A stretch of 64,000 bases of DNA, taken from an uncultured Allomuricauda sp. Lineage in GTDB: Bacteria; Bacteroidota; Bacteroidia; Flavobacteriales; Flavobacteriaceae. A program made the translations under genes and the position numbers. The notes beneath the pieces were generated by a model. That model worked only from the letters and a program-made list of their open reading frames with translations. It did no database searches and was not told where the DNA came from. This document shows positions 1-64,000 of the stretch, one piece after another. Within the stretch, counting starts at the first letter, position 1. Every line of letters begins with the position of its first letter. The stretch spans positions 1,426,001 to 1,490,000 of the forward strand of contig NZ_CANLYK010000001.1 in assembly GCF_947495325.1 (NCBI RefSeq), in the 5' to 3' direction.

Positions 1-225
1 CGACAATGCACTTCGCAAATTTTCGCCACCTTCTTTCTTCGCGATTTTTTTTTAGAATTTTAAGCCAAATAAAACCGGAAAACTCAACTCTTGAAAACCA
101 TGTTTGACGTTGGACTCGTTTCTCGTCCGCCAAATTCGGTACCGTTGGGATCTGCGTCGCTCGCCTACTCTACAACGTCGGACTGACAAGCAGAACGGTC
201 AATCTGGAGCTTTAAAAAACAAAAC
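1..225. other. Left-edge segment, no gene recognised
   Basis: No convincing reading frame is visible on either strand. The segment precedes the first inter-cassette palindrome, so it should be the tail of a cassette whose gene starts left of the window. An ACC-GTT-GGG at about 142-149 resembles a cassette boundary, but no matching complementary arm follows. Confidence 0.3.
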
Positions 226-365
226 ACTGTCGCTAACAACGGCTATAATTCATTACGTCGGAATTTCCTATCGGAAATTCCCTGCATTTTTGCTATCTTT
301 CGTTCAACGTCGGAATGACACTGCGTGCCATTCCGTAACGAAACTATAGCCCAACCGTTGTGCTT
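226..365 (+). repeat. attC-like inter-cassette element E0
   Basis: Imperfect palindrome. The left arm ends GCTAAC (232-237) and would close a cassette starting outside the window. The inner box GGCTATA (241-247) pairs with TATAGCC (345-351). A nested hairpin GGAATTTCC/GGAAATTCC sits near the left side. The right arm ACC-GTTGTGCTT (357-365) opens the first complete cassette and is complementary to AAGCACAAC at 1936-1944. Confidence 0.75.
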
Positions 366-385
366 CATTAAAAAAAAAACCGAAT

Positions 386-1927
386 ATGATAACAGAATTT
401 ATCGGATAGGGATTAAACGAAAACCCAAATCAAAGTACCGGTAATTATATTCGGACAACTCTTAAGGATATACAATTTTCAAAAATTACTTTTTTTACGG
501 CATTTTTAAGAAAAAGTGGCTTAGATGAAATCAAAAAAGAATTAGTTAAAAATGGTAGAAACATTACTTTTTTTGTAGGTATAGATGAACAGATTACTTC
601 GAAAGAATCGTTAGAAGAATTACTAAACTTAGGTGTCGAAGCTTATATATACAACTCTAAAAGTTTCATCTTCCATCCGAAATTTTACCTTTTCGAGGGG
701 AAAATAAAATCGAGAATAATAATCGGCTCGTCAAATTTAACAAAAGCAGGATTGTTTTATAATGTAGAAAGTTCAGTCTTAATGGACTTCAGTAGCGAAG
801 ATAAAAGCGGACAAAAAATACTAAATCAATTAAAAAATTATTTTTCACCTCTCTTTGATTTCTCAAGTGATAGTATAGATAAAGTAACCAAAGAATATAT
901 TGATTTCTTATTTGAAAACGGTCGTATTTCAAGTGAAGATTTCACAGCTAAGGGAAATGAATTCAATTCAACTCACGATAAATCTAAAAACAACAAGCTT
1001 CCAGAAATTCCAGAATTAGAAGATGTAGATATTTCTGAAAACTCAAATTCTACCAATTACACTTACGAGCTCAAAATCACTGATGAATATCTTGAAAAAT
1101 GGGATGTGATGTTCGAAAGGATGGTAAAATTTAAAGAAAAATATAACAAAACAACAGTTCCTGTAACTTTTGAAGATAGGACGTTATATGGTTGGTACAG
1201 AAAACAAAAAGATATTTATAATCATCCAACATTAAAAATGCCAGATGAGCATTTTGAAAAATTAAATTCAATCCAATTTCATTTTGAAGATGGTCACAAA
1301 GAAAGAGAGCGAATTATTGAACTACAATGGTTAAAAATTCTTAATCAAGCAATAAAAGCAAATGAAGAGATAAAAGTCAATCATAGATATTTATTTAATG
1401 GAGAAAAATTAGGTACATTTTTAGTCGGTTTAAAAGCTTCTAATAAAATTGGAAAGAAATTATCTCTACGTAAAGAAGTAGAAAATACTGGTTTCAATTT
1501 TAAAGAAACAAGTAGAAAACCAAAAGACGTTGCTAGAAGATATATTGATGAATTATTAAATGACGAGAATCCAACTAAATCTGCATATCAAACTAGATTT
1601 AATTCTCATATGAAAAAGAAAAAGGACATCCTAGGAGAAAAATTAGTAATAGAGTTAAATGAGGCTTGGGAATTACAATTTAATGAAAAAAGGTCTTGGG
1701 AAGTTACTAAAAGGCTAATAGATAGAACAAAAGAATGGAAAGAGTTTAGATATAATAAAAACATAAATCCAACAGGAAAATGGGCAAAAGGTCAAAAAAT
1801 TATGGGAGATAAATTATATCATTGGGTAAGAAAAAGAAGGCTAAATAAAAACACTTTGGACTTAATTATCGAACACTTCAATGAAAGTGAAAAATTGGAA
1901 TTACGACAAGAAGGATTCCCGATATAA
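386..1927 (+). pseudogene. PLD-type nuclease with helicase-associated domain, nonsense codon 8
   Basis: Cassette 1. Reading from ATG 386, the frame is open to the stop at 1925-1927 except for one in-frame TAG at 407-409 (codon 8). Downstream of it the frame encodes a phospholipase-D-like nuclease half with HPKFYLF near codon 97 and GSSNLTKAGL near codon 114, the HxK...GSxN pattern of the HKD family. A basic region resembling the helicase-associated (HA) domain follows at about residues 230-295, with WDVMFER and VPVTFED...LYGWYRKQ. Families of this kind normally start with a FIGQGL-like segment, so TAG most simply derives from CAG (Gln). The only ATG/GTG/TTG start after the stop is TTG 752, which would lose the nuclease motifs. 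It is therefore either a pseudogene or read through. PLD/HA proteins are often DNA-targeting or restriction-like; the target here is unknown. Confidence 0.75.
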
Positions 1928-1935
1928 AATAACGA

Positions 1936-2135
1936 AAGCACAACAATGTATATAAAAAATAGGGCAAAAAGTGTCAAACCAAAGGCTTGTGATTATTTAC
2001 AAAGTCCGCCATATTTTTAATTTGTATTTTAAGAAAACAAAAAGATAAAAATAAAATGAAAAATATGGCTAAGTGCAAAACCGAAAGTAAGTGCTTATCA
2101 ACTGCCCTACTTTTCATATACTAACCGTTACCTGC
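1936..2135 (+). repeat. attC-like inter-cassette element E1
   Basis: The left arm AAGCACAAC (1936-1944) is complementary to the start of cassette 1. The inner stem GTATAT (1948-1953) pairs with ATATAC (2116-2121), and AGGGCA pairs with TGCCCT. The long middle carries a subfamily-A core (AAAGTCCGCC and related text) shared with E2, E4, E8, E9 and E15-E17. The right arm GTTACCTGC (2127-2135) opens cassette 2. Confidence 0.85.
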
Positions 2136-2166
2136 AATTAAAACCAACATCCTGAAAACAAAATAA

Positions 2167-2946
2167 ATGGGATTATTTGATAAAATATTTGGAAAAAGTA
2201 ATACGATAAGAGTTCAATTCATTGATTCGTCAAATGGAAACGTTATTGGAGTTTCAGAAATGCCACCAGAACAACTTCCTGAGACATTTGAAATTCAAAC
2301 AACAATGCATTTAAATGATGAGGATTGGTCAATTGAAGAAGCAATTCCTGCACACTCAAAAGAATTCCTTCAATCAAGGAACTTAACTTTAAAAATGAAT
2401 AAAGTTGAGAAAATGAATCCAAATGATATTTGGTATACAACGCCGACTATTTCTAATGAGTTCCCTCAAACCAAACCGAAAACAAAGGAATCTGAACTGG
2501 ACATTAATATTCACGAAGATGATTATAGACAGAAGGAATTTTTAACCATTAGTTCTCTTCCTCAAATAAAAGAAGAATTTAAGGCTGTCAAAGAAATTTG
2601 GACTAATCACAGTAAAAAAAGTGAAGAATACACCTTGTTCAAAAATTGTCACGTTAGAAAAACTATTGGCTTACCTAATTTATCGATTGATTTAAATGAA
2701 ATGCAAACTCTTTTGAACTGTAATTCAGTTGGGCAAGTAATAATTAATGGTGAGGTGCTTGTAAATGGATTCAGTTTAAAGACAGACGATACAACATACT
2801 TCGGAACTCTTGATAACCAAAAAGTAGTTGAGTTTTGTATTTCAGAATGGAACAACAATTCCAAAAACGAAATTTTAAAGATTAATAAAGAATTCAATCT
2901 ACAATTTGTAAATTGGTTTAACTGCGACTTAATAGGAAATGATTAA
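2167..2946 (+). CDS. Hypothetical protein in kptA cassette
   Basis: Cassette 2, first gene (259 aa). I do not recognise the family. The protein starts MGLFDKIFGK, a start often seen in small cytoplasmic proteins. It has no signal peptide or membrane segment and is rich in Asn, Lys and Glu. It overlaps the downstream kptA by 8 bases (ATGATTAA), which implies translational coupling, and both lie between one pair of cassette-specific arms, so they probably move and act together. A role connected with RNA 2'-phosphate handling or NAD+ is only an inference from that pairing. Confidence 0.75.
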   Translation: MGLFDKIFGKSNTIRVQFIDSSNGNVIGVSEMPPEQLPETFEIQTTMHLNDEDWSIEEAIPAHSKEFLQSRNLTLKMNKVEKMNPNDIWYTTPTISNEFPQTKPKTKESELDINIHEDDYRQKEFLTISSLPQIKEEFKAVKEIWTNHSKKSEEYTLFKNCHVRKTIGLPNLSIDLNEMQTLLNCNSVGQVIINGEVLVNGFSLKTDDTTYFGTLDNQKVVEFCISEWNNNSKNEILKINKEFNLQFVNWFNCDLIGND

Positions 2947-3493
2947 CGAAAAAAAACAAACACATATAAGCAAGTTTTTAAGTTTGGTACTAAGACATAA
3001 ACCTGAAACAATTGGAATTCAACTTGACCTAAATGGCTGGATTGACGTTAGTGAATTGATTGAAAAATCAAATAAATACGGAATTCAATTTGACAGAGAA
3101 ACATTAAATCATATAGTTGCAACTAATTCCAAAAAGCGATTTGCTTTTAATGACAAATTGGATAAGATAAGAGCTAGTCAAGGACATTCAATAGAAATCG
3201 AATTAGGTTATACGAATCGAAAACCACCTGAAACACTTTTTCACGGAACAAGCGAAAAATCGGTTCAATCAATTTTAGAAAATGGACTTGAAAGAAAGAA
3301 CAGGCAACACGTTCATTTAAGTAGCGACATTGATACTGCAATCAAGGTAGGACAACGTCATGGAAAGCCTTTTATATTTTTAGTTCTCGCAGAGCAAATG
3401 CATAAAGACAATTTTGAATTCTATATTTCAGACAATGGAGTTTGGTTGACTAATAATGTACCGATAAAATATTTAAAAAAGAGAGACGAATAA
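2939..3493 (+). CDS. kptA: RNA 2'-phosphotransferase KptA/Tpt1
   Basis: The 184-aa length and motif order match the Tpt1/KptA family. R19-H20-K21-P22 lies in the N-terminal winged-helix part. It is followed by a GWIDV segment, the conserved IRASQGHS loop near residue 80, LFHGT near 101, HVHLS near 125, GQRHGKP, and NGVWLT near the C-terminus. Known members transfer an internal RNA 2'-phosphate to NAD+, giving ADP-ribose 1'',2''-cyclic phosphate. In fungi this finishes tRNA splicing; the role in bacteria is unsettled. This copy sits inside a mobile-looking cassette and is coupled to the upstream unknown gene. The stop lies 11 bases before the closing arm GCAGGTAAC. All key motifs are present, so it should be active. 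Confidence 0.93.
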   Translation: MINEKKQTHISKFLSLVLRHKPETIGIQLDLNGWIDVSELIEKSNKYGIQFDRETLNHIVATNSKKRFAFNDKLDKIRASQGHSIEIELGYTNRKPPETLFHGTSEKSVQSILENGLERKNRQHVHLSSDIDTAIKVGQRHGKPFIFLVLAEQMHKDNFEFYISDNGVWLTNNVPIKYLKKRDE

Positions 3494-3503
3494 AGAAATA
3501 ACA

Positions 3504-3704
3504 GCAGGTAACAATGTATAAAAAACATAGGGCGTTTGTGCTTAACTCAAAGGTCTGTGTATATTTATAAAGTCCGCTAAATATAAAATTTGGCGTTTAT
3601 AAAAGAAAAGATAAAAGCAAAATATTTATATTTAGCTAAGTAATAAACCGAAACGAAAGTGCTTATCACCTGCCCTACGATTTCTTATACTGAACGTTGG
3701 GCAT
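3504..3704 (+). repeat. attC-like inter-cassette element E2
   Basis: The left arm GCAGGTAAC (3504-3512) is an exact complement of GTTACCTGC at 2127-2135. It is followed by AATGTATA, a stem pairing with TTATAC near 3685-3690, and a subfamily-A core. The right arm GTTGGGCAT (3696-3704) opens cassette 3. Confidence 0.85.
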
Positions 3705-3716
3705 AATTTAAGCGAA

Positions 3717-4547
3717 ATGGAAAAAAAATTGATTGAATGGTTTAAAAAAACAGGTTATCCTTTTGAATTATGGACTGAATCCATACTTTCAAAATATGAC
3801 TTTAATTCAGTCAATTCTTCGTTATACAAAGACCAAGAAAATGAAATTTTTCGTGAAATCGATTTAGTGTCAACTCGTAGTTGGGAAAGTGAAGATGGAC
3901 TAACTGTTTTTACCATCAAATTAATTATTGAATGTAAAAAGTCGGAGAAACCATTTGTTTTATTATGCAATAAAGAGCAAAAGGAATGTGAAATTCAACT
4001 AGGAGAATATTATGGAGTTGATGACCCTATTTCAAGAATGTTATTTAATAACAATTCTAAATCAATTGAATTACCAAAAAAAAGTAGTTATGGATTTAAA
4101 CTAACGCAAGGATTCGTAAAGGGTGACGAAACTTGTCATAAGGCTATTAACACATTAGTTAAATCATTAAATGAACACTTAAATAACGACAAAGAATTTC
4201 TCGAATATTATATTGAAAGTAATCAACACTTAATAACAATTCCGTTATTACTAATTGACTCACCCTTCTTTGAGTTAAAATTAGACAATGAAAATGAACT
4301 AAAAATAGAAAGAATAAATAGTGGAATTGTATCAACAATAACGCATTTAAGCAGATTCTATCCAGAAAATTTTCTTGTACCAATAATCACAAAAGAGAGT
4401 TTTGAAAACTTTTTAAAAACATTAGAAATAATTGGCAAAAGGAATTTAGACCACTTAATTGAAAATCCATTGTGTAATCTAAAAAATTACGAAAAAACAA
4501 AAATAGTACTAGTTGATAAAGAAAAAACTATGCCCAACAATGTATAA
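3717..4547 (+). CDS. PD-(D/E)XK nuclease-like protein
   Basis: Cassette 3 (276 aa). The N-terminal part has EIDLVSTRSW near residue 47 and LIIECKKS near 70. This acidic residue followed by E-x-K on a beta strand is the core of the PD-(D/E)XK nuclease fold seen in restriction and repair enzymes. The C-terminal half has no motif I recognise. No signal peptide or membrane helix is seen. The frame runs into the closing palindrome: the last residues (MPNNV) are encoded by the arm ATGCCCAAC and the stop TAA lies in its GTATAA box. The element thus supplies the C-terminus and stop. The nuclease assignment rests on a short motif and is moderately secure; DNA damage or defence functions are possible. 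Confidence 0.75.
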   Translation: MEKKLIEWFKKTGYPFELWTESILSKYDFNSVNSSLYKDQENEIFREIDLVSTRSWESEDGLTVFTIKLIIECKKSEKPFVLLCNKEQKECEIQLGEYYGVDDPISRMLFNNNSKSIELPKKSSYGFKLTQGFVKGDETCHKAINTLVKSLNEHLNNDKEFLEYYIESNQHLITIPLLLIDSPFFELKLDNENELKIERINSGIVSTITHLSRFYPENFLVPIITKESFENFLKTLEIIGKRNLDHLIENPLCNLKNYEKTKIVLVDKEKTMPNNV

Positions 4548-4693
4548 CCGCAATTACGGCGGATTCGACTACCCTTCGGCTGCGCTCAGGGCTGGCTTAA
4601 ACGAATCCACTCGGAATTGCTAACGTCCGTGCCAAACCGAAAATTAAAGCATATAAACCCGTAACTGACGGTTATACGAGACCGTTGTAGCAC
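4530..4693 (+). repeat. attC-like inter-cassette element E3
   Basis: The left arm ATGCCCAAC (4530-4538) is an exact complement of the cassette 3 start. The inner stem GTATAACCG (4542-4550) pairs exactly with CGGTTATAC (4669-4677). Subfamily B: the middle contains CCCTTCGG/GCTGCGCTCAGGG hairpin-forming text. It is nearly identical to E6. The right arm GTTGTAGCAC (4684-4693) opens cassette 4. Confidence 0.85.
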
Positions 4694-4743
4694 ATTTACC
4701 AAGACCAACTAAATGATTGGATTAGTCGGAAATAGTCGGTTAG

Positions 4744-4878
4744 GATAAAATTGGAAAAAAAGACAATTCGAATCGAGAATATAAATTTAAGATTGCGGAA
4801 AATGGACAAGAATTTTTAATCACTTCTGCTGGTTCTGATGGAAAATTTAAAACGGAAGATGACATTAAATCGAAATAA
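4744..4878 (+). pseudogene. C-terminal remnant of a small protein
   Basis: An open frame with no normal start codon ends at TAA 4876-4878. It encodes a tail with ITSAGSDGKFKTEDD, a segment typical of the C-termini of many Bacteroidota secreted or lipoprotein-like small proteins. A short out-of-frame start (ATG 4713) suggests that the 5' part has decayed by frameshift. It overlaps the start of the next membrane protein gene. A relic is the best reading, but a non-standard start cannot be excluded. Confidence 0.35.
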
Positions 4879-5119
4879 AAGAGGTTTAAAAATTATTGGA
4901 CTTTATATAATTAGCTTAGTCTGCATATTCTTCTATTTCTTAATGGAGCACTATAACGTCATCTTTGTACTCTTTGAAAAATGGGACCTGAATCCCGATG
5001 GCAAGTTTACTACACTTGTTTTTACTGGATTACTTCAATATGGATTATTAGTAGTTGGAATATGTATTTTTTCAATGCTGAGTTTTATTCTAGTCAGAGA
5101 GAAAATTAAAAGCGAATAA
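4838..5119 (+). CDS. Small two-helix membrane protein
   Basis: Cassette 4 (93 aa from ATG 4838; ATG 4859 giving 86 aa is equally plausible). The sequence is basic at the N-terminus and has two hydrophobic helices, at about residues 20-40 (IIGLYIISLVCIFFYFLM) and 63-85 (LVFTGLLQYGLLVVGICIF), with a charged tail. It is an inner-membrane protein of unknown function. The stop lies 8 bases before the closing arm GTGCTACAAC. Confidence 0.6.
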   Translation: MENLKRKMTLNRNKRGLKIIGLYIISLVCIFFYFLMEHYNVIFVLFEKWDLNPDGKFTTLVFTGLLQYGLLVVGICIFSMLSFILVREKIKSE

Positions 5120-5127
5120 ATAAAAAC

Positions 5128-5328
5128 GTGCTACAACAAAGCCTAAACGTAATGCGGACTTTAGGGCAAAAACGAAAGGTCTGTGTATTTTTATGAAGTC
5201 GCTAAATCTTTGGGATTTTGCTTTGGTCAAAAAAAGAAAAAACAAAACCAAAAGCTTTTGCTTAGCACGTAGCTGGAAATCCGTCGGATTTCCGCGCCGC
5301 ACTAATCATAGCCGAACCGTTGTGCAAC
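5128..5328 (+). repeat. attC-like inter-cassette element E4
   Basis: The left arm GTGCTACAAC (5128-5137) is an exact complement of the cassette 4 start. It has a subfamily-A core with the internal inverted repeat GCTAAATC...GATTTTGC. A second hairpin GGAAATCC/GGATTTCC lies near 5274-5292. The right arm GTTGTGCAAC (5319-5328) opens cassette 5. Confidence 0.85.
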
Positions 5329-5376
5329 ATTTGAATTTCATTTAAAAGCTTCCTTAAAACCAATAAACGTTTTCCG

Positions 5377-6246
5377 ATGAGTGGTATTCAAGACATGAAT
5401 AATCGTATGAAGCAAAATCGGGATTTGAGACCTTCAAAACGTGCAAAATTCAAAGGAAATAATCGAGAGAGTCTATACACCAAATCAAACCCAGAGGACA
5501 AACCAAAATTCAAGGAGTTTTCTGAGTTTCAAGTGAAAAAGACGATTAAAAGGTTTAGGGAGGAATCCAAGTCTAAAAAGCGTTTGGAATTAGGGATTTT
5601 GTCCGCTTTTTTAGGGGTAATAGTCGCCTTATTGATTTACTCCGCAATGTCCAAAGAGGACACGCCACAGACAGCCAAAGTGAGTAAATCTAGTAATAGT
5701 TACAAATGGATTCCGCCTACAATATGGAATGGAAAATTAAGCGAACCGCTAAGAGTTCCGTATTCGGACTATTTCTATATTCCAATGGTAGGGAACTTAG
5801 ATTATGTTGATTTAGAAAGAACCTACCAAATACATCGCTCTAACATGATTGTCGAGTATACCAGTAATATTCTGTTTTTGGACAAGAACTGCAACGTCAT
5901 CAATAAACTACTGCCCGAAAATGGGTCTATAAGGTATATGAATGTTGTCCCAAGAAATGAAGAGTCTAAACCAAGAAAAATCATTTATAGGTTAACTCAA
6001 GATGAGCCCAATGCGTTTGGCAAAATATATAATCTTGAAAAACACTTTTTTTATATCTCAGACTTGGATGGAAAAAACTTGATAAAAATCACTGACCGCG
6101 AAATAATAAGTTTTCAATGGGACCAAAAGCGGGAGGAAATTCGATTCTACTTTTTTTATAATAAAAGAATGAACGATAGCCTTCATGGTGTGTTTAACAT
6201 TGAATCAAATAAATTTAGCCTAGCTAGTCGGCAAGAAAAAAACTAA
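5377..6246 (+). CDS. Single-pass membrane protein, function unknown
   Basis: Cassette 5 (289 aa). A very basic, probably cytoplasmic N-terminal region of about 70 residues is followed by one transmembrane helix at about 73-92 (LGILSAFLGVIVALLIY). The remaining ~200 residues would be extracytoplasmic. They are rich in aromatic residues and contain repeated YF/YI strands, suggestive of a beta-rich sensor or binding domain. I do not recognise the family. The closing arm GTTGTACAAC matches the opening arm with one mismatch. Confidence 0.7.
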   Translation: MSGIQDMNNRMKQNRDLRPSKRAKFKGNNRESLYTKSNPEDKPKFKEFSEFQVKKTIKRFREESKSKKRLELGILSAFLGVIVALLIYSAMSKEDTPQTAKVSKSSNSYKWIPPTIWNGKLSEPLRVPYSDYFYIPMVGNLDYVDLERTYQIHRSNMIVEYTSNILFLDKNCNVINKLLPENGSIRYMNVVPRNEESKPRKIIYRLTQDEPNAFGKIYNLEKHFFYISDLDGKNLIKITDREIISFQWDQKREEIRFYFFYNKRMNDSLHGVFNIESNKFSLASRQEKN

Positions 6247-6250
6247 AAAC

Positions 6251-6387
6251 GTTGTACAACACAGTGTATAATTAATTGCGAGTGGAATTTCTACTTGGAA
6301 ATTCCTGCAATCAATTATCTTTAAAGTCAGGCGGACATTTTCCGTTGGAAAAGTCCGCAACTAATCATACACAAACCGTTGGCAGTA
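6251..6387 (+). repeat. attC-like inter-cassette element E5
   Basis: The left arm GTTGTACAAC (6251-6260) pairs with the cassette 5 start (one mismatch). Subfamily C: GTGTATAATTAATTGCG pairs with CGCAACTAATCATACAC across the whole outer stem, with nested GGAATTTC/GGAAATTCC hairpins. The right arm GTTGGCAGTA (6378-6387) opens cassette 6. Confidence 0.85.
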
Positions 6388-6403
6388 ATAAAATGAATAT
6401 ACC

Positions 6404-6985
6404 ATGAAATATTTTTTGACAACCTTGTTAGTAACAATTTCGCTAACACTTAATGCTCAAAATATCGAAATCAGTTTAAAAAATAGAAATGAAAAGGAAC
6501 TGAAGGCAGAGGCACAGTTGCAACGAATAATTGAAACTTACAAAAGTGACATCAATACATGGATTTTTACAACTAAGGTTGAGATTAACGAAAATACCAT
6601 TCCATTCAGTCATCCGGTTCTAACACTTAATTGTAACTACTTGAATGATGATCTTAAACAACTATCCAATTTTCTTCACGAGCAATTTCACTGGTTGGAA
6701 GAGGCTAAAAAAGAACTTCGCGAAAAAGCTATCAGTGAATTCAAGGAAATTTACCCTGATGTTCCTGTAAAAGGAAAAGAAGGTGCAAGAAATGAATACA
6801 GCACGTATTTGCATCTTATTGTTTGCGACCTTGAGTTTCAAGCAATGACAGAGGTTGTTGGAGAACAAATGGCAAGACATATACTCTCTGAATGGAAGCA
6901 TTATCGATGGATTTACAATAAAGTACTAAATGATAAACGAGTAAGAGAGGTAAATACTAAATATGGTTTTAACATTTTAAACTAA
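6404..6985 (+). CDS. Secreted HExxH protein, putative metallopeptidase-like
   Basis: Cassette 6 (193 aa). A clear signal peptide (MKYFLTTLLVTISLTLNAQ) precedes a periplasmic or secreted domain. HEQFH at residues 92-96, preceded by hydrophobic residues (LSNFL), fits a zinc-binding helix of zincin metallopeptidases. A possible third ligand among the Glu residues near 144-152 is not certain. The rest is helical and matches no family I know. The gene is alone between its arms GTTGGCAGTA and TACTGCCAAC. Confidence 0.7.
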   Translation: MKYFLTTLLVTISLTLNAQNIEISLKNRNEKELKAEAQLQRIIETYKSDINTWIFTTKVEINENTIPFSHPVLTLNCNYLNDDLKQLSNFLHEQFHWLEEAKKELREKAISEFKEIYPDVPVKGKEGARNEYSTYLHLIVCDLEFQAMTEVVGEQMARHILSEWKHYRWIYNKVLNDKRVREVNTKYGFNILN

Positions 6986-6995
6986 TTATTATGAC

Positions 6996-7158
6996 TACTG
7001 CCAACAATGTATAACCACAATTACAGTGCATTCGACTACCCTTCGGCTGCGCTCAGGGCTGGCTTAAACGAATCCACTCGGAATTGCTAACGTCAGTGCC
7101 AAACCGAAAATTAACGCATATTAACCCGTAACTGACGGTTATACGAGGCCATTGTATG
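6996..7158 (+). repeat. attC-like inter-cassette element E6
   Basis: The left arm TACTGCCAAC (6996-7005) is an exact complement of the cassette 6 start. Subfamily B, nearly identical to E3 over its whole length. The right end carries ATTGTATG (7151-7158) where GTT is expected, a single G-to-A change. The partner arm CATACAAC at 7655-7662 still implies an original GTT. Confidence 0.85.
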
Positions 7159-7180
7159 TCATTAAAAAAACGGACAAGAA

Positions 7181-7651
7181 ATGATTAAAGGACTATTTGA
7201 AACCCATTTATTTGTTGAAAATCTTGAACGCTCAATAGATTTTTACACGAATGTTTTAAGACTTGAACAATATCTTTTTGAAAAGGAAAGAAGAGCTGCT
7301 TTATTTTGGATTGGAGAAAAACCGAGACAAGCAATGTTAGGACTTTGGGAAAAACCAAAAGAAGAAATTGATTTAAGACATTTTGCGTTTGAATGTGACT
7401 GGGATTGGGTTTTAAACGAATCTATTGAATTTCTGAAATCCCATAAAATAGGATTTTGGAATTTCTTAACTGATGATTCCGAAAGACCTATGGTATTTGT
7501 AAATATTCCAGCTATCGCAATTTACTTTTCGGATCCTGACGGTCATTATTTGGAATTTATCGGAAAATTGCCAGGGAAATATCGACCTGAAAAAGGAAGT
7601 TTAGTAGTAACCTATGAAGAATGGTTGGAAATAGAAAAGAATGATAAATAA
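7181..7651 (+). CDS. VOC/glyoxalase family protein
   Basis: Cassette 7 (156 aa). It shows the vicinal-oxygen-chelate pattern: THLFV at residues 8-12 (His9), a DFYTNVLRLE helix, LRHFAF with His67, and FSDPDGHYLEFIG with Glu125 at the end of the second beta-alpha-beta-beta-beta unit. His9, His67 and Glu125 are the likely metal ligands. The family includes glyoxalases, ring-cleaving dioxygenases and bleomycin/fosfomycin resistance proteins. The substrate cannot be told from sequence. It is cytoplasmic, and the only gene in its cassette. Confidence 0.87.
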   Translation: MIKGLFETHLFVENLERSIDFYTNVLRLEQYLFEKERRAALFWIGEKPRQAMLGLWEKPKEEIDLRHFAFECDWDWVLNESIEFLKSHKIGFWNFLTDDSERPMVFVNIPAIAIYFSDPDGHYLEFIGKLPGKYRPEKGSLVVTYEEWLEIEKNDK

Positions 7652-7654
7652 CGC

Positions 7655-7789
7655 CATACAACAACATGTATAATTCATTGCTAGTACTCGCTTACTTACG
7701 AAAATCCTTGCGGATTTTCTATCTGTGATTTATTTGCTAATTTTCTCGCTTAACCACGCAACTAACCATACACAATAACGTTACCCAAC
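7655..7789 (+). repeat. attC-like inter-cassette element E7
   Basis: The left arm CATACAAC (7655-7662) pairs with the cassette 7 start. Subfamily C with the GTATAATTCATTGC / GCAACTAACCATAC outer stem and an inner GAAAATCC/GGATTTTC hairpin. The right arm GTTACCCAAC (7780-7789) opens cassette 8. Confidence 0.85.
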
Positions 7790-7801
7790 ATTTCGAAATA
7801 A

Positions 7802-8242
7802 ATGGCAAAGATTTTAAACTTATTAATCATTTCTATGCTGACTATTTCAGCGAATGCTCAGAATGAAAAAAAAACCATCCCACTTGATTCAATGAAAAGA
7901 ACAAAAGAAAATAGCGAACATTATACTTGGGGAGATAATTGTAGCGGTTGGCATCTTGTAAAATCGCAAAAACTAAGTATCATTGAAGAACTTATGCCTC
8001 CGAATACTCAGGAGAAAAAACATTTTCATGAGTTTTCGGAACAATTCTTCAGAATTTTAAACGGAACAGCAACCTTTGAAATCGAAAACGAATTCATTAA
8101 AGTTGAAAAAGGGCAGGGAGTTCATATTCCACCTGGAACTAAACATAAAATACGTAATGACCAATCCCAAAATTTGGAGTTTATCGTAATCTCTCGACCG
8201 ACCACTCGTGGGGATAGGTACAATGAGCCTTTTGAAGAATAA
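7802..8242 (+). CDS. Secreted cupin-domain protein
   Basis: Cassette 8 (146 aa). The signal peptide (MAKILNLLIISMLTISANA) is followed by one cupin barrel. Cupin motif 1 is H74-F-H76...E80 in KKHFHEFSEQFF and motif 2 contains IPPGTKH with His115. His74, His76, Glu80 and His115 form the usual metal site. Single-domain cupins bind small ligands or act as isomerases or dioxygenases; the substrate is unknown. About 115 bases between the stop and the closing palindrome carry nothing I recognise, so this cassette has an unusually long tail. Confidence 0.87.
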   Translation: MAKILNLLIISMLTISANAQNEKKTIPLDSMKRTKENSEHYTWGDNCSGWHLVKSQKLSIIEELMPPNTQEKKHFHEFSEQFFRILNGTATFEIENEFIKVEKGQGVHIPPGTKHKIRNDQSQNLEFIVISRPTTRGDRYNEPFEE

Positions 8243-8358
8243 TTAGTACGGTGCATGATTAGAACAAAATCTGTACGCAAATGGACAACTGATTGAAATG
8301 CAACTGTTGTGTTGATGGACTTACCAATTGGACTGAACTTACTAGGAAGGACAAAAAC

Positions 8359-8559
8359 GTTGGGTAACACAACCTAAACGTAATGCGGAGTTTAGAGCAA
8401 AAATGAAAGATCTGTGTATATTTATGAAGTCGCTAAATCTTATGGATTTAGCTTTGGACGAGAAAAATAAAACTAAACAATAAGCTTTAGCTTCGTGCTC
8501 AGACGGAAACGAAAAAGTTCCTTGCTTTCGCAATACGCTTAGCTCAGCCGTTGGCAACA
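8359..8559 (+). repeat. attC-like inter-cassette element E8
   Basis: The left arm GTTGGGTAAC (8359-8368) is an exact complement of the cassette 8 start. Subfamily A, clearly related to E4 (CCTAAACGTAATGCGGA, TATGAAGTCGCTAAATCTT). The right arm GTTGGCAACA (8550-8559) opens the toxin-antitoxin cassette. Confidence 0.85.
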
Positions 8560-8621
8560 ATATCAGAAAAATTTGGGTTTGGTTCGATTTTGGTGTAAAT
8601 TAGCATCAAAATACATTTCTT

Positions 8622-8861
8622 ATGGCTAGACAGAGCATATCTTTCACGCGACCAAATGATGAATGGTTAAAAACACAAGTTGATAATCAAGAATACTCAA
8701 GTAAAAGCGAACTTGTTAATGACTTAATTCGTCAGGCTAGAAATCAACAAATCGAAATTGACTGGATTAGAGCTAAATTGGAAAAGTCTGAAAATAGCGG
8801 ATTTACCAATGATAGCAAGGAACAAATCTTAGCACAATCCAAGTCTAAGCTTAATGACTAA
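8622..8861 (+). CDS. ParD-like ribbon-helix-helix antitoxin
   Basis: Cassette 9, first gene (79 aa). The N-terminal RQSISFTRPNDEWL strand followed by two helices (SSKSELVNDLIRQAR) is the ribbon-helix-helix DNA-binding fold of ParD/CopG antitoxins. The C-terminal ~35 residues are charged and probably wrap the toxin. It overlaps the toxin gene by 8 bases (ATGACTAA). RHH antitoxins of this type usually repress their own promoter. The 60-base leader before ATG is longer than in most other cassettes and is where such a promoter would sit. Confidence 0.9.
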   Translation: MARQSISFTRPNDEWLKTQVDNQEYSSKSELVNDLIRQARNQQIEIDWIRAKLEKSENSGFTNDSKEQILAQSKSKLND

Positions 8862-9141
8862 GTATAGATTAAGTAATGATGCAAAAGATGACCTGATACG
8901 CATTCATCGTTACGGAATCAAAAAATTTGGAGTGCAACAAGCGGACATATATTTAGAAACGTTTTTCGAATATTTTGATATTATAGCCAAAAGACCTTAT
9001 TCATTTGAATCTGTTGAATACATTAAGAAAGGGTATCGGAGATGTGTTTGCGGTTCGGACAGTATTTACTACAAAATCAATAATGATACGGTGGACATAA
9101 TGGCGATTATCGGAAAACAGGATTTGAAAAATATATTCTAA
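8854..9141 (+). CDS. ParE/RelE-superfamily toxin
   Basis: Cassette 9, second gene (95 aa). It begins YRLSNDAKDDLIRIHRYG, continues with a helix containing QADIYLETF, and ends with the YRRCVCGSDSIYYKI and IMAIIGKQD strands, the standard ParE layout. ParE toxins poison DNA gyrase; RelE relatives cut mRNA. The pairing with a ParD-like antitoxin and the lack of RelE catalytic residues favour ParE. Toxin-antitoxin pairs are common stabilising cargo in large cassette arrays. Confidence 0.9.
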   Translation: MTKYRLSNDAKDDLIRIHRYGIKKFGVQQADIYLETFFEYFDIIAKRPYSFESVEYIKKGYRRCVCGSDSIYYKINNDTVDIMAIIGKQDLKNIF

Positions 9142-9158
9142 ACTGCACGCAAAAATAC

Positions 9159-9360
9159 TGTTGCCAACAAAACCTATAAACAATACGGGCTTCGGGCTTA
9201 ATCGAAAGGTTGGTGTATTTTTATAATGTCCGCAAAATCTTTTGGATTTTGCTCTGGACAGAAAAAAAATAAATCAAAACAAAAAGATTTCGCTATGTGC
9301 GTGGCGGAAAGCAAACGCTAGTTTGCCCCCGTACTGTTCATAGCTCAACCGTTACCACAC
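9159..9360 (+). repeat. attC-like inter-cassette element E9
   Basis: The left arm TGTTGCCAAC (9159-9168) is an exact complement of the cassette 9 start. Subfamily-A core with a well-formed internal inverted repeat GTCCGCAAAATC...GATTTTGCTCTGGAC. The right arm GTTACCACAC (9351-9360) opens cassette 10. Confidence 0.85.
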
Positions 9361-9369
9361 ATTTAAAAA

Positions 9370-10128
9370 ATGATACGACTAAAACTAATAACAATATTCG
9401 TCCTGATAATTTGTGTACAAAGTTTTGCTCAAAGGAGTGGAGAATTATATAACACAATTTCAAAACTCGACAGTACATTTTTTAAAGCACTTAATGACTG
9501 TGACCTCAAAAAATATAAATCTTTTTTAGCCTTTGATTATGAGTTTTATCACGACAAGCAGGGCTTAACAGTCTCCAAAGAAAATGAAATGAAATCAATG
9601 AACTTGTTTTGCGGAGAACAACGAGAAAGACAACAAATTAAAAGAATACTCATAAATGAGAGTCTCGAAGTATACCCTATTACAAATTATGGAGCTATTG
9701 AAAATGGAGAACATATTTTTCATCTCGTAGTAGATAATAACACTAGCAAGCCTATATCAAAGGCTAAATTCACGAGTATATGGAGGTTTGATAATGATCA
9801 ATGGAAACTTGCGAGAACAATAAGTTATAACCACATTCCATATGGAAAAATTCAGCTGGATGATAACACTCTAAGATTATACGAAGGAAATTATAAAGCC
9901 TCTGATAGAATGGTCAACATAAAAAAAGAAGGGGGAACTCTCAAAATGACGGACATAGTGGACGAAAAAGATGTATGGAGTGCTGAAATGCTTGCAGAAA
10001 ATGCGAATACATTCTATTTGAACCAGAATAATATTCAAATCAAGTTTTTAAAAGAAAGAGGGAAAATTAAAAAATTAGTCGTTTACGAAAATGGGGAATT
10101 AATAGAAGAAGCTCTAAAAGAAGAATAA
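9370..10128 (+). CDS. Secreted NTF2-like (DUF4440-type) protein
   Basis: Cassette 10 (252 aa). The signal peptide (MIRLKLITIFVLIICVQSFAQ) is followed by an NTF2/SnoaL-like domain. The helix ISKLDSTFFKALNDCDL, the FLAFDYEFYHDKQG strand and the later FTSIWRFDNDQWKLARTIS strand fit that cone-shaped fold. The C-terminal third (LYEGNYKA...) resembles the small beta domain often attached to Bacteroidota secreted hydrolases. No catalytic residues are evident, and the function is unknown. Confidence 0.8.
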   Translation: MIRLKLITIFVLIICVQSFAQRSGELYNTISKLDSTFFKALNDCDLKKYKSFLAFDYEFYHDKQGLTVSKENEMKSMNLFCGEQRERQQIKRILINESLEVYPITNYGAIENGEHIFHLVVDNNTSKPISKAKFTSIWRFDNDQWKLARTISYNHIPYGKIQLDDNTLRLYEGNYKASDRMVNIKKEGGTLKMTDIVDEKDVWSAEMLAENANTFYLNQNNIQIKFLKERGKIKKLVVYENGELIEEALKEE

Positions 10129-10133
10129 AAAAC

Positions 10134-10273
10134 GTGTGGCAACACCGTGTATAATTAATTGCTTTGGTTATTGTTACTCGGAAAATCCCACGGATTTTCC
10201 TAAGGTTCGGTTTCCTTTTGCTAAATTAGTTGCGAAACAATCGCAACTAACCATACACAAACCGTTGTATGCA
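10134..10273 (+). repeat. attC-like inter-cassette element E10
   Basis: The left arm GTGTGGCAAC (10134-10143) pairs with the cassette 10 start with one mismatch. Subfamily C: GTGTATAATTAATTGC versus GCAACTAACCATACAC, with the inner hairpin GGAAAATCC/GGATTTTCC. The right arm GTTGTATGCA (10264-10273) opens cassette 11. Confidence 0.85.
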
Positions 10274-10291
10274 ATTCAACCTCAATTCTAA

Positions 10292-10707
10292 ATGACCGCT
10301 AAAAAATCTATAGATATACCGTTGTCGAACTGCTTGACTTAATAAAAAATAGACAAAGCAAATCGAAAGTGGAATCTGCTAAAGCGGAATTAGAAAAACG
10401 GAATTTAACAGAGAAGGAAATTAAAAATGCCGAAACGGAATATTTAAAATTTCTGGAATACAAGGAAAAAAGAAAAGATGAACCGCTGACTCGAAATGAA
10501 TGGATTTCGTTTTTCTTCTTACCATTTTTGACGCCAAACCCAAGTTGGAGAAAGGACCACTTTTCTGAGTCGGAATTTCAACGATTTGAAAAATATGGAT
10601 TTAATAAAAAGGCAAAGCAAGCTTCTGAAGCTCAGGTTTTAGGATTTTTATTTTGGTTTGTGATAATTATAGTCGGAATTCTTTTTGCTAGGTATCCAAA
10701 TCTGTAA
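10292..10707 (+). pseudogene. Small membrane protein gene with apparent -1 base frameshift
   Basis: Cassette 11. The long open frame has only a GTG (10369) as start and gives 112 aa beginning MESAKAELEKRN. In the same frame the codons just upstream read YRYTVVELLDLIKN and continue smoothly into it. They join an ATG at 10292 (MTAKK) if the A6 run at 10301-10306 is read with one more A. So the gene most likely encoded about 138 aa and has lost one A, or slippage on the run restores it. The C-terminus has one transmembrane helix (FLFWFVIIIVGILF). The N-terminal part is helical and charged. Family not recognised. Confidence 0.55.
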
Positions 10708-10711
10708 AAAC

Positions 10712-10823
10712 TGCATACAACACTGGCTATAATTCATAGCTGCTTTTGGGTTAAACCAAAGTTCAGTATTTTTAATCGGCTGGATTTCTAACGGTGGAAA
10801 TCATAGCCTAAACGTTGGCGGTA
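10712..10823 (+). repeat. attC-like inter-cassette element E11
   Basis: The left arm TGCATACAAC (10712-10721) is an exact complement of the cassette 11 start. Subfamily D like E0: GGCTATAATTCATAGC pairs with the ATCATAGCC end. At 112 bp it is among the shorter complete elements. The right arm GTTGGCGGTA (10814-10823) opens cassette 12. Confidence 0.85.
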
Positions 10824-10899
10824 ATAAAAGTACTCCTGCTATCTCCGTGTGAACAAACTAGAATAACGACAAGATATAAAAACATAGAATCAGAAATGT

Positions 10900-11553
10900 A
10901 TGATTAAAATAGAACAAAACTTAAAACGAAAGCGATATTTATTTGCGCCAATTATCGTAATAGCAATTATAGTTTTATTTGTTAATCTAACTATACGTAT
11001 TAAGTACGAAAAATTCATTTATCCTAAAATTGAGAATATTCCAAAATGTTATACTGGTATTGTTTTAGGAGCCGGTGGTTCTTACTTACTTCAAGATAGA
11101 ATGGATAATGCTATCGAACTTTATCATGCCAAAAAAATTGATAGGTTTCTGCTAAGCGGTGATCATGGACAAATAGATTATGATGAAGTTAATAACATGA
11201 AATCTTATTTTATATCTCAAGGAATCGACACTATGGATATTTTTTTAGATCATGCAGGATTTGATACGTATAGTTCTATGTATAGAGCTAAAGAAATTTT
11301 TCAAGTAACTGATGCCATAATAATAACTCAAAAATTTCATTTACCAAGAGCTGTATATATTGCACGACAAATGGGACTAACAGCCTATGGGTCTGTTGCT
11401 GACAAACGAGATTACGATTCAATTAATTCCTACCGAAGTAGAGAGTTATTTGCAAATATTAAGGCATGTTTTGAATTGTTTTTCAATATAAAGCCCAAAT
11501 ATTTAGGAGATATGATTCCAATTACTGGAAACTCAGAATTAAGCTATGATTAA
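10900..11553 (+). CDS. SanA/YdcF-like DUF218 membrane protein
   Basis: Cassette 12 (217 aa). One N-terminal transmembrane helix (residues 14-32, FAPIIVIAIIVLFVNLTI) anchors a DUF218 domain. It has GIVLGAGG near 54, the RMDNAIELYHAKKIDRFLLSG segment, DHAGFDTYSSMYRAK near 124, and the IITQKFHLPRAVYIARQMG segment. This matches SanA-type proteins implicated in envelope barrier function and vancomycin sensitivity in Escherichia coli. The enzymatic reaction is not established. The catalytic-looking Asp/His positions of the family are kept. Confidence 0.88.
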   Translation: MIKIEQNLKRKRYLFAPIIVIAIIVLFVNLTIRIKYEKFIYPKIENIPKCYTGIVLGAGGSYLLQDRMDNAIELYHAKKIDRFLLSGDHGQIDYDEVNNMKSYFISQGIDTMDIFLDHAGFDTYSSMYRAKEIFQVTDAIIITQKFHLPRAVYIARQMGLTAYGSVADKRDYDSINSYRSRELFANIKACFELFFNIKPKYLGDMIPITGNSELSYD

Positions 11554-11561
11554 GTAAATAC

Positions 11562-11699
11562 TACCGCCAACAATGTATAAAAATAATGCTTAATTTAATG
11601 CTCAATCAAAGGTTAGTGCGTATTTGGTCACTCCGATTTTCCTACGGAAAATCCTCGGACTAAAAACCGCACTATTCTTATACGTAACCGTTGGCTTTA
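11562..11699 (+). repeat. attC-like inter-cassette element E12
   Basis: The left arm TACCGCCAAC (11562-11571) is an exact complement of the cassette 12 start. GTATAA pairs with TTATAC before the right arm. The centre has the hairpin GGTCACTCCGATTTTCC-TAC-GGAAAATCCTCGGA. The right arm GTTGGCTTTA (11690-11699) opens cassette 13. Confidence 0.85.
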
Positions 11700-11706
11700 A
11701 TTTGAA

Positions 11707-12417
11707 ATGACATTGAAAACAAACTCGGAGAATCATTTTTTTATAGCAACTGCTATATGGTATTTGCTTACTGTTTTCTGGGGTTTTGCGCCTTCCTTTT
11801 ACCTTTCAAACATCTTTGATAACCCTGAACCTCTTCCAACCCACTTGATTATTCATGGAATTGTTTTTACGATTTGGACACTCCTATATGCCGTGCAGAT
11901 TTTCTTGATTAAATCCAAAAATTATAAAGCACATCAGGTGCTAGGAATTTTCGGTTTGTTTATCATGATTTTAATGGTGCCTACCGGAATTTTTCCATCC
12001 ATTTATAAGGTATATGCCGGTACTACTACTATAGATGCTGCTGGCCACAATGTTTCTAGGCTATCTTTTGCATATATACTATTTGCTTTCGCGTTTGTCT
12101 ACAGAAAGAAAGCCTTTTATCATAAACGTTTTATGTTGGGCTGTATGGTAATGTTGATGAGTGCTGCAATATTTCGAATATCATTTGACTTTAACATGCA
12201 GTCTAGTCAATTCTTCAATAAAGGTCTCCAAGTTTTACCTGCCGTTATGCTTTTTTTATTTGATTTGGTCAAGTACAAAAAGTCAGTATTTATTGACCTT
12301 ATTTCTGTAGTTGCGGTACTATCGATTTTTTTCTTAGCGGATTATTTCTGGTTATCAACTTCTGGAGAAATCTTTATGAATTTTTTGATTGATATATTCG
12401 TGACTCCCTTCGTATAA
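11707..12417 (+). CDS. Polytopic membrane protein, function unknown
   Basis: Cassette 13 (236 aa). About seven hydrophobic segments are visible, the first at 14-35 and the last at about 205-228. Histidines in or next to membrane segments (THLIIHGIVFTIW, HQVLGIFG, YHKRF) recall heme-binding or DUF2306-like integral membrane proteins, but no family can be assigned with confidence. It is the only gene in its cassette. The closing arm TAAAGCTAAC differs by one base from a perfect complement of the opening arm. Confidence 0.75.
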   Translation: MTLKTNSENHFFIATAIWYLLTVFWGFAPSFYLSNIFDNPEPLPTHLIIHGIVFTIWTLLYAVQIFLIKSKNYKAHQVLGIFGLFIMILMVPTGIFPSIYKVYAGTTTIDAAGHNVSRLSFAYILFAFAFVYRKKAFYHKRFMLGCMVMLMSAAIFRISFDFNMQSSQFFNKGLQVLPAVMLFLFDLVKYKKSVFIDLISVVAVLSIFFLADYFWLSTSGEIFMNFLIDIFVTPFV

Positions 12418-12433
12418 ATGGAAAATGAAAAAC

Positions 12434-12473
12434 TAAAGCTAACAATTACTTATAGCTGAGACCGTTGGCAAAC
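12434..12473 (+). repeat. Minimal 40-bp inter-cassette element E13
   Basis: Only the two outer arms remain: TAAAGCTAAC (12434-12443) closing cassette 13 and ACC-GTTGGCAAAC (12464-12473) opening cassette 14, with 20 bases between them. The L-type inner stem and the central hairpins are absent. Both arms still match their own cassettes, so the element shows how little separates two apparently complete cassettes. Confidence 0.8.
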
Positions 12474-12487
12474 ATTAAAAATATTGA

Positions 12488-12724
12488 ATGAAGAAATATA
12501 TGGTCGTTGAAAAATTCAAACCTGATTGTTTTGAAAAGAATAACGAATTATGGGATAGAAAAGGTAGAATGCTTCCAGAAGGACTTTACTACTTAAATTC
12601 TTGGGTAAATAAAGAAAAAAGTATTTGCTTCCAGCTTATGGAAACCAATAAACCAGAACTCTTTGACGAATGGACCAATAAGTGGAAAGAATACACAGAT
12701 TTTGAAGTATTTTCAATTGATTAA
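12488..12724 (+). CDS. DUF3303 family protein
   Basis: Cassette 14 (78 aa). MVVEKFKPDC at the start, GRMLPEGLYYLNSW in the middle and CFQLMETNKPELFDEWTNKW at the end are the conserved blocks of DUF3303, a small dimeric ferredoxin-like alpha/beta protein of unknown role. It is full length, cytoplasmic, and alone in the cassette. Confidence 0.87.
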   Translation: MKKYMVVEKFKPDCFEKNNELWDRKGRMLPEGLYYLNSWVNKEKSICFQLMETNKPELFDEWTNKWKEYTDFEVFSID

Positions 12725-12757
12725 TTAGAACCCTTTTAGACTTGGGTGAAAATAACG

Positions 12758-12900
12758 ATTTGCCAACAAGGTGTATACGTAATAGCGGTTTGAGGTGATA
12801 AAACGGAAGTATAAACATAAAATAAAGGTAAGTGCGAAACCGAAAGGTTTGTGAGCAGAAATTCGATACTACTCATAGCCGAAACCGTTTAGCCACAAGC
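12758..12900 (+). repeat. attC-like inter-cassette element E14
   Basis: The left arm ATTTGCCAAC (12758-12767) pairs with the cassette 14 start with one mismatch, followed by GTGTATACG. The central part is shortened and keeps a CGAAAGG-TTTGTG fragment of subfamily A. The right arm GTTTAGCCACAAGC (12887-12900) pairs with GCCTGTGTCTAAC (13395-13407) with mismatches and one gap, marking the start of visible decay. Confidence 0.75.
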
Positions 12901-12919
12901 TAAAAAATAGTACTCTTTT

Positions 12920-13393
12920 ATGGTAGAATTGACAGAGGGAAAATCCGATGAGGACTTTAAAACTGCTATTCAATTGTTTAAAGAATATGCTGCTCAAATT
13001 GGGGGTGATTTGGAGTTTCAGAACTTCACTAATGAAATACAGAACATTGAAATTCAATATTCAAGACCAAAAGGCATAATTTTCATTGCTAGAAATGATA
13101 AAAATTTGCCATTGGGTTGTTTTGGTATTAGAGCGCTGGAAGGCTCAATTTGCGAACTGAAAAGAATGTTCTTAAAAAAAGAAGCCCGAGGACTTGGCCT
13201 TGGAAAACAAATGCTGAAAAAGGCGATTGAGGCCGCAAAGGAACTAGGGTATCAAAAAATGCGCTTGGATACATTGCCAACAATGAATGAAGCCATTGGA
13301 CTTTATAAAAAAGTAGGGTTTTATGAAATTGAGCCATACCGATTTAACCCAATCCAAGGGACAAAATATTTTGAAATAAGCCTGAACAAATAA
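12920..13393 (+). CDS. GNAT family N-acetyltransferase
   Basis: Cassette 15 (157 aa). The acetyl-CoA loop is seen in KKEARGLGLGKQMLKKAIEAA at about 90-110 (RGLGLG = R/Q-x-x-G-x-G/A). It is preceded by the ELKRMF strand and followed by MRLDTLPTMNEAIGLYKKVGF, the typical GNAT C-terminal half. The acceptor substrate is unknown. The stop lies two bases before the closing arm. Confidence 0.9.
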   Translation: MVELTEGKSDEDFKTAIQLFKEYAAQIGGDLEFQNFTNEIQNIEIQYSRPKGIIFIARNDKNLPLGCFGIRALEGSICELKRMFLKKEARGLGLGKQMLKKAIEAAKELGYQKMRLDTLPTMNEAIGLYKKVGFYEIEPYRFNPIQGTKYFEISLNK

Positions 13394-13394
13394 A

Positions 13395-13513
13395 GCCTGT
13401 GTCTAACAACACGAATAGCAAATAGGGCGCAAAGTACTAAATTTAAGGGCTTGGTTTGTTTACGAAGTCCGCCAAATCATTGATTTGGTTTTAAAACGAA
13501 AAGATAAAACAAA
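13395..13513 (+). repeat. Truncated inter-cassette element E15, fused to next start codon
   Basis: The left arm GCCTGTGTCTAAC (13395-13407) and a subfamily-A core (AAGTCCGCCAAATC, then AAAAGATAAAACAAAATGAAAA) are present, but the right arm with ACC-GTT is missing. The core runs directly into the start codon of the next gene, so a deletion has joined element interior and cassette 16. Confidence 0.7.
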
Positions 13514-14749
13514 ATGAAAAATCACAAAATACTTTTATCAATCACTTTTCTATTTTCAGTTTTAGCAACTTATGGCCAAAATTTACCAAGTTTATTAACC
13601 GAGAAAAACATCAATTCGACTTTTTCAATTCTTGCCTATGACAAAAATTCCCAAGAATGGGGAATTGGAGTTGCAACAAACAATATCTATGTTGGAAACT
13701 CAACAATTTACATTGAACCCGAAATTGGTGCATTTTCCGTAATAGCGGAAACAGAACCTAAATATGGGATTAATGGACTTGAAAAACTTAAAACGGGTAA
13801 ATCCATTGAACAGGCAATCATAGAAGTAAGAAAAAATGATGATGAAGCAAATTATCGTCAAGTTTCAGGAATTGACGCAAAAGGCAATGTTTTTGCGTTT
13901 ACAGGCAAATCCTTGAAATACTGGAATGGGAAAGCTGGACAAATTTTAGGCGAAAACTACGTGGTAATGGGTAACCAACTTGCGGATGAAGTACTTTCTG
14001 AAATGTCGAAATCTTTCGAGAATTCAGAGGGAACATTGGCTGAGCGACTTTTGAAAAGTTTGGTTGCTGGGCAAAACGCAGGCGGACAAATATCTGGTAA
14101 GCAATCTGCAGCTGTTGTTGTAAAAGGGTCTAATAACGAATGGTACAATCAAATTGACCTTAGAGTTGACAACTCAAAAGAACCCATAAAAGAATTACAG
14201 ACATTAATGGATTATCATTATGGTAGAATCCGTTTGAACCAAGCACTTTTTGCACACCGAGAAGGGAATTCAGAAAGAGCGAAACAAAAATTGACTGAGG
14301 CGGAATCCATGTTGAACGGCTGGACTGGAATGTACTCAAAAATCGCTGGTGCCAATATCGCTATGGGAAATGAAACACAAGCAATCAATTGGATAAAAAA
14401 AGGTCTTGCCGAAAATCCTAATTGGTCAGTAAATATTCCTGCGTTTTATTTTCTTCGTAATAATCCCGAAATGAAATCAATAATCCAATCCAATTCTTTT
14501 AGTGTAACTGATTGGGAAAGTGCTATGGGAATGCTAAGTAATCTAGGGCAAGAATTAGAAGTGATTAAAGAAATAAAAGGACTTTTTAAAAAGAAAATTG
14601 AATCTTCCTATTTGAACTTCTTACTTGGCAGAAGTTATTTTTACGAAAAAGAACAAGAAAAAGCTATTGCATATCTGGAAAAAGCATTAAAAATGGACAG
14701 CGAAAATATAGAGGCTGAAAATTTATTGAATAAAATAAGAGCAAAGTAA
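13514..14749 (+). CDS. Secreted DUF1028 protein with C-terminal TPR-like repeats
   Basis: Cassette 16, first gene (411 aa). A signal peptide (residues 1-21, ending TYGQ) is followed by a DUF1028 domain at about 34-225, with FSILAYDKNSQEWGIGVATN and AGGQISGKQSAAVVV. This Ntn-hydrolase-like fold has unproven activity. From about 230 on, helices with alternating A/Y/L spacing and a final YEKEQEKAIAYLEKALKMD unit indicate TPR repeats. It abuts the next gene without a gap (TAA at 14747-14749, ATG at 14750), so the pair is one transcription unit. Confidence 0.87.
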   Translation: MKNHKILLSITFLFSVLATYGQNLPSLLTEKNINSTFSILAYDKNSQEWGIGVATNNIYVGNSTIYIEPEIGAFSVIAETEPKYGINGLEKLKTGKSIEQAIIEVRKNDDEANYRQVSGIDAKGNVFAFTGKSLKYWNGKAGQILGENYVVMGNQLADEVLSEMSKSFENSEGTLAERLLKSLVAGQNAGGQISGKQSAAVVVKGSNNEWYNQIDLRVDNSKEPIKELQTLMDYHYGRIRLNQALFAHREGNSERAKQKLTEAESMLNGWTGMYSKIAGANIAMGNETQAINWIKKGLAENPNWSVNIPAFYFLRNNPEMKSIIQSNSFSVTDWESAMGMLSNLGQELEVIKEIKGLFKKKIESSYLNFLLGRSYFYEKEQEKAIAYLEKALKMDSENIEAENLLNKIRAK

Positions 14750-15721
14750 ATGAGGAAAAACAGAAAATACATTTTTTTTATTGGAATAGCGGCATTACTC
14801 TTCGTTGGATACTTAATTGCCGACAATATGCTTTTCAACGGAATAAAACCATACTCTGTACATGAAAGTGGCTTTCAAGCAAACTACTTTGTGAAAGAAA
14901 ATACAAAGAGTAAAGCAGCAGTAATTCTAATTGGTGGAGGACAATGGGGAGATTACTGGGCACAACAATTTGCTAATAAAGGAATGGTCGGTTTATCATT
15001 ACCTTATATAGGAGAAGAAGGTTTACCAAGATTACCAGAAGAAATTGAATTGGAATACTTTGAAAACGCCATTAATTGGCTTAGAAAACAGTCTGAGGTC
15101 GACCCAAATAAAATAATCGTTATGGGGGCTTCAAGAAATGCGGAATTAGCATTAATTATCGCTTCCACATTCCCTGAATCTGTTAGCGGAGTTGTTGCCT
15201 ATGCACCAAGCTCTGTTTCTTGGTCAAATACAGTTTTGCCATATAATTCCAACGAATTGAAATCGAGCTGGAAATATAAGGGAGTTGATATTCCATACGT
15301 GCCAATGAATAAAATCATAGGAAACGAATCGGATAAAATTAAAATGGTGGACTATTGGAAAAATGGTTTAGCAAAAACAAATTTCATACTACAAGCAGCT
15401 ATCAAAGTAGAAAAGATTAATGGCCCTATTATACTTTTTTCTGGAAACGATGATAAGGTTTGGCCATCATCAATAATGGCAGATATGATAGAACGGAGAT
15501 TAGGACATAATAGCTTTGAACATTCCTTTCAGAATATAAAATATGACAACGCTGGACACTTAATTTCAAATAATCCCGATAATAATTCGAGTTATAGAAC
15601 TGGAATAATTAATATCGATGGAAAAGATTATAAATATGAATTTGGCGGAAATAATATTGGCGACTTTAAAGCAAAACAAGATGCCAAACTAAAATTGATG
15701 GAATTCATAGAAAAGATATAA
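14750..15721 (+). CDS. BAAT-type alpha/beta hydrolase
   Basis: Cassette 16, second gene (323 aa). An N-terminal transmembrane or signal-anchor helix (8-26) is followed by an alpha/beta-hydrolase of the bile-acid-CoA:amino-acid N-acyltransferase/acyl-CoA thioesterase C-terminal type. VILIGGGQWG forms the oxyanion region, GASRNAELAL carries the probable nucleophile Ser128, SGNDDKVWP the acidic residue and DNAGH the His. BAAT-type enzymes hydrolyse acyl-thioesters or transfer acyl groups. A membrane-anchored extracytoplasmic version suggests a lipid or ester substrate, which is inferred. Confidence 0.87.
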   Translation: MRKNRKYIFFIGIAALLFVGYLIADNMLFNGIKPYSVHESGFQANYFVKENTKSKAAVILIGGGQWGDYWAQQFANKGMVGLSLPYIGEEGLPRLPEEIELEYFENAINWLRKQSEVDPNKIIVMGASRNAELALIIASTFPESVSGVVAYAPSSVSWSNTVLPYNSNELKSSWKYKGVDIPYVPMNKIIGNESDKIKMVDYWKNGLAKTNFILQAAIKVEKINGPIILFSGNDDKVWPSSIMADMIERRLGHNSFEHSFQNIKYDNAGHLISNNPDNNSSYRTGIINIDGKDYKYEFGGNNIGDFKAKQDAKLKLMEFIEKI

Positions 15722-15728
15722 ACCTGAA

Positions 15729-15900
15729 TAAAACACAGCTTGTAAGTACTAAATTTAAGGGCTTTTACTTATTTACGAAGACCGCCAAATCTTTTGATTA
15801 GGTATTAAAAAAGAAAAAATAAAGGATTCGGCTTGTGTATCATCCCAAAATTATCGCTTATTTTCAGTGCTACTTTTCATATACGTGACCGCTAGCAAAA
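15729..15900 (+). repeat. Degenerate inter-cassette element E16
   Basis: Related to E15: both contain AAGTACTAAATTTAAGGGCTT and an ACGAAG-CCGCCAAATC core. The right end reads ATACGTGACC-GCTAGC where GTTAGC is expected, a changed core triplet. No complementary arm for cassette 16 can be tested because its left arm is lost. Confidence 0.65.
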
Positions 15901-15912
15901 ATCTTGAATTAA

Positions 15913-16959
15913 ATGAGAAGAATACCTTTATCGTTTTTGTTTTTTTGTATCGTACAATTTGTCGTGGCACAGAATGCGTTTCAAAAAGCTTTTACTTCCA
16001 AAACCAAATCTACAAAAGAAAACATTCGCATAGAATTTTATGATGATTTAGGAAATTTGGGACACTTGCCTATTTCCATTATAAAAGGTAAACTGGAAGG
16101 ACCGGTTTTCACCATTGTTGCCGGTGTTCACGGTTATGAATATCCACCAATTATTGCAACGCAAAAATTACTACAGGAAATCAAAACAGACGAGCTTAAA
16201 GGAACATTAATCATCATTCCAATTGCCAATATCGCTTCCTTTTACACACGAACCCCTTTTATTAATCCCCAAGATCAGAAAAATTTAAACAATGCCTTTC
16301 CTGGAAAAAAGAATGGTAGCATTACCGAACAAATAGCCTATTTTATGACTACTAATATTATTGCTTCAAGTGATGTTTTTCTAGATGTTCACGGTGGGGA
16401 TGCTTGCGAAGACCTTATTCCTTTTGTATGCTATTACAACAACACAAAAAAACCAGAGCAAACTGTATTAGCGAAGAAACTTTCTGAAAATTGCGGATTT
16501 GAATACGTTGTTTCCTATCCCTATACAATTTCGGATACTGAACCGGCCAAGTATACTTTTAAACAAGCGGTGCAAGACGGAAAAACAGCCCTAAGTATTG
16601 AATGTGGCAAATTAGGGAACGTACAGAAAGAGAATGTCGATTTGATTAAAAAGGGGGTATATAATATGCTTGAAACGATGGATATGTATTCAAATGGATC
16701 TGGACCCCATAAGAATATTATTTATCGCAATAGCCAGACTTATATAAAATCCAGTGTGAATGGCATTTTTCATAGCGACTATAAAGCTGGGGATAAAGTA
16801 AATACAAATGACGTTGTTGGTTATACTACTGATGAATTTGGTATTGTTCTAGAGGAATACAGATCATCTAACGATGGCATTATTTTGTATATGCTTGCCA
16901 CGCCGCCAATAAATAGTGATGATACCGTAATGTGTATCAGTACTTATTTAGAAGACTAA
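15913..16959 (+). CDS. Secreted AstE/AspA (M14-like) zinc hydrolase
   Basis: Cassette 17 (348 aa). A signal peptide (1-19, FVVAQ) precedes a succinylglutamate desuccinylase/aspartoacylase domain. GVHGYEYPP supplies zinc ligands His73 and Glu76, NLNNAFPG forms the substrate loop, and LDVHGGD supplies His160. Family members remove acyl groups from amino acids or cut carboxy-terminal residues. An exported form suggests peptide or N-acyl amino acid scavenging, which is inferred. The C-terminal 70 residues form the usual beta domain. Confidence 0.88.
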   Translation: MRRIPLSFLFFCIVQFVVAQNAFQKAFTSKTKSTKENIRIEFYDDLGNLGHLPISIIKGKLEGPVFTIVAGVHGYEYPPIIATQKLLQEIKTDELKGTLIIIPIANIASFYTRTPFINPQDQKNLNNAFPGKKNGSITEQIAYFMTTNIIASSDVFLDVHGGDACEDLIPFVCYYNNTKKPEQTVLAKKLSENCGFEYVVSYPYTISDTEPAKYTFKQAVQDGKTALSIECGKLGNVQKENVDLIKKGVYNMLETMDMYSNGSGPHKNIIYRNSQTYIKSSVNGIFHSDYKAGDKVNTNDVVGYTTDEFGIVLEEYRSSNDGIILYMLATPPINSDDTVMCISTYLED

Positions 16960-16969
16960 ACTTTTATAA

Positions 16970-17058
16970 AACATAACTAATACGTGCTAACCGAAAGTTC
17001 GTACATATTTACAAAGACCGACAAATAGTTGATTTGGCTATTAAGAATGAAAAACAAA
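16970..17058 (+). repeat. Truncated inter-cassette element E17
   Basis: It contains GTGCTAACCGAAAG, TATTTACAAAGACCGAC, and an AATGAAAAACAAAATGAAAAAC end like the core of E1 and E15. The right arm is missing and the core runs into the start codon of the next gene, the same type of fusion as at 13514. Confidence 0.6.
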
Positions 17059-17952
17059 ATGAAAAACTTGATAAAACCGATATTACTATTATTAGTGTCA
17101 GTGTCATATTCTCAAGAAATAACCACTGATTTAAATTATTTTCCAAAAGTAGAATTCAATGATAAAATTGTTGGAAGTACTATTGATGATAAGGGTACTA
17201 CTTTTGAAAAAATAGTACTGGATGGATTTGATTCCAAAATTCCATTTTACATCATTAAACCAAAAAATAGAAAAGAGGGAGAATTTGTAATACTTCTTCA
17301 TGGTCTGACGGGTAATAAAGACAATTGGGTTGATCCAACAACCAGTCTATCCGAAAAATATGTAAAGCTTAAAGATTCATTATTGACACATGGATATTCG
17401 GTAATAATCCCTGATGCAAAATATCATGGAGAACGAAGTTATGAAGCGAACTTTGCTTCACCCGTGACTTTTTTCCCGTCACAAGATTCTCAAAAAGTAT
17501 ATAATTTATTTTCCACAACGGTTAAGGATATCAGAATTATAATGGATTATATGCAATCTAGTTTAGGAAATACATCGACTACTTTTGACGTGATTGGTTA
17601 TAGCATGGGTGGAATGATGGCGATACTTTTAAACTCGGTTGATGACAGATTGAATCGAGTTGTTGTTTGTGTAGCACCTTTGGATGTCCAAAAAAATTCC
17701 AAAAGAATAGGAATGCACGAAGAGAATGCAAAAGGCTTGGATGCAATATCACCAAATAACTATGCAACAGCACAAAAAGCACCCATTTACTTGCTTATGG
17801 GTACCAAAGACGGTTGGTATACTAGAGAAGAAGCCCAAGACTTTTTTGATAAGATAACCATCAAAGACAAATCATTGAAATTCTACGAATCTGGACATTA
17901 TCTGCCTGATGAGTTTATTTCAGATATAATCAAAGGTGTGACTAAAGAATAA
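17059..17952 (+). CDS. Secreted alpha/beta hydrolase (esterase-like)
   Basis: Start chosen at ATG 17059, which gives a compact signal peptide (MKNLIKPILLLLVSVSYSQ). ATG 17047 and TTG 17029 lie in frame inside the upstream repeat remnant. The mature part has the oxyanion segment LLHGLTGNKDNW, nucleophile Ser182 in VIGYSMGGMM, an acidic residue in MGTKDGWYT and His in ESGHYLP. This is a complete serine-hydrolase triad. Substrate unknown; esterases of this shape act on small esters or acylated sugars. Confidence 0.87.
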   Translation: MKNLIKPILLLLVSVSYSQEITTDLNYFPKVEFNDKIVGSTIDDKGTTFEKIVLDGFDSKIPFYIIKPKNRKEGEFVILLHGLTGNKDNWVDPTTSLSEKYVKLKDSLLTHGYSVIIPDAKYHGERSYEANFASPVTFFPSQDSQKVYNLFSTTVKDIRIIMDYMQSSLGNTSTTFDVIGYSMGGMMAILLNSVDDRLNRVVVCVAPLDVQKNSKRIGMHEENAKGLDAISPNNYATAQKAPIYLLMGTKDGWYTREEAQDFFDKITIKDKSLKFYESGHYLPDEFISDIIKGVTKE

Positions 17953-17964
17953 AAACTCTGAGCG

Positions 17965-17995
17965 ACAATAACTATAATTCATTTTGGATTTGACT
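17965..17995 (+). repeat. Relic of inter-cassette element E18
   Basis: GCGACAATAACTATAATTCATTTTGG keeps the ACTATAATTCATT box of subfamily C/D, but all else is lost. The space between the two genes is only 54 bases. Confidence 0.45.
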
Positions 17996-18006
17996 AAAAT
18001 TAAAAA

Positions 18007-18561
18007 ATGAACAAAACTGAAATATCAACTGATAGACTAAACTTAAGATTGATTGAATTATCGGATTTAGATTCAATCCACAATTTACATTCCTTACCAG
18101 AAACGGATGAGTTTAATGCGTTGGGGATTCCAAAAAATATTGAAGAAACCAAATCCATAATTGAACCTTGGATTGTAGAGAATCAACTGCCCAAAATAAA
18201 AAATTACACTTTTGCAATTGATATCAAATCGAATGGAAAATTTATTGGCCTATTTGGATTAAAACTCGGAAATAAGAAATATAAAGGGGCTGAAATTTGG
18301 TATAAAATACATTCTGATCATTGGAAAAAAGGGTATGCCACAGAATCTTTAAATGCAGTAATAAAATTTGGATTTGAAGCTCTTAAATTACACCGGATAG
18401 AAGCAGGATGCGCTGTGAACAATATCGGCTCAATTAAAGTTCTAGAAAAAGCGGGAATGATAAGAGAGGGACGAGGAAGGCTAATATTACCTTTAAAATC
18501 AGGTTGGTCCGACAACTTTAAGTATTCAATACTTGAAACCGACGAAAGAAAAAGTAACTAA
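18007..18561 (+). CDS. GNAT acetyltransferase, RimJ/RimL type
   Basis: 184 aa. The opening TDRLNLRLIELSDLD, the YKGAEIWYKIHSDHWKKGYATE block (KKGYATE as the acetyl-CoA loop) and HRIEAGCAVNNIGSIKVLEKAGM are standard for the RimJ/RimL branch, which acetylates protein N-termini or small molecules. It lies in the decayed part of the array, in the same orientation as the other cassettes. Substrate unknown. Confidence 0.9.
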   Translation: MNKTEISTDRLNLRLIELSDLDSIHNLHSLPETDEFNALGIPKNIEETKSIIEPWIVENQLPKIKNYTFAIDIKSNGKFIGLFGLKLGNKKYKGAEIWYKIHSDHWKKGYATESLNAVIKFGFEALKLHRIEAGCAVNNIGSIKVLEKAGMIREGRGRLILPLKSGWSDNFKYSILETDERKSN

Positions 18562-18564
18562 GCA

Positions 18565-18597
18565 TAACAATAGCTGTATGTAATTGCTAAATTAATA
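18565..18597 (+). repeat. Relic of inter-cassette element E19
   Basis: ACAATAGCTGTATGTAATTGCTAAATT resembles the left half (AAC-AAT...GTAATTGC) of the palindromes and is similar to E20. The right arm is absent. Confidence 0.45.
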
Positions 18598-18600
18598 TTG

Positions 18601-19008
18601 ATGGAAGTATTTTTTTACGGCCTATTTATGGATGAAGATCTATTGATTGGAAATGGAATAAATCCATTAAATCCTAGAAAAGGACATTTAAATAACTACA
18701 CTTTAAAAATAGGGAATCGAGCTTCCCTAATACAAACTAAAGGAGAAAAAGCCTATGGTATTGTAATGACGGTAAACGAGGAAGAAATTACCAAACTATA
18801 TTCTGAAAAGAGTGTTTCTGATTACATTCCCGAGAAAGTAAACGTTATCTCAGAAACTAATGAACATATAACAGCAACATGCTATAACCTTCCTCTTGAG
18901 CTACTTACGGGGACAAATGAATTGTATACAAAATCTCTCTATAAATTAGCTGAAAAACTGAACTTTCCCAAAGAATATTTAAGAACCATAAGTAAAAATC
19001 ATATGTAA
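18601..19008 (+). CDS. Gamma-glutamylcyclotransferase-like protein
   Basis: 136 aa from ATG 18601 (an in-frame TTG lies at 18598). EVFFYGLFMDEDLL at the start corresponds to the FxYGtL loop of the gamma-glutamylcyclotransferase/AIG2 fold, and YGIVMTVNEEEITKLYS to the strand-helix that follows. The usual catalytic Glu is not obvious, so activity is uncertain. The stop codon overlaps the next palindrome arm ATGTAAC. Confidence 0.75.
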   Translation: MEVFFYGLFMDEDLLIGNGINPLNPRKGHLNNYTLKIGNRASLIQTKGEKAYGIVMTVNEEEITKLYSEKSVSDYIPEKVNVISETNEHITATCYNLPLELLTGTNELYTKSLYKLAEKLNFPKEYLRTISKNHM

Positions 19009-19058
19009 CAGTGATTATACGTAATTGCTAAACTACTCATAAACTATGACCGTTACAT
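19003..19058 (+). repeat. Last recognisable inter-cassette element E20
   Basis: ATGTAAC (19003-19009) and GTTACAT (19052-19058) are exact complements, with ATTATACG following the left arm and ACTATGACC before the right. At 56 bp it is a short but complete palindrome and the last element of this kind I see. It marks the distal border of the array. Confidence 0.65.
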
Positions 19059-19070
19059 TAAATTAAAAAA

Positions 19071-20156
19071 ATGAACAAAAAAAATATCGTACCATTAGCA
19101 ACGCTTTTAATCCTTTGTATTTCTCCACTACTAAATAGTTGTTTAAACACCACTAAGGAACCTGATAAAAAAGAAGCGACAAAATCCGTGTATGCAAGTG
19201 ATATCATTCCATTTTTCAATCATTGGAATTTGATTTTAGGTGATGGGTCAAATGCTGGTAAGGCAATTGACTTTAAGCACGATGATTTCTTTTACACTGC
19301 GAATGATGGCAAAAGGAATTGGGTAGTTTATAAAGCCCCTAATGCAGGAGATACCCATGGAACTTCAAACAATACAAGGACCGAATTGGCCCAGGTAAAA
19401 AAATGGTCTCCTGAAACCGATGCTAAATTGACAGCTACGCTCAAAGTCATGAACGTATCAACAACGGGAGATGCCCGGGTAGCGGCATCATACGCAGTGG
19501 TTGTAGGTCAAATTCATAGCGCCGATGGACATGAGAACGAACCCCTTAAGATATTTTACAAGAAATTCCCAGGCCACACCAAAGGTTCTGTTTTTTGGCA
19601 TTATGAAATAAATACCGCTGGTGATGACAATTCTGGAAGATGGGACTATTCAACAGCCGTTTGGGGCAATGACTTTTCTGTTGTTGGCACTGAAGAAAAC
19701 ACCTATCCAGAAGAACCTAAGGATGGTATTGCATTGGGTGAGGAATTCAGTTATGAAATTGATGTCAAGGACGGCATGATGAATTTGAAATTTACAAGTG
19801 AAGGACATGAGACCAAATCGTTTACAAAAAATTTAATCGTATCAGAGTATACAACAACTGCTGATATTCCTGAACAAACGCAAGATTTATTCGTACCAAT
19901 TGGTCAGGATGGGGTTGAGCGTGAAAATGCGTATGCCGATGAAGGGCTTTTTTTTAAGCTAGGTTCCTACAATCAAACCAATGGAAAATCTCCTGAAGTA
20001 AACAAGAACTGGTGTTCTGGTGCCGAAACGCATGGCGGTGATATTCAAAAACAATACAAAGACGGAAACTACGCTGAAGTATGGTTTAAAACAGCGAATA
20101 TCTATGTAAGTGATGCTGCCGTGTCCAATGAAGGCTATTTCACCAAGAATGATTGA
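19071..20156 (+). CDS. PL7 alginate lyase lipoprotein
   Basis: 361 aa. A lipobox (LLNSC, Cys24) puts the mature enzyme on a membrane surface. The three PL7 signature blocks are present: RTEL at 103-106 in NNTRTELAQ, QIH at 147-149, and FFKLGSYNQ near 305. Arg, Gln, His and Tyr of these blocks form the beta-jelly-roll active cleft that cuts alginate by beta-elimination. QIH (not QVH) is associated with activity on guluronate-containing stretches. No PL6/PL17 or SusCD genes lie beside it, so it is not within a full alginate utilisation locus here. Confidence 0.92.
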   Translation: MNKKNIVPLATLLILCISPLLNSCLNTTKEPDKKEATKSVYASDIIPFFNHWNLILGDGSNAGKAIDFKHDDFFYTANDGKRNWVVYKAPNAGDTHGTSNNTRTELAQVKKWSPETDAKLTATLKVMNVSTTGDARVAASYAVVVGQIHSADGHENEPLKIFYKKFPGHTKGSVFWHYEINTAGDDNSGRWDYSTAVWGNDFSVVGTEENTYPEEPKDGIALGEEFSYEIDVKDGMMNLKFTSEGHETKSFTKNLIVSEYTTTADIPEQTQDLFVPIGQDGVERENAYADEGLFFKLGSYNQTNGKSPEVNKNWCSGAETHGGDIQKQYKDGNYAEVWFKTANIYVSDAAVSNEGYFTKND

Positions 20157-20307
20157 ATCAATATTTGATTTCTCTTAATCATTGACTTAGGGTTATTTCT
20201 AAATAGTTTTCATATGTCATTCCGTCTATGTTTATTAAATTTAGGTGGAAAACCATGTGTCCACTAAAAAAGTGAAAAATATACCATGGGAAAGCCAAAC
20301 AATTAAC

Positions 20308-20604
20308 ATGATACGAATACTATATAGCTGGAAAGTAGAGCCAGAAAAGTTAGAACTTTTCATTAAGACATGGAAAACAACTACCACTAAAATTCATAAA
20401 GAAGTTGAAGGAGCAAGAGGTAGTTTTATGTTACAAAATGATAAAGATCTTAGAAAAATAAAAACAGTGGCAAGATGGGATTCCCTTGATCACTGGAAAA
20501 AATTTTGGCATGATAGCAACCCTAGCCAAATGCGGTCCATGCATGATTTGGGAGAACGACTCTCCGTGGAAATCTTTAGGGAAATTGATGATTTTACAAA
20601 ATAA
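20308..20604 (+). CDS. Small ABM-like (dimeric alpha+beta barrel) protein
   Basis: 98 aa from ATG 20308 (an upstream in-frame GTG at 20245 gives an unlikely basic extension). MIRILYSWKVEPEKLELFIKTW is the first strand and helix, and ARGSFMLQND...VARWDSLDHWKKFW the central strands and helix of an antibiotic-biosynthesis-monooxygenase-like fold. The ligand is unknown. Confidence 0.72.
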   Translation: MIRILYSWKVEPEKLELFIKTWKTTTTKIHKEVEGARGSFMLQNDKDLRKIKTVARWDSLDHWKKFWHDSNPSQMRSMHDLGERLSVEIFREIDDFTK

Positions 20605-20689
20605 CGCAAAGTAGAAACAAAATAAGCTCGAAGAATTGAATGCGTCAACATTATAATAGCAATTAAAACTACCCACCATTTAAAACAGT

Positions 20690-22069
20690 ATGAAAATTAA
20701 AAATCTAATAATTACACTTCTTTTACTAATAAGCTTCAGTTCTTCGGCCCAAAATATTTTCAGGACAGTATGTAAAGGAGATTTGAAAAGATTGGATAGT
20801 CTTATCCAACACAATTCCATAAATATTCAAGATAACCAGGACAGGTCATTATTGCATTGGGCAATAGGGTGCAAAAAACAAGATGTTTTTGACGCTCTGA
20901 TTGCTAAAGGGATTGATTTCAATATTGAGGACAATCAAAAGAGAACACCTTTGCATTTAGCAGTCAATTTTGAAAGTGAACACTGTTTTGATGCGCTTCA
21001 AAATTTACAGACCGATAACTCTTGGATTGATAACTACGGACCAGTTTTACTGGAAAGCGCCGTTTTAAATAAAAGTGAATTATTTGTTGAAAAACTGGTG
21101 AAAATTGGAATTGACATCGACTCCAAAAACGAAAGAGGCAGTACACCATTGGAGATAGCAAAACGGATAGACGCAACTGAAATCCATACTTTGCTTTTAT
21201 CTTTGGGAGCAGATGAAAATTCAGTTCGCACCTTTACAATGAATGGTGCGTATATGGGACAGAAACCACCAGAACTTGTTCCAAGTATGTTTGCGCCAAA
21301 CTTTATTTCTACAGAAGAATCAGAATTTGGTTCTTTTTTTAGTGCAGATGGAACAGAGTTTTACCTTGGGGTAGATGTGAACGGTAAAAGTGAAATTCTA
21401 TATTCTAAAATGATAGGTGCGGAATGGAACAAACCAAAAACTTTTCTTTCGCATGAGCGCTATGGTTACAATGACCCCTTTCTCTCCAATGATGAAAATA
21501 GATTATACTTTATATCCGAAAGAGCTTTAGATGGCGTTGGCGATTTGAAAGATGTTGATATTTGGTATATCCAAAAGAATGACAATACATGGTCTGAGCC
21601 TATAAATGCAGGTCCAAACATAAACACAGACGGGAACGAATATTACATTTCGTTTACCAATGAGGGCACAATGTATTTTTCATCCAATGGTCACAATTCA
21701 AAAAAAGATGACCATGATATCTATTACTCAAAAAATGTGGGTGGTACCTTTCAAAAATCAATTCCCCTTGGCGATGCAATCAATACAACCAATTATGAAG
21801 GAGATGTTTTTGTTGCGCCAGATGAATCCTATATTATCTTCTGTTCAACCCGCGATGATGGATTTGGACAGGGCGATTTATACATAAGTTTTAAAAATAC
21901 TGATGACAGTTGGACCACAGCAGTAAATATGGGAGAGCCTTTAAACACTAAAAATTATGAATATTGCCCTTTTGTAAGCAAAGACGGCAACTATTTGTTC
22001 TACACGAGTAACCAGGATATCTTTTGGGTAAGCACAAACATTATAAACGAGATTAAAAATAAAATGTAA
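20690..22069 (+). CDS. Secreted ankyrin-repeat / PD40 beta-propeller fusion
   Basis: 459 aa. The signal peptide (1-20, FSSSAQ) is followed by about four ankyrin repeats at 28-185 (LLHWAIGCKKQDVFDALIAKG, TPLHLAVNFES, TPLEIAKRIDATEIHTLLLSLG). From about 215 to 455 there are five or more PD40/TolB-type blades (YFISERALDGVGD, MYFSSNGHNSKKDDHDIYYS, IIFCSTRDDGFGQGDLYIS). Both parts are protein-interaction or ligand-binding modules; no catalytic site is seen. It likely works in the periplasm or at the surface. Confidence 0.87.
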   Translation: MKIKNLIITLLLLISFSSSAQNIFRTVCKGDLKRLDSLIQHNSINIQDNQDRSLLHWAIGCKKQDVFDALIAKGIDFNIEDNQKRTPLHLAVNFESEHCFDALQNLQTDNSWIDNYGPVLLESAVLNKSELFVEKLVKIGIDIDSKNERGSTPLEIAKRIDATEIHTLLLSLGADENSVRTFTMNGAYMGQKPPELVPSMFAPNFISTEESEFGSFFSADGTEFYLGVDVNGKSEILYSKMIGAEWNKPKTFLSHERYGYNDPFLSNDENRLYFISERALDGVGDLKDVDIWYIQKNDNTWSEPINAGPNINTDGNEYYISFTNEGTMYFSSNGHNSKKDDHDIYYSKNVGGTFQKSIPLGDAINTTNYEGDVFVAPDESYIIFCSTRDDGFGQGDLYISFKNTDDSWTTAVNMGEPLNTKNYEYCPFVSKDGNYLFYTSNQDIFWVSTNIINEIKNKM

Positions 22070-22139
22070 AATCTAGTTTTTTTACATGGAATCTTTCATA
22101 AACCAACCTTAGCCACAATTGAATAAATAAAATTAGAAT

Positions 22140-23198
22140 ATGCTTCTTAAAACCATAGCTCGTATTGCTTTTCTTAGTTATTTGTCGTTTTTGAATGTTT
22201 ATGGGCAAGAAATAAATGTGACCTATAATTACTCCTCGGTTAAAAAACTCATTGAGATTTTAGATAAAGGAGAACTTTTAGAAAACGATTTTGATGAATT
22301 AATGAGTTTAAATGGAAGTAAGGCATATCTAAAAAAAATGGCCACATTCTTTTCTGGAGTAGATGAGTTAAGCTTTAAGAGAAGTTTGGACGCCGCTGCA
22401 AAAGGAAACCCTCTTGAAAATGATCTTTTTATGTTTGAAAGAGTCATTAATTCGGTTCCTGAGGCCAAAAAACTATTAGCAGCAGTAGCAAAGAAGGAAG
22501 AAGAGCTGACCCAAAATTCTACAGCGCTTTTAAAAAATTATTCCCCAAGTGACATAAAAATTGATGTGACCGTATATATGATTCTTGGTATAATTGGTGG
22601 AGGATGGACTTTTGATGATTCCAAGAATTCGTTTTACCTGGATTTTTCTTTATTAAAGGAAGATATTAATGGACTAACCTATTTGGCTGCACATGAACTC
22701 TATCATCTTATTCAATATAGATTTATGAAAACCACTCCGGATAAAACTGAAAAGGTTTCTTTTTTATTGGACCAAATGGTTAGAGAAGGTTCGGCAACAT
22801 ATGTTGCCGATTTTACAAAACTTACTGCTTCTGGATATTATGTTGATTTTAGCAAAAAAGATTATGCGAGGAATTTCAGAAGAATGGAAAGTAATTTTGC
22901 GCTATTTGAAACGCTTATCTATAAAGCACATCACGATCCTCAATCCAATCTTGATTTACTTTACAATATTGGTTTGAGCGGAATGTATCAAAGTCCATTG
23001 TACTTTGTAGGATATCATATGATAGATTTGATTGAGAAATATAATGGAAGGCAAGAGCTCATTAATTTATTAAAAGAATCTCCAGATAAATTAGTTTTAG
23101 CATATGATCAGCTTTTTACTGAAGGCAAAAATCTGGACGAAAAATACATCCCACTTTCAAAAGCAACAATAGAAATCATAAAATCATTGTATAAATAA
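22140..23198 (+). CDS. Secreted zincin-like peptidase (DUF5700/DUF2268-like)
   Basis: 352 aa. A signal peptide (ending NVYGQ) is followed by a helical domain and then a zinc-helix AAHELYHLIQYRF near residues 183-195 (HELYH = HExxH) and MVREGSATYVADF near 217, whose Glu is the probable third ligand. The arrangement fits gluzincin-like putative Zn-dependent proteases. The substrate is unknown. Confidence 0.78.
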   Translation: MLLKTIARIAFLSYLSFLNVYGQEINVTYNYSSVKKLIEILDKGELLENDFDELMSLNGSKAYLKKMATFFSGVDELSFKRSLDAAAKGNPLENDLFMFERVINSVPEAKKLLAAVAKKEEELTQNSTALLKNYSPSDIKIDVTVYMILGIIGGGWTFDDSKNSFYLDFSLLKEDINGLTYLAAHELYHLIQYRFMKTTPDKTEKVSFLLDQMVREGSATYVADFTKLTASGYYVDFSKKDYARNFRRMESNFALFETLIYKAHHDPQSNLDLLYNIGLSGMYQSPLYFVGYHMIDLIEKYNGRQELINLLKESPDKLVLAYDQLFTEGKNLDEKYIPLSKATIEIIKSLYK

Positions 23199-23338
23199 AA
23201 ATAACTATTGTTCCTATCCTCTCTTTGCTTAACCAACAACCAATTGGCACCCGTGAAATTAAATCTAAAACAAGAATGGGATACTCGCTCAGAAGCTCAA
23301 ACTTTACCGTAATGTTATAATTGAATATATGAAAATTT

Positions 23339-24076
23339 ATGAACGAAATAACTAAGGATTTCTTTTTGAGTCTAGGAATATCTGAAGGAATGACCGTGTT
23401 AGATGTAGGATGTGGAAAAGGTGTTACAACTGAATTAATTTCTGAAATCGTTGGAGATACTGGCAAGGTCATTGGTATAGATTCAAATCAAAATGCAATT
23501 GCCGCCGCCACTTTTAATGCACAATCAAAAAATATCAGCAATATAACATATGTATGTTCGGACATATCTGATTTAACTGAAAAAGAAAACGAGTTTGATG
23601 CTATTTTAGGCAGAAGGGTGCTTATGTATCTCCCTAACCCAAAAACAATACTAAAAGAGTTATCTAAGCTATTAAAGCCAAATGGAATTTTGGGGTTTCA
23701 AGAACATGATTCAACCTCTGTTATCGACAAAGAAAAGATGCCTTTACACTTTATGGTAAATAATTGGATCTGGAAATTGGTTCAAAGCAATGGGGGGAAT
23801 ACCAAAATAGGGCAAAATGTTTGGGATTTCTTTTCCAATGAATTTATTACAATCGAAAATATAAAGTCAGAAGCGGTAATTCAAACTCCTGAAAATAACA
23901 TTTCACTAACTCCTATTCTCCAGGCACTATCAGGTCTTTTAATTGCAAAAAACATCGTTTCCAAACAGCATCTTTTGGAAGATAATTTGTTGGAAAAACT
24001 TGAATTAGAAAAGAAAAATTCTGAATGTGTTTTTATACGGGAACTAATCTTTTTTATATCAGCCAGAAGAAAATAA
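23339..24076 (+). CDS. Class I SAM-dependent methyltransferase
   Basis: 245 aa. VLDVGCGKGVTTEL at about 22-35 is motif I for S-adenosylmethionine binding, VIGIDSN motif II, and DAILGRRVLMYLPNP with LLKPNGILGF the later motifs. The C-terminal part resembles small-molecule methyltransferases of the UbiE type. A TGA lies in frame just upstream, so ATG 23339 is the earliest usable start. The acceptor is unknown. Confidence 0.88.
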   Translation: MNEITKDFFLSLGISEGMTVLDVGCGKGVTTELISEIVGDTGKVIGIDSNQNAIAAATFNAQSKNISNITYVCSDISDLTEKENEFDAILGRRVLMYLPNPKTILKELSKLLKPNGILGFQEHDSTSVIDKEKMPLHFMVNNWIWKLVQSNGGNTKIGQNVWDFFSNEFITIENIKSEAVIQTPENNISLTPILQALSGLLIAKNIVSKQHLLEDNLLEKLELEKKNSECVFIRELIFFISARRK

Positions 24077-24191
24077 TAAATCGATGCTCAATATTGGAGT
24101 ATTATAAATTAAATACAATTTGATAATTACTCAGTTCGAGTATTGAAAAATTTGTTGATTTACATACTAAGGAAAGTTAAGTTAGCCGCAT

Positions 24192-24199
24192 TATCTTTG
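24192..24199 (+). promoter_or_regulatory. Candidate -7 box of the metallo-beta-lactamase gene
   Basis: TATCTTTG matches the Bacteroidota -7 consensus TAnnTTTG. It ends 5 bases before ATG 24205, so a transcript from it would have almost no leader. No well-spaced TTTG -33 box is seen. Confidence 0.35.
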
Positions 24200-24204
24200 T
24201 TCTT

Positions 24205-24996
24205 ATGAGAAAATTTCAGTACATATATGTTCTAATAGTAGTAGTATTAATTACCTCCTGCAAACAAATTTCGACCAAATCCGCCGAAATAAATGAGAAG
24301 ACCAAAGTGTCAATAAAAGATCAAATAATCCATGAAACCGAAAATTTGGTCATAATAAGGTTATCCAACCATATTTATACCCATATTTCCTATTTGGATA
24401 CAGACGATTTTGGTAAAGTTGCCTGTAATGGAATGTTGGTAATTAACGAATCCAAGGCTGTTGTTTTTGATACACCGACCACCAATGAAGGTTCGCTAGA
24501 GTTACTGAATTTTGTTTCAAAAAATATGGCTAGCAAAATCATAGCAGTAATCCCTACTCATTTTCATTCTGATTGTTTTGGAGGTATAGAAGAGTTTGAA
24601 AAACAAAACATACAGTCCTATGCCCATAAACTTACCATAGAAATGCTTAAAAGCAGGCAACAGGACTTTCCACAATCAATACACGAATTTGATGAAGACT
24701 TTGTGCTAAGTCTTGGAGATAAAAAAGTTTATGCGGAATACTACGGGGAAGGACATACCAAAGACAATATTATTGGGTATTTTCCTGAAGACAATGCCCT
24801 TTTTGGTGGATGTTTACTTAAAAGTGTCGGGGCTTCCAAGGGGTATCTTGGAGATGCCAACCTGGAACAGTGGGCAAAAACAGTGGAGAACGTAAAATCC
24901 AAATATCCCAAAATTGAAATTGTAATCCCTGGACATGGGAAATGGGGTGGAACTGATTTGTTGGACTATACTATGGAACTATTTGAAAGCAATTAG
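24205..24996 (+). CDS. Subclass B1 metallo-beta-lactamase, lipoprotein
   Basis: 263 aa. A lipobox (VVLITSC, Cys19) gives a membrane-anchored periplasmic enzyme. All zinc ligands of subclass B1 are in place: H119-F-H121-S-D123 in THFHSDCFGG, His184 in GEGHTKDN, Cys203 in GGCLLKS and His244 in PGHGKWGG. Lys206 after Cys203 is the residue that binds the beta-lactam carboxylate. B1 enzymes hydrolyse penicillins, cephalosporins and carbapenems, and chromosomal versions are known in several Flavobacteriaceae. It is 5 kb beyond the last palindrome, so it is not itself a cassette. A -7-like TATCTTTG lies just upstream. Confidence 0.93.
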   Translation: MRKFQYIYVLIVVVLITSCKQISTKSAEINEKTKVSIKDQIIHETENLVIIRLSNHIYTHISYLDTDDFGKVACNGMLVINESKAVVFDTPTTNEGSLELLNFVSKNMASKIIAVIPTHFHSDCFGGIEEFEKQNIQSYAHKLTIEMLKSRQQDFPQSIHEFDEDFVLSLGDKKVYAEYYGEGHTKDNIIGYFPEDNALFGGCLLKSVGASKGYLGDANLEQWAKTVENVKSKYPKIEIVIPGHGKWGGTDLLDYTMELFESN

Positions 24997-25114
24997 AACC
25001 GTACACCACTGAAAATAACATTTTACAGCTAAAGCTCGAGCACTAACTTTACTGCTCTCATCAATATTAGCAACTATTCTTAACATAACACCATTGGTCG
25101 CATAAATTATCAAC

Positions 25115-25996
25115 ATGAAAAAATACAGTACGCCCCTACTCTTCTTTCTTCTTGTTTTTATAGCCTCTTGTACGGGCCAAAGTGAGGAAAAAATAGAACT
25201 CAAAAATATATATCCTTGGTGCATTGTCGCTTTTGATTCCATAGAAAGATCTCCTGCTGAACGAATACAGATGCTAAAAGACCTCGGGTTTTCCAAATAT
25301 GCCTACGATTGGCGTAATAAGGACCTGGATGAAATGGAAACAGAGCTTGACTTAGCAAAGGAAAACCAGATTGAGGTTATTTCTGTTTGGTTTTGGCTGA
25401 ATGCCAAAAGAGACTCCCTTGGCAAACTAAGTCCTGCAAATAATCGTGTTTTAGAGATCATAAAACATTCAAAACTTAAAACAACCCTATGGTTGAGCTT
25501 TAGCCCAAACTTCTTTGAAGGCAAGACTCAAGAGGAATCAATGGCTCTCACATTGGAGATGATCAAATTTGTACATGCAAAGGCAAAAGAAATCGGTTGC
25601 AAAGTAGCATTGTACAATCATAGAGGTTGGTTTGGCAATCCTTCCAATCAAGTTGAGCTCATAAAAATGCTTCCACAATGTAATTTGAGTATGGTATATA
25701 ACTTTCACCATGCCCACGAGTATTTAGATGATTTTCCACAAATTGTGAAAGAGATAAAACCTTATTTAACGGCTGTTAATTTGAATGGCATGAGGAAGAA
25801 AGGCCCTAAAATCTTACCCATCGGAGAAGGCAATGAAGAAAAGGGAATGATCAATATGCTTATCAATTCCGGATTTGTAGGTCCATGGGGTGTTTTGGGT
25901 CATGTGGAACATAAAGATGTCCAACAAATCTTGGAACAAAACATTAAGGGATTACATGCCCTAAAAGTAAATTGGCATCAAAACAACAAAAGATAA
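25115..25996 (+). CDS. Sugar phosphate isomerase/epimerase-like lipoprotein
   Basis: 293 aa. The lipobox IASC (Cys19) is followed by a TIM-barrel of the xylose-isomerase/AP-endonuclease-2 family: ERIQMLKDLGFSKYAYDW, VISVWFWLNA, KVALYNHRGWFGNP near 168, MVYNFHHAHEYLDDF near 198 and a C-terminal GPWGVLGHVEHKDVQQIL. His and Glu residues of these blocks would form the metal site. Periplasmic versions are widespread in Bacteroidota, often near sugar-processing genes; the substrate is not known. Confidence 0.87.
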   Translation: MKKYSTPLLFFLLVFIASCTGQSEEKIELKNIYPWCIVAFDSIERSPAERIQMLKDLGFSKYAYDWRNKDLDEMETELDLAKENQIEVISVWFWLNAKRDSLGKLSPANNRVLEIIKHSKLKTTLWLSFSPNFFEGKTQEESMALTLEMIKFVHAKAKEIGCKVALYNHRGWFGNPSNQVELIKMLPQCNLSMVYNFHHAHEYLDDFPQIVKEIKPYLTAVNLNGMRKKGPKILPIGEGNEEKGMINMLINSGFVGPWGVLGHVEHKDVQQILEQNIKGLHALKVNWHQNNKR

Positions 25997-26052
25997 AAAT
26001 ATCAGAAAGGTTTTGTTTGATTTACATCAAAGTTTACAAGGAGGTTATACGC

Positions 26053-27450
26053 TTACCCCTTAATCTTCTTTGAAGGTATTGTACCATATTTGTCCATCAA
26101 ATACACCAAACTGGCCATAGTGGCCGCACCTAACTCCAGTTCTCGCTTGTTTACATGTTCAAACGTATCGTTTTCAGCATGGTGATGGTCAAAATAGCGT
26201 TGAGAATCTGGTCGCAGCCCCGCCAAGACCAAATCTTGGTTCATAAGTGGGCGAATATCAGCACCGCTAAACCCTTTTACAAACATATGGATCAAATAGG
26301 GTTCAAAAAGGCTTTTCCAACCTTGTACTTGTTTTAGATTTTCTTCGGAACAGTTAAAAGAAAAACCTCTTGGAGTAAATCCACCCGAATCACTTTCCAG
26401 CGCAAATACATGTTTTTCATTTTTTCTTCGAGCTACTTCGGCATATTTGTTTCCACCCCTGAGTCCATTTTCTTCATTCATAAACAAAACAACACGCAGG
26501 GTACGCTTAGGTTTGTATCCTGTTTCCTTTAGCAAACGAAGTACATCCATACTCTGTACACATCCGGCACCATCATCATGGGAACCATCTCCTAAATCCC
26601 AAGAATCCAAATGTCCGCCAACAATCATTACTTCATTGGGGTATGTACTTCCCCTGATCTCACCTATAACATTATAAGATTCTACATCTTCGTATTGTTT
26701 ACAACTTTGTCTAAAATGAAATTTGATATCTGGGTTTAAGGTAAGCGTAGTACTCAGCAATTCCGCTCCTTTAGTACTTATTGCAGCAGCAGGAATGCGA
26801 TTTGAAACCGGGGTATCTCCATAACTCATTGAGCCCGTGTGTGGATAATCGTCCAAGCGTAAATTCATGGAACGTACAATAACCCCCAAAGCACCATATT
26901 TTCCTGCTTCGGCAGCACCTGAATACCGTTGGTCCACACAACCTGAATACGCAGCAAACGTGCTTATTTGCGTGGCATCCATTGGTCTATTGTAAAATAC
27001 TATTTTGCCGGCTATCTTTTCTTTCCCCAGTTTTTCAAGATCTTCTATCCCTTTTACTTCAATAATACTGGCCTTGAGACCTCCGTCTGGTGTTGCCACT
27101 GACCCTCCAAGTGCACAAATGGGAACATTTGTTGTAAGTCCAGGTTTGGTTTCTATATAAGCAAATTCAGGAGTGCCCCTTACCCATTTTGGAACCATAA
27201 CAGGTTGTAACCAAACCCTGTCCAACCCTAAAGAATCAAGCTGGCCTTTGGTATAATCAACCGCCTGTTGTGCCTGAACGGATCCCGAAAGACGACCTCC
27301 AATTTGATTGGAAAGGTAATTTAACCAATCGTATGCTTTGCCGTTGGTTAAAGCATGGTCATAAATTGACTTGATTTGTTTTTCATCATCTGATTGTGAA
27401 AAAAATGGGGTACTGACCAATAAAATGGCTAGAAATAAGGTTATTCTCAT
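26053..27450 (-). CDS. M28 family metallo-aminopeptidase
   Basis: 465 aa. A signal peptide (1-18) is followed by a peptidase domain with a protease-associated (PA) insert at about 125-235. Zinc and catalytic residues lie in GGHLDSWDLGDGSHDDGAG near 280 (His, Asp) and MNEENGLRGG near 327 (catalytic Glu pair), with a distal Asp/His in ESDSGG and HHHAEND. It cleaves N-terminal residues from peptides or dipeptides outside the cytoplasm. It shares 4 bases with the end of the upstream PPK2 gene (27447-27450) and is probably co-transcribed with it. Confidence 0.92.
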   Translation of the reverse strand: MRITLFLAILLVSTPFFSQSDDEKQIKSIYDHALTNGKAYDWLNYLSNQIGGRLSGSVQAQQAVDYTKGQLDSLGLDRVWLQPVMVPKWVRGTPEFAYIETKPGLTTNVPICALGGSVATPDGGLKASIIEVKGIEDLEKLGKEKIAGKIVFYNRPMDATQISTFAAYSGCVDQRYSGAAEAGKYGALGVIVRSMNLRLDDYPHTGSMSYGDTPVSNRIPAAAISTKGAELLSTTLTLNPDIKFHFRQSCKQYEDVESYNVIGEIRGSTYPNEVMIVGGHLDSWDLGDGSHDDGAGCVQSMDVLRLLKETGYKPKRTLRVVLFMNEENGLRGGNKYAEVARRKNEKHVFALESDSGGFTPRGFSFNCSEENLKQVQGWKSLFEPYLIHMFVKGFSGADIRPLMNQDLVLAGLRPDSQRYFDHHHAENDTFEHVNKRELELGAATMASLVYLMDKYGTIPSKKIKG

Positions 27451-28331
27451 TCGGTTTCTTTTTCCAATTCTTGTTTAAAGCTTTCTAAATTAGCTTTTAT
27501 TTTTTCTTCGAGCTCTGGTTCATCAATATCTTTGTGTTTTTTTAACGATTCCAATAGAATTGATGCAACTATGACCCTGGCTGCCTTTTTGTTGTCAGCC
27601 GGAATTACAAACCAAGGTGCATGGGGTTGAGAGGTTTTATTAATAGCCTCTTCATAATACTCTTGATACTTGTCCCATAACTTTCGTTCTTTTAAATCTC
27701 CTGGTGAAAATTTCCAATTTTTCTCCTTAAGCCGTAACCTACGCAACAATCGTTGCCGTTGTTCCTCTTTGGATAGATGTAGGAAAAATTTGAAAATCAA
27801 AGTTCCATTTTCGAAAATATGTCTTTCAAAATCATTTATTTGTCGGTATCGATTCTCCCAAAACGCTTCATTTATATCTGAAACTGAATCAATTCCTGGG
27901 ATATTCTCACCCAAAATATAGGAAGGATGTACTTTGGTCACCAATACATTTTCGTAATGTGTTCTATTGAAAACACTGAACTTACCTCTCGCAGGTAATG
28001 CAATATAGTGACGCCATAGATAATCATGCTTCAATTCCAATTCAGTGGGTACCTTAAAACTGTGTACTTCCACTCCTCTAACATTAAAATCCTTGAAAAC
28101 CTCTCGAATAAGACTATCCTTGCCCGAAGTGTCCATTCCCTGCAAGCAAACCAAAACACCGTATTTTCCATGGGCATACAACTTGTCCTGAAATTTGCCC
28201 AAATCTTCTCGAATTTCCTCCAAATTCTTTTTGAGCTCCTTATCTGTACTATTAAAATTTTCAAATGTGCTTTTTTCCGAAAGTTTTGTAGCGTTTTTCG
28301 CCTTGTATAGGTCGATTTTTATGTTTTCCAT
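27447..28331 (-). CDS. PPK2-family polyphosphate:nucleotide phosphotransferase
   Basis: 294 aa from ATG at 28331 (an in-frame ATG at 28367 adds 12 residues unlike the family start). Walker A is in LQGMDTSGKDS, the lid basic residues in RQRLLRRLRLKEKNWKFS, and the conserved FNRTHYENVLVTKVHP and APWFVIPADNKKAARV blocks of PPK2 are present. It transfers phosphate between polyphosphate and nucleotides; which direction and nucleotide cannot be read from sequence. Confidence 0.92.
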   Translation of the reverse strand: MENIKIDLYKAKNATKLSEKSTFENFNSTDKELKKNLEEIREDLGKFQDKLYAHGKYGVLVCLQGMDTSGKDSLIREVFKDFNVRGVEVHSFKVPTELELKHDYLWRHYIALPARGKFSVFNRTHYENVLVTKVHPSYILGENIPGIDSVSDINEAFWENRYRQINDFERHIFENGTLIFKFFLHLSKEEQRQRLLRRLRLKEKNWKFSPGDLKERKLWDKYQEYYEEAINKTSQPHAPWFVIPADNKKAARVIVASILLESLKKHKDIDEPELEEKIKANLESFKQELEKETE

Positions 28332-28510
28332 AGGACTGAATATACCTTTTTTTACCCATTTTTTCAATCATCGACACAAAACTACCATTCAACGATACTT
28401 TTTACGTTTTATAGTTTTAGATCGTTCTTCATCGATTTTTTTTCAACTTAACCTAATCCCCAACGTAATTTAGAGAGAATAACAAGACGCAAAGTCCCAA
28501 ATCTAGCGTT

Positions 28511-29224
28511 ATGAAAAAAAATAAGATTATTCTCTTTATAGTCTTTATAATAGGTGTAATTAGCCTATTATTACTGTCTTCTTTTATATCTCGCAGTGCA
28601 TGTGAGTACGCGAATTCCAATATTGAATACATTAAAAATCAAATGCAGGAAGCAGTTGTTGCCAATGATTTTGAAATGTCCAAATATTATGCCTATAAGG
28701 CTATAAATGGAATTGAAAAGACGAGACTCAACTTTATAGATTGTGGCTGTCAAGGAACTATTGAAAGCCTTGAAAAAGCACTTTACTATCTAAAAAAAGG
28801 TACGAAAGAAACCACTTTAAAAGGCGCAAAAAAATATTTGCATATAGCCATGGAGAGTACGACTATTGGTATAAATGTCCTCAAAGAATTTGAACAGGAT
28901 TTCTCTAGCCCCTATGATAATAACGTATTGGTTCTAAATACCAAAGATGCCTTAGAGCACCAAACTGATGACCCTATGCCTCAAGGTGAACATCTACGAA
29001 AACATGTACACAATTGCTTACTTGGATTTGAAACCTCTCTTGATAAAGTGGTAAATGAAGTACCCTGCGCAGAAGCTAAAGTATTTATCTCCAAAATACA
29101 TGAGGAAGCTCGATTAAAGTTACTGAATACAGGGCTATCCGAACCAAAAAAACAATATCACCAGCGCGTTAAGACAATAGCAAATGATGCACTTTTGCAG
29201 CTAGGAGATTGTTCTTTGGATTAA
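28511..29224 (+). CDS. Membrane-anchored helical protein, function unknown
   Basis: 237 aa. One N-terminal transmembrane helix (6-27) is followed by a helical extracytoplasmic domain with paired cysteines (SACEYAN, FIDCGCQGTIE, HNCLLGFE, VPCAEAK, GDCSLD), suggesting disulfides. Family not recognised. Its end is 1 base from the convergent end of the NtrC-type regulator gene. Confidence 0.7.
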   Translation: MKKNKIILFIVFIIGVISLLLLSSFISRSACEYANSNIEYIKNQMQEAVVANDFEMSKYYAYKAINGIEKTRLNFIDCGCQGTIESLEKALYYLKKGTKETTLKGAKKYLHIAMESTTIGINVLKEFEQDFSSPYDNNVLVLNTKDALEHQTDDPMPQGEHLRKHVHNCLLGFETSLDKVVNEVPCAEAKVFISKIHEEARLKLLNTGLSEPKKQYHQRVKTIANDALLQLGDCSLD

Positions 29225-29225
29225 T

Positions 29226-30389
29226 CTATTTACTGGCAAATAATTTTACATCTTCCTCAGATACTTCCTTGCCTCCCAATATGATTAACCGCTCCACAAC
29301 ATTGCGGAGTTCACGAACATTTCCTGTCCAATCATATCCTTTTAAAAGTTGGATTGCCTTTTTTGAAAAATCTTTTGGTGAAGTACCTTGCTCAGAAGCT
29401 ATCTTTTTTGAAAAATGGTCAATCAAAATGGGAATATCATCCCGTCTGTCATTTAATGCAGGTACCTTTATCAAAATCACTGCCAACCGATGATACAGAT
29501 CCTCTCGAAACTTACCGTCTTCAATTTCCTTTTTTAAATCCTTGTTGGTCGCGGCCAGAACCCTAACATCTACCTTAATATCTTTATCGGAACCAACCCT
29601 GGAAATTTTATTTTCCTGCAATGCTCTCAAAACCTTGGCTTGGGCCGATAGACTCATGTCACCAATTTCATCTAAAAAAATTGTGCCCTTATTTGCTGCT
29701 TCAAATTTACCTGCCCTATCCTTCACTGCCGATGTAAATGCACCTTTAACATGTCCAAAAAGTTCACTTTCAATTAATTCTGATGGAATTGCAGCACAAT
29801 TAACCTCTATAAATGGAGCGGAATAACGAGGACTTTTCTCGTGTAACCAGTGCGCAACCAATTCTTTTCCTGTTCCGTTGGAACCGGTAATCAAAACTCG
29901 AGCATCTGTAGGGGCCACCTTCTCAATCATATCTTTAATGACTTCTATGGAGTCACTTTCCCCTACCATTTCATAGTTTTTGGAAACCTTCTTTTTTAGG
30001 ATTTTATTCTCCACCACCAATTCCTTGCGATCAAGGGCATTACGTACCGTTGTCAACAATCGGTTTAAATCTGGTGGTTTGGATATATAGTCAAAGGCAC
30101 CAAGACGCATGGTGTTCACAGCTGTGTCTAAATCTCCATGACCGGAAATCATGATAAAAGGAATTTCTGGTTTTATCTTCCGAGCCGCCTCAAGTACCTC
30201 AACTCCATCCATTTTTGGCATTTTAATATCGCACAGTACCAAATCAAAGTCTTCTTTTTTAACTGCTTCAATGCCCTTTAGGCCATCCTCAGCTTCCTGT
30301 ACATTATAGGTATCGCTTTCCTCACTCAATATTTTTACCAAAACCCTTCTAATGGCGGATTCATCCTCTATTACCAAAATTTTTGACAT
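29226..30389 (-). CDS. Sigma-54-type response regulator without DNA-binding domain
   Basis: 387 aa. The receiver domain (1-120) has phospho-acceptor Asp54 in LVLCDIKMPKMDG. The AAA+ domain (about 140-370) has Walker A GSNGTGKE (169-176), Walker B GTIFLDEIGD (235-244) and the arginine-finger region DLYHRLAV. The loop that contacts sigma-54 reads GAFTSA (216-221) instead of GAFTGA. The protein ends after the AAA+ lid (VSEEDVKLFASK), so the usual Fis-type helix-turn-helix is absent. It may work from solution, as FlgR-like activators do, or have a non-transcriptional role. No sensor kinase gene is adjacent. Confidence 0.88.
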   Translation of the reverse strand: MSKILVIEDESAIRRVLVKILSEESDTYNVQEAEDGLKGIEAVKKEDFDLVLCDIKMPKMDGVEVLEAARKIKPEIPFIMISGHGDLDTAVNTMRLGAFDYISKPPDLNRLLTTVRNALDRKELVVENKILKKKVSKNYEMVGESDSIEVIKDMIEKVAPTDARVLITGSNGTGKELVAHWLHEKSPRYSAPFIEVNCAAIPSELIESELFGHVKGAFTSAVKDRAGKFEAANKGTIFLDEIGDMSLSAQAKVLRALQENKISRVGSDKDIKVDVRVLAATNKDLKKEIEDGKFREDLYHRLAVILIKVPALNDRRDDIPILIDHFSKKIASEQGTSPKDFSKKAIQLLKGYDWTGNVRELRNVVERLIILGGKEVSEEDVKLFASK

Positions 30390-30399
30390 ACTTTATTTT

Positions 30400-31266
30400 T
30401 TAAAAGATTCCAATCTTGAACCCAGTTCTAAGATAAAGGTTTGACTCATCATTTAACAGAAAAACATCACCTCTTTTATCATTCCTTAATTTTCCTTCCT
30501 GTTCCAATGAACGCCCACCCAAAACATAGAGAGACATTCTTTTTGATATATTGTATTGGTAGCCAATGGCTCCCACCAGTGCGGAAAGTGAGATTTTTGA
30601 CCCTAACTGGTTATCTGGCAAAACAATATTCTCTTGGATATTAATAAAATATCCATCAAATAGCATCGTCATTTCAAACGTATGCTTTTTGGAAATATGA
30701 TACTTAAAATTGGATCTTGGTATTCCAAGGGTATAGGACCATTTGGGGTGAAATCTTCTGTAGTAACTTATCAGTGGTAAAGGAACAGGTAGTCCTGTGG
30801 TGCTGTTGTAAGATAGACCCAGGACAATTCTAAAAGGCTTCTCTGCATTGGGCTTTTCTTTCCATAGCGTAGCGGTTGCATTAAAAAAGAAATCATCCGT
30901 GATGGTTCCACTTGTAAAATTGGAGGCCAATCTTGGTGTTATTATGGTCACCAAATTCCAATTCTCGTTCCACTTGGTTATAAAACCCACGTTTAAATCA
31001 ACAACATGAAACCGAATCAATTCACTTCTATCAAAAGGAAAATCCTGTGAATAACCAATATCTAGTTTGTTGTATTCCAAACCGGTTATCAGATAATCCT
31101 TTTTCTCATTTAGTTTAATAGGAAGATTAAACAAAAACTTGTAACGCTGTGTTTTAATACCAGTATCGTTTTCAGGAATATTGAGATATTCCAATCTAAA
31201 TATGTCTGAACTCTGACCGAATCCTGAGCAACAGAAAAGTATGCTAAGGAAAAATCCGAAAATCAA
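30400..31266 (-). CDS. DUF6268 outer-membrane beta-barrel protein
   Basis: 288 aa. A signal peptide (1-17, SGFGQ) is followed by alternating amphipathic strands ending in a C-terminal aromatic residue (LRTGFKIGIF), as expected for an outer-membrane barrel. Strand texts such as ISYYRRFHPKWSYTLGIPRSNFKY match DUF6268 proteins. Function unknown. It lies 10 bases upstream of the response-regulator start in the same orientation and is probably co-transcribed. Confidence 0.8.
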   Translation of the reverse strand: MIFGFFLSILFCCSGFGQSSDIFRLEYLNIPENDTGIKTQRYKFLFNLPIKLNEKKDYLITGLEYNKLDIGYSQDFPFDRSELIRFHVVDLNVGFITKWNENWNLVTIITPRLASNFTSGTITDDFFFNATATLWKEKPNAEKPFRIVLGLSYNSTTGLPVPLPLISYYRRFHPKWSYTLGIPRSNFKYHISKKHTFEMTMLFDGYFINIQENIVLPDNQLGSKISLSALVGAIGYQYNISKRMSLYVLGGRSLEQEGKLRNDKRGDVFLLNDESNLYLRTGFKIGIF

Positions 31267-31276
31267 GGTTGCAGTA

Positions 31277-32191
31277 CTACGAGTCGAGGTTTTTATTTTC
31301 TTGAGGTTTTTGATGCTGGATTATATGAACGTCCCTTTGTGGGAATGGAATGCTAACGTTATTTTCTATGAACTTGGTATTTATGGCATAACGTATATTA
31401 CTTTTTATTTTAGGATCGCTAAAACTGTCATTGGTAAAAAAATGAAGTGAAAAAAGCAGTGCAGAATCTCCAAAATCATCAAAAAGAACAAACGGTTTAG
31501 GTTTTTTAAGCACCAGTTTCTCATCATCAGCAACTTGTTCCAAAATTTGTGTGACCAAAGTAACATCGCTGCCATAGGACACCCCAACAATAACCTTCTC
31601 ACGTGTAGTTTTATGGTTTTGGGTGTAGTTATGGACAATATCGCTTATAAACTTATGATTGGGAATGATGATTACCTTATCATCGCGGGTAAGCGCTCGT
31701 GTAGTTCGTAGTTTTATTTCAAAAACTTTGCCCACTTTCCCATCAACCTCAACAATATCCCCAACTTGTAAAGATTTGTCCACGATAATGAAAATACCTC
31801 CAAGAATGTCTTGGAACAACTCCTGAAGTGCAAGCCCTAACCCTACAAACAACGCTGCAGAGGCAGTAATGATTAGTGTAATATCAATTCCCGCCGCACT
31901 AAGGGTCACCAATACAACAACCAGATATATTACGTAGTTGATAAATTTGAAAACACTGGAGAATTTTAGTTTATCCTCCTGTTCCATTTTTCTGGTCAAC
32001 AGGTATCTAAGCCATTTCAACACAAACTTGGTAACAATGAAAGCAACTGTCAAAAGCAACAACAATCCAACAGTTAGGTGAATGGATTTTTCTCCTTCCC
32101 CTAAATGAAATCCCAGATTTAGAAATTCCTTGACAGAGCCCCATATATCTTCTTGAATGATTTCCTTTATTTCGTTGCCTTCTTCTTGCAT
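31277..32191 (-). CDS. MscS-family mechanosensitive channel
   Basis: 304 aa from ATG at 32191 (a GTG at 32218 would overlap the upstream gene). It has three transmembrane helices, at about 40-60, 82-101 and the pore-lining TM3 with ASAALFVGLGLALQELFQDILGG (Gly/Ala-rich). The beta domain follows, with VGDIVEVDGKVGKVFEIKLRTT and PNHKFISDIVHNYT. It releases solutes on hypo-osmotic shock. It is in the - strand run with the ABC exporter genes. Confidence 0.92.
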   Translation of the reverse strand: MQEEGNEIKEIIQEDIWGSVKEFLNLGFHLGEGEKSIHLTVGLLLLLTVAFIVTKFVLKWLRYLLTRKMEQEDKLKFSSVFKFINYVIYLVVVLVTLSAAGIDITLIITASAALFVGLGLALQELFQDILGGIFIIVDKSLQVGDIVEVDGKVGKVFEIKLRTTRALTRDDKVIIIPNHKFISDIVHNYTQNHKTTREKVIVGVSYGSDVTLVTQILEQVADDEKLVLKKPKPFVLFDDFGDSALLFSLHFFTNDSFSDPKIKSNIRYAINTKFIENNVSIPFPQRDVHIIQHQKPQENKNLDS

Positions 32192-32202
32192 TATACCTAA
32201 CC

Positions 32203-33546
32203 TTAATATTTCAACCACCTGAACAATTCCCTATACGTAGGTCTTTTACCGTACATTAATATGCCTACTCTATAAATTTTGGCCGCTAACCATACAATTC
32301 CCAAAAATGTTCCGATCAGGAGAACAATGGACAGTATTAATTGCCACAAAGGTACACCACCTTCGCCAATTCCTCCAGGCAATCTCATTAGCATAACAAT
32401 GGGAGAGGTAAGTGGAAACAGGGAAAATCCGACCGCAATTGGCCCATGCGGGTTACTGAAAACGGAAAAGAACCCCACATAAATAGCCAACATTAATGGC
32501 AATATTATTGGGAAAATAAATTGTTGTGTATCCGTTTCATTATCCACTGCCGCTCCAATGGCCGCATAAATTGAACTATAAATCAAATACCCCAAAATAA
32601 AATATATCAAAAAGGAACTGATTAAAAGTATCCATGGAATATTTAAAATTTCCTTTGCATACAGCATCATTTCACTATTTGAAGAAACGGGAAACTGCTC
32701 CATACCGCCCATTGTTTGTGGAGTAATTGAAGTTTCGGCCGCTATTGCACTTAAATCAATATCTAAAAACAACATCACCAAAAACAATAGAAGTGATGCT
32801 GAGATGATCCAAATTGTAAATTGGGTGATTCCAGCCAAAGATGTGCCAATTATTTTACCTAACATTAATTGAAATGGTTTCACGGAAGAAATGATCACTT
32901 CAATAATTCTACTGGTCTTTTCTTCGATAACACTGCGCATTACAAAACCTCCATAAATAATAATGAACATCATTATGGCGTAACCAAAACCTCCTCCAAT
33001 AAACGCTTTTATCTCATTTATTCCCTTTACACTTTTCTCACCTTCAAATGTGGCCAGATTTATTTCAAAAGGTTCCTCAATATCTTGAAACTGTGTAGAG
33101 GACACCCCTAGTTTAGACAGTTTTTTTTGCCGTAATTGAGTTTGAAAAACACTTTCCAGTCTTTGTGTAACATTGGTATTCGGATTGTCTTTGGTATATA
33201 AAAATGCTGATTTTGATACTTGTTCCAAATTAGTCCCCTTTGGAATGTAAAGTAGACCATAATACCCCAACGAACTGGTTGAGTCCTTGGCTTCCTGTAA
33301 AGAAAGATTTTGAAAACGCACAAACGACATGCTTTGTGAGGTCTTAAATTGGTGATCAAAAAACTCACTTTCATTCAGGACCGAAATCACTCGCTTTTCA
33401 CTGTCATTAATTCTAATGAGGTAGGCAATCAAAACAATCATTCCCACAATTAACAAAGGGCTTAGAATTGTCATTATTATAAATGACTTGTTTCTCACCT
33501 TTGCCAGGTACTCCCGTTTTATAATCAACCCCAGCTTACCTATCAT
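32203..33546 (-). CDS. ABC-2 type transporter permease (NatB-like)
   Basis: 447 aa. One helix near 22-45 is followed by a large extracytoplasmic domain (about 50-180) and then five or six helices, with VIEEKTSRIIEVIISSVKPFQLMLGKI near 205, the coupling block of NatB/YhaP-type permeases. It starts 11 bases inside the end of the ATPase gene. Together they form an exporter, possibly for Na+, peptides or lipids; the substrate is unknown. Confidence 0.92.
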   Translation of the reverse strand: MIGKLGLIIKREYLAKVRNKSFIIMTILSPLLIVGMIVLIAYLIRINDSEKRVISVLNESEFFDHQFKTSQSMSFVRFQNLSLQEAKDSTSSLGYYGLLYIPKGTNLEQVSKSAFLYTKDNPNTNVTQRLESVFQTQLRQKKLSKLGVSSTQFQDIEEPFEINLATFEGEKSVKGINEIKAFIGGGFGYAIMMFIIIYGGFVMRSVIEEKTSRIIEVIISSVKPFQLMLGKIIGTSLAGITQFTIWIISASLLLFLVMLFLDIDLSAIAAETSITPQTMGGMEQFPVSSNSEMMLYAKEILNIPWILLISSFLIYFILGYLIYSSIYAAIGAAVDNETDTQQFIFPIILPLMLAIYVGFFSVFSNPHGPIAVGFSLFPLTSPIVMLMRLPGGIGEGGVPLWQLILSIVLLIGTFLGIVWLAAKIYRVGILMYGKRPTYRELFRWLKY

Positions 33547-34474
33547 TCTCTTTATTATTTACGGTTTGAATAAAAATATCATTGGCCGAGGGTATCGTTT
33601 CTTCAAAGCGGTTGATATTTGCTTGGCGCGAAAGTTCCGCTAATATATTTGTAGTAGTATTGGATGGCAATTGAACAGTGAAATCCAATTGTTTTTCTTT
33701 AGCATCAAATTTTGATGAAAGTATATGATATTTATCCTCTAAGGTTTTCATAAAGGCATTTCCATCCAATTCCGTCTCCAACCCAACATTAAAAATATTG
33801 TTCTTATATGCCTTTTTTATATCGGATAGTTTACCATCCAGTATTTTTTCCGATTTATGAATCAAGGCGATATATTCACATAATTCTTCCACAGACTCCA
33901 TTCGGTGCGTTGAAAATATGATTGAAGTTCCTTTTTCTTTCAATTGAAGAATCTCATCTTTAATAATGTTGGCATTTATAGGGTCGAAACCACTAAAGGG
34001 CTCATCAAAAATCAATAGTTTGGGTTCATGGAGAACAGTTACTATAAACTGGATTTTTTGCGCCATTCCTTTGGAAAGTTCCTGGATTTTTTTGTTCCAC
34101 CAATCCCCTATGTCCAATCTGTCAAACCAATACTTTAATCGTTTTTTTGCATCATTTTTAGAAAGCCCTTTAAGTTGTGCAAGGTACAATGCTTGCTCTC
34201 CAACTTTCATGCTTTTGTAAAGTCCTCTTTCCTCTGGCAAATAACCGATCATGGAAATATGTTCTGGCATAAGAGGGCTACCATTAAACAAAATCTCTCC
34301 TGAATCTTGATAGGTGATTTGATTTATTATTCTAATAAAGGTGGTTTTTCCAGCTCCATTGGGTCCTAAAAGTCCGTAAATGCAGTTTTTGGGTATTTCA
34401 AGTGAAATGTTGCTCAATGCTTTATAGTCTCCATAGGATTTGGAAACATTTTTGGCAACAAGGATGTTATCCAT
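33536..34474 (-). CDS. ABC transporter ATP-binding protein (NatA-like)
   Basis: 312 aa. Walker A LGPNGAGKTT near 36-45, Q-loop region, signature ELSKGMAQKIQ near 140, Walker B LLIFDEPFSGFDP near 160 and H-loop STHRMESVEEL. The C-terminal 80 residues form the extra domain common in NatA/YhaQ-type ATPases. It is paired by overlap with the ABC-2 permease gene. Confidence 0.93.
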   Translation of the reverse strand: MDNILVAKNVSKSYGDYKALSNISLEIPKNCIYGLLGPNGAGKTTFIRIINQITYQDSGEILFNGSPLMPEHISMIGYLPEERGLYKSMKVGEQALYLAQLKGLSKNDAKKRLKYWFDRLDIGDWWNKKIQELSKGMAQKIQFIVTVLHEPKLLIFDEPFSGFDPINANIIKDEILQLKEKGTSIIFSTHRMESVEELCEYIALIHKSEKILDGKLSDIKKAYKNNIFNVGLETELDGNAFMKTLEDKYHILSSKFDAKEKQLDFTVQLPSNTTTNILAELSRQANINRFEETIPSANDIFIQTVNNKENDR

Positions 34475-34537
34475 TTAAACAATTTTTTCAAAGATATGTA
34501 TTTGAGCAAAAAGACAAGGGTATCCAAAAAAACAAAA

Positions 34538-34565
34538 CCCACCCTTAAAAAAATCTAAGGATGGG
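34538..34565 (-). terminator. Rho-independent terminator after dnaJ
   Basis: CCCACCCTTA and TAAGGATGGG form a 10-bp stem with one mismatch. On the - strand it is followed by a TTTTGTTTTTTTT run. Confidence 0.75.
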
Positions 34566-34657
34566 AAAAAAATTGCTATGAAAAAGAAAATTAGATGTCG
34601 GTTGCCCAACATCAGCTTCAAATATACGTTTTTTATTTAAACAGAAAGCTTTAATCG

Positions 34658-35776
34658 TTAGGAGAACATATCTTTTACCTTCTCAAAAAACGATTTATCA
34701 GATTTTTCCGGTTTTGGTACAAAATTTTCATCATTTTGCATGCGCTCAAAGAATTCTTTTTGTTCTCTATTTAATTCTTTTGGTGTCCAAACATTCACAT
34801 GAACCAACAAATCTCCGCTGCCATACCCATTGATACTTGAAATTCCCTTTCCACGTAGCCTTAATATTTTTCCTGACTGGATTCCCGGTTCCAGCTTTAT
34901 CCTCACTTTTCCACTTACGGCATCTATCTCTTTTGAACTTCCTAAAACAGCCTCTGAAAAACTAATATAAAGGTCGTAATGTAGATTATCCCCTTCTCTT
35001 TTGAGGGAATCATGCTCTATGGTTTCAATGGCCACCAATAGGTCACCTGGAATTCCATCTCCTGGTGCTCCGTTACCTTTTCCGGTAACCTTCAACTGCA
35101 TCCCCTCTTCCACGCCTGGTGGAATTTTTATGGAAACGGTTTCTTCTTCTACTTTAAGCCCCTGTGCGTCTGCGCCACTTGGTCTTTTGTCGATAGTTTG
35201 TCCAGCTCCTCCACAAGTACTACATGTTGCGGAGGTTTGCATTCTGCCTAAAATTGTATTGGCAATTTTTGTGACCTGACCGCTACCGTTACAAGTAGGA
35301 CATGTTTTATAGGTTACGCCATCTGCCTGTACTTTTCTTCTAACCTTTACTTTTTTCTCAACACCATTTGCAACTTCTTCCAAAGTCAATTTTACTCGAA
35401 TCCGAAGGTTACTTCCCTTTACTCGGCGTTGTCCGCCACCAAAACCACCAAAGCCGCTAAAACCGCCGCCGCCAAAAGCACTCCCAAAAATATCTCCAAA
35501 TTGACTGAAGATATCGTCCATATTCATACCGCCACCACCAAAGCCATTGCCGCCTTCAAAAGCAGCATGCCCAAATTGATCATATTTGGCACGTTTATCC
35601 GGATCACTCAGGATTTCATAGGCTTCCGCTGCTTTTTTAAACATTTCTTCAGCCTTAGCATCTCCAGGGTTTTTATCCGGATGAAATTCTATCGCCTTTT
35701 TCCTGTACGCCTTTTTAATTTCTGCAGCTGATGCGCCTTTGGAAATACCTAAAATTTCGTAAAAGTCCTCCTTCAT
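34658..35776 (-). CDS. dnaJ: Chaperone DnaJ
   Basis: 372 aa. J domain at 1-70 with the HPD motif (EFHPDKN), a G/F-rich region (75-120) with many FGGGG repeats, a zinc domain at about 140-210, a two-part substrate-binding domain and a C-terminal dimerisation part. In the zinc domain only two CxxCxGxG pairs are plain (CPTCNGSG, CSTCGGAG); typical type I DnaJ has four. It stimulates DnaK ATPase and hands over unfolded proteins. It is 6 bases downstream of grpE. Confidence 0.95.
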   Translation of the reverse strand: MKEDFYEILGISKGASAAEIKKAYRKKAIEFHPDKNPGDAKAEEMFKKAAEAYEILSDPDKRAKYDQFGHAAFEGGNGFGGGGMNMDDIFSQFGDIFGSAFGGGGFSGFGGFGGGQRRVKGSNLRIRVKLTLEEVANGVEKKVKVRRKVQADGVTYKTCPTCNGSGQVTKIANTILGRMQTSATCSTCGGAGQTIDKRPSGADAQGLKVEEETVSIKIPPGVEEGMQLKVTGKGNGAPGDGIPGDLLVAIETIEHDSLKREGDNLHYDLYISFSEAVLGSSKEIDAVSGKVRIKLEPGIQSGKILRLRGKGISSINGYGSGDLLVHVNVWTPKELNREQKEFFERMQNDENFVPKPEKSDKSFFEKVKDMFS

Positions 35777-35782
35777 ATATTG

Positions 35783-36343
35783 TTAGTTACCAACTACCAC
35801 TTTTGGGTGTCGAATAATGCGATCTCCAAGTTTGAATCCTTTTTCGACCACATCTATTATTTTTCCTTTTAATTTTTTACTGGGCGCTGGAATTTGGGTA
35901 ATGGCATCATGCACTTCTGCATCAAAAACATCTCCTGCTCCTACCTTAACCTCCTCTAGTCCTTTCCCTTTAAGGGTTTCTTTTAGTTTATTGTTAATCA
36001 GCTCCACCCCTTTAACCATTTCTTTATCCTTGGATTTTGAAATTTCCTTCAACGCTCTTTCAAAATCGTCCAAAACAGGTAAAAGAGAAACTATCACCTC
36101 TTGTCCAGCGGTTTTAAAAAGCTCCATACGTTCCTTTGAAGTTCTTTTCTTAAAGTTCTCAAATTCAGCAAAAAGCCTTAGAAACTTATCCTTCTCCTTT
36201 GCCACATCCTCACGCAATTGGTCTTCTACAGACATTTCATTTTCCTCAACATCTGTATTTTCATCGCTCAGTTCAGGACTTTCCATTGTTGGCGAATCAT
36301 TAAGTTCCGCTTCCATTTCCTCAACCTTACTTTTCTTGCTCAT
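35783..36343 (-). CDS. grpE: Nucleotide exchange factor GrpE
   Basis: 186 aa. An acidic N-terminal tail (1-45), a long coiled-coil helix (KEKDKFLRLFAEFENFKKRTSKE, then the ELFKTAGQEVIVSLLPVLDDFERAL region) and the C-terminal beta-wing domain (HDAITQIPAPSKKLKGKIIDVVEKGFKL) match GrpE. It releases ADP from DnaK. It forms an operon with dnaJ. Confidence 0.95.
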   Translation of the reverse strand: MSKKSKVEEMEAELNDSPTMESPELSDENTDVEENEMSVEDQLREDVAKEKDKFLRLFAEFENFKKRTSKERMELFKTAGQEVIVSLLPVLDDFERALKEISKSKDKEMVKGVELINNKLKETLKGKGLEEVKVGAGDVFDAEVHDAITQIPAPSKKLKGKIIDVVEKGFKLGDRIIRHPKVVVGN

Positions 36344-36425
36344 ATAACTTGATTTTATTTCCTTTTGTGAAATGGCAAAAGTACTGCCAATTGTCTAAAA
36401 ATGTCAAAATGTCACCACAAATCAT

Positions 36426-36449
36426 AAAAAAATCCGCCCATGGCGGATT
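36426..36449 (-). terminator. Terminator after the TIGR01777 gene
   Basis: AATCCGCC-CAT-GGCGGATT is a perfect 8-bp hairpin (36431-36449), followed on the - strand by a run of seven T. It lies 25 bases after the stop at 36475. Confidence 0.85.
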
Positions 36450-36474
36450 CTAATTTCGTAAGCAACCTAAAACC

Positions 36475-37437
36475 TTACACAAACTCCTTGTTTAGGGAAG
36501 TGGCCTTGGAATGGCTATGCTCGTCATTAGAAAGATATAACTGTTCAAGGGCAGCGCCGATGTTAGGATGCTGAAAGTTAAATCCTTTTTCCTCAATGCG
36601 TTTACAACTTACACGCTGACTTGCAAAGAGCAAATAGGACATTTCGCCCAGAACAAACTGCATTACAAATTTTGGAATATTGGGCAGTACTAGTGGTCTA
36701 TTTAGAACTTTTGCCAACTCTTTTGTCATTTTGGAATTGGTCACAGGGTTTGGAGCTACGCCGTTAAAGGTGCCATTAAGACCTCTTTCAAGAATAAATA
36801 CGAACATATGTGCCAAATCTTCAATGTGAATCCAAGATTGCCATTGGTTTCCGCTTCCAAAAGCTGCGCCCACATAATTTTGTATTGGTTTGGCCATTTT
36901 GGGCAAAGCTCCTCCTTGGGCAGACATAACAATTCCCACCCTAATTTTAGAAACATTAAAATTAAATGTATTTAGCGTATCTATTTTAGCCTCCCAATCA
37001 ATGACCACTTTACCTAAAAAACTATCATCGACGGCGGTTTCATTTTCATCATAAAAGGTAAGAAGGGAATCTGGATAAATTCCAATGGCCGATGCTGAAA
37101 CAAAAGTCTTGATTTTTGAGGAGTCGATTTCTTTTAAAGCATCGTGCAAAGTTTCCAGACTGTCTATTCTACTTGAAAGTACCTTTTTCTTGTATTCTTC
37201 TGTCCAACGTTTGGCAATGCTTGCTCCGGCCAGATTAATAATAGCCGAAACATTCTCAAAACAAGCTAAGTCTATTTCACCCTTGGCAGGATTCCAATAA
37301 AACCCTTGGAAATCTTCGGAAGAAACTATTTTTGCCTTTCGAGTGGTAAGGTAATTAACAGCAATACCTTTATCGTGTAACACCTCAACAATAGCGCTAC
37401 CAACTAAACCAGTGGCTCCAGTAATCAACACCTTCAT
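36475..37437 (-). CDS. TIGR01777-type NAD(P)-binding epimerase
   Basis: 320 aa from ATG at 37437, which puts MKVLITGATGLVGSAI at the start. The longer frame adds 17 residues before it. The Rossmann motif GATGLVG, INLAGASIAKRWT near 80, SASAIGIYPD near 115, and the C-terminal DUF1731-like ANVLNRPL/SQRVSCKRIEEKGF block fit the YfcH/TIGR01777 family. An extended SDR likely acting on a sugar nucleotide or chlorophyll-like substrate; the reaction is unknown. Confidence 0.88.
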   Translation of the reverse strand: MKVLITGATGLVGSAIVEVLHDKGIAVNYLTTRKAKIVSSEDFQGFYWNPAKGEIDLACFENVSAIINLAGASIAKRWTEEYKKKVLSSRIDSLETLHDALKEIDSSKIKTFVSASAIGIYPDSLLTFYDENETAVDDSFLGKVVIDWEAKIDTLNTFNFNVSKIRVGIVMSAQGGALPKMAKPIQNYVGAAFGSGNQWQSWIHIEDLAHMFVFILERGLNGTFNGVAPNPVTNSKMTKELAKVLNRPLVLPNIPKFVMQFVLGEMSYLLFASQRVSCKRIEEKGFNFQHPNIGAALEQLYLSNDEHSHSKATSLNKEFV

Positions 37438-37574
37438 ATTGTTATTTTGAAACAAACTTAGTGGTTTAACTCTCTGTTTTTGAGGCATTAATTTAGGTTT
37501 AACACAAATGTTTAAACTTTAAACAAATTTATCATAAAATCCCAGTACCAATTAACATGAAATTTGCAAAAGAC

Positions 37575-38249
37575 CTAAGCTTTAATGGCTCTAAGCATTT
37601 CACGTTTTCCAGGCGGTCCTGGCAGGCGTTCTACAGTAAAACCTACAGCTTGTAAAGCCCTGCGGACGCTGCCTTTGGCAGAATAGGTCACCAAAACTCC
37701 TTTTGTTTGTAATGCTTCGTACATTTTTAAAAACACCGCTTCCGTCCATAATTCTGGTTGTACCCGTGCACCAAAAGCATCAAAATAAATAAGGTTGAAC
37801 AGATTTATGTCATTTATCGACCTAAAATCCTTGTTCTGCTTTAGAAGCTGAAAAGTTTTTGCGATTTGAACCTCTTTCTCCCAAGGTGATGCATGCATTT
37901 CATCAAAATATTTTTGGTAATCCTCTGCTTCAAGCTGCGAAATATAATTTAATTGATCCACTTCCTCAGCGGCAACCGGATACGCTTCTACCCCAGTATA
38001 ATTTATCTTAAGATAAAGTTTCTCGCTTTCCAAAAAGGTAATTAGGGCATTTAGACCCGTTCCAAACCCTATTTCTAAAATATTGATTTTGGTATTTGTA
38101 AATAATCGGAGTCCGTGTTCTATAAAAACGTGATATGCCTCTTGTATAGCTCCGTGCTTGGAATGGTATTGTTCATCCCAATCCTCAATCTGAATTGTTC
38201 TGGAACCGTCCCCCGTTGTTATAATTCTTCGCTTCAAATCACTTGACAA
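37575..38249 (-). CDS. mnmD: tRNA mnm5s2U34 methyltransferase MnmD
   Basis: 224 aa. EQYHSKHGAIQEAYHVFIEHG near 26-46, NILEIGFGTGLNAL (SAM motif I), YFDAFGARVQPELWT, and SAKGSVRRALQAVGF with LPGPPGKREMLRA are diagnostic of MnmD (the methyltransferase half of MnmC). It makes the last methylation of 5-methylaminomethyl-2-thiouridine at the tRNA wobble position. It overlaps the upstream DUF4920 gene by 11 bases. The standalone form without the oxidase half is usual outside enterobacteria. Confidence 0.92.
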   Translation of the reverse strand: MSSDLKRRIITTGDGSRTIQIEDWDEQYHSKHGAIQEAYHVFIEHGLRLFTNTKINILEIGFGTGLNALITFLESEKLYLKINYTGVEAYPVAAEEVDQLNYISQLEAEDYQKYFDEMHASPWEKEVQIAKTFQLLKQNKDFRSINDINLFNLIYFDAFGARVQPELWTEAVFLKMYEALQTKGVLVTYSAKGSVRRALQAVGFTVERLPGPPGKREMLRAIKA

Positions 38250-38703
38250 TTAAAACACCCGAAGCTTCAAATCGGAGGGTACGTTTTGGGGCCTTAATTT
38301 TTGAGATTTCTTCCTTTGATTTCCCTGAATCTTCCGCATAATGTTTTTGTTCTTCAATGGAAACTTTCTCTGAAAACGCAATACCATTAAGAACTACTTT
38401 ACTATTGGCCACATTAGTAGGAACAAAGAAACCATAGTCCTTAAATTTTACAAAAACCTGCTCGCCTTGGTCTAAATTTACCTTCATCCAACAGCCTTTG
38501 GCCTGACATACTTCCGCAATAGTTCCTGAGAATTGGGTAGCAATGGTATCTTTTATATTGATTGTATTCAAGACTTCTTCATATTGAGCAATATGTGTTG
38601 CTTTCTCAAACGGCTCTCCATAAGTTGCATAACTACCATTCTGTCCGTATGTCTGCATTTGAAAGAGTAAGAATATGACAGCTAAAATGTTAAATGTTTT
38701 CAT
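38239..38703 (-). CDS. Secreted DUF4920 protein
   Basis: 154 aa. The signal peptide (1-20, MQTYGQ) precedes a small OB-like beta domain with FSGTIAEVCQAKGCWMKV (two Cys) and VFVKFKDYGFFVP, characteristic of DUF4920. Function unknown; the CxxxGCW motif hints at metal or redox binding. Overlaps mnmD. Confidence 0.87.
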   Translation of the reverse strand: MKTFNILAVIFLLFQMQTYGQNGSYATYGEPFEKATHIAQYEEVLNTINIKDTIATQFSGTIAEVCQAKGCWMKVNLDQGEQVFVKFKDYGFFVPTNVANSKVVLNGIAFSEKVSIEEQKHYAEDSGKSKEEISKIKAPKRTLRFEASGVLIVK

Positions 38704-38811
38704 AATTAAAAAAAATAAAGATTGTACTTACGAATTACATGATTTAAAATTAATAAAACATTAAAAACTTAGGATAATTAGCTAATTTTATCTGTTCAAA
38801 TTCTTTTTAGC

Positions 38812-39876
38812 ATGGGAACAATGACAAACACTTTGGTAGTAGAAAAAGCGAAAACTTCCAAAATACAGGATGTTGATTTTGATAATCTTTCTTTTGGAAG
38901 TGTCTATAGCGACCATATGCTTGTATGTGATTATAGAAATGGGAAATGGGAAGCACCTAAGGTTGTCCCATATCAACCCCTAAGTCTAGATCCTTCAGCG
39001 AAAATATTTCATTACGGACAATCTATTTTTGAAGGAATGAAAGCCTACAAGGATGAGGCAGGTGATGCATGGTTGTTCAGGCCTTTGGAAAACTTTAAGC
39101 GTTTGAATAAATCTGCAAAAAGGTTGGCCATACCCGAACTTCCTGAAGAGTATTTTATGGAAGGACTTACCACGCTTTTGCAATTGGATAAGGATTGGAT
39201 TCCACAAAACCCGGGTAGTTCGCTTTACATTCGTCCATTTATGTTTGCTTCAGGAACAGGTTTTCATGCTTCACCAGCAGATGAGTATAAATTTATTATA
39301 TGTACTGCTCCTTCCGGTGCGTATTTTTCTGGAAAAGTAAAAGTATTGATTGAAGAAAATTATTCAAGAGCAGCAAATGGTGGGGTTGGTTACGCTAAAG
39401 CTGGTGGAAATTATGCCGGACAATTTTATCCAACGCAATTAGCTATCGAAAAAGGATATAATCAGGTTATTTGGACTGATGATAATTCGCATGAGTATAT
39501 AGAAGAAGCCGGTGCAATGAACGTTTTTGTACGAATAAATGATACTTTGATCACAGGCCCAACCAGCGATAGAATCCTTGATGGGATAACACGAAAAAGT
39601 ATTTTGGATATTGCCAACGAAGAAGGTATAACTACTGACGTTCGAAAAATTTCCGTGCATGAAGTGGTAGAAGCAGCAAAAACAGGTGAGTTAAAAGAAA
39701 TGTTCGGTGCCGGAACGGCCGCAGTAGTCTCCCCTATTTCCGCTTTTGGTTATAAGGATACAGATTATGATCTACCTGAATTGCAAAATAGCTACGCTTC
39801 CCTTCTTAAAAAGCGAATAACCGATATTCAGTACAACCGTGCAGCGGATACGTTTGGTTGGAGATACAAAGTATAA
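38812..39876 (+). CDS. ilvE: Branched-chain amino acid aminotransferase
   Basis: 354 aa. Fold type IV PLP enzyme. HYGQSIFEGMKAY near 67, the PLP lysine Lys196 in GVGYAKAGGNYAG, EAGAMNVFV near 230 and FGAGTAAVVSPI near 303 are the type-II BCAT blocks. It interconverts Leu, Ile and Val with their 2-oxo acids. It is a single gene, closed by a strong bidirectional terminator. Confidence 0.95.
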   Translation: MGTMTNTLVVEKAKTSKIQDVDFDNLSFGSVYSDHMLVCDYRNGKWEAPKVVPYQPLSLDPSAKIFHYGQSIFEGMKAYKDEAGDAWLFRPLENFKRLNKSAKRLAIPELPEEYFMEGLTTLLQLDKDWIPQNPGSSLYIRPFMFASGTGFHASPADEYKFIICTAPSGAYFSGKVKVLIEENYSRAANGGVGYAKAGGNYAGQFYPTQLAIEKGYNQVIWTDDNSHEYIEEAGAMNVFVRINDTLITGPTSDRILDGITRKSILDIANEEGITTDVRKISVHEVVEAAKTGELKEMFGAGTAAVVSPISAFGYKDTDYDLPELQNSYASLLKKRITDIQYNRAADTFGWRYKV

Positions 39877-39881
39877 TAAAT

Positions 39882-39908
39882 AAAAAAGTGCCTAAAAGGC
39901 ACTTTTTT
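39882..39908. terminator. Bidirectional terminator between ilvE and MazG-like gene
   Basis: AAAAAAGTGCC-TAAA-AGGCACTTTTTT: GC-rich stem flanked by A and T runs on both sides. It serves the convergent genes ending at 39876 (+) and 39907 (-). Confidence 0.92.
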
Positions 39909-40293
39909 ATTTATCCAAAACCCCTTGTATATCGGGTTTAAAATAGTTAGGGCCTTTTAGCACTTTTCCATCTTCCCTATAAATAGGTTTTCCATTTTCG
40001 TCCAACTTGCTCATGTTGCTTCGTTGTATTTCAGCAAATACTTCTTCAATTTTATATTGCATGCCATGCTCCAATATAGTACCGCAAAGAATATAGAGCA
40101 TATCTCCCAAAGCATCTGCAACTTCCACCAAATCATTGTTTGTTGCAGCTTCAAGGTATTCCTTATTTTCTTCATCCATTAAATTAAACCTTAATGCATT
40201 CTTAGAATCACCTAAATTAGCCTTGGGTTCATGCAACACTCCCAAGCCAAAAGAATTATGAAACAGCTCTACTGCCTTTATTTTACTTTTCAT
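39907..40293 (-). CDS. MazG-like nucleotide pyrophosphohydrolase
   Basis: 128 aa. LMDEENKEYLEA and LVEVADALGDMLYI give the E-x-x-E...E-x-x-D metal-binding pattern of the all-alpha NTP pyrophosphohydrolase (MazG/HisE-like) fold. Such enzymes hydrolyse non-canonical or excess nucleoside triphosphates to monophosphates. Full length for the short single-domain type. Confidence 0.88.
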   Translation of the reverse strand: MKSKIKAVELFHNSFGLGVLHEPKANLGDSKNALRFNLMDEENKEYLEAATNNDLVEVADALGDMLYILCGTILEHGMQYKIEEVFAEIQRSNMSKLDENGKPIYREDGKVLKGPNYFKPDIQGVLDK

Positions 40294-40333
40294 TGAATAT
40301 GATTTGATTTAGCTTTGCGTAAAAATATAAAAT

Positions 40334-40522
40334 ATGTTCAGCACCGGACAGTTAATTTTTACCGCTCTTTTTGTAGTTGTGTTTATAGGAGTTATAGTTT
40401 CTACATATAAAAGGGATAAAAAGACACATAAAAAAAATTATAAAGGGGTTAAATGGGTTTTAATTTCCTTTGCCACATTCATAATAATATTATTTTTTAT
40501 TAAACACTTTCTTAAAAATTAA
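40334..40522 (+). CDS. Small two-helix membrane protein
   Basis: 62 aa. Two transmembrane helices (5-23 and 42-58) separated by a very basic loop (TYKRDKKTHKKNYKG). Short proteins of this shape recur in Flavobacteriaceae. Function unknown. Confidence 0.7.
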   Translation: MFSTGQLIFTALFVVVFIGVIVSTYKRDKKTHKKNYKGVKWVLISFATFIIILFFIKHFLKN

Positions 40523-40635
40523 CAAGAATATTGGCTACGCCACAAAAATTAACAGTTTTACAACTTTAATCAGAGAGCAACTCGTATACTATAGGAAAAG
40601 ACGTACTTTTGTTTAACATTAGTTTAGTAAATGCA

Positions 40636-40818
40636 ATGGTAACATTTTTCAGCCTTTTATTCGTTTTGCTAGCCATCAACGCAGTTTTGTTGATTTTTAG
40701 TGTTAATGGTGCTAGTGAAAAGTTTAAACAACCAATTCAAAAAACTTCGGAGACTTCAATCACAAAACTATTCCCCCCACAACAGTCTACCGAAGCCGAA
40801 TACAAGAAAGCAGTATAG
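40636..40818 (+). CDS. Small single-helix membrane protein
   Basis: 60 aa from ATG 40636. An upstream in-frame TTG at 40609 overlaps a TACTTTTG promoter-like box (40604-40611) and is less likely. One helix (VTFFSLLFVLLAINAVLLIF) and a hydrophilic C-terminal tail. Unknown function; it lies just before crcB and may be co-transcribed. Confidence 0.6.
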   Translation: MVTFFSLLFVLLAINAVLLIFSVNGASEKFKQPIQKTSETSITKLFPPQQSTEAEYKKAV

Positions 40819-40833
40819 TTTGTACCTTTGGGT

Positions 40834-41208
40834 ATGAAACAGGTGTTTCTTGTTTTTTTAGGTGGTGGGTTCGGTAGCGTACTTCGTTACGTAATTTCCA
40901 AACCCCTAAATACTACACTTCAAAATTTCTTTCTAGGCACTTTTTTGGTGAACATTATAGGATGTCTTTTAATTGGAATTATTTTGGGACTCTCTTCAAG
41001 AAGCAACCTTCTTTCAACAAACACCACTTTATTTCTTGCCACTGGGTTTTGTGGAGGATTTACAACATACTCCTCATTTGCTTTTGAAAAACACAGTTTG
41101 CTTAAAAATAGTGACTTGTTTCACTTTTCTATGTACACAATTGCCAGTATTGCTGTTGGGGTTTTAGCTATCGCTTTTGGTTTATGGCTTTCAAAACTAG
41201 TGGATTAG
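40834..41208 (+). CDS. crcB: Fluoride channel CrcB/Fluc
   Basis: 124 aa from ATG 40834. Four transmembrane helices. GGGFGSVLRYVIS near the start, GTFLVNIIGCLLIG near 35 and GFCGGFTTYSSFAFE near 72 are the Fluc signature blocks, with the conserved Asn and Phe residues of the fluoride path. It exports toxic fluoride as a dual-topology dimer. No fluoride riboswitch is evident upstream. Confidence 0.95.
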   Translation: MKQVFLVFLGGGFGSVLRYVISKPLNTTLQNFFLGTFLVNIIGCLLIGIILGLSSRSNLLSTNTTLFLATGFCGGFTTYSSFAFEKHSLLKNSDLFHFSMYTIASIAVGVLAIAFGLWLSKLVD

Positions 41209-41356
41209 TTATAAAATTCATTTTTACTACTTCTTTTTGTTAATATCTGAACATATTTTATAAAAACTCCTGTTTTCTGTTAAAAACATCGATTTTTTGA
41301 TTGATATGTTAAGGAAAAATCATCAAATAATTAATAAAACTATATCCAAAATAACA

Positions 41357-41384
41357 TACCCCTAAATTTTAGGGGGTATTTTTT
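41357..41384 (+). terminator. Terminator after crcB
   Basis: ACCCCTAAA/TTTAGGGGGT stem followed by ATTTTTTG. It lies in the 268-base gap before the P-II gene. Confidence 0.75.
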
Positions 41385-41445
41385 GTATAAACATAAAAAT
41401 TTGACACACTACCTCTAATTATAGATGGTCTTTGATGATTTAACA

Positions 41446-41453
41446 TATATTTG
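41446..41453 (+). promoter_or_regulatory. Candidate -7 box of the P-II/Amt operon
   Basis: TATATTTG matches TAnnTTTG and lies 23 bases before ATG 41477. No TTTG -33 box with normal spacing is visible, and I see no TGGCAC-N5-TTGC sigma-54 site despite the nitrogen role of the operon. Confidence 0.35.
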
Positions 41454-41476
41454 GCATATCAATTAACTACTTAATT

Positions 41477-41815
41477 ATGAAAAAAGTCGAGGCAATTATT
41501 AGGAAATCCAAATTTGATGAGGTGAAAAAAGCACTTCATGAAATTGAGGTCAACTTCTTTAGTTACTGGGATGTAACTGGAGTTGGAAATGAAAAACAAG
41601 GACATGTGTATCGTGGTATCTCTTACAGTACCTCAGATATACAAAGAAGGTATTTGGTCATAGTGGTATCTGATGACTTCTTAGAAAAAACTGTTGACAC
41701 CTTGGTTGATACAGCAGCAACAGGCAATGTCGGAGATGGAAAAATCTTCGTATCTGATGTGATTGAAGCTTATAGAATTAGAACCAAAGAAAGCGGAAGC
41801 GCTGGAATTAACTAA
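41477..41815 (+). CDS. Nitrogen regulatory P-II protein
   Basis: 112 aa. It starts MKKVEAIIRKSKFDEVKKAL. The T-loop QGHVYRGISYSTS keeps Tyr50, equivalent to the uridylylated Tyr51 of Escherichia coli GlnB. TGNVGDGKIFVSDV is the second P-II signature. P-II trimers sense 2-oxoglutarate and ATP/ADP. Directly followed by amt, so it is a GlnK-type protein that probably gates the channel. Confidence 0.94.
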   Translation: MKKVEAIIRKSKFDEVKKALHEIEVNFFSYWDVTGVGNEKQGHVYRGISYSTSDIQRRYLVIVVSDDFLEKTVDTLVDTAATGNVGDGKIFVSDVIEAYRIRTKESGSAGIN

Positions 41816-41845
41816 AAACCAAAATAACTAACAATATTTAAAGAT

Positions 41846-43102
41846 ATGGACGCAGGATTATTTACAGCGAATAATGTTTGGATGATGATTTGTACCGGAC
41901 TAGTGTTTTTCATGCACTTAGGTTTCTCTTTTTTGGAGATCGGTCTTACCAGACAAAAGAATACCGTAAACATTTTATTTAAGAATGTATTTATTATATG
42001 TGTTGGCTTACTACTTTATTATGTAGGCGGATTTAACCTAATGTACCCAGGTTTTGAAGATGGGGATATGGGCTTCCTAAAATTTGCAGGTTTTGGAATT
42101 GCAGCACCTGAAGGTGGTATGACTCCTGATTATGCGGATGGAGGATATACTTGGTGGACAGATTTCTTATTCCAAGGAATGTTTGCCGCAACTGCAGCTA
42201 CAATTGTATCTGGAGCAGTAGCTGAACGTATAAAACTTGGTGGATTTATGATTTTCACCATAGTTTACGTAGGATTGGTATATCCAATTGTAGGTTCATG
42301 GCAATGGGGTGGTGGATTCCTTTCATCACTTTCTTATGGTTCAGCTGAAGGATTTTATGACTTTGCAGGTTCCACTTTGGTTCATTCCGTTGGTGGATGG
42401 GGTGCATTGATTGCAATCTTCCTTCTTGGAGCTAGAATTGGTAAATTCGGTGAAGATGGAAAACCAAAAGCTATTCCAGGGCATAGTCTACCATTTGCCG
42501 CAGCAGGTGTTTTAATACTTTGGTTGGGATGGTTTGGATTTAATGGAGGATCCGTTCTTTCTGCAGACCCAGAACTAACTTCTCTAGTGTTGGTAACAAC
42601 TTCCTTGGCTGCCGCAGCCGGTGGTGTTTCCGCTTTCTTAACTTCTTTACTTGCGTACAAAAACTACGATTTAACAATGTTTTTAAACGGAATCTTAGGT
42701 GGTTTGGTAGGTATTACAGCTGGTGCTGATCAAATGTCTCCAAACGAGGCTGTCATCATCGGATTATTGGCTGGTATTATTATCGTAGCCGGTGTAGCTC
42801 TTATAGACAAATTAAAGTTGGACGACCCTGTTGGAGCAGTAGCCGTTCACTTGATCTGTGGTATCTGGGGAACATTGGCCGTAGGTATTTTTGGAAGCTT
42901 GGCAAGTTTTGATCAATTCTTGGTACAGTTGGCAGGTGTTGGAGCAGCAGCTGCTATGTGCTCAATATCAGCATTTATCATACTCTTTACCATCAAGAAA
43001 GTATCTGGACTTCGAGTTTCGGAAAAAGAAGAGTTGGAAGGTCTGGACATCCACGAACATGGAATGGATGCCTATGCAGACTTTAGAATGAATCAACACT
43101 AA
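41846..43102 (+). CDS. amt: Ammonium transporter Amt
   Basis: 418 aa, eleven transmembrane helices expected. DFAGSTLVHSVGGWGALI contains the Amt signature D-F-A-G-S-x-x-V-H with the first pore His; the second pore His is in GAVAVHLICGIWGTLAVG. It imports ammonium. Co-transcribed with the P-II gene (30-base gap) and followed by an outer-membrane barrel. Confidence 0.95.
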   Translation: MDAGLFTANNVWMMICTGLVFFMHLGFSFLEIGLTRQKNTVNILFKNVFIICVGLLLYYVGGFNLMYPGFEDGDMGFLKFAGFGIAAPEGGMTPDYADGGYTWWTDFLFQGMFAATAATIVSGAVAERIKLGGFMIFTIVYVGLVYPIVGSWQWGGGFLSSLSYGSAEGFYDFAGSTLVHSVGGWGALIAIFLLGARIGKFGEDGKPKAIPGHSLPFAAAGVLILWLGWFGFNGGSVLSADPELTSLVLVTTSLAAAAGGVSAFLTSLLAYKNYDLTMFLNGILGGLVGITAGADQMSPNEAVIIGLLAGIIIVAGVALIDKLKLDDPVGAVAVHLICGIWGTLAVGIFGSLASFDQFLVQLAGVGAAAAMCSISAFIILFTIKKVSGLRVSEKEELEGLDIHEHGMDAYADFRMNQH

Positions 43103-43113
43103 TAAAAAAAGGA

Positions 43114-43141
43114 AACGGAGCGTTTGGCAGAACGCTCCGTT
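43114..43141 (+). terminator. Hairpin after amt
   Basis: AACGGAGCGTT-TGGCAG-AACGCTCCGTT is a perfect 11-bp stem. The following TATATAACC is not a clear T-run, so it may attenuate or stabilise rather than fully terminate before the barrel gene. Confidence 0.6.
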
Positions 43142-43223
43142 ATATAACCTTTTCAAATTACAAAACTCAATTAATAAAATTAAATGCTTCTCCAGAAGAG
43201 AGGGGCACCTAAAATATTACGAT

Positions 43224-44309
43224 ATGAAAACGATTATAAATACAAAATACATAAAAAATTTAGCTTTTGCCGCATTGGCACTATTGTCTACTGCTGCCTT
43301 TGCGCAGGACGAAGAAGAAGCGCCAAAATTTAGTATAAGTGGATCTGTTGATGCATACTATAGGGCAAACTTAAATGGTGATAATTCCACCTCTGAAAAT
43401 GGAGATGGTAGTTTTAGCCCAAATGCTGCTCCGGGATCTTCTTTTGCAAACTTGCCAGGTTTTGCCCTAGGTATGGCTAATGTAGTTGCAAGTTATGAAG
43501 GCGAAAAGTCAGGATTTGTTGCAGATTTAGTTTTTGGACCAAGAGGTACGGATGCAATTTTTGCTTCACCTATCTATTCAGCTACAGGTGATATTGTAAA
43601 TCAACTGTATGCCTATTGGAATGTAAGTGATGCCGTGACACTTACTGTAGGAAACTTTAATACCTTTTTAGGATACGAAGTAATTTCTCCGGTAGCAAAC
43701 TTTAATTACAGCACTTCATACCTTTTCTCTTATGGGCCATTCAGCCATACTGGTTTAAAAGCAGATTTTGCTATATCGGATGACTTTAGCTTGATGTTGG
43801 CTGTAATGAATAGAACAGACGTTACGGAACTTAATCTAGATGGAAAATATGCATATGGAGTCCAACTCGGATACAGTGATCAATACTTAAATTTATTAAT
43901 TGATAATGGAGCGTTTGAAGTAGATTACACAGGCGGCTTCAACCTGTCTGAAGATTTCTTTTTAGGAATTAATGCCGCTCATTTTAGCATCGAAGAGGAT
44001 GGCGGAAGTTTTACAGGTGCAGCCTTATATCCTCAATATACTACTTCCGAAAATTTTACAATTGGACTAAGAGGTGAATATTTTATGGAGACTGACTTTT
44101 TTGGTGCAATTGGTGCATTTGATGCAGACGGCGATGCCAGTGTTTTTGCAGTAACACTTACTGGTAGCGCTACTATTGGAGATTTAATGATTAAACCAGA
44201 ATTACGTTTAGATAGTGCTTCAGATGATTCTGTAAATTTTCTTGATAGCGACTTAGCTCCTCAAAAAAGTTTATCCTCATTTCTTATAGCAGCCATCTAT
44301 TCTTTCTAG
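43224..44309 (+). CDS. Outer-membrane beta-barrel (porin-like) protein
   Basis: 361 aa. The signal peptide (ending AAFAQ) is followed by DEEEAPKFSISGSVDAYYRANL and a series of amphipathic strands ending in an aromatic residue (LIAAIYSF). It fits the porin-like barrels that follow amt in many Bacteroidota and presumably lets ammonium or other nitrogen sources through the outer membrane. This role is inferred from the gene order. Confidence 0.85.
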   Translation: MKTIINTKYIKNLAFAALALLSTAAFAQDEEEAPKFSISGSVDAYYRANLNGDNSTSENGDGSFSPNAAPGSSFANLPGFALGMANVVASYEGEKSGFVADLVFGPRGTDAIFASPIYSATGDIVNQLYAYWNVSDAVTLTVGNFNTFLGYEVISPVANFNYSTSYLFSYGPFSHTGLKADFAISDDFSLMLAVMNRTDVTELNLDGKYAYGVQLGYSDQYLNLLIDNGAFEVDYTGGFNLSEDFFLGINAAHFSIEEDGGSFTGAALYPQYTTSENFTIGLRGEYFMETDFFGAIGAFDADGDASVFAVTLTGSATIGDLMIKPELRLDSASDDSVNFLDSDLAPQKSLSSFLIAAIYSF

Positions 44310-44338
44310 ACCCAAAAAATACATTTTAATGCTAATAG

Positions 44339-44371
44339 AAAGCCTTACTCCTTAGGGATTAAGGCTTTTTT
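44339..44371 (+). terminator. Terminator after the porin-like gene
   Basis: AAAGCCTTA...TAAGGCTTTTTT stem with a loop of about 12 bases and a T-run. Confidence 0.85.
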
Positions 44372-44381
44372 GGTCATTTTG

Positions 44382-44452
44382 AAGTCTTTCACTCCTGCTC
44401 TCATATTAGTTCTCAAATAATTTTGCCTTGGCGCTAGAGGGCAGGAGTACTT
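44382..44452 (-). pseudogene. Relic of a DUF1684 gene 3' end
   Basis: Read on the - strand, this stretch encodes KYSCPLAPRQNYLRTNMRAG followed by VKDF. It is closely similar to the last 25 residues of the DUF1684 lipoprotein gene about 1.1 kb further on (KYSCPLVPRQNYVSTLVRAG then VKDF). No frame continues upstream. It is a fragment of a lost paralogue or of a duplication. Confidence 0.65.
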
Positions 44453-44556
44453 TAATTAAAATTTTTTATCTCTATAACAATTCAGCGTCACTTTTAAAAT
44501 TTCATAACACAGTTTTTTCTTACCTTTTAAGAAGTATTAATCCTAAAATCTTAAAA

Positions 44557-45483
44557 ATGAAAAAACTACTTTTACCCATTGCCTTCGTACTATTTTTGTG
44601 TTCCTGTAGCAATCAAAATGACCTAACAACCGCTCCTCAAAATGTAGATGCCGATGGCTCTCAATTTGATTCATCTCTGGAAAACACGGTTATTCCCGAT
44701 TCACTTAAATATTTAAAGGACTATTTGATAGATGAACTAATGTTCAATGAGGAAGATATTGCTTATGGGGATAGTGAATTTATCATAGAAAATGATATGG
44801 TGATAAATATAGAAGGTTTGATTAAAATAATTGAGTTTAACAAAGGAAATGGTATTGATCCTGCCGCTCATTATGCAAGTAGTGGTTGCAGCGCTTTTTC
44901 TCCATCCCCTGTACGTGCGAACTTTTGTCCGGGAAGAAATTGCAGTCATGATGATGAGATTTATTACATTTCCGTTGATATCAGCGGCTCTATTCCTCAG
45001 GCCTGGAGACAGGCAACCATAGATGCAATGAATAATTGGAATAATCTCCAAAACAATCGTATGAATTTTATCCTAGAAGACAGAAATTGTGATATAAGAG
45101 CTTGGGACGGCATCGAAGTTCATCTATATAGTGAAAGCGACACAGGAGTAGCAGCTAGAGCTTACCTTCCCTCTCAAACACCTGGTTATAGAATTGAAAT
45201 AAACCAAAACTATTGGAGATATCCAACCAATAACATTCCCGTTTTCGCAAGAATAATGACACATGAATTTGGGCATACTATTGGATTTAGACACACTGAT
45301 GAAACAGATGGTTGTTTTATTTCTGGTTCCGCAAACACTGATGCACAATCAATCATGAATTCACAATTGAATGCAAACCTTGCCGGAAATGGTTTTTCAA
45401 ATGCAGACATTACAGCACATGATATATTATATCCAAGTGCAGATAACTCAGCAAGAATCGTTGAATTCAATTGCAGGATATAA
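44557..45483 (+). CDS. M57-type (HEIGH-like) zinc metallopeptidase lipoprotein
   Basis: 308 aa from ATG 44557; the longer upstream frame crosses non-coding and relic sequence. Lipobox LFLCSC gives a lipid anchor. The mature catalytic part has YYISVDISGSIPQAWRQAT near 140 and the zinc site HEFGHTIGFRH near 232 (HExxHxxGxxH), followed by a Met-turn-like SIMNSQ. These are the features of dual-action HEIGH/M57 metzincins. A surface protease. Confidence 0.88.
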   Translation: MKKLLLPIAFVLFLCSCSNQNDLTTAPQNVDADGSQFDSSLENTVIPDSLKYLKDYLIDELMFNEEDIAYGDSEFIIENDMVINIEGLIKIIEFNKGNGIDPAAHYASSGCSAFSPSPVRANFCPGRNCSHDDEIYYISVDISGSIPQAWRQATIDAMNNWNNLQNNRMNFILEDRNCDIRAWDGIEVHLYSESDTGVAARAYLPSQTPGYRIEINQNYWRYPTNNIPVFARIMTHEFGHTIGFRHTDETDGCFISGSANTDAQSIMNSQLNANLAGNGFSNADITAHDILYPSADNSARIVEFNCRI

Positions 45484-45503
45484 AGGAAAAATATTCATTT
45501 ACT

Positions 45504-45546
45504 AATAATTCCCTTTGGCTTTTAGAGTTAAAGGGAATTATTTTTT
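45504..45546. terminator. Terminator between convergent genes
   Basis: AATAATTCCCTTT and AAAGGGAATTATT form a 13-bp stem followed by a T-run on the + strand. It overlaps the stop codon of the - strand DUF1684 gene. Confidence 0.8.
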
Positions 45547-46179
45547 CATAAAATCTTTTACTCCAGCCCTAACCAAGGTGCTGACATAGTTTTGCCTTGG
45601 CACTAGAGGACAAGAGTACTTTTTATTATACACGCAATAGGGATTATAGGCCTTGTTAAAGTCAATGATAATGGTATCCCCCTCTGGGATGGTTAAATCT
45701 ATATAACGCCCTCCCCCATAGGTTTTGATTCCATTTGTTTCATCTAAAAAAGGAAGAAATAAATACTCTTTATATTCCTCTTGGTCCATCAAATCGAGGC
45801 TTTGGTAGATTTCAAGTTTATGTTTCGTCCCGTTCAATTCAAAATGGGCAATGCCATACACTACTTCCCGCCTCTTTTCTTTGGTCGTTGTGCCCATCAA
45901 AAAAGGAACCGCGTCAGGCGTTCGTTCAAATCTTGCTCTTACTATATAAGTGCTATCCGGTTCAAAAAAGTCAAGCTCTTCAAAAGTTTTTCGATATTTA
46001 TCTGGTAACGGTGATGTATCAGGGTTTTTAAACGTTTCATTCAATTCTCGCTGAAACAATAATATTTCTTGTATTGCCTTCGATTCAATTTGAACCTTAT
46101 CAACAGTAGAAGTGTGGTATTTTTTATCAGATTTACAGCCAACTACCAAAAATAACATTACACCAAATACATATTTCAT
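45538..46179 (-). CDS. DUF1684 lipoprotein
   Basis: 213 aa from ATG at 46179, giving MKYVFGVMLFLVVGCKS with a lipobox (VVGC). The longer frame starts in the divergent promoter region. DUF1684 blocks are seen: YIVRARFERTPDAVPFLMGT, LDETNGIKTYGGGRYIDL, IIDFNKAYNPYCVYNKKYSC and LVPRQNYVSTLVRAG. Function unknown. A paralogous 3' fragment lies at 44382-44452. Confidence 0.87.
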   Translation of the reverse strand: MKYVFGVMLFLVVGCKSDKKYHTSTVDKVQIESKAIQEILLFQRELNETFKNPDTSPLPDKYRKTFEELDFFEPDSTYIVRARFERTPDAVPFLMGTTTKEKRREVVYGIAHFELNGTKHKLEIYQSLDLMDQEEYKEYLFLPFLDETNGIKTYGGGRYIDLTIPEGDTIIIDFNKAYNPYCVYNKKYSCPLVPRQNYVSTLVRAGVKDFMKK

Positions 46180-46263
46180 ATTGAAAATCTTTTCTATAAA
46201 AATAGTAGAAATCGTTCTTAATGGTACCTTAGCAGTAGTATCAGTATCTAAAAACCTTGACAA

Positions 46264-46998
46264 ATGGTCAAAAACATTTGCATTTTTACTATTCTACTTT
46301 TAATTATTTCCTGCGGCCGTCAAAAAAAAGAGACCATAGCAGACACTGCTCAAAGAGTTTTTCCAAAGATGAATCCCAATAGATATAATGTCGCCTTTTT
46401 ACTTATGGATGGTGTCTACAACACAGAGTTTACTGCTCCTTATGATATTTTTCAACATACCCAATACCGAAAGGAAATAAAGGCCATGAACACGTTTACG
46501 GTTGCCAATACTTTGGAACCTATAACTTCCTTTGAAGGAGTACGTATTCTACCGGATTTTGATTATACCCAAGATTCCATTCCCACTATCGATATCCTAG
46601 TAGTACCCAGTGCAGAACATCATTTAAACACGGATTTACAGGATACCATAATGTTGAATTTTGTCAAAAAGATGAGTAAAGATGCTTTGTTTGTCACTTC
46701 TCATTGTGATGGCGCTTTTGTTTTGGCCAAAGCAGGTCTGCTAGATGATGTGGTTTCCACCACTTTTCCAAGTGATATTGACACCTACAAAACCATGTTT
46801 CCACATCTGAAGGTCAAGGATAGCGTACTTTTTGTACATGATGGTAAATTTATTACTTCTGCCGGTGGAGCTAAAAGCTTTGAAGCTGCCCTTTATTTAT
46901 GCGAGCACCTTTATGGAAAAGAGATTGCAGAGTCGCTTGCTGGTGGGCTTGTTATTGATTGGGATTTAAGTACTGTTCCAAAGCTTATTCTTCAATAA
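46264..46998 (+). CDS. DJ-1/PfpI-family lipoprotein
   Basis: 244 aa. Lipobox IISC (Cys17), then a class-I glutamine-amidotransferase-like domain: VAFLLMDGVYNTEFTAPYDIF, IDILVVPSAEHH, and the nucleophile elbow FVTSHCDGAFVLA with Cys148, then GGAKSFEAALYL. Members include deglycases, proteases and AraC-type sensors; this one is exported. It converges with and overlaps the end of the next gene by 14 bases. Confidence 0.87.
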   Translation: MVKNICIFTILLLIISCGRQKKETIADTAQRVFPKMNPNRYNVAFLLMDGVYNTEFTAPYDIFQHTQYRKEIKAMNTFTVANTLEPITSFEGVRILPDFDYTQDSIPTIDILVVPSAEHHLNTDLQDTIMLNFVKKMSKDALFVTSHCDGAFVLAKAGLLDDVVSTTFPSDIDTYKTMFPHLKVKDSVLFVHDGKFITSAGGAKSFEAALYLCEHLYGKEIAESLAGGLVIDWDLSTVPKLILQ

Positions 46999-48400
46999 TC
47001 TCGTAGCGCGCATCCTCTAAATATTGGGAAATCAACTTGTTGAATTTTGGTGTTATGCGCAACAATGCGGTATCTTCCAAACCGTATAGTTTTTCCGTAT
47101 CCTTAAAACCTTTTTTTAGCGCTTCTTCCAAGTAAAACAAAGCAGTTCCGTAGTCCTCATTTTTAGAACTTAGGGATATTATTTTTAAATAAAATTCAAA
47201 ATTATCCGGTTCCAATATCGTTTTTAACATATACAAAAATGCCAAGGCATCCTCATCTATTACTGGCTCCGATAGCTCAATTTCAATATTGTCTTCTGCC
47301 AAAGCGTTTACATAACCAAGCAATCTGTAACCCATCTCCTTTTCATTAGGGTTGACTCCGGAGATAAACTTTTGTATCTCGGTCATTTGATAATTCCACC
47401 AACCTAAATTATTGAAATTATGGGTGATGACATCCTCCTCTATGTAGTATTGATAATCTTCCTTCAACAGGGATTCTTTGAAAAAAGCTGCGCTTTCCGC
47501 TCTTTTCATTCCTCTAAAAACTTTATTTTTCCTTAGATTTTTTTGCACCTGTCTTAAGGAATCCATGTTTTTATGTACACTGTAAATCGACATCATTTCA
47601 GTCATATATTGCTCTGCCAACAATAATTTTCCAGAGTTTTTGAACCTGTTCACCTTGGCAATATCCTCTTTAAACGCGTTTTCAATATAACTGGAATCTT
47701 TGGCAACAAACTTCCTTCCCATTGCAGCTAAAGTGAACAACTGCAAAGCTTTTTTAAAATAACTCTGATTTGGCCATTTGCCATCATTTTCATCCAACAA
47801 AACTTGATTGGGATACCGAAATCTATCCAAAACCTTCTCCAGGTTAAGCATTTCTATGTAGTTGAAATTTCTCTTCCCAACAATTCCAATAAAATGAAAA
47901 GTACGCTTGCTGTTCAATAAATCCGTGTTCGCCATTGACTCATTAACGGATACAACCCCATTTACATTTCTAATAAAAATTGGAACCAGACTTGCCAAAC
48001 GAGCTCCAGAATCTATTCCACCAGCATATACCCTATCTTTATGAATAGGGAGAATTTCGATAATTTTCCGAAATGCGTTGCTTGTGTTTACCATGTTGTC
48101 CGTTAACGAAATACTATCCTTTACCGAGGGAGCCGCAAGCACATAACCTTCTTTCTCTGCAGCGTGTACAAACATGGAAATGGTCTGTTTTGGCTTACCC
48201 TCCAAATCCATAATCAATAACAATGGCCAAAATTTATCCGTAGTAAAATCTTTTGGGAGGTAAAGGGAAAAAGTTTCTGCAATGGAATCGTTGATTGGCA
48301 AAGATTCTATAATCGTTCCTTTTTTAAGAACCATTTGTTGTGCAATTGTAGGTTGCAACAAAAATGTAATTAGAAAAAGTGAAATGTATATTTTTTTCAT
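46985..48400 (-). CDS. Secreted alpha/beta-hydrolase-like protein, Asp at nucleophile position
   Basis: 471 aa. The signal peptide (ending TIAQQ) is followed by an esterase/PHB-depolymerase-like N-terminal domain: WPLLLIMDLEGKPKQTI and AYGG-type elbow VYAGGIDSGARLASL. At the usual Ser of GxSxG there is Asp130 (G-I-D-S-G). The C-terminal half (from about 230) is helical with a TPR-like end (YGTALFYLEEALKKGF). It may be a pseudo-enzyme or use the neighbouring Ser131. Unknown function. Confidence 0.75.
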   Translation of the reverse strand: MKKIYISLFLITFLLQPTIAQQMVLKKGTIIESLPINDSIAETFSLYLPKDFTTDKFWPLLLIMDLEGKPKQTISMFVHAAEKEGYVLAAPSVKDSISLTDNMVNTSNAFRKIIEILPIHKDRVYAGGIDSGARLASLVPIFIRNVNGVVSVNESMANTDLLNSKRTFHFIGIVGKRNFNYIEMLNLEKVLDRFRYPNQVLLDENDGKWPNQSYFKKALQLFTLAAMGRKFVAKDSSYIENAFKEDIAKVNRFKNSGKLLLAEQYMTEMMSIYSVHKNMDSLRQVQKNLRKNKVFRGMKRAESAAFFKESLLKEDYQYYIEEDVITHNFNNLGWWNYQMTEIQKFISGVNPNEKEMGYRLLGYVNALAEDNIEIELSEPVIDEDALAFLYMLKTILEPDNFEFYLKIISLSSKNEDYGTALFYLEEALKKGFKDTEKLYGLEDTALLRITPKFNKLISQYLEDARYEIIEE

Positions 48401-48466
48401 AATAGTTCCTCAACAAAAACCTAGCCAAAAAGAAAAACTCAATGATGCTACAAAATTAATCGAAAT

Positions 48467-48919
48467 TTACACGCTAACCTTACTTGCTTTAATAGGGGCA
48501 TGGTTCACAATATTGGAAAGCACAATATGGGTTCTGCATTCGCCATAGCTAATTAGTTCATCAATAAACTTTTCTAAATGTGATTGATCTTTGAGTACCA
48601 CCTCCATAATAATATTTTCATTACCTGTAATACGATAACAATTAATTACTTCTTGAAAGGATTCTACTTTACTAAGAAATGGCTTCAGTTTACCCATAAA
48701 CGCCCGCAACATGATTATGGCCTTTAATTGATGCCCAGCCAAAGTATATGAAACATTAGTTCGGTATCCTTCTATTATTCCAAGGTCTTCCATCTTTTTT
48801 ACCCGTTCTGCAACAGCGGGAGGCGTCAACCCCACTTTGCGTCCTATATTGGCAAAAGATTCCCTAGCATTTTGCTGTAAACAACCAAGAATTTCCCAGT
48901 TTAACTCATCTATCTTCAT
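48467..48919 (-). CDS. Lrp/AsnC family transcriptional regulator
   Basis: 150 aa. The N-terminal winged helix (INWEILGCLQQNARESFANIGRKVGLTPPAVAERVKKME) is followed by the RAM ligand-binding domain (CYRITGNENIIMEVVLKDQSHLEKFIDEL). Lrp/AsnC proteins sense amino acids. Targets unknown; the gene stands alone. Confidence 0.92.
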   Translation of the reverse strand: MKIDELNWEILGCLQQNARESFANIGRKVGLTPPAVAERVKKMEDLGIIEGYRTNVSYTLAGHQLKAIIMLRAFMGKLKPFLSKVESFQEVINCYRITGNENIIMEVVLKDQSHLEKFIDELISYGECRTHIVLSNIVNHAPIKASKVSV

Positions 48920-49042
48920 ATTTAAAGAAAAAACAAATAATACCTTATATTCAAAAGCAAATATATAAATCTACTTTTTAAACCAAAGTTACATTATCTT
49001 TTTCATATGTAATTTTATAGGTACAAATTGCTTTGAAACAAA

Positions 49043-49444
49043 ATGAAGAGAAATTCCTTAAATTCTCTGGGTGTATACCGTAAATCATTGGCTTTGCGAG
49101 ATTTGAGCGAAGCTGTAGCTACTTATTTTGCTTATAATAAGGAAATAATATCCTTGCGTAAAATTGACAGCTTTCGGGATGATATTACCCAATCCTTGAT
49201 GACAGATGCCGTGCTTATTACCAAAGAGGTAGAACTTGCTGCACTCAGCAATTCGTATTCTGTTCGAATGAAAAGTATGACCTTTATAAATATCATGACC
49301 CGAAACATTTTGGCCTATTGTAATGGTCTAGAGAGAGATGGAATTAAGGAGAAAGAATACTTGAATCTTCTACGAAAAGAAATCAAAACGTTTAGGGGTT
49401 CCTTTAAGAAATGGAGGAAGTCCCTTCAAAACGGAAATGACTAG
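49043..49444 (+). CDS. All-helical protein, function unknown
   Basis: 133 aa. Four helices are predicted by hydrophobic spacing, the last very basic (LRKEIKTFRGSFKKWRKSL). The general shape recalls four-helix-bundle (S23-like) proteins, but the similarity is weak. No membrane segment. A short gap separates it from the end of the convergent icmF. Confidence 0.6.
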   Translation: MKRNSLNSLGVYRKSLALRDLSEAVATYFAYNKEIISLRKIDSFRDDITQSLMTDAVLITKEVELAALSNSYSVRMKSMTFINIMTRNILAYCNGLERDGIKEKEYLNLLRKEIKTFRGSFKKWRKSLQNGND

Positions 49445-49465
49445 CTTATTTTCCTATTAGAAATC

Positions 49466-52400
49466 CTACATATTTCTCCTGTATTGACCCCCAACTTGAA
49501 ACAATGCGTTTGTGATTTGACCCAATGAGCAATATTTTGTGACTTCCATTAATTTTTCAAAGAGGTTTTCATTATTGATAGCTGTTCGTTGAAGCTCTAA
49601 CAATTGTATTTCCGTATCGGACTCGTTTCTACTATGTAAATTTTGCAAGGTTTCAATTTGATTTTTCTTCTCTTTGTCTGCAGCTCTAATAACCTCCGTT
49701 GGCAAAATAGTTGGCGAACCCTTGGAACTCAAAAAGGTATTAACACCAACAATGGGGTATTTACCAGAATGCTTCAAAGTCTCATAATGTAAGCTTTCTT
49801 CCTGAATTTTGGAACGCTGGTACATGGTTTCCATTGCCCCAAGAACCCCTCCTCTTTCCGTAATTCTATCAAACTCCAACAAAACTGCTTCCTCAACCAA
49901 ATCGGTTAATTCCTCAATTATAAATGAACCTTGCAATGGGTTTTCATTTTTGGTCAACCCCAATTCCTTATTAATAATCAACTGTATGGCCATTGCCCTT
50001 CGCACAGATTCCTCCGTTGGTGTGGTAATGGCTTCATCATATGCATTCGTGTGCAAGGAATTACAATTATCATAAATGGCATACAGCGCCTGCAATGTGG
50101 TACGAATGTCATTAAAGTCAATTTCCTGAGCATGTAAACTTCTCCCCGAAGTCTGTATATGGTACTTTAACATTTGGGCGCGCGAATTTGCTCCATACTT
50201 TTCTTTCATTGCCTTAGCCCAAATCCTTCTAGCCACTCTACCTATTACAGCATATTCTGGGTCAACCCCATTTGAAAAAAAGAACGAAAGGTTTGGACCA
50301 AACTTATCAATGTCCATTCCTCTGCTCAAATAATACTCTACATACGTAAAACCATTGGACAATGTAAACGCCAATTGCGTAATTGGGTTAGCTCCGGCCT
50401 CTGCAATATGATATCCGGATATGGAAACCGAGTAAAAATTACGCACCTCATTTTCAATAAAATATGCTTGTACATCACCCATGAGGCGGAGTGCGAACTC
50501 CGTAGAAAAAATACACGTATTTTGTGCTTGATCCTCTTTTAAAATATCAGCCTGCACTGTTCCCCGTACCTGATTTAAAGTTTTTACCTTGATTTCGTCG
50601 TATACTTTTTTAGGTAAAACTTGGTCGCCGGTAACCCCTAAAAGCATTAACCCTAAGCCATCGTTTCCATTCGGAAGTTCTCCATAATAGCGAGGTCTTT
50701 TACTTTTTTTCTTTTTATATATTGATAAAATCTTCTGCTCCACCTCCTGCTCTATCCCTTTTTCCTTGATATATTTTTCACAATTTTGGTCAATAGCGGT
50801 ATTCATGAAAAATGCCAATAACATCGGTGCGGGGCCATTGATAGTCATGCTTACGGAAGTCATTGGGTCACTTAAATCAAAACCAGAATATAATTTTTTA
50901 GCATCGTCCAAACAACAAATTGATACTCCGGCATTTCCAATTTTTCCATAAATATCTGGTCTATGGTCTGGGTCATTTCCGTACAGCGTTACAGAATCAA
51001 AAGCCGTTGAAAGCCGCTTGGCGGGCATATCCAAACTAACATAATGAAAACGCCTATTAGTACGCTCTGGACCGCCTTCACCCGCAAACATTCGCGTTGG
51101 GTCTTCCCCAACCCTTTTAAAAGGATATAAACCGGAAGTATATGGGAATTCACCCGGAACGTTCTCTTGCAAAATCCACTTAAGAATGTCTCCCCAAGCC
51201 TTATATTTGGGCAGCGCTACCTTAGGTATCTTGCTATGGGAGAGTGATTTTGTATGTGTTTCAATATTGACTTCCTTGCCTCTTACTTTAAATGAATATA
51301 GTTCAGATTTATACCTATTTATGGTATCCTCCCATTTTAGAATGGACTCCCAGTTGTGGGGGTCAAGGTTCATTTTTACTTTATCAAATTGAGTCAATAG
51401 CAATTTAATAAAGGGAAGTTCTTCATTCTGAACCTGTTTCAGAATCATCGCATGGTCAAGGCCAGATTTTATTAGATGCCCATTCGCATTCCCATCGGAA
51501 ATGATAGATAGTATAGTTTGATGAATACCAAACAATTTTTGGGCTACTTTAGCTTGTCCCTCAACGTTTTTATCATAAGCTCTGTTATTCTCGGCTATTT
51601 CTGACAAATATCTGGTTCTAGAAGGAGGAATAACGAATACTTTTTCAGCTGCCTCATTTCCAACTTCAAAATTTGAAATCAACTTTGAGTCAGCTTTTTT
51701 AACCAAAGTATCCATCACTATCTTATAAAGTCTATTCATTCCCGGGTCATTGAATTGGGATGCAATTGTCCCAAAAATGGGCAAATCATCTTGATCAACA
51801 TCCCATAGACCCTGATTTCGCATGTACTGCTTTTTCACATCACGCAAGGCATCCAAAGCACCTCTTTTATCAAACTTATTAATGGCAACAACATCGGCAA
51901 AATCAAGCATATCAATTTTTTCAAGCTGTGTAGCCGCTCCAAATTCAGGAGTCATTACATACAAGGATACATCACTGTGTTCCAGGATTTCGGTATCGGA
52001 TTGTCCTATTCCCGATGTTTCAAGAATTATTAAATCAAAATTAGCCGCCTTAAGCACCTCAGCCGCCTCAGATACATGTTTGGAAAGTGCCAAGTTTGAT
52101 TGCCTGGTAGCCAATGAACGCATATACACACGATCATTGTTTATGGAATTCATTCTAATCCTATCGCCCAACAATGCCCCTCCAGTTTTTCTTTTGGAAG
52201 GGTCCACGGAAATTATTCCAATATGTTTTTCAGGAAAATCACTCAAAAACCTTCGTACCAATTCGTCTACCAAACTGGATTTTCCCGCTCCTCCTGTACC
52301 AGTTATCCCCAAAACTGGAACATGACCATTTGTATTGTTTATCTCAGACTCAAAAACCTCAAAGCGGTCGTGTCTATTTTCTGCCAAGGAAATTAATCGA

Positions 52401-52912
52401 GCTATTACGTTTGAATCTTTTTCTTTAAGTAGCTCATTCAGTTTTTTGCCTTTGGTCAGCTTTAAATCAGGAACTTCCGTATCACAACGTCTCACCAAAT
52501 CATTAATCATTCCTTGAAGCCCCATTTGACGACCATCATCTGGAGAATAGATTCGTTCTATTCCATAATTCATCAAATCCTTAATCTCTTCAGGAAGGAT
52601 AACTCCACCTCCCCCACCAAAAATTTTAATATGATCGGCATTTCTTTCTTTGAGCAAATCGAACATATACCTAAAATACTCATTGTGTCCTCCTTGGTAT
52701 GAGGTAATAGCTATAGCATTTGCATCTTCTTGGATGGCGCAATTTACAACCTCGGCTACACTCCGATCATGACCCAAATGAATCACCTCAACACCTGTGG
52801 ATTGAATTATGCGCCGCATGATATTGATAGCGGCATCATGACCATCAAATAGCGAAGCCGCTGTAACAATTCTAATCTTATTTTTAGGTTGATACACCTT
52901 TATTTGTTCCAT
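49466..52912 (-). CDS. icmF: Fused isobutyryl-CoA mutase IcmF
   Basis: About 1148 aa (start MEQIKVYQ; an ATG two codons upstream is also possible). Domain order is diagnostic of IcmF. An N-terminal B12-binding domain with [14 protein letters not shown] (residues 24-37) comes first, then a MeaB-like G-protein chaperone domain with P-loop GTGGAGKSS near 207, then a linker, then the mutase TIM barrel (from about 560; [22 protein letters not shown] substrate motifs). It interconverts isobutyryl-CoA and n-butyryl-CoA (some act on pivalyl- or isovaleryl-CoA) and uses GTP to protect the cofactor. Confidence 0.93.
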
Positions 52913-53054
52913 TAGCAATAACTAAGCTGTTTTTGCTTTGCAATTTACAGAAAATGCAACATATAATTGTTTTTAGTTAGAATTTTATAAAAATTAAAGT
53001 TAGTTTCAGTTACTTTTTTTGAATATCATAATTTTATGGCGTTAAATTAGAGGT

Positions 53055-53903
53055 ATGAAACTCACTATACTTATACATTGTCCAGATCAATCTGGTATTA
53101 TTAAAGCGGTAACAACATTCATCCACGAACAAAATGGAAATATTATTTACCTAGATCAGCACGTTGATAAGGAAGCTGGTGTATTTTTTATGCGATTGGA
53201 AAGTGAGTTTGAAGACAACATCCGTTTACCGGAGTTTAAAAAAGAGTTTAAGAAGGGACTGGAGGAAAAGTATCAAATGAAATTAGGGGTATATACCGAT
53301 AGTGTAAGGCCCAAAATGGCTGTTTTTGTATCTAAGTACAACCATTGTCTTTATGACCTGTTAAGCCGATACAAATCTGGAGAGTTATTGGTAGACATTC
53401 CTTTTATCATGAGCAATCATCCGGATCTAAATTATATAGCCGAGCAATTTCAGATTCCATATTATCACGTTCCGGTAACCAAGGACTCTAAGGAAACTGC
53501 TGAAGAACGACAACTGGATTTATTGAATGAGCACAACGTGGATTTTATTGTTTTGGCACGATACATGCAAATTTTATCCTCAAAAGTCATTGATGTTTAT
53601 CCTCAGAAAATAATCAACATCCATCACTCGTTTTTACCTGCTTTTGCAGGAGCAAAACCCTATCATGCAGCTTTTGAACGTGGTGTTAAGATTATTGGGG
53701 CGACAAGCCATTATGTAACTGCTGAATTAGATGCTGGCCCCATAATTGAACAAGGTGTTACAACAGTATCGCATTCACATTCCATAAAAGATTTTATTAC
53801 CAAAGGGAGGGATTTGGAAAAAATTGTGCTTTCCCAGGCCGTGCAGCATCATGTGGCGCGAAAAACAATGGTCTATAATAATAAGACGGTAATTTTTTCT
53901 TAA
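53055..53903 (+). CDS. purU: Formyltetrahydrofolate deformylase PurU
   Basis: 282 aa. The N-terminal ACT domain (ILIHCPDQSGIIKAVTTFI) is followed by a formyltransferase fold with HPDLNYIAEQFQIPYYHVPV, INIHHSFLPAFAGAKPYHAA and ATSHYVTAELDAGPII, including the conserved Asn/His/Asp catalytic set. It frees formate from 10-formyl-THF for purine synthesis and folate balance. Confidence 0.94.
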   Translation: MKLTILIHCPDQSGIIKAVTTFIHEQNGNIIYLDQHVDKEAGVFFMRLESEFEDNIRLPEFKKEFKKGLEEKYQMKLGVYTDSVRPKMAVFVSKYNHCLYDLLSRYKSGELLVDIPFIMSNHPDLNYIAEQFQIPYYHVPVTKDSKETAEERQLDLLNEHNVDFIVLARYMQILSSKVIDVYPQKIINIHHSFLPAFAGAKPYHAAFERGVKIIGATSHYVTAELDAGPIIEQGVTTVSHSHSIKDFITKGRDLEKIVLSQAVQHHVARKTMVYNNKTVIFS

Positions 53904-53971
53904 ATATTATTCCATAAGGCATATTGTTTTACTAATAACAGTAATTTCACTTCAACTATAAATTATTAAAC

Positions 53972-54676
53972 ATGAAAAAATTACTGCTTGGCCTTCTGGC
54001 CTTTCAGCTTATAAGCTGTACCGAACTGCAACAAGTTGTAAACCAATTACCACAAGGAACAACTGGCATTGGCAATGCTGAAATTGCACAAGGACTTAGA
54101 GATGCCCTAAATCTTGGAATTGAAAAACAAGTAAACAAATTGGCCGTTAAAGATGGTTTTTTTAAAAATGACCTAGTTAAGATTTTGTTGCCTGAAGAGC
54201 TAAAGAAAGTGGACAAAACGCTTAGGGATGTTGGTCTTAGCAGCCTAGCAGATGAAGGTCTCCGAATTTTGAACAATGCTGCTGAAGATGCCGTTAAGGA
54301 AGCCACTCCAATTTTTGTAGATGCAGTAAAGGGAATTACTTTTAGTGATGCCAAGCAAATTTTATTGGGCAATGACAATGCAGCTACAACATATTTAGAA
54401 CAATCTACCAAGACTAAACTCTATGAAAAATTCAACCCAATTATAAAGACCTCATTCAGTAAAGTTGGTGCAGATAAAATTTGGAGTAATATAATAACCA
54501 AGTACAATAACCTGCCCCTTACCTCCAACGTAAATCCTGATTTAACGGATTATACAACCCAAGAAGCTTTGAATGGTGTTTATACTATGATAGCAATTGA
54601 AGAAAAGGATATACGGACCAAAATTTCATCTAGAACAACAGATTTGTTAAGAAAAGTATTCGCTCTTCAAGATTAG
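53972..54676 (+). CDS. DUF4197 lipoprotein
   Basis: 234 aa. Lipobox QLISC (Cys16). The conserved blocks IAQGLRDALNLGIEKQVNKL, the ILLPEELKKVDKTLRDVGL stretch and AAEDAVKEATPIFVDAVK define DUF4197, a helical family of unknown function in the periplasm or outer membrane. Confidence 0.88.
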   Translation: MKKLLLGLLAFQLISCTELQQVVNQLPQGTTGIGNAEIAQGLRDALNLGIEKQVNKLAVKDGFFKNDLVKILLPEELKKVDKTLRDVGLSSLADEGLRILNNAAEDAVKEATPIFVDAVKGITFSDAKQILLGNDNAATTYLEQSTKTKLYEKFNPIIKTSFSKVGADKIWSNIITKYNNLPLTSNVNPDLTDYTTQEALNGVYTMIAIEEKDIRTKISSRTTDLLRKVFALQD

Positions 54677-54846
54677 TCATAAAATTTTCCCGTATACGCA
54701 ATAAGTTAAATATATCACCGTTCTTTTCTTAGTAAAACATGTCAATTATAACAAAATCCTAAAGTTAAATTAACATTGGTGTATAGCTTATAATTGAATT
54801 TTGCAAAAGATTATCTGAGTTAGCATTTTTTTGAGTTAGTTAGTTT

Positions 54847-54871
54847 AAAACCGGTGTTCGCGCCGGTTTTT
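54847..54871 (+). terminator. Terminator in the 54.7-55.0 kb gap
   Basis: AAAACCGG-TGTTCGCG-CCGGTTTTT, with a stable TTCG tetraloop possible within the loop. It lies about 170 bases after the DUF4197 stop, so it may end a separate short transcript. The remainder of 54677-55040 shows no gene. Confidence 0.8.
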
Positions 54872-55040
54872 GCATTTTATATGACCAATTTCCCATCAAT
54901 ACATTTGGGCCTAATCTGACGGCGAATATTGAATTCAAAAGAGTAAATTCTTATCGGGGCTTACGTTTTTTATGACTTATTTAACGTTTTGAATTTTCTA
55001 ATTCTGTAATTTACTTAAGGAGCTAATTCACAATCAAAAA

Positions 55041-56564
55041 ATGGGACATTCAAAACTACTTGTTCTTGTATGCTTGTTGTTCGTCATGTTCGGTTACGGA
55101 ACTGCTTTTAAAATCAATGAGCGCTCTATATCGGTTTTGCCTATTTCATTTCAAGATTCTTTGAAATGGGCCGATTACTACTATAATATAAATAGATATC
55201 AAAAAGCAATCGATATTTATGAAAAAAACCTCAACGGTCAACCTGATCAGCAAAAAACGAGGGTTCTTAAAAAACTTGCACTAAGTAAGGCTGCGCTTAA
55301 CATACCTGAAGAATCTGTAAACTATCTGGAGGACTACCTCATGATTGATTTTAATGCTGCATTTATTCAGCATGAAGGGTTTGATAACATTAGAGATTCC
55401 CCGCAATTTAATTTAATTTCTCAGCGCTATCTACCCCAGTTGGGGTTTTGGCCATTGGTCTATCTTTACGTCTCTATAATTGGGTTCTATATTTCGATTG
55501 TTATACTGATCAACAAAAACATAGACTTACAGGCAAAAATTCTTGTTTCTGCATTTGTTTTCATTAATTCCATTTTTATTTTACATATTTCAATAAGTCT
55601 TGCCAATTACCATTTCGAATATCCGCATACTTATTTAATGTCCATTTTGTTTTCGTATCTCTATGGCCCATTACTCTACTTTTATTTTAAAAGGATAACA
55701 CTTTCCTATGTTTTCAAGGCCAGGGATTTACTACATTTAATTCCAACGGTTTTACTTGCACTTTATGTGATTCCCGTTCATATTCTTCAAACCTCCGATC
55801 AAAAACTGAAAATACTACTAGAAAGAGCAAGTCTTGGAGTTGATGCGCCAATAGACTCTGAGCTTTTAATTTTGATTTTGACAAAAGCAATTTCTTTAAT
55901 GATATATGGTTTCTTTGTTCGAAAACTGTACCTTAAGAGTAAAAAGGACCAAACCCTTAATAGCAAAAGTAAAAACTGGCAACGGAATATTTATTACATC
56001 CATTTCTCCTATATTATTGCTTATATAACATTTGGGCTTGTAATAATTGTTTATAGTTTTACCGCTGCGGCCATTCATGTCCCAAATGTATGCATGGCGA
56101 TTATGGTTCTTTTTGTAGGTTTTTCAGCAAGTGTTAGACCCAATTTGGTAAATGGTGTATTTGCATATACCCATAAGTTTTTTGATAAATACAAAAAGTC
56201 GGGACTTACCCCAAGTTTATCAAATGAATTGAAAGAAAACCTTATATATCTTTTTGCGGTTGAAAAAATTTACAGAAAAAACAATATAAACCTCGATATG
56301 GTGGCTCAAAAATTAAATACCACCCGCCACAACGCCTCTCAGATTATTAATGAGCATTTTGATGTTAGTTTTCATGAATTTGTAAATATGTATCGAATAA
56401 CTGAAGCCAAACAACTACTTCAGGAAGACACATCACAAAGGTTGAACATTATCAATATTGCATACGAAGTTGGCTACAATAACAAGGTTACTTTCAATAA
56501 AGCATTTAAAAAGGACACCCAACTTACTCCAACAGAATATCAAAAAAATATGATAGGAGTCTAG
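55041..56564 (+). CDS. Membrane-bound AraC-type regulator with TPR-like sensor
   Basis: 507 aa. A signal or anchor segment (5-22) precedes an extracytoplasmic TPR-like region (about 35-115, YYNINRYQKAIDIYEKNL). It continues into about seven transmembrane helices (135-375) and a cytoplasmic AraC domain at about 400-505 with two helix-turn-helix units (LDMVAQKLNTTRHNASQIIN and IAYEVGYNNKVTFNKAFKK). Such one-piece transmembrane regulators are typical of Bacteroidota and bind DNA from the membrane. No target operon is obvious; the next gene is convergent. Confidence 0.9.
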   Translation: MGHSKLLVLVCLLFVMFGYGTAFKINERSISVLPISFQDSLKWADYYYNINRYQKAIDIYEKNLNGQPDQQKTRVLKKLALSKAALNIPEESVNYLEDYLMIDFNAAFIQHEGFDNIRDSPQFNLISQRYLPQLGFWPLVYLYVSIIGFYISIVILINKNIDLQAKILVSAFVFINSIFILHISISLANYHFEYPHTYLMSILFSYLYGPLLYFYFKRITLSYVFKARDLLHLIPTVLLALYVIPVHILQTSDQKLKILLERASLGVDAPIDSELLILILTKAISLMIYGFFVRKLYLKSKKDQTLNSKSKNWQRNIYYIHFSYIIAYITFGLVIIVYSFTAAAIHVPNVCMAIMVLFVGFSASVRPNLVNGVFAYTHKFFDKYKKSGLTPSLSNELKENLIYLFAVEKIYRKNNINLDMVAQKLNTTRHNASQIINEHFDVSFHEFVNMYRITEAKQLLQEDTSQRLNIINIAYEVGYNNKVTFNKAFKKDTQLTPTEYQKNMIGV

Positions 56565-56745
56565 TTTTGGACTGCGTAAACTTAAATCGGCTATGGAAAG
56601 GTTTATCAGGTCTTTCTAAGAATAGGTTTAAATAGGCTAACTTAATACATTAAAACAGCCCATCGGACAGTTACAATCATTCTTTTATATTTCTCTCCTA
56701 TTCAATTTGAATTAGTCATCAACACAACTGGCGTCGGGCTGTTTT

Positions 56746-57261
56746 TCACTGTCTTTTATATAATCCGTCAAAAGCAATATTGACCACCTTATCTCCTTGT
56801 AGAACCTCCCAAAATTGTCTAACTGTACCATCATCATTTTTTGTCCAGGTAATTCTATTTATATAGCTTTTACCATCTTTTGTAAATTCATCAGAAGATA
56901 ATATCATTTTATTTCCAATTCTATTACCTTTTAGTTTTAAATACGAGCCGCCGTTATCGACCCAAAGCTGTTCCCATTGCCTTGAAACAGTATTAAAAAA
57001 ATTAAGGCTTGTTCCCGTGTAACCAGGTTTGGCACTGGTCCAGTTTTCACGAATAACACAACCGTTCTCTTCTTTGCTAATACTGTTCTTTCCTGCGATG
57101 TCTCCATTTGCGTTGGTCACCTCCCAGTTACCTACCCAAAAGTCAAATGCCTTATGTTCTTCTGAACAACAATTGCAAGATTGTTCATCTTGCGCACCGA
57201 TGGAAAAAGAAATCAGAAAAACTGATATTGTCAAGAAAGGTTTCCAATAATTACTATACAT
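56746..57261 (-). CDS. Secreted lipocalin-like (DUF1579-type) protein
   Basis: 171 aa. A signal peptide (ending FSIGAQ), then CNCC and KAFDFWVGNWEV, a start typical of lipocalin-like/DUF1579 barrels, followed by regular beta strands to WEVLQGDKVVNIAFDGLYKR. It probably binds a small hydrophobic ligand. It overlaps the upstream hydrolase gene by 8 bases. Confidence 0.78.
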   Translation of the reverse strand: MYSNYWKPFLTISVFLISFSIGAQDEQSCNCCSEEHKAFDFWVGNWEVTNANGDIAGKNSISKEENGCVIRENWTSAKPGYTGTSLNFFNTVSRQWEQLWVDNGGSYLKLKGNRIGNKMILSSDEFTKDGKSYINRITWTKNDDGTVRQFWEVLQGDKVVNIAFDGLYKRQ

Positions 57262-58033
57262 TTTGCAAGTAGTTTATTACTTCTTTATTAAAGATGATAG
57301 GTTGTTCCACATTAACTACATGCCCGCAATCTTCAACTACAAATAATGTGGACTGAGCATGAGAATTAACCACTTTTTTAATGGTGGGCAAAAACAAATA
57401 ATCCTCTCCTCCCATAATATAAAAGGTTGGAATCTTGATATCCACCGTTCTAAAAAAACGTAGTAGTGGGTTAATTTCGGAGGTTAACTTAAACCATCTT
57501 ATAAATTCTTTTTGGTATAGTTTTTTGGCTTCTCTTACAAAAAGCAAACGAGATTCTTTGTGGTTTTTATTTGGCATGATCACGAATGCAAAAAATTTAT
57601 ACAACCATATATAAGGAACTATAGATTTAAAAATCACTCCCAACCTCATAAGTAACTGTGAGCGAAAATTAAGTTTCATAATTGCACCACCCATCACCAT
57701 ACTCTTTACTCGACCGGAATAGTTCTCAGCCAGATTCCGAATTAAAATTGTACCCAATGAAATTCCAATAAAATGTGATTCGTCGATTTTCTCATAATCC
57801 AAAACCTCCACGATATCAGTGGTAATGGAATCAAAAGTATACTTGTCATTAAAGGCATCCTTGATGTTGGGTTTTGAGTTGCCGTGCCCCCTTAAATCCA
57901 ATAATAGAATATTAAAGTGCTTTTTAAAATCCCTAAGTTGTTTGTACCAAATTGTAGAACTACCTCCCGCACCATGAACAAATGTCACCCACTGTTCTGA
58001 TGATTTATGGCGATACGCGGTATAATTAAGCAA
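57254..58033 (-). CDS. Alpha/beta hydrolase
   Basis: 259 aa. VTFVHGAGGSSTIWYKQL (oxyanion loop), LLLDLRGHGNSKP, nucleophile Ser in FIGISLGTILIRNL, Asp in IMGGEDYLFLP and His in VEDCGHVVNVEQP form a complete catalytic triad. Cytoplasmic. It acts on esters or similar bonds, substrate unknown. It overlaps the start of the lipocalin-like gene, so both are one operon. Confidence 0.92.
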   Translation of the reverse strand: MLNYTAYRHKSSEQWVTFVHGAGGSSTIWYKQLRDFKKHFNILLLDLRGHGNSKPNIKDAFNDKYTFDSITTDIVEVLDYEKIDESHFIGISLGTILIRNLAENYSGRVKSMVMGGAIMKLNFRSQLLMRLGVIFKSIVPYIWLYKFFAFVIMPNKNHKESRLLFVREAKKLYQKEFIRWFKLTSEINPLLRFFRTVDIKIPTFYIMGGEDYLFLPTIKKVVNSHAQSTLFVVEDCGHVVNVEQPIIFNKEVINYLQNV

Positions 58034-58210
58034 AGTTGTTTTTTATAAAAGTACGTTAATTTTTTCCTTGAAAATGGCAAGATTATGGGCATCACGTTTT
58101 GTTTTTTGTTAATTTTTAGATAAAGTGCCTGATTTCTAGTTGTATAGACAATTCTCCTGTAGTCCAAAACCTTGTTTTCAACGTATCTTTGGTAGAACAA
58201 ATCTTTAGAA

Positions 58211-58405
58211 ATGAAAAATCAATATTGTAGAGTTGGAGCAGTTACTCCAATCACCAGCGGAAATCAGGCCATATCGGTTTTAGAATATAGATATCAAAGC
58301 TTCATTGAAAAAGCCGCTGACGCGACTTATATGGATACCAATTTGGGAGAATTTTTTAAGCAAAAGGCTCAGGCAATTAAAAAAATATTGGAAAATTTAG
58401 CTTAA
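58211..58405 (+). CDS. Small conserved-looking protein
   Basis: 64 aa. MKNQYCRVGAVTPITSGNQA then a helix LEYRYQSFIEKAADATYMD and a basic helical tail. No signal peptide or membrane segment. I do not recognise it, but the coding pattern is good and it ends just before the convergent pyrF. Confidence 0.6.
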   Translation: MKNQYCRVGAVTPITSGNQAISVLEYRYQSFIEKAADATYMDTNLGEFFKQKAQAIKKILENLA

Positions 58406-58409
58406 ACTG

Positions 58410-59231
58410 TTAATTCAGTTTGCGCAATTCAATCTCCATTTCTTGTTGCAGCCCTCTTGCTTTGTTATTTGCTGCCATAGCAAAATCCTCTCCTTGGGAA
58501 GCGTAGATTATTCCTCTTGAAGAATTTACCAATAAGCCAACGTCTTTAGTCATTCCGTAGGCACATACGTCCTGCAAACTTCCTCCTTGTGCGCCTACAC
58601 CTGGCACTAACAAGAAATTTTCCGGAATAATATATCTTATTTGTTTTAAGTAAGATGCTTTGGTTGCACCAACCACGTACATTAGATTTTCTGAATTCTT
58701 ATATGTTTTGGATACTTCCAAAACTTCCTTATAGAGTTCATGTTCACCAACATTTTTTGTTTGAAAATCGAAAGCTCCTTGGTTTGAGGTCAAGGCCAGT
58801 AAAATGGTGTGCCTATTTTCAAATTCCAAAAACGGTTCTACCGAGTCCCTGCCCATATACGGAGCTATGGTTATAGAATCAAAATTTAGGGTTTCAAAAA
58901 AAGCTTTGGCATATCTGGTTGATGTATTTCCAATGTCCCCTCTCTTTGCATCTGCAATAGTAAAAACTTCTGGATATTCAGCATTCAGATACTCCATCGT
59001 CCGTTCCAAGGATTTCCATCCGTTTAGGCCATAAGCCTCATAAAAAGCTATATTGGGCTTATAGGCCACACAGAATTGATGCGTGGCATCGATAATAGCT
59101 TTATTGAATGAAAAAATAGGGTCTTCCTCTTCAAGGAGATGTTTGGGTATCTTATCCAAATCTGTATCCAAACCAATACAGAGGAAGGAATTTTTTTGTT
59201 TGATTTGGGAAATTAAGTGGTCTATTTTCAT
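58410..59231 (-). CDS. pyrF: Orotidine 5'-phosphate decarboxylase, type 2
   Basis: 273 aa, the longer PyrF type. FLCIGLDTDLDKIPKHL at the start, the catalytic IADAKRGDIGNTSTRYA (Asp-x-Lys-x-x-Asp) near 93 and LVPGVGAQGGSLQDV near 208 identify it. It makes UMP from OMP, the last step of pyrimidine synthesis. Downstream of prfA on the same strand. Confidence 0.95.
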   Translation of the reverse strand: MKIDHLISQIKQKNSFLCIGLDTDLDKIPKHLLEEEDPIFSFNKAIIDATHQFCVAYKPNIAFYEAYGLNGWKSLERTMEYLNAEYPEVFTIADAKRGDIGNTSTRYAKAFFETLNFDSITIAPYMGRDSVEPFLEFENRHTILLALTSNQGAFDFQTKNVGEHELYKEVLEVSKTYKNSENLMYVVGATKASYLKQIRYIIPENFLLVPGVGAQGGSLQDVCAYGMTKDVGLLVNSSRGIIYASQGEDFAMAANNKARGLQQEMEIELRKLN

Positions 59232-59289
59232 TTACAAAGGTTGTCGACTGCGCCCGAATTGACAATTAATTCAATACTAGCTACTAATG

Positions 59290-60366
59290 CTAAAAAATCT
59301 CCGATGCTTCTTTTAGTTTTTCTGTGTTCTCTACCAACATTAATTCGTCAATAATCTTCTGCACATCACCATTGATAATATTTTGTAAATCATAGAGTGT
59401 CAGACCAATTCTATGGTCCGTTACTCGTCCTTGCGGGTAGTTGTAAGTTCTAATTTTTGCTGAACGATCTCCACTACTTACCTGAGAATTACGCTTGGCT
59501 GCATCTTCTTCCTGCTTTTTTGCCAATTCCAAATCGTACAATCTAGAACGTAGCACTTTAAAGGCCTTTTCCTTGTTCTTATGCTGTGACTTCTGATCTT
59601 GACATTGTGCCACCAAACCTGTCGGAATATGGGTCAATCGTACTGCGGAGTACGTCGTATTCACCGATTGCCCCCCAGGCCCCGATGAACAGAAAAAATC
59701 AATCCGTACATCCTTGGGCTCAATTTGCACATCAAAATCTTCTGCCTCTGGAATTACCATCACTGTTGCCGCACTAGTATGTACCCTTCCTTGGGTTTCA
59801 GTCTGTGGAACCCTTTGAACCCTATGTACTCCGGCCTCAAACTTAAGCGTGCCATAAACATCTTCACCAGATACTTCAAAGTGAATTTCCTTATAACCAC
59901 CACTGGTCCCCTCGTTTAAATCAATAATATTGGTTTTCCAGCCTTTGGATTCGCAGTACTTGGCGTACATTCTATAGAGGTCTCCGGCAAAAATACTGGC
60001 TTCATCACCCCCAGTTCCCGCTCTAATTTCCATCACCACATTCTTCTCGTCCTCCGGGTCTTTAGGTATCAGTAAAAACTTAATTTCATCTTCAAGTTTT
60101 GGCAGTCCTGCTTTGGCTTCATCCAATTGCATTTTCGCCATTTCCAACATTTCAGCATCACTTCCATCAGAAATTATCTCTTCCGCTTCATTAATGTTGT
60201 TTGTTAACTCAATATATTGATCGCGCTTATCAACAAGCATCTTAAGGTCTTTATACTCCTTGTTGAGCTTTACATACCTCTTTTGGTCCGCTATTATATC
60301 TGGTTGAATTATAAGGTCCGAAACCTCATCAAAACGTTGTTTTACTATATTGAGTTTGTCTAGCAT
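59290..60366 (-). CDS. prfA: Peptide chain release factor 1
   Basis: 358 aa. The GGQ motif in [15 protein letters not shown] near 234, [20 protein letters not shown] near 185, and [20 protein letters not shown] near 118. It reads UAA and UAG stop codons and releases the peptide. Reads UAG, which matters for the amber codon in the first cassette. Confidence 0.96.
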
Positions 60367-60424
60367 AAATCAATCCGCGTTAGGAATGCGAATTTACGAT
60401 TAATTTGTACATTTAGTAAACGCT

Positions 60425-60733
60425 ATGCATCCTTTACTACGCCTGAAAACTTACTATCTTATTTTTTTCTTTTATCGGATCATACTTCTTGTTTCCAGTA
60501 TAATTGCTATTATTCTGTTTTATGTAAGAGCTCCTTTTTCCTCGGTCATGGGTTTTAAGTTATTGATGCTTGGATTAATTTTCATCATACTCCAAGAAAC
60601 TAAGTACAGACAGGAACTGACCTTCTATCAGAATTTTGGCATCTCTAAAACCATGCTCTTCCTGATTTCTTTCATTTTTGATGTGATTACAACTTTAATT
60701 ATCTTTCTAATCTTTTTTTTATTTGATTCTTGA
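60425..60733 (+). CDS. Small three-helix membrane protein, ABC partner
   Basis: 102 aa. Three hydrophobic segments (10-38, 45-60, 75-100). It overlaps by 11 bases with the following ABC ATPase gene, so it may be a reduced permease or an accessory subunit. Family not recognised. Confidence 0.68.
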   Translation: MHPLLRLKTYYLIFFFYRIILLVSSIIAIILFYVRAPFSSVMGFKLLMLGLIFIILQETKYRQELTFYQNFGISKTMLFLISFIFDVITTLIIFLIFFLFDS

Positions 60734-61382
60734 AATTGATAACATAGAACTGAGCTTTGGGTCGAGAAAAGTACTTTATGGTATTTACTTGAGTGCTAGG
60801 CAAGGTGAAGTCACAGGGATTTTGGGAAGAAATGGAAGCGGTAAGACTTCCCTTCTTAAAATCCTATTTGGAAACTTAAAACCTAAGTATAAAACCATAC
60901 GAGTCGATGGGAAGAATACTAAAAAATCATTGTTTCAATCAAACTCCATCGCATACCTGCCGCAACACCGACTGCTACCAAAAAATCTAAAAGTAGATAC
61001 CGCTTTTAATTTATTCAATGCCGACTGGAACAAATTTATTGAAAACTTCAAAAGTTTTGAGATTTACAAAAAATACCGAATTTCCCAACTTTCAAGTGGA
61101 GAACTTAGAGTACTGGAAACCTATCTTATTATCACCAAAAAAAAGAAAATTATTTTACTGGATGAGCCCTTTTCTTTCATTGCACCTGTATATATTGAAA
61201 GATTCAAGGAAATTATCAACTATGAGAAGAAGGAAAAAATTATTCTTCTCACAGATCATTTCTATCGGGATATTTTAGAAGTGAGCGATACGATTTACCT
61301 GTTGAAAGATGGGTACTCCAAACAGATAAATACCCAAGGAGATTTGGTAAGAGAGGGTTATGTATTGCCTAATTCCCGATAA
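60723..61382 (+). CDS. ABC transporter ATP-binding protein, TTG start
   Basis: 219 aa. MILEIDNIELSFG start from TTG 60723, overlapping the upstream gene. Walker A GRNGSGKTSLL near 37, signature QLSSGELRVLE near 118, Walker B IILLDEPFS near 140, H-loop LLTDHFYRD near 176. The Q-loop region (IAYLPQHRLLPKN) is shorter than usual. A stand-alone, short ABC ATPase whose partner seems to be the tiny three-helix protein. Confidence 0.87.
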   Translation: MILEIDNIELSFGSRKVLYGIYLSARQGEVTGILGRNGSGKTSLLKILFGNLKPKYKTIRVDGKNTKKSLFQSNSIAYLPQHRLLPKNLKVDTAFNLFNADWNKFIENFKSFEIYKKYRISQLSSGELRVLETYLIITKKKKIILLDEPFSFIAPVYIERFKEIINYEKKEKIILLTDHFYRDILEVSDTIYLLKDGYSKQINTQGDLVREGYVLPNSR

Positions 61383-62670
61383 ACGTGGTCCCCAGCGTAA
61401 CAATAGAAGCATTTAGTCCATTACTTCTGTCGTACTTGCTAAAACGCAAATCAATGGTCTTTAGTCCAAAGGTCAAAATCTTGGTATTGGTGAAAATATC
61501 CTTGTACTGAATGCCAAAACCATATTGGTGTGCATTGTATTCGGACAAATCATAATCCGAAGTATAAAAATCGAATGTGGATTGCGCGTCTTCTTTCGCA
61601 TAAAAATAATCGGCAGCGGATTGGGTGTAATAGCGGTATGTGGGATACAGGGTAAATTTGTCCGTTATCTTAACCGGTGCTTCAATACTTGCGGTATGTG
61701 ATGTAATTCCCCAATCATCCCAGTAAAAACGATAATAGGTCCGTAGAACAATCATATCGGTGACATAATAGTTCAATCTTCCTCCAAATGGAATTTTAAA
61801 CCTAGTGTCCGGCAATTGCTCCACATCATCAGCCAGCTGAAAATCATCAATGAAAAAATCTTCCGCATCCCCAAAATAAACCCGTTGAAAAGGTGTACTC
61901 AACAATCCATTTTGAGAGACCACATCCATGAAAAGTGATCCTTGCAATTTTTTGGTTAGGATTTGGGAAAAATTTAATGATACCGAATATGAGTTTCTAT
62001 TCTCCTTTTCAAACACGGCAAAAACGGGATTGTAGGTACCATTTCCAACAATCCGATTATCAAAAAAACCATCCCGTAGTTCAATGGGGTAAATAGCGTT
62101 CCATTTATCTAAAAAGATATTTCCGCTAATGGTTACTTCTGTATTCTTTTCATTGAAAAGTCTGGAGTAACTACCACCAAAACCAACGGAAAAATAATCG
62201 TATTCCGTTGAAAAATAGGCATTAGCTGTCCATATAGAATTTCGGTCCTCGGAACTATGCTGATAGCTTGGATTTATATAAGCCAACAGATCCTTTCTTG
62301 ATTCGCCTGATGAGGCATCAAAAGGAGTGGTATTAAGATTATTTCCATCCAAAGGGTTTACATTGCTGGAAGATGCCGATGTGTAGGCAGACAAACCTAC
62401 ATCAACAGTAAGAACATCATCGGCATTCATGGGCATTCGTAAAACAATGGTAGAGGTCGCATCTGTAAGCTCTTCTGTGCCCTCGCCTCCCGTTACCGCA
62501 GCATTCTGGCCGTCTTGACTGTAATAACTGAACAAAAAATCTATTTCACTTGTCTCTAGGACCCGCTTTTTATAGGAAGTATCGTTTTGTTGTGCATTTC
62601 CAAAACCAACGATGCATAAGAATGCTATTACGAAACTTATTTTTATGGGGCTTTTAAATTGTTGGAGCAT
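61369..62670 (-). CDS. DUF3570 outer-membrane beta-barrel protein
   Basis: 433 aa. The signal peptide (ending GFGNAQQ) is followed by a barrel with many aromatic strands (YKKRVLETSEIDFLFSYYSQ, PTYRYYTQSAADYFYAKE) ending near TLGTTFIGN. DUF3570 is found with ApbE, DUF4266 and a thioredoxin, as here. Probably the outer-membrane component of this system. Confidence 0.9.
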   Translation of the reverse strand: MLQQFKSPIKISFVIAFLCIVGFGNAQQNDTSYKKRVLETSEIDFLFSYYSQDGQNAAVTGGEGTEELTDATSTIVLRMPMNADDVLTVDVGLSAYTSASSSNVNPLDGNNLNTTPFDASSGESRKDLLAYINPSYQHSSEDRNSIWTANAYFSTEYDYFSVGFGGSYSRLFNEKNTEVTISGNIFLDKWNAIYPIELRDGFFDNRIVGNGTYNPVFAVFEKENRNSYSVSLNFSQILTKKLQGSLFMDVVSQNGLLSTPFQRVYFGDAEDFFIDDFQLADDVEQLPDTRFKIPFGGRLNYYVTDMIVLRTYYRFYWDDWGITSHTASIEAPVKITDKFTLYPTYRYYTQSAADYFYAKEDAQSTFDFYTSDYDLSEYNAHQYGFGIQYKDIFTNTKILTFGLKTIDLRFSKYDRSNGLNASIVTLGTTFIGN

Positions 62671-62714
62671 TGGATTACCGTAATTTAAGTCTTAGGGTTT
62701 TGAAGTCTTAATTT

Positions 62715-62924
62715 TTAATTGCAGCCGCAACCACCACCTGTTTTTCCTCCATTGGCTCCTGCTGAAGCTTCTCTATAAATTTGAAAGTTCGTTTCAAAAC
62801 GTTCAGATGCCCTGGCGCCCAATTGCATTTCAATATCATTGATATAGGCTTTATCGTATTCACGTACAGCAACACAGGAGCTTGAAAAAATCAATAAAGC
62901 CAAGAAAAAAAGAGGTTTCAACAT
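62715..62924 (-). CDS. DUF4266 lipoprotein with C-terminal GGGCGCN
   Basis: 69 aa. A lipobox (FSSSC, Cys17) is followed by VREYDKAYINDIEMQLGARA, the DUF4266 core, and a Gly/Cys tail ending GGKTGGGCGCN. The tail could carry a thioether- or metal-bound group, and the neighbour ApbE attaches FMN to Thr/Ser of partner proteins; any link is inferred. It lies 8 bases after apbE and 44 before the DUF3570 start. Confidence 0.88.
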   Translation of the reverse strand: MLKPLFFLALLIFSSSCVAVREYDKAYINDIEMQLGARASERFETNFQIYREASAGANGGKTGGGCGCN

Positions 62925-62932
62925 ATTTAAAT

Positions 62933-63928
62933 TTACTGATTTTTATCGAATTGGATTCCGGTGCTTTTATGGATTTTGTTATCTGAATCTACCACCACCA
63001 CCTCTACCCCATCAATTTGATTGACCATATGGATTCCACTATCCTTTCCCATAATAAATACCGCCGTAGCCAGGGCATCACATAGTTCCGCATTTTTTGC
63101 GAACACCGAAACACTGTTGACCCCGGTGGTAGGATAACCCGTTCTTGGGTCTATAATATGGGAGTACTTTTCATCATTCAGAATGATATATTTTTCGTAG
63201 TTTCCAGATGTAGCAACCGAAGATTCCACAACAGGTAACCAGCTAAACACCTTGTCTTTACTCAATGGGTTTGCGATGCCAATCAACCAACTTTCCCCGG
63301 TCACTTTTGTTCCCCAAGTGGTTAAATCTCCCGAAGCATTGATAATACCTCCCTTAACCTGTTTGGATATCAGAAGCTCCTTGGCCTTATCGGCGGCATA
63401 TCCTTTTCCAATGGCACCAAAACCAATACGCATTCCAGGTTGTGATAGGTAAACGGTTTGCTCTTCTGAATTCAAAACAATTTTCTTGTAGCCGATTTTG
63501 GCGACAGAACGCTCTATTTCCGCTTTGGAGGGTTTGCCCTTCATGGTTCCATCAAACTTCCAGATGTTGTCCATTGAGGCATAGGAAATATCAAAAGCTC
63601 CGGATGTAATTTCTGAAATCCTTTTTGAACGTTCTATTAATCCAAACAGTTCCTGACTTACCCTCACGGGTTTTATCCCAGCATTTTTGTTGACCAATGC
63701 CGTTTCTGATGATGTATCCCACGAAGAAATTATCTTCTCTATCCGCTCTATTTCCGATACGGCCTCATCAATATTTATATAGCCAATGTCCTCATTGGGA
63801 GCAATTACAGTTATCTCGAACCGAGTCCCCATCAATTTCATTATTCTTTTTACAGCAACACCTTTGTTCTCCTGTCCCCAGGAAAACAGTAAAAAAAAGC
63901 TGCAAAAGAGTACAAGGAAGGCTCTCAT
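62933..63928 (-). CDS. apbE: FAD:protein FMN transferase ApbE
   Basis: 331 aa. A signal peptide (FSWGQ), then MKLMGTRFEITV near 31, WDTSSETALVNKNAG, IGFGAIGKGYAADKA near 173, HIIDPRTGYPTTG near 255 and LATAVFIMGKDSG near 288: all conserved ApbE blocks. It moves FMN from FAD to a Thr/Ser on target proteins outside the cytoplasm, with Mg2+. The ATGA overlap with the preceding thioredoxin-like gene couples them. Confidence 0.94.
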   Translation of the reverse strand: MRAFLVLFCSFFLLFSWGQENKGVAVKRIMKLMGTRFEITVIAPNEDIGYINIDEAVSEIERIEKIISSWDTSSETALVNKNAGIKPVRVSQELFGLIERSKRISEITSGAFDISYASMDNIWKFDGTMKGKPSKAEIERSVAKIGYKKIVLNSEEQTVYLSQPGMRIGFGAIGKGYAADKAKELLISKQVKGGIINASGDLTTWGTKVTGESWLIGIANPLSKDKVFSWLPVVESSVATSGNYEKYIILNDEKYSHIIDPRTGYPTTGVNSVSVFAKNAELCDALATAVFIMGKDSGIHMVNQIDGVEVVVVDSDNKIHKSTGIQFDKNQ

Positions 63929-64000
63929 TGGATAAAATCATTAACTAATGAGATATATTCCCCAGGTGAAGTTTTGGTGTTAAATCCAGTCTTTCCCAGA
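63925..64000 (-). CDS. 3' end of a thioredoxin-like gene (partial)
   Basis: The - strand frame ends LGKTGFNTKTSPGEYISLVN then DFIQ-stop, with TGA overlapping the apbE ATG. The text fits the C-terminal helix of thioredoxin-like proteins, and a thioredoxin is the known first gene of ApbE-DUF4266-DUF3570 clusters. The remainder is outside the window. Confidence 0.6.
   Translation of the reverse strand, partial: LGKTGFNTKTSPGEYISLVNDFIQ

What the first reader, a model, noticed from the sequence alone, without database searches (positions are those of the whole stretch)
226..19058. A long attC-like gene-cassette array in a Bacteroidota chromosome
About 20 small genes, all on one strand, are separated by palindromic elements. 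In 15 consecutive cassettes the opening arm (after ACC-GTT) is complementary to the closing arm (ending AAC) of the same cassette, not of its neighbours. Examples: GTTACCTGC/GCAGGTAAC, GTTGGGCAT/ATGCCCAAC, GTTGTAGCAC/GTGCTACAAC, GTTGGCAGTA/TACTGCCAAC, GTTACCCAAC/GTTGGGTAAC, GTTGGCAACA/TGTTGCCAAC, GTTGTATGCA/TGCATACAAC, GTTGGCGGTA/TACCGCCAAC. Cassette-specific pairing follows if each unit was once a circle joined at GTT/AAC, as with integron cassettes. Inside each palindrome a second pair (GTATAA/TTATAC type) mimics the L boxes, separated from the outer arms by 3-6 unpaired bases. The cores are not classical GTTRRRY, and integrases are not commonly reported from this phylum. It may therefore be a divergent integron or another single-strand hairpin recombination system.
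Basis: partly seen in the sequence, partly recalled or inferred. Interest (0 to 1): 0.95.

Follow-up and report, generated by a model that had tools for sequence, protein, structure and literature searches.

The report
Integrons run by a different enzyme
In many Bacteroidota, small genes sit in rows as exchangeable cassettes with matching hairpin ends, and the enzyme that likely moves them is not the known integron integrase and lacks a part thought essential to it.

Summary
In 16 of 17 consecutive cassettes the opening arm (GTT...) pairs with the closing arm (...AAC) of the same cassette, not of its neighbours. The array starts before the window: at -879 a first cassette joins an attI-like site, 150 bp from the start of a divergent tyrosine-recombinase gene. 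By the tests run, that recombinase is not IntI. It scores below the integron-integrase cut-off, lacks the ~40-residue IntI insert and falls in a separate clade. A covariance model of the hairpins hit 43 of 80 related integrase loci, every hit on the array side and strand, and 173 of 199 sampled genera of the family. Folding favours the bottom strand in 242 of 262 elements. Exact mobility is visible: a congener carries one 865-bp cassette twice, 100% identical, at attI and at a second chromosomal site that two other congeners have empty, cut at G|TT. Its main array differs from ours while the flanks are about 95% identical. Best reading: an integron system run by a non-IntI recombinase lineage. 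Recombination was not assayed.

The parts
1..237 (+). Cassette 2 body, 242 bp, no ORF of 60 aa inside; opens 4 bases before the window with GTTAGCGACA, closes TGTCGCTAAC. To its left, outside the window, lie cassette 1 (-879 to -187), the attI-like site (GTT at L007:10121) and the integrase gene (L007:8903-9970, minus strand).
238..356 (+). attC hairpin of cassette 2 (119 bp)
   Evidence: 79.7 bits
357..1944 (+). Cassette 3 body, ORF with helicase-associated domain (PF03457)
   Evidence: arms 9/10
1945..2126 (+). attC hairpin of cassette 3
2127..3512 (+). Cassette 4 body, 259-aa ORF and RNA 2'-phosphotransferase (PF01885)
   Evidence: 9/10
3513..3695 (+). attC hairpin of cassette 4
3696..4538 (+). 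Cassette 5 body, 276-aa ORF
   Evidence: 10/10
4539..4683 (+). attC hairpin of cassette 5
4684..5137 (+). Cassette 6 body, 93-aa ORF
   Evidence: 10/10
5138..5318 (+). attC hairpin of cassette 6 (weak, 27.1 bits)
5319..6260 (+). Cassette 7 body, 289-aa ORF
   Evidence: 9/10
6261..6377 (+). attC hairpin of cassette 7
6378..7005 (+). Cassette 8 body, 193-aa ORF
   Evidence: 10/10
7006..7150 (+). attC hairpin of cassette 8
7151..7662 (+). Cassette 9 body, glyoxalase-family ORF (PF00903); opens with ATT instead of GTT
   Evidence: 8/10
7663..7779 (+). attC hairpin of cassette 9
   Evidence: 106.9 bits
7780..8368 (+). Cassette 10 body, cupin ORF (PF07883)
   Evidence: 10/10
8369..8549 (+). attC position of cassette 10, inferred from the flanking arms; no model hit
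   Evidence: not hit
8550..9168 (+). Cassette 11 body, ParD-like and ParE-like pair (PF03693, PF05016)
   Evidence: 10/10
9169..9350 (+). attC hairpin of cassette 11
9351..10143 (+). Cassette 12 body, DUF4440 ORF
   Evidence: 9/10
10144..10263 (+). attC hairpin of cassette 12
10264..10721 (+). Cassette 13 body, 112-aa ORF
   Evidence: 10/10
10722..10813 (+). attC hairpin of cassette 13
10814..11571 (+). Cassette 14 body, DUF218 ORF
   Evidence: 10/10
11572..11689 (+). attC hairpin of cassette 14
11690..12443 (+). Cassette 15 body, 236-aa ORF
   Evidence: 9/10
12444..12463 (+). Very short junction between cassettes 15 and 16 (remnant attC, inferred)
   Evidence: sequence; no hit
12464..12767 (+). 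Cassette 16 body, DUF3303 ORF
   Evidence: 9/10
12768..12886 (+). attC hairpin of cassette 16
   Evidence: 50.8 bits
12887..13409 (+). Cassette 17, GNAT acetyltransferase; arms degenerate (2/10 in register); body shared with congener G507 (89%)
13510..15782 (+). 2.3-kb stretch (DUF1028 and BAAT_C-like ORFs) absent from the same locus in congener G507
18017..19059 (+). 1.0-kb stretch absent from the same locus in congener G507

Best explanation
This is an integron-type array: gene cassettes, each closed by its own hairpin site, standing beside an insertion site and a gene for a tyrosine recombinase that is predicted to cut and join them at G|TT. Shown from sequence: the cassette anatomy, the fixed insertion site, the hairpins with covarying stems, the bias towards folding of the bottom strand, and exact-edged cassette gains between close relatives. 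Inferred: that the adjacent recombinase does the work; that it acts on a folded bottom strand; that the free cassette is a circle in which the two arms meet as a 10-bp stem, which is what would keep the arms matched; and that its N-terminal domain of about 65 residues, or another part, does what the IntI insert does in known integrons. The recombinase belongs to a Bacteroidota lineage outside IntI in the tree made here.
For: Own-arm pairing in 16 of 17 window cassettes and 167 of 207 candidate cassettes elsewhere, junction control 15 of 262. First, cruder test: 75 own-arm cassette pairs on the array side of 80 relatives' integrases, 1 on the other side, 0 in shuffles. attI: of 36 arrays of the window's integrase clade, 29 have a GTT 100-200 bp from the integrase start whose arm matches the first hairpin's closing arm at 8/10 or better (28 at 9/10), with a conserved flank ending TATATWTAYGT; in 5 of the 7 misses the covariance model gave a nearer first hairpin and the match is 9-10/10. 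Model hits: 150 rows (3 window elements listed twice, training elements included), every one on array strand and array side. Strand: bottom strand folds more stably in 242 of 262 hairpins, against 55 of 206 control segments; 301 of 383 non-Watson-Crick positions near the L box are A.C on the top strand, hence G.T on the bottom. Unit: in 17 pairs of homologous cassettes the following hairpin is homologous in 16 (identity 0.91 or more), the preceding one at background level in 15 (10 of the 17 pairs lie within one array). Mobility: congener G507 shares 94.6% over 10.1 kb up to the attI GTT, then other cassettes; its 865-bp first cassette recurs, 865 of 865 bases, at a second site that is empty in G533 and G516 and holds another cassette in our genome, edges G|TT and G|AT. 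One genome holds a 570-bp cassette four times with the same edges. Catalytic residues R213, H302, R305, H328, Y337 are invariant in 34 relatives (roles recalled).
Against: No recombination assay, and no circle was seen. That this enzyme acts rests on position and co-occurrence. In 60 congeners only 2 have the window-type integrase while 58 have hairpins; the search threshold there would hide the second integrase clade, so cassettes may often be relics or served by another enzyme. 21 related loci with more than 400 bp of array side had no model hit, in part because Weeksellaceae hairpins differ, in part unexplained. 40 of 207 candidate cassettes fail the arm test. The covariation count uses rows chosen for a paired L box, so only the inner helix there is an unbiased test (96.4% paired). 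At least one cassette pair shares its body but not its hairpin. At the second site G492 and G525 show the right edge, but their arms or left edge could not be confirmed.
Confidence: 0.85

Rival explanations
1. A classical IntI, now lost or acting from elsewhere in the genome, built the arrays; the neighbouring recombinase is a bystander.
For: IntI above cut-off occurs in 84 of 296 phylum genomes; hairpins of this type also occur in genomes without the window-type integrase.
Against: No IntI match in the window's genome, and none of the 85 matching genomes is of its family or order. The hairpins sit at the integrase's own 5' side at a fixed distance. R boxes fit GTTRRRY in only 16 of 167 cassettes.
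Confidence: 0.06
2. Homologous recombination or gene conversion between similar hairpins moves the genes; no site-specific enzyme is needed.
For: Hairpins in one array are similar (background identity 0.68); one cassette pair differs in its hairpin.
Against: Insertion into a site with no hairpin, exact to the base at G|TT and G|AT; arms that match only within a cassette; a fixed attI.
Confidence: 0.05
3. Dispersed palindromes (REP-like elements or terminators) between ordinary operon genes.
For: Hairpins lie between genes and can be single.
Against: Arms flank the gene, not the hairpin; strand-biased folding; presence-absence with exact edges.
Confidence: 0.02
4. A transposon family with hairpin ends that carries passenger genes.
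For: Exact insertion at a second chromosomal site.
Against: Units in tandem share one hairpin per junction and carry unrelated genes; many lie in series beside one recombinase gene; no transposase domain among the 20 ORFs scanned from the window and cassette 1.
Confidence: 0.02

Closest known systems
Sedentary chromosomal integron with IntI integrase
   Same: Recombinase gene, attI-like site, tandem one-gene cassettes in one orientation, hairpin sites with R and L boxes around G|TT, bottom strand favoured for folding, own-cassette complementarity of the R boxes (last point recalled for IntI systems).
   Different: Integrase lacks the IntI insert (65 residues instead of 107 between two motifs), has an extra N-terminal domain and lies outside the IntI clade. 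The R box keeps only GTTR, with own-cassette pairing over about 10 bases. In the sister clade the integrase points along the array and attI-like sites follow its stop codon.
Integron-like tyrosine-recombinase subgroup of Smyshlyaev et al. 2021 (PMC8138268, passages seen)
   Same: The paper says the CAT insertion is 'not fully conserved' in its integron-like subgroup, so members without it may be relatives of this family.
   Different: The passages seen describe no cassette arrays for such members; whether this family falls in that subgroup was not tested.
Xer recombinases (XerA, XerC, XerD)
   Different: Separate clade from the genome's own XerC and XerD, an added N-terminal domain, linked cassette arrays.
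CALIN (attC clusters without integrase, IntegronFinder term)
   Same: Congener G503 has 12 hairpins at the same chromosomal site with no integrase found in the 15 kb examined.
   Different: The hairpins are of the type described here; IntegronFinder itself was not run.

Membership tests
Integron (IntI type) | IntI integrase above the curated model cut-off (TIGR02249, 265 bits) | tested here: not met
   184.9 bits; 183.5-208.7 in eight relatives of both clades; IntI1 507.5
Integron (IntI type) | IntI-specific additional domain near patch III | tested here: not met
   K..DR to HxLRH spacing 65 (16 of 16 clade A rows), 64-66 (13 clade B rows), 107 in the 15 of 19 IntI rows that could be measured; about 36 residues of 2a3v unmatched between its two aligned stretches
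Integron (IntI type) | Integrase in the IntI clade | tested here: not met
   IntI 100/100, families A+B together 98/91; 18 of 20 fetched IntI plus IntI1, only 4 Xer rows, some long branches
Integron (IntI type) | R box GTTRRRY / RYYYAAC | tested here: not met
   16 of 167 openings fit; GTT in all 167 (selected for GTT), purine next in 165
Integron (any) | Array of cassettes, each one gene plus attC, same orientation | tested here: met
Integron (any) | attI site beside the integrase where cassettes enter | tested here: met
Integron (any) | attC folds as a hairpin, bottom strand preferred | tested here: met
   By computed folding only; not by experiment
Integron (any) | Extrahelical bases that select the strand | tested here: inconclusive
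   Unequal spacers (3 and 5-6 nt) and A.C mismatches that become G.T on the bottom strand; no single bulge was shown
Integron (any) | Cassettes gained and lost with edges at G|TT | tested here: met
   from genome comparison
Integron (any) | Cassette promoter (Pc) at attI | tested here: inconclusive
   TAnnTTTG (recalled Bacteroidota motif) in 11 of 29 leaders on the array strand, 8 of 29 on the other; shuffles mean 5.5, highest 10
Integron (any) | Integrase-dependent recombination | not testable with these tools
   needs an assay
XerA-type recombinase (NF040815) | Score above the equivalog cut-off of 220 | tested here: not met
   202 bits for the window's enzyme; 3 of 6 clade B proteins pass

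The most novel reading that the evidence does not exclude
Bacteroidota have their own integron lineage: a family of tyrosine recombinases outside IntI, without the IntI insert but with an added N-terminal domain, runs a cassette pool shared across Flavobacteriaceae. Its R boxes pair over 10 bases only within a cassette, so the site would be strongest in the free circle and weakest in the array, which would push cassettes towards insertion.
Probability: 0.65. Interest if true: 0.93.

Novelty: new variant of a known kind. Interest (0 to 1): 0.88.

Why it matters
Integrons are known as gene-capture systems of mostly Proteobacteria, with one enzyme family, IntI, whose extra domain is called necessary for recombination (PMC9668308, passage seen). 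A system of the same design with another enzyme would show that capture of single-stranded hairpin cassettes does not need that domain, would open a large unread cassette pool (hairpins in 173 of 199 sampled genera of the family), and would explain why IntegronFinder 2.0 reported hardly any complete integrons in Bacteroidetes (Salinibacter ruber named; PMC9024848, passage seen). It makes directly testable what lets a tyrosine recombinase read a folded strand.

Tried and rejected
Rfam: no hit in the window at gathering scores. A loose chain of arms alone, without hairpins, did not separate the array well from shuffles (63 against 39-56) or from its own reverse complement (61); adding the hairpin geometry did. 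Phage origin: in viral contigs only distant recombinases turned up, best segments 21-34% identity. N-terminal domain: no significant fold match (best E 0.42); Pfam DUF5710 weakly in 16 of 39 members at E up to 1, best 0.00028, and HARP in 1 of 39. Full-model fold search was a second look at Foldseek hits; families not listed there are not excluded. Bacteroidota-type promoter in the leader: inconclusive. Literature: nine searches of open PMC papers gave no description of a non-IntI cassette system in Bacteroidota; subscription papers and preprints are not held, so this is not proof of absence. Of eight papers I saw passages only, of the rest listings.

Samples that were chosen: the 15 clade B loci fetched were picked because hairpin hits lay near an integrase hit, so their arrays are not a prevalence estimate. 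Five arrays duplicated between two fetches were counted once. Two of 20 fetched IntI were dropped from the tree because no motif was found. Of 59 congeners with the left-flank gene, 20 were examined.
Full report
What was checked. The finding claims that in a run of small genes the arm after GTT at each gene's start pairs with the arm before AAC at the same gene's end. On 17 consecutive units, 16 show it at 6 of 7 positions or better beyond GTT; the mean is 6.24 of 7 against 2.26 for other pairings and 1.75 for the pairing across a junction, and 100,000 permutations reach at most 4.35. The inner palindrome has fixed spacing: 3 nt on the 5' side, 5-6 nt on the 3' side.

The recombinase. The window lies at C1:1426001-1490000 of an unnamed 4.1-Mb genome. 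Just to its left lies a 355-aa tyrosine recombinase gene, divergent from the array (L007:8903-9970). From its start, 150 bp away, the first cassette opens with GTTACCATGC and closes with GCATGGTAAC. Relatives at 65-79% identity are common in Flavobacteriaceae, and named loci reach Weeksellaceae, Bacteroidales and Chitinophagales records. In 199 genomes of the family, each a different genus, 10 carry this clade (E 2e-171 or better, one with in-frame stops); the next match is 6e-91.

It is not IntI by the tests run. TIGR02249 gives 184.9 bits against a cut-off of 265, in two pieces. The spacing between the K..DR and HxLRH motifs is 65, as against 107 in the IntI rows measured and 68-69 in two Xer rows. 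In the tree the window's clade (A) and a second clade (B) group together at 98/91, IntI at 100/100. Only four Xer rows were included, so no wider placement is claimed. True IntI is present in the phylum (84 of 296 genomes over cut-off), but none of the 85 matching genomes is of the window's family or order. The enzyme has an N-terminal domain of about 65 residues, predicted as beta-beta-alpha-beta-beta-alpha, with no clear relative.

The hairpin. Forty-nine hairpins from the window and relatives gave a covariance model. Of its 12 base pairs, 10 have changes on both sides and 97.8% of cells pair, far above slid and shuffled controls. The rows were chosen for a paired L box, so the inner helix, 96.4% paired, is the fairer part. 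Over 82 sources the model gave 150 rows, every one on the array strand and on the array side of the integrase; 43 of 80 relatives' loci had at least one (my count of the listing). Sixteen loci without a hit hold under 400 bp on that side; 21 hold more and still lack one. Some of these, as in Weeksellaceae, have another L box (GGTATTGCC type) with matched arms. In whole genomes the model hits 173 of 199 genera of the family, 58 of 60 congeners and 77 of 247 phylum genomes.

Blind arm test. Hairpins found by a sequence profile that stops at AAC and GTT delimit 207 candidate cassettes in 53 arrays. In 167 the arms match at 6 or 7 of 7; across single hairpins the same count is 15 of 262. In 17 pairs of homologous cassettes the following hairpin is shared in 16 and the preceding one is at background in 15. 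Ten of these pairs lie in one array and three join different genomes. So the mobile unit is gene plus the hairpin after it, as in integrons.

Strand. Folded with DNA parameters, the bottom strand is the more stable in 242 of 262 hairpins; in control segments from cassette bodies the bias runs the other way (55 bottom, 147 top, of 206). The cause is mostly A.C on the top strand, that is G.T on the bottom, next to the L box (301 of 383 non-Watson-Crick positions). With own arms joined, as in a free circle, the bottom strand is more stable than in the array in 154 of 167 (-26.7 against -21.7 kcal/mol) (before that script stopped on an error).

attI. In 36 arrays of clade A, 29 show a GTT 100-200 bp from the integrase start whose arm matches the first hairpin at 8/10 or better; its 5' flank is conserved (T -9 and A -8 in 29 of 29, T -7 and G -2 in 28). 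In five of seven misses the profile had skipped the first hairpin, and the covariance hits give 9-10/10. In clade B the integrase points along the array and the first cassette follows its stop codon, for example 40 bp after it in L122.

Movement. (1) Within arrays: L122 holds one 570-bp cassette four times, 94.6-100% identical, each from GTT to the next GTT with different neighbours; L043, L020, L120 and L075 hold near-identical pairs. (2) Between genomes: congener G507 matches our locus at 94.6% over 10.1 kb up to the attI GTT. Beyond it the cassettes differ, apart from hairpins and the degenerate cassette 17, and homology resumes at window 15783 (95.3%). Two stretches, 13510-15782 and 18017-19059, are ours alone. 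(3) At the locus: in 20 congeners examined of 59, the left-flank gene joins sequence like window 26053 after 143-1157 bp in 9, 1.6-4.2 kb in 7 and 6.5-11.5 kb in 4. Hairpins lie in three of the four, 18 in all; the control side has 4. One of these three has a clade-B-like integrase there, the other two none found. (4) At second sites: three single hairpins elsewhere in our genome each close a cassette with 10/10 own arms. One of these cassettes sits beside a 428-aa ORF. G533 and G516 have that site empty (...CCTAATC|GATAAGTGCC); ours reads ...CTTAAAC|GTTAGC...cassette...GACC|GATAAGTGCC; G507 has another cassette there, identical over 865 of 865 bases to the first cassette at its attI; G503 has a third (arms 9/10). 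G492 and G525 show the right edge only or unconfirmed arms; G518 and G514 were not resolved. G507 was not searched for IntI.

Cassette contents in the window include a ParDE-like pair, an RNA 2'-phosphotransferase, a glyoxalase-like protein, a cupin and an acetyltransferase; several ORFs have no Pfam match.

Reading. The anatomy is that of an integron, and the moves are cut where an integron would cut. The enzyme beside it fails three defining tests of IntI. I therefore file it as a system that works like an integron and is a new variant of that kind, not as an IntI integron. That this recombinase does the work, on a folded bottom strand, is inference.

Prior work. Passages seen: PMC9024848 (complete integron in Salinibacter ruber; earlier only In0 in Bacteroidetes), PMC9668308 and PMC2426708 (IntI domain as criterion), PMC8138268 (insert not fully conserved in an integron-like subgroup), PMC8618304, PMC2727003, PMC8352920, PMC10963911. 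Nine searches found no account of this system in the held library; preprints and subscription papers are outside it.

Noticed in passing
L114:11974-15260 and on (Chryseobacterium plasmid NZ_CP041688.1): A related integrase on a plasmid, followed on the same strand by repeated hairpins and by units with arms GTTGGGAAAA/TTTTCCCAAC; the first opening lies about 100 bp after the integrase stop. A mobile version may exist.
   Followed up: partly
L116/L130 and L058/L129: Cassette bodies alike from GTT to AAC (92% and 90%) with unlike hairpins after them; hairpins may be exchanged separately.
   Followed up: partly
L165:4756 and L163:4628: Two different second sites in our genome share the target motif G|ATAAGTGC, as if there were a preferred chromosomal target.
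   Followed up: partly
L199 (congener G503, same chromosomal site): Twelve hairpins and no integrase found in the 15 kb examined, at the site where our genome has the integrase and array.
   Followed up: partly
L068, L070, L075 (Chryseobacterium, Flavobacterium covae): A second hairpin class with L box GGTATTGCC and 2- and 6-nt spacers; some cassettes with matched arms.
   Followed up: partly
L119 (genome G113) and its neighbourhood: Hairpin hits on one strand from 173 to 238 kb beside an integrase at 242 kb, so an array of perhaps 65 kb.
   Followed up: no
window 1-237 (from -4): A 242-bp cassette without an ORF of 60 aa inside it; possibly a promoter cassette.
   Followed up: no
G050:C27:45072-46136: An integrase of the window's clade with two in-frame TAA codons.
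   Followed up: no
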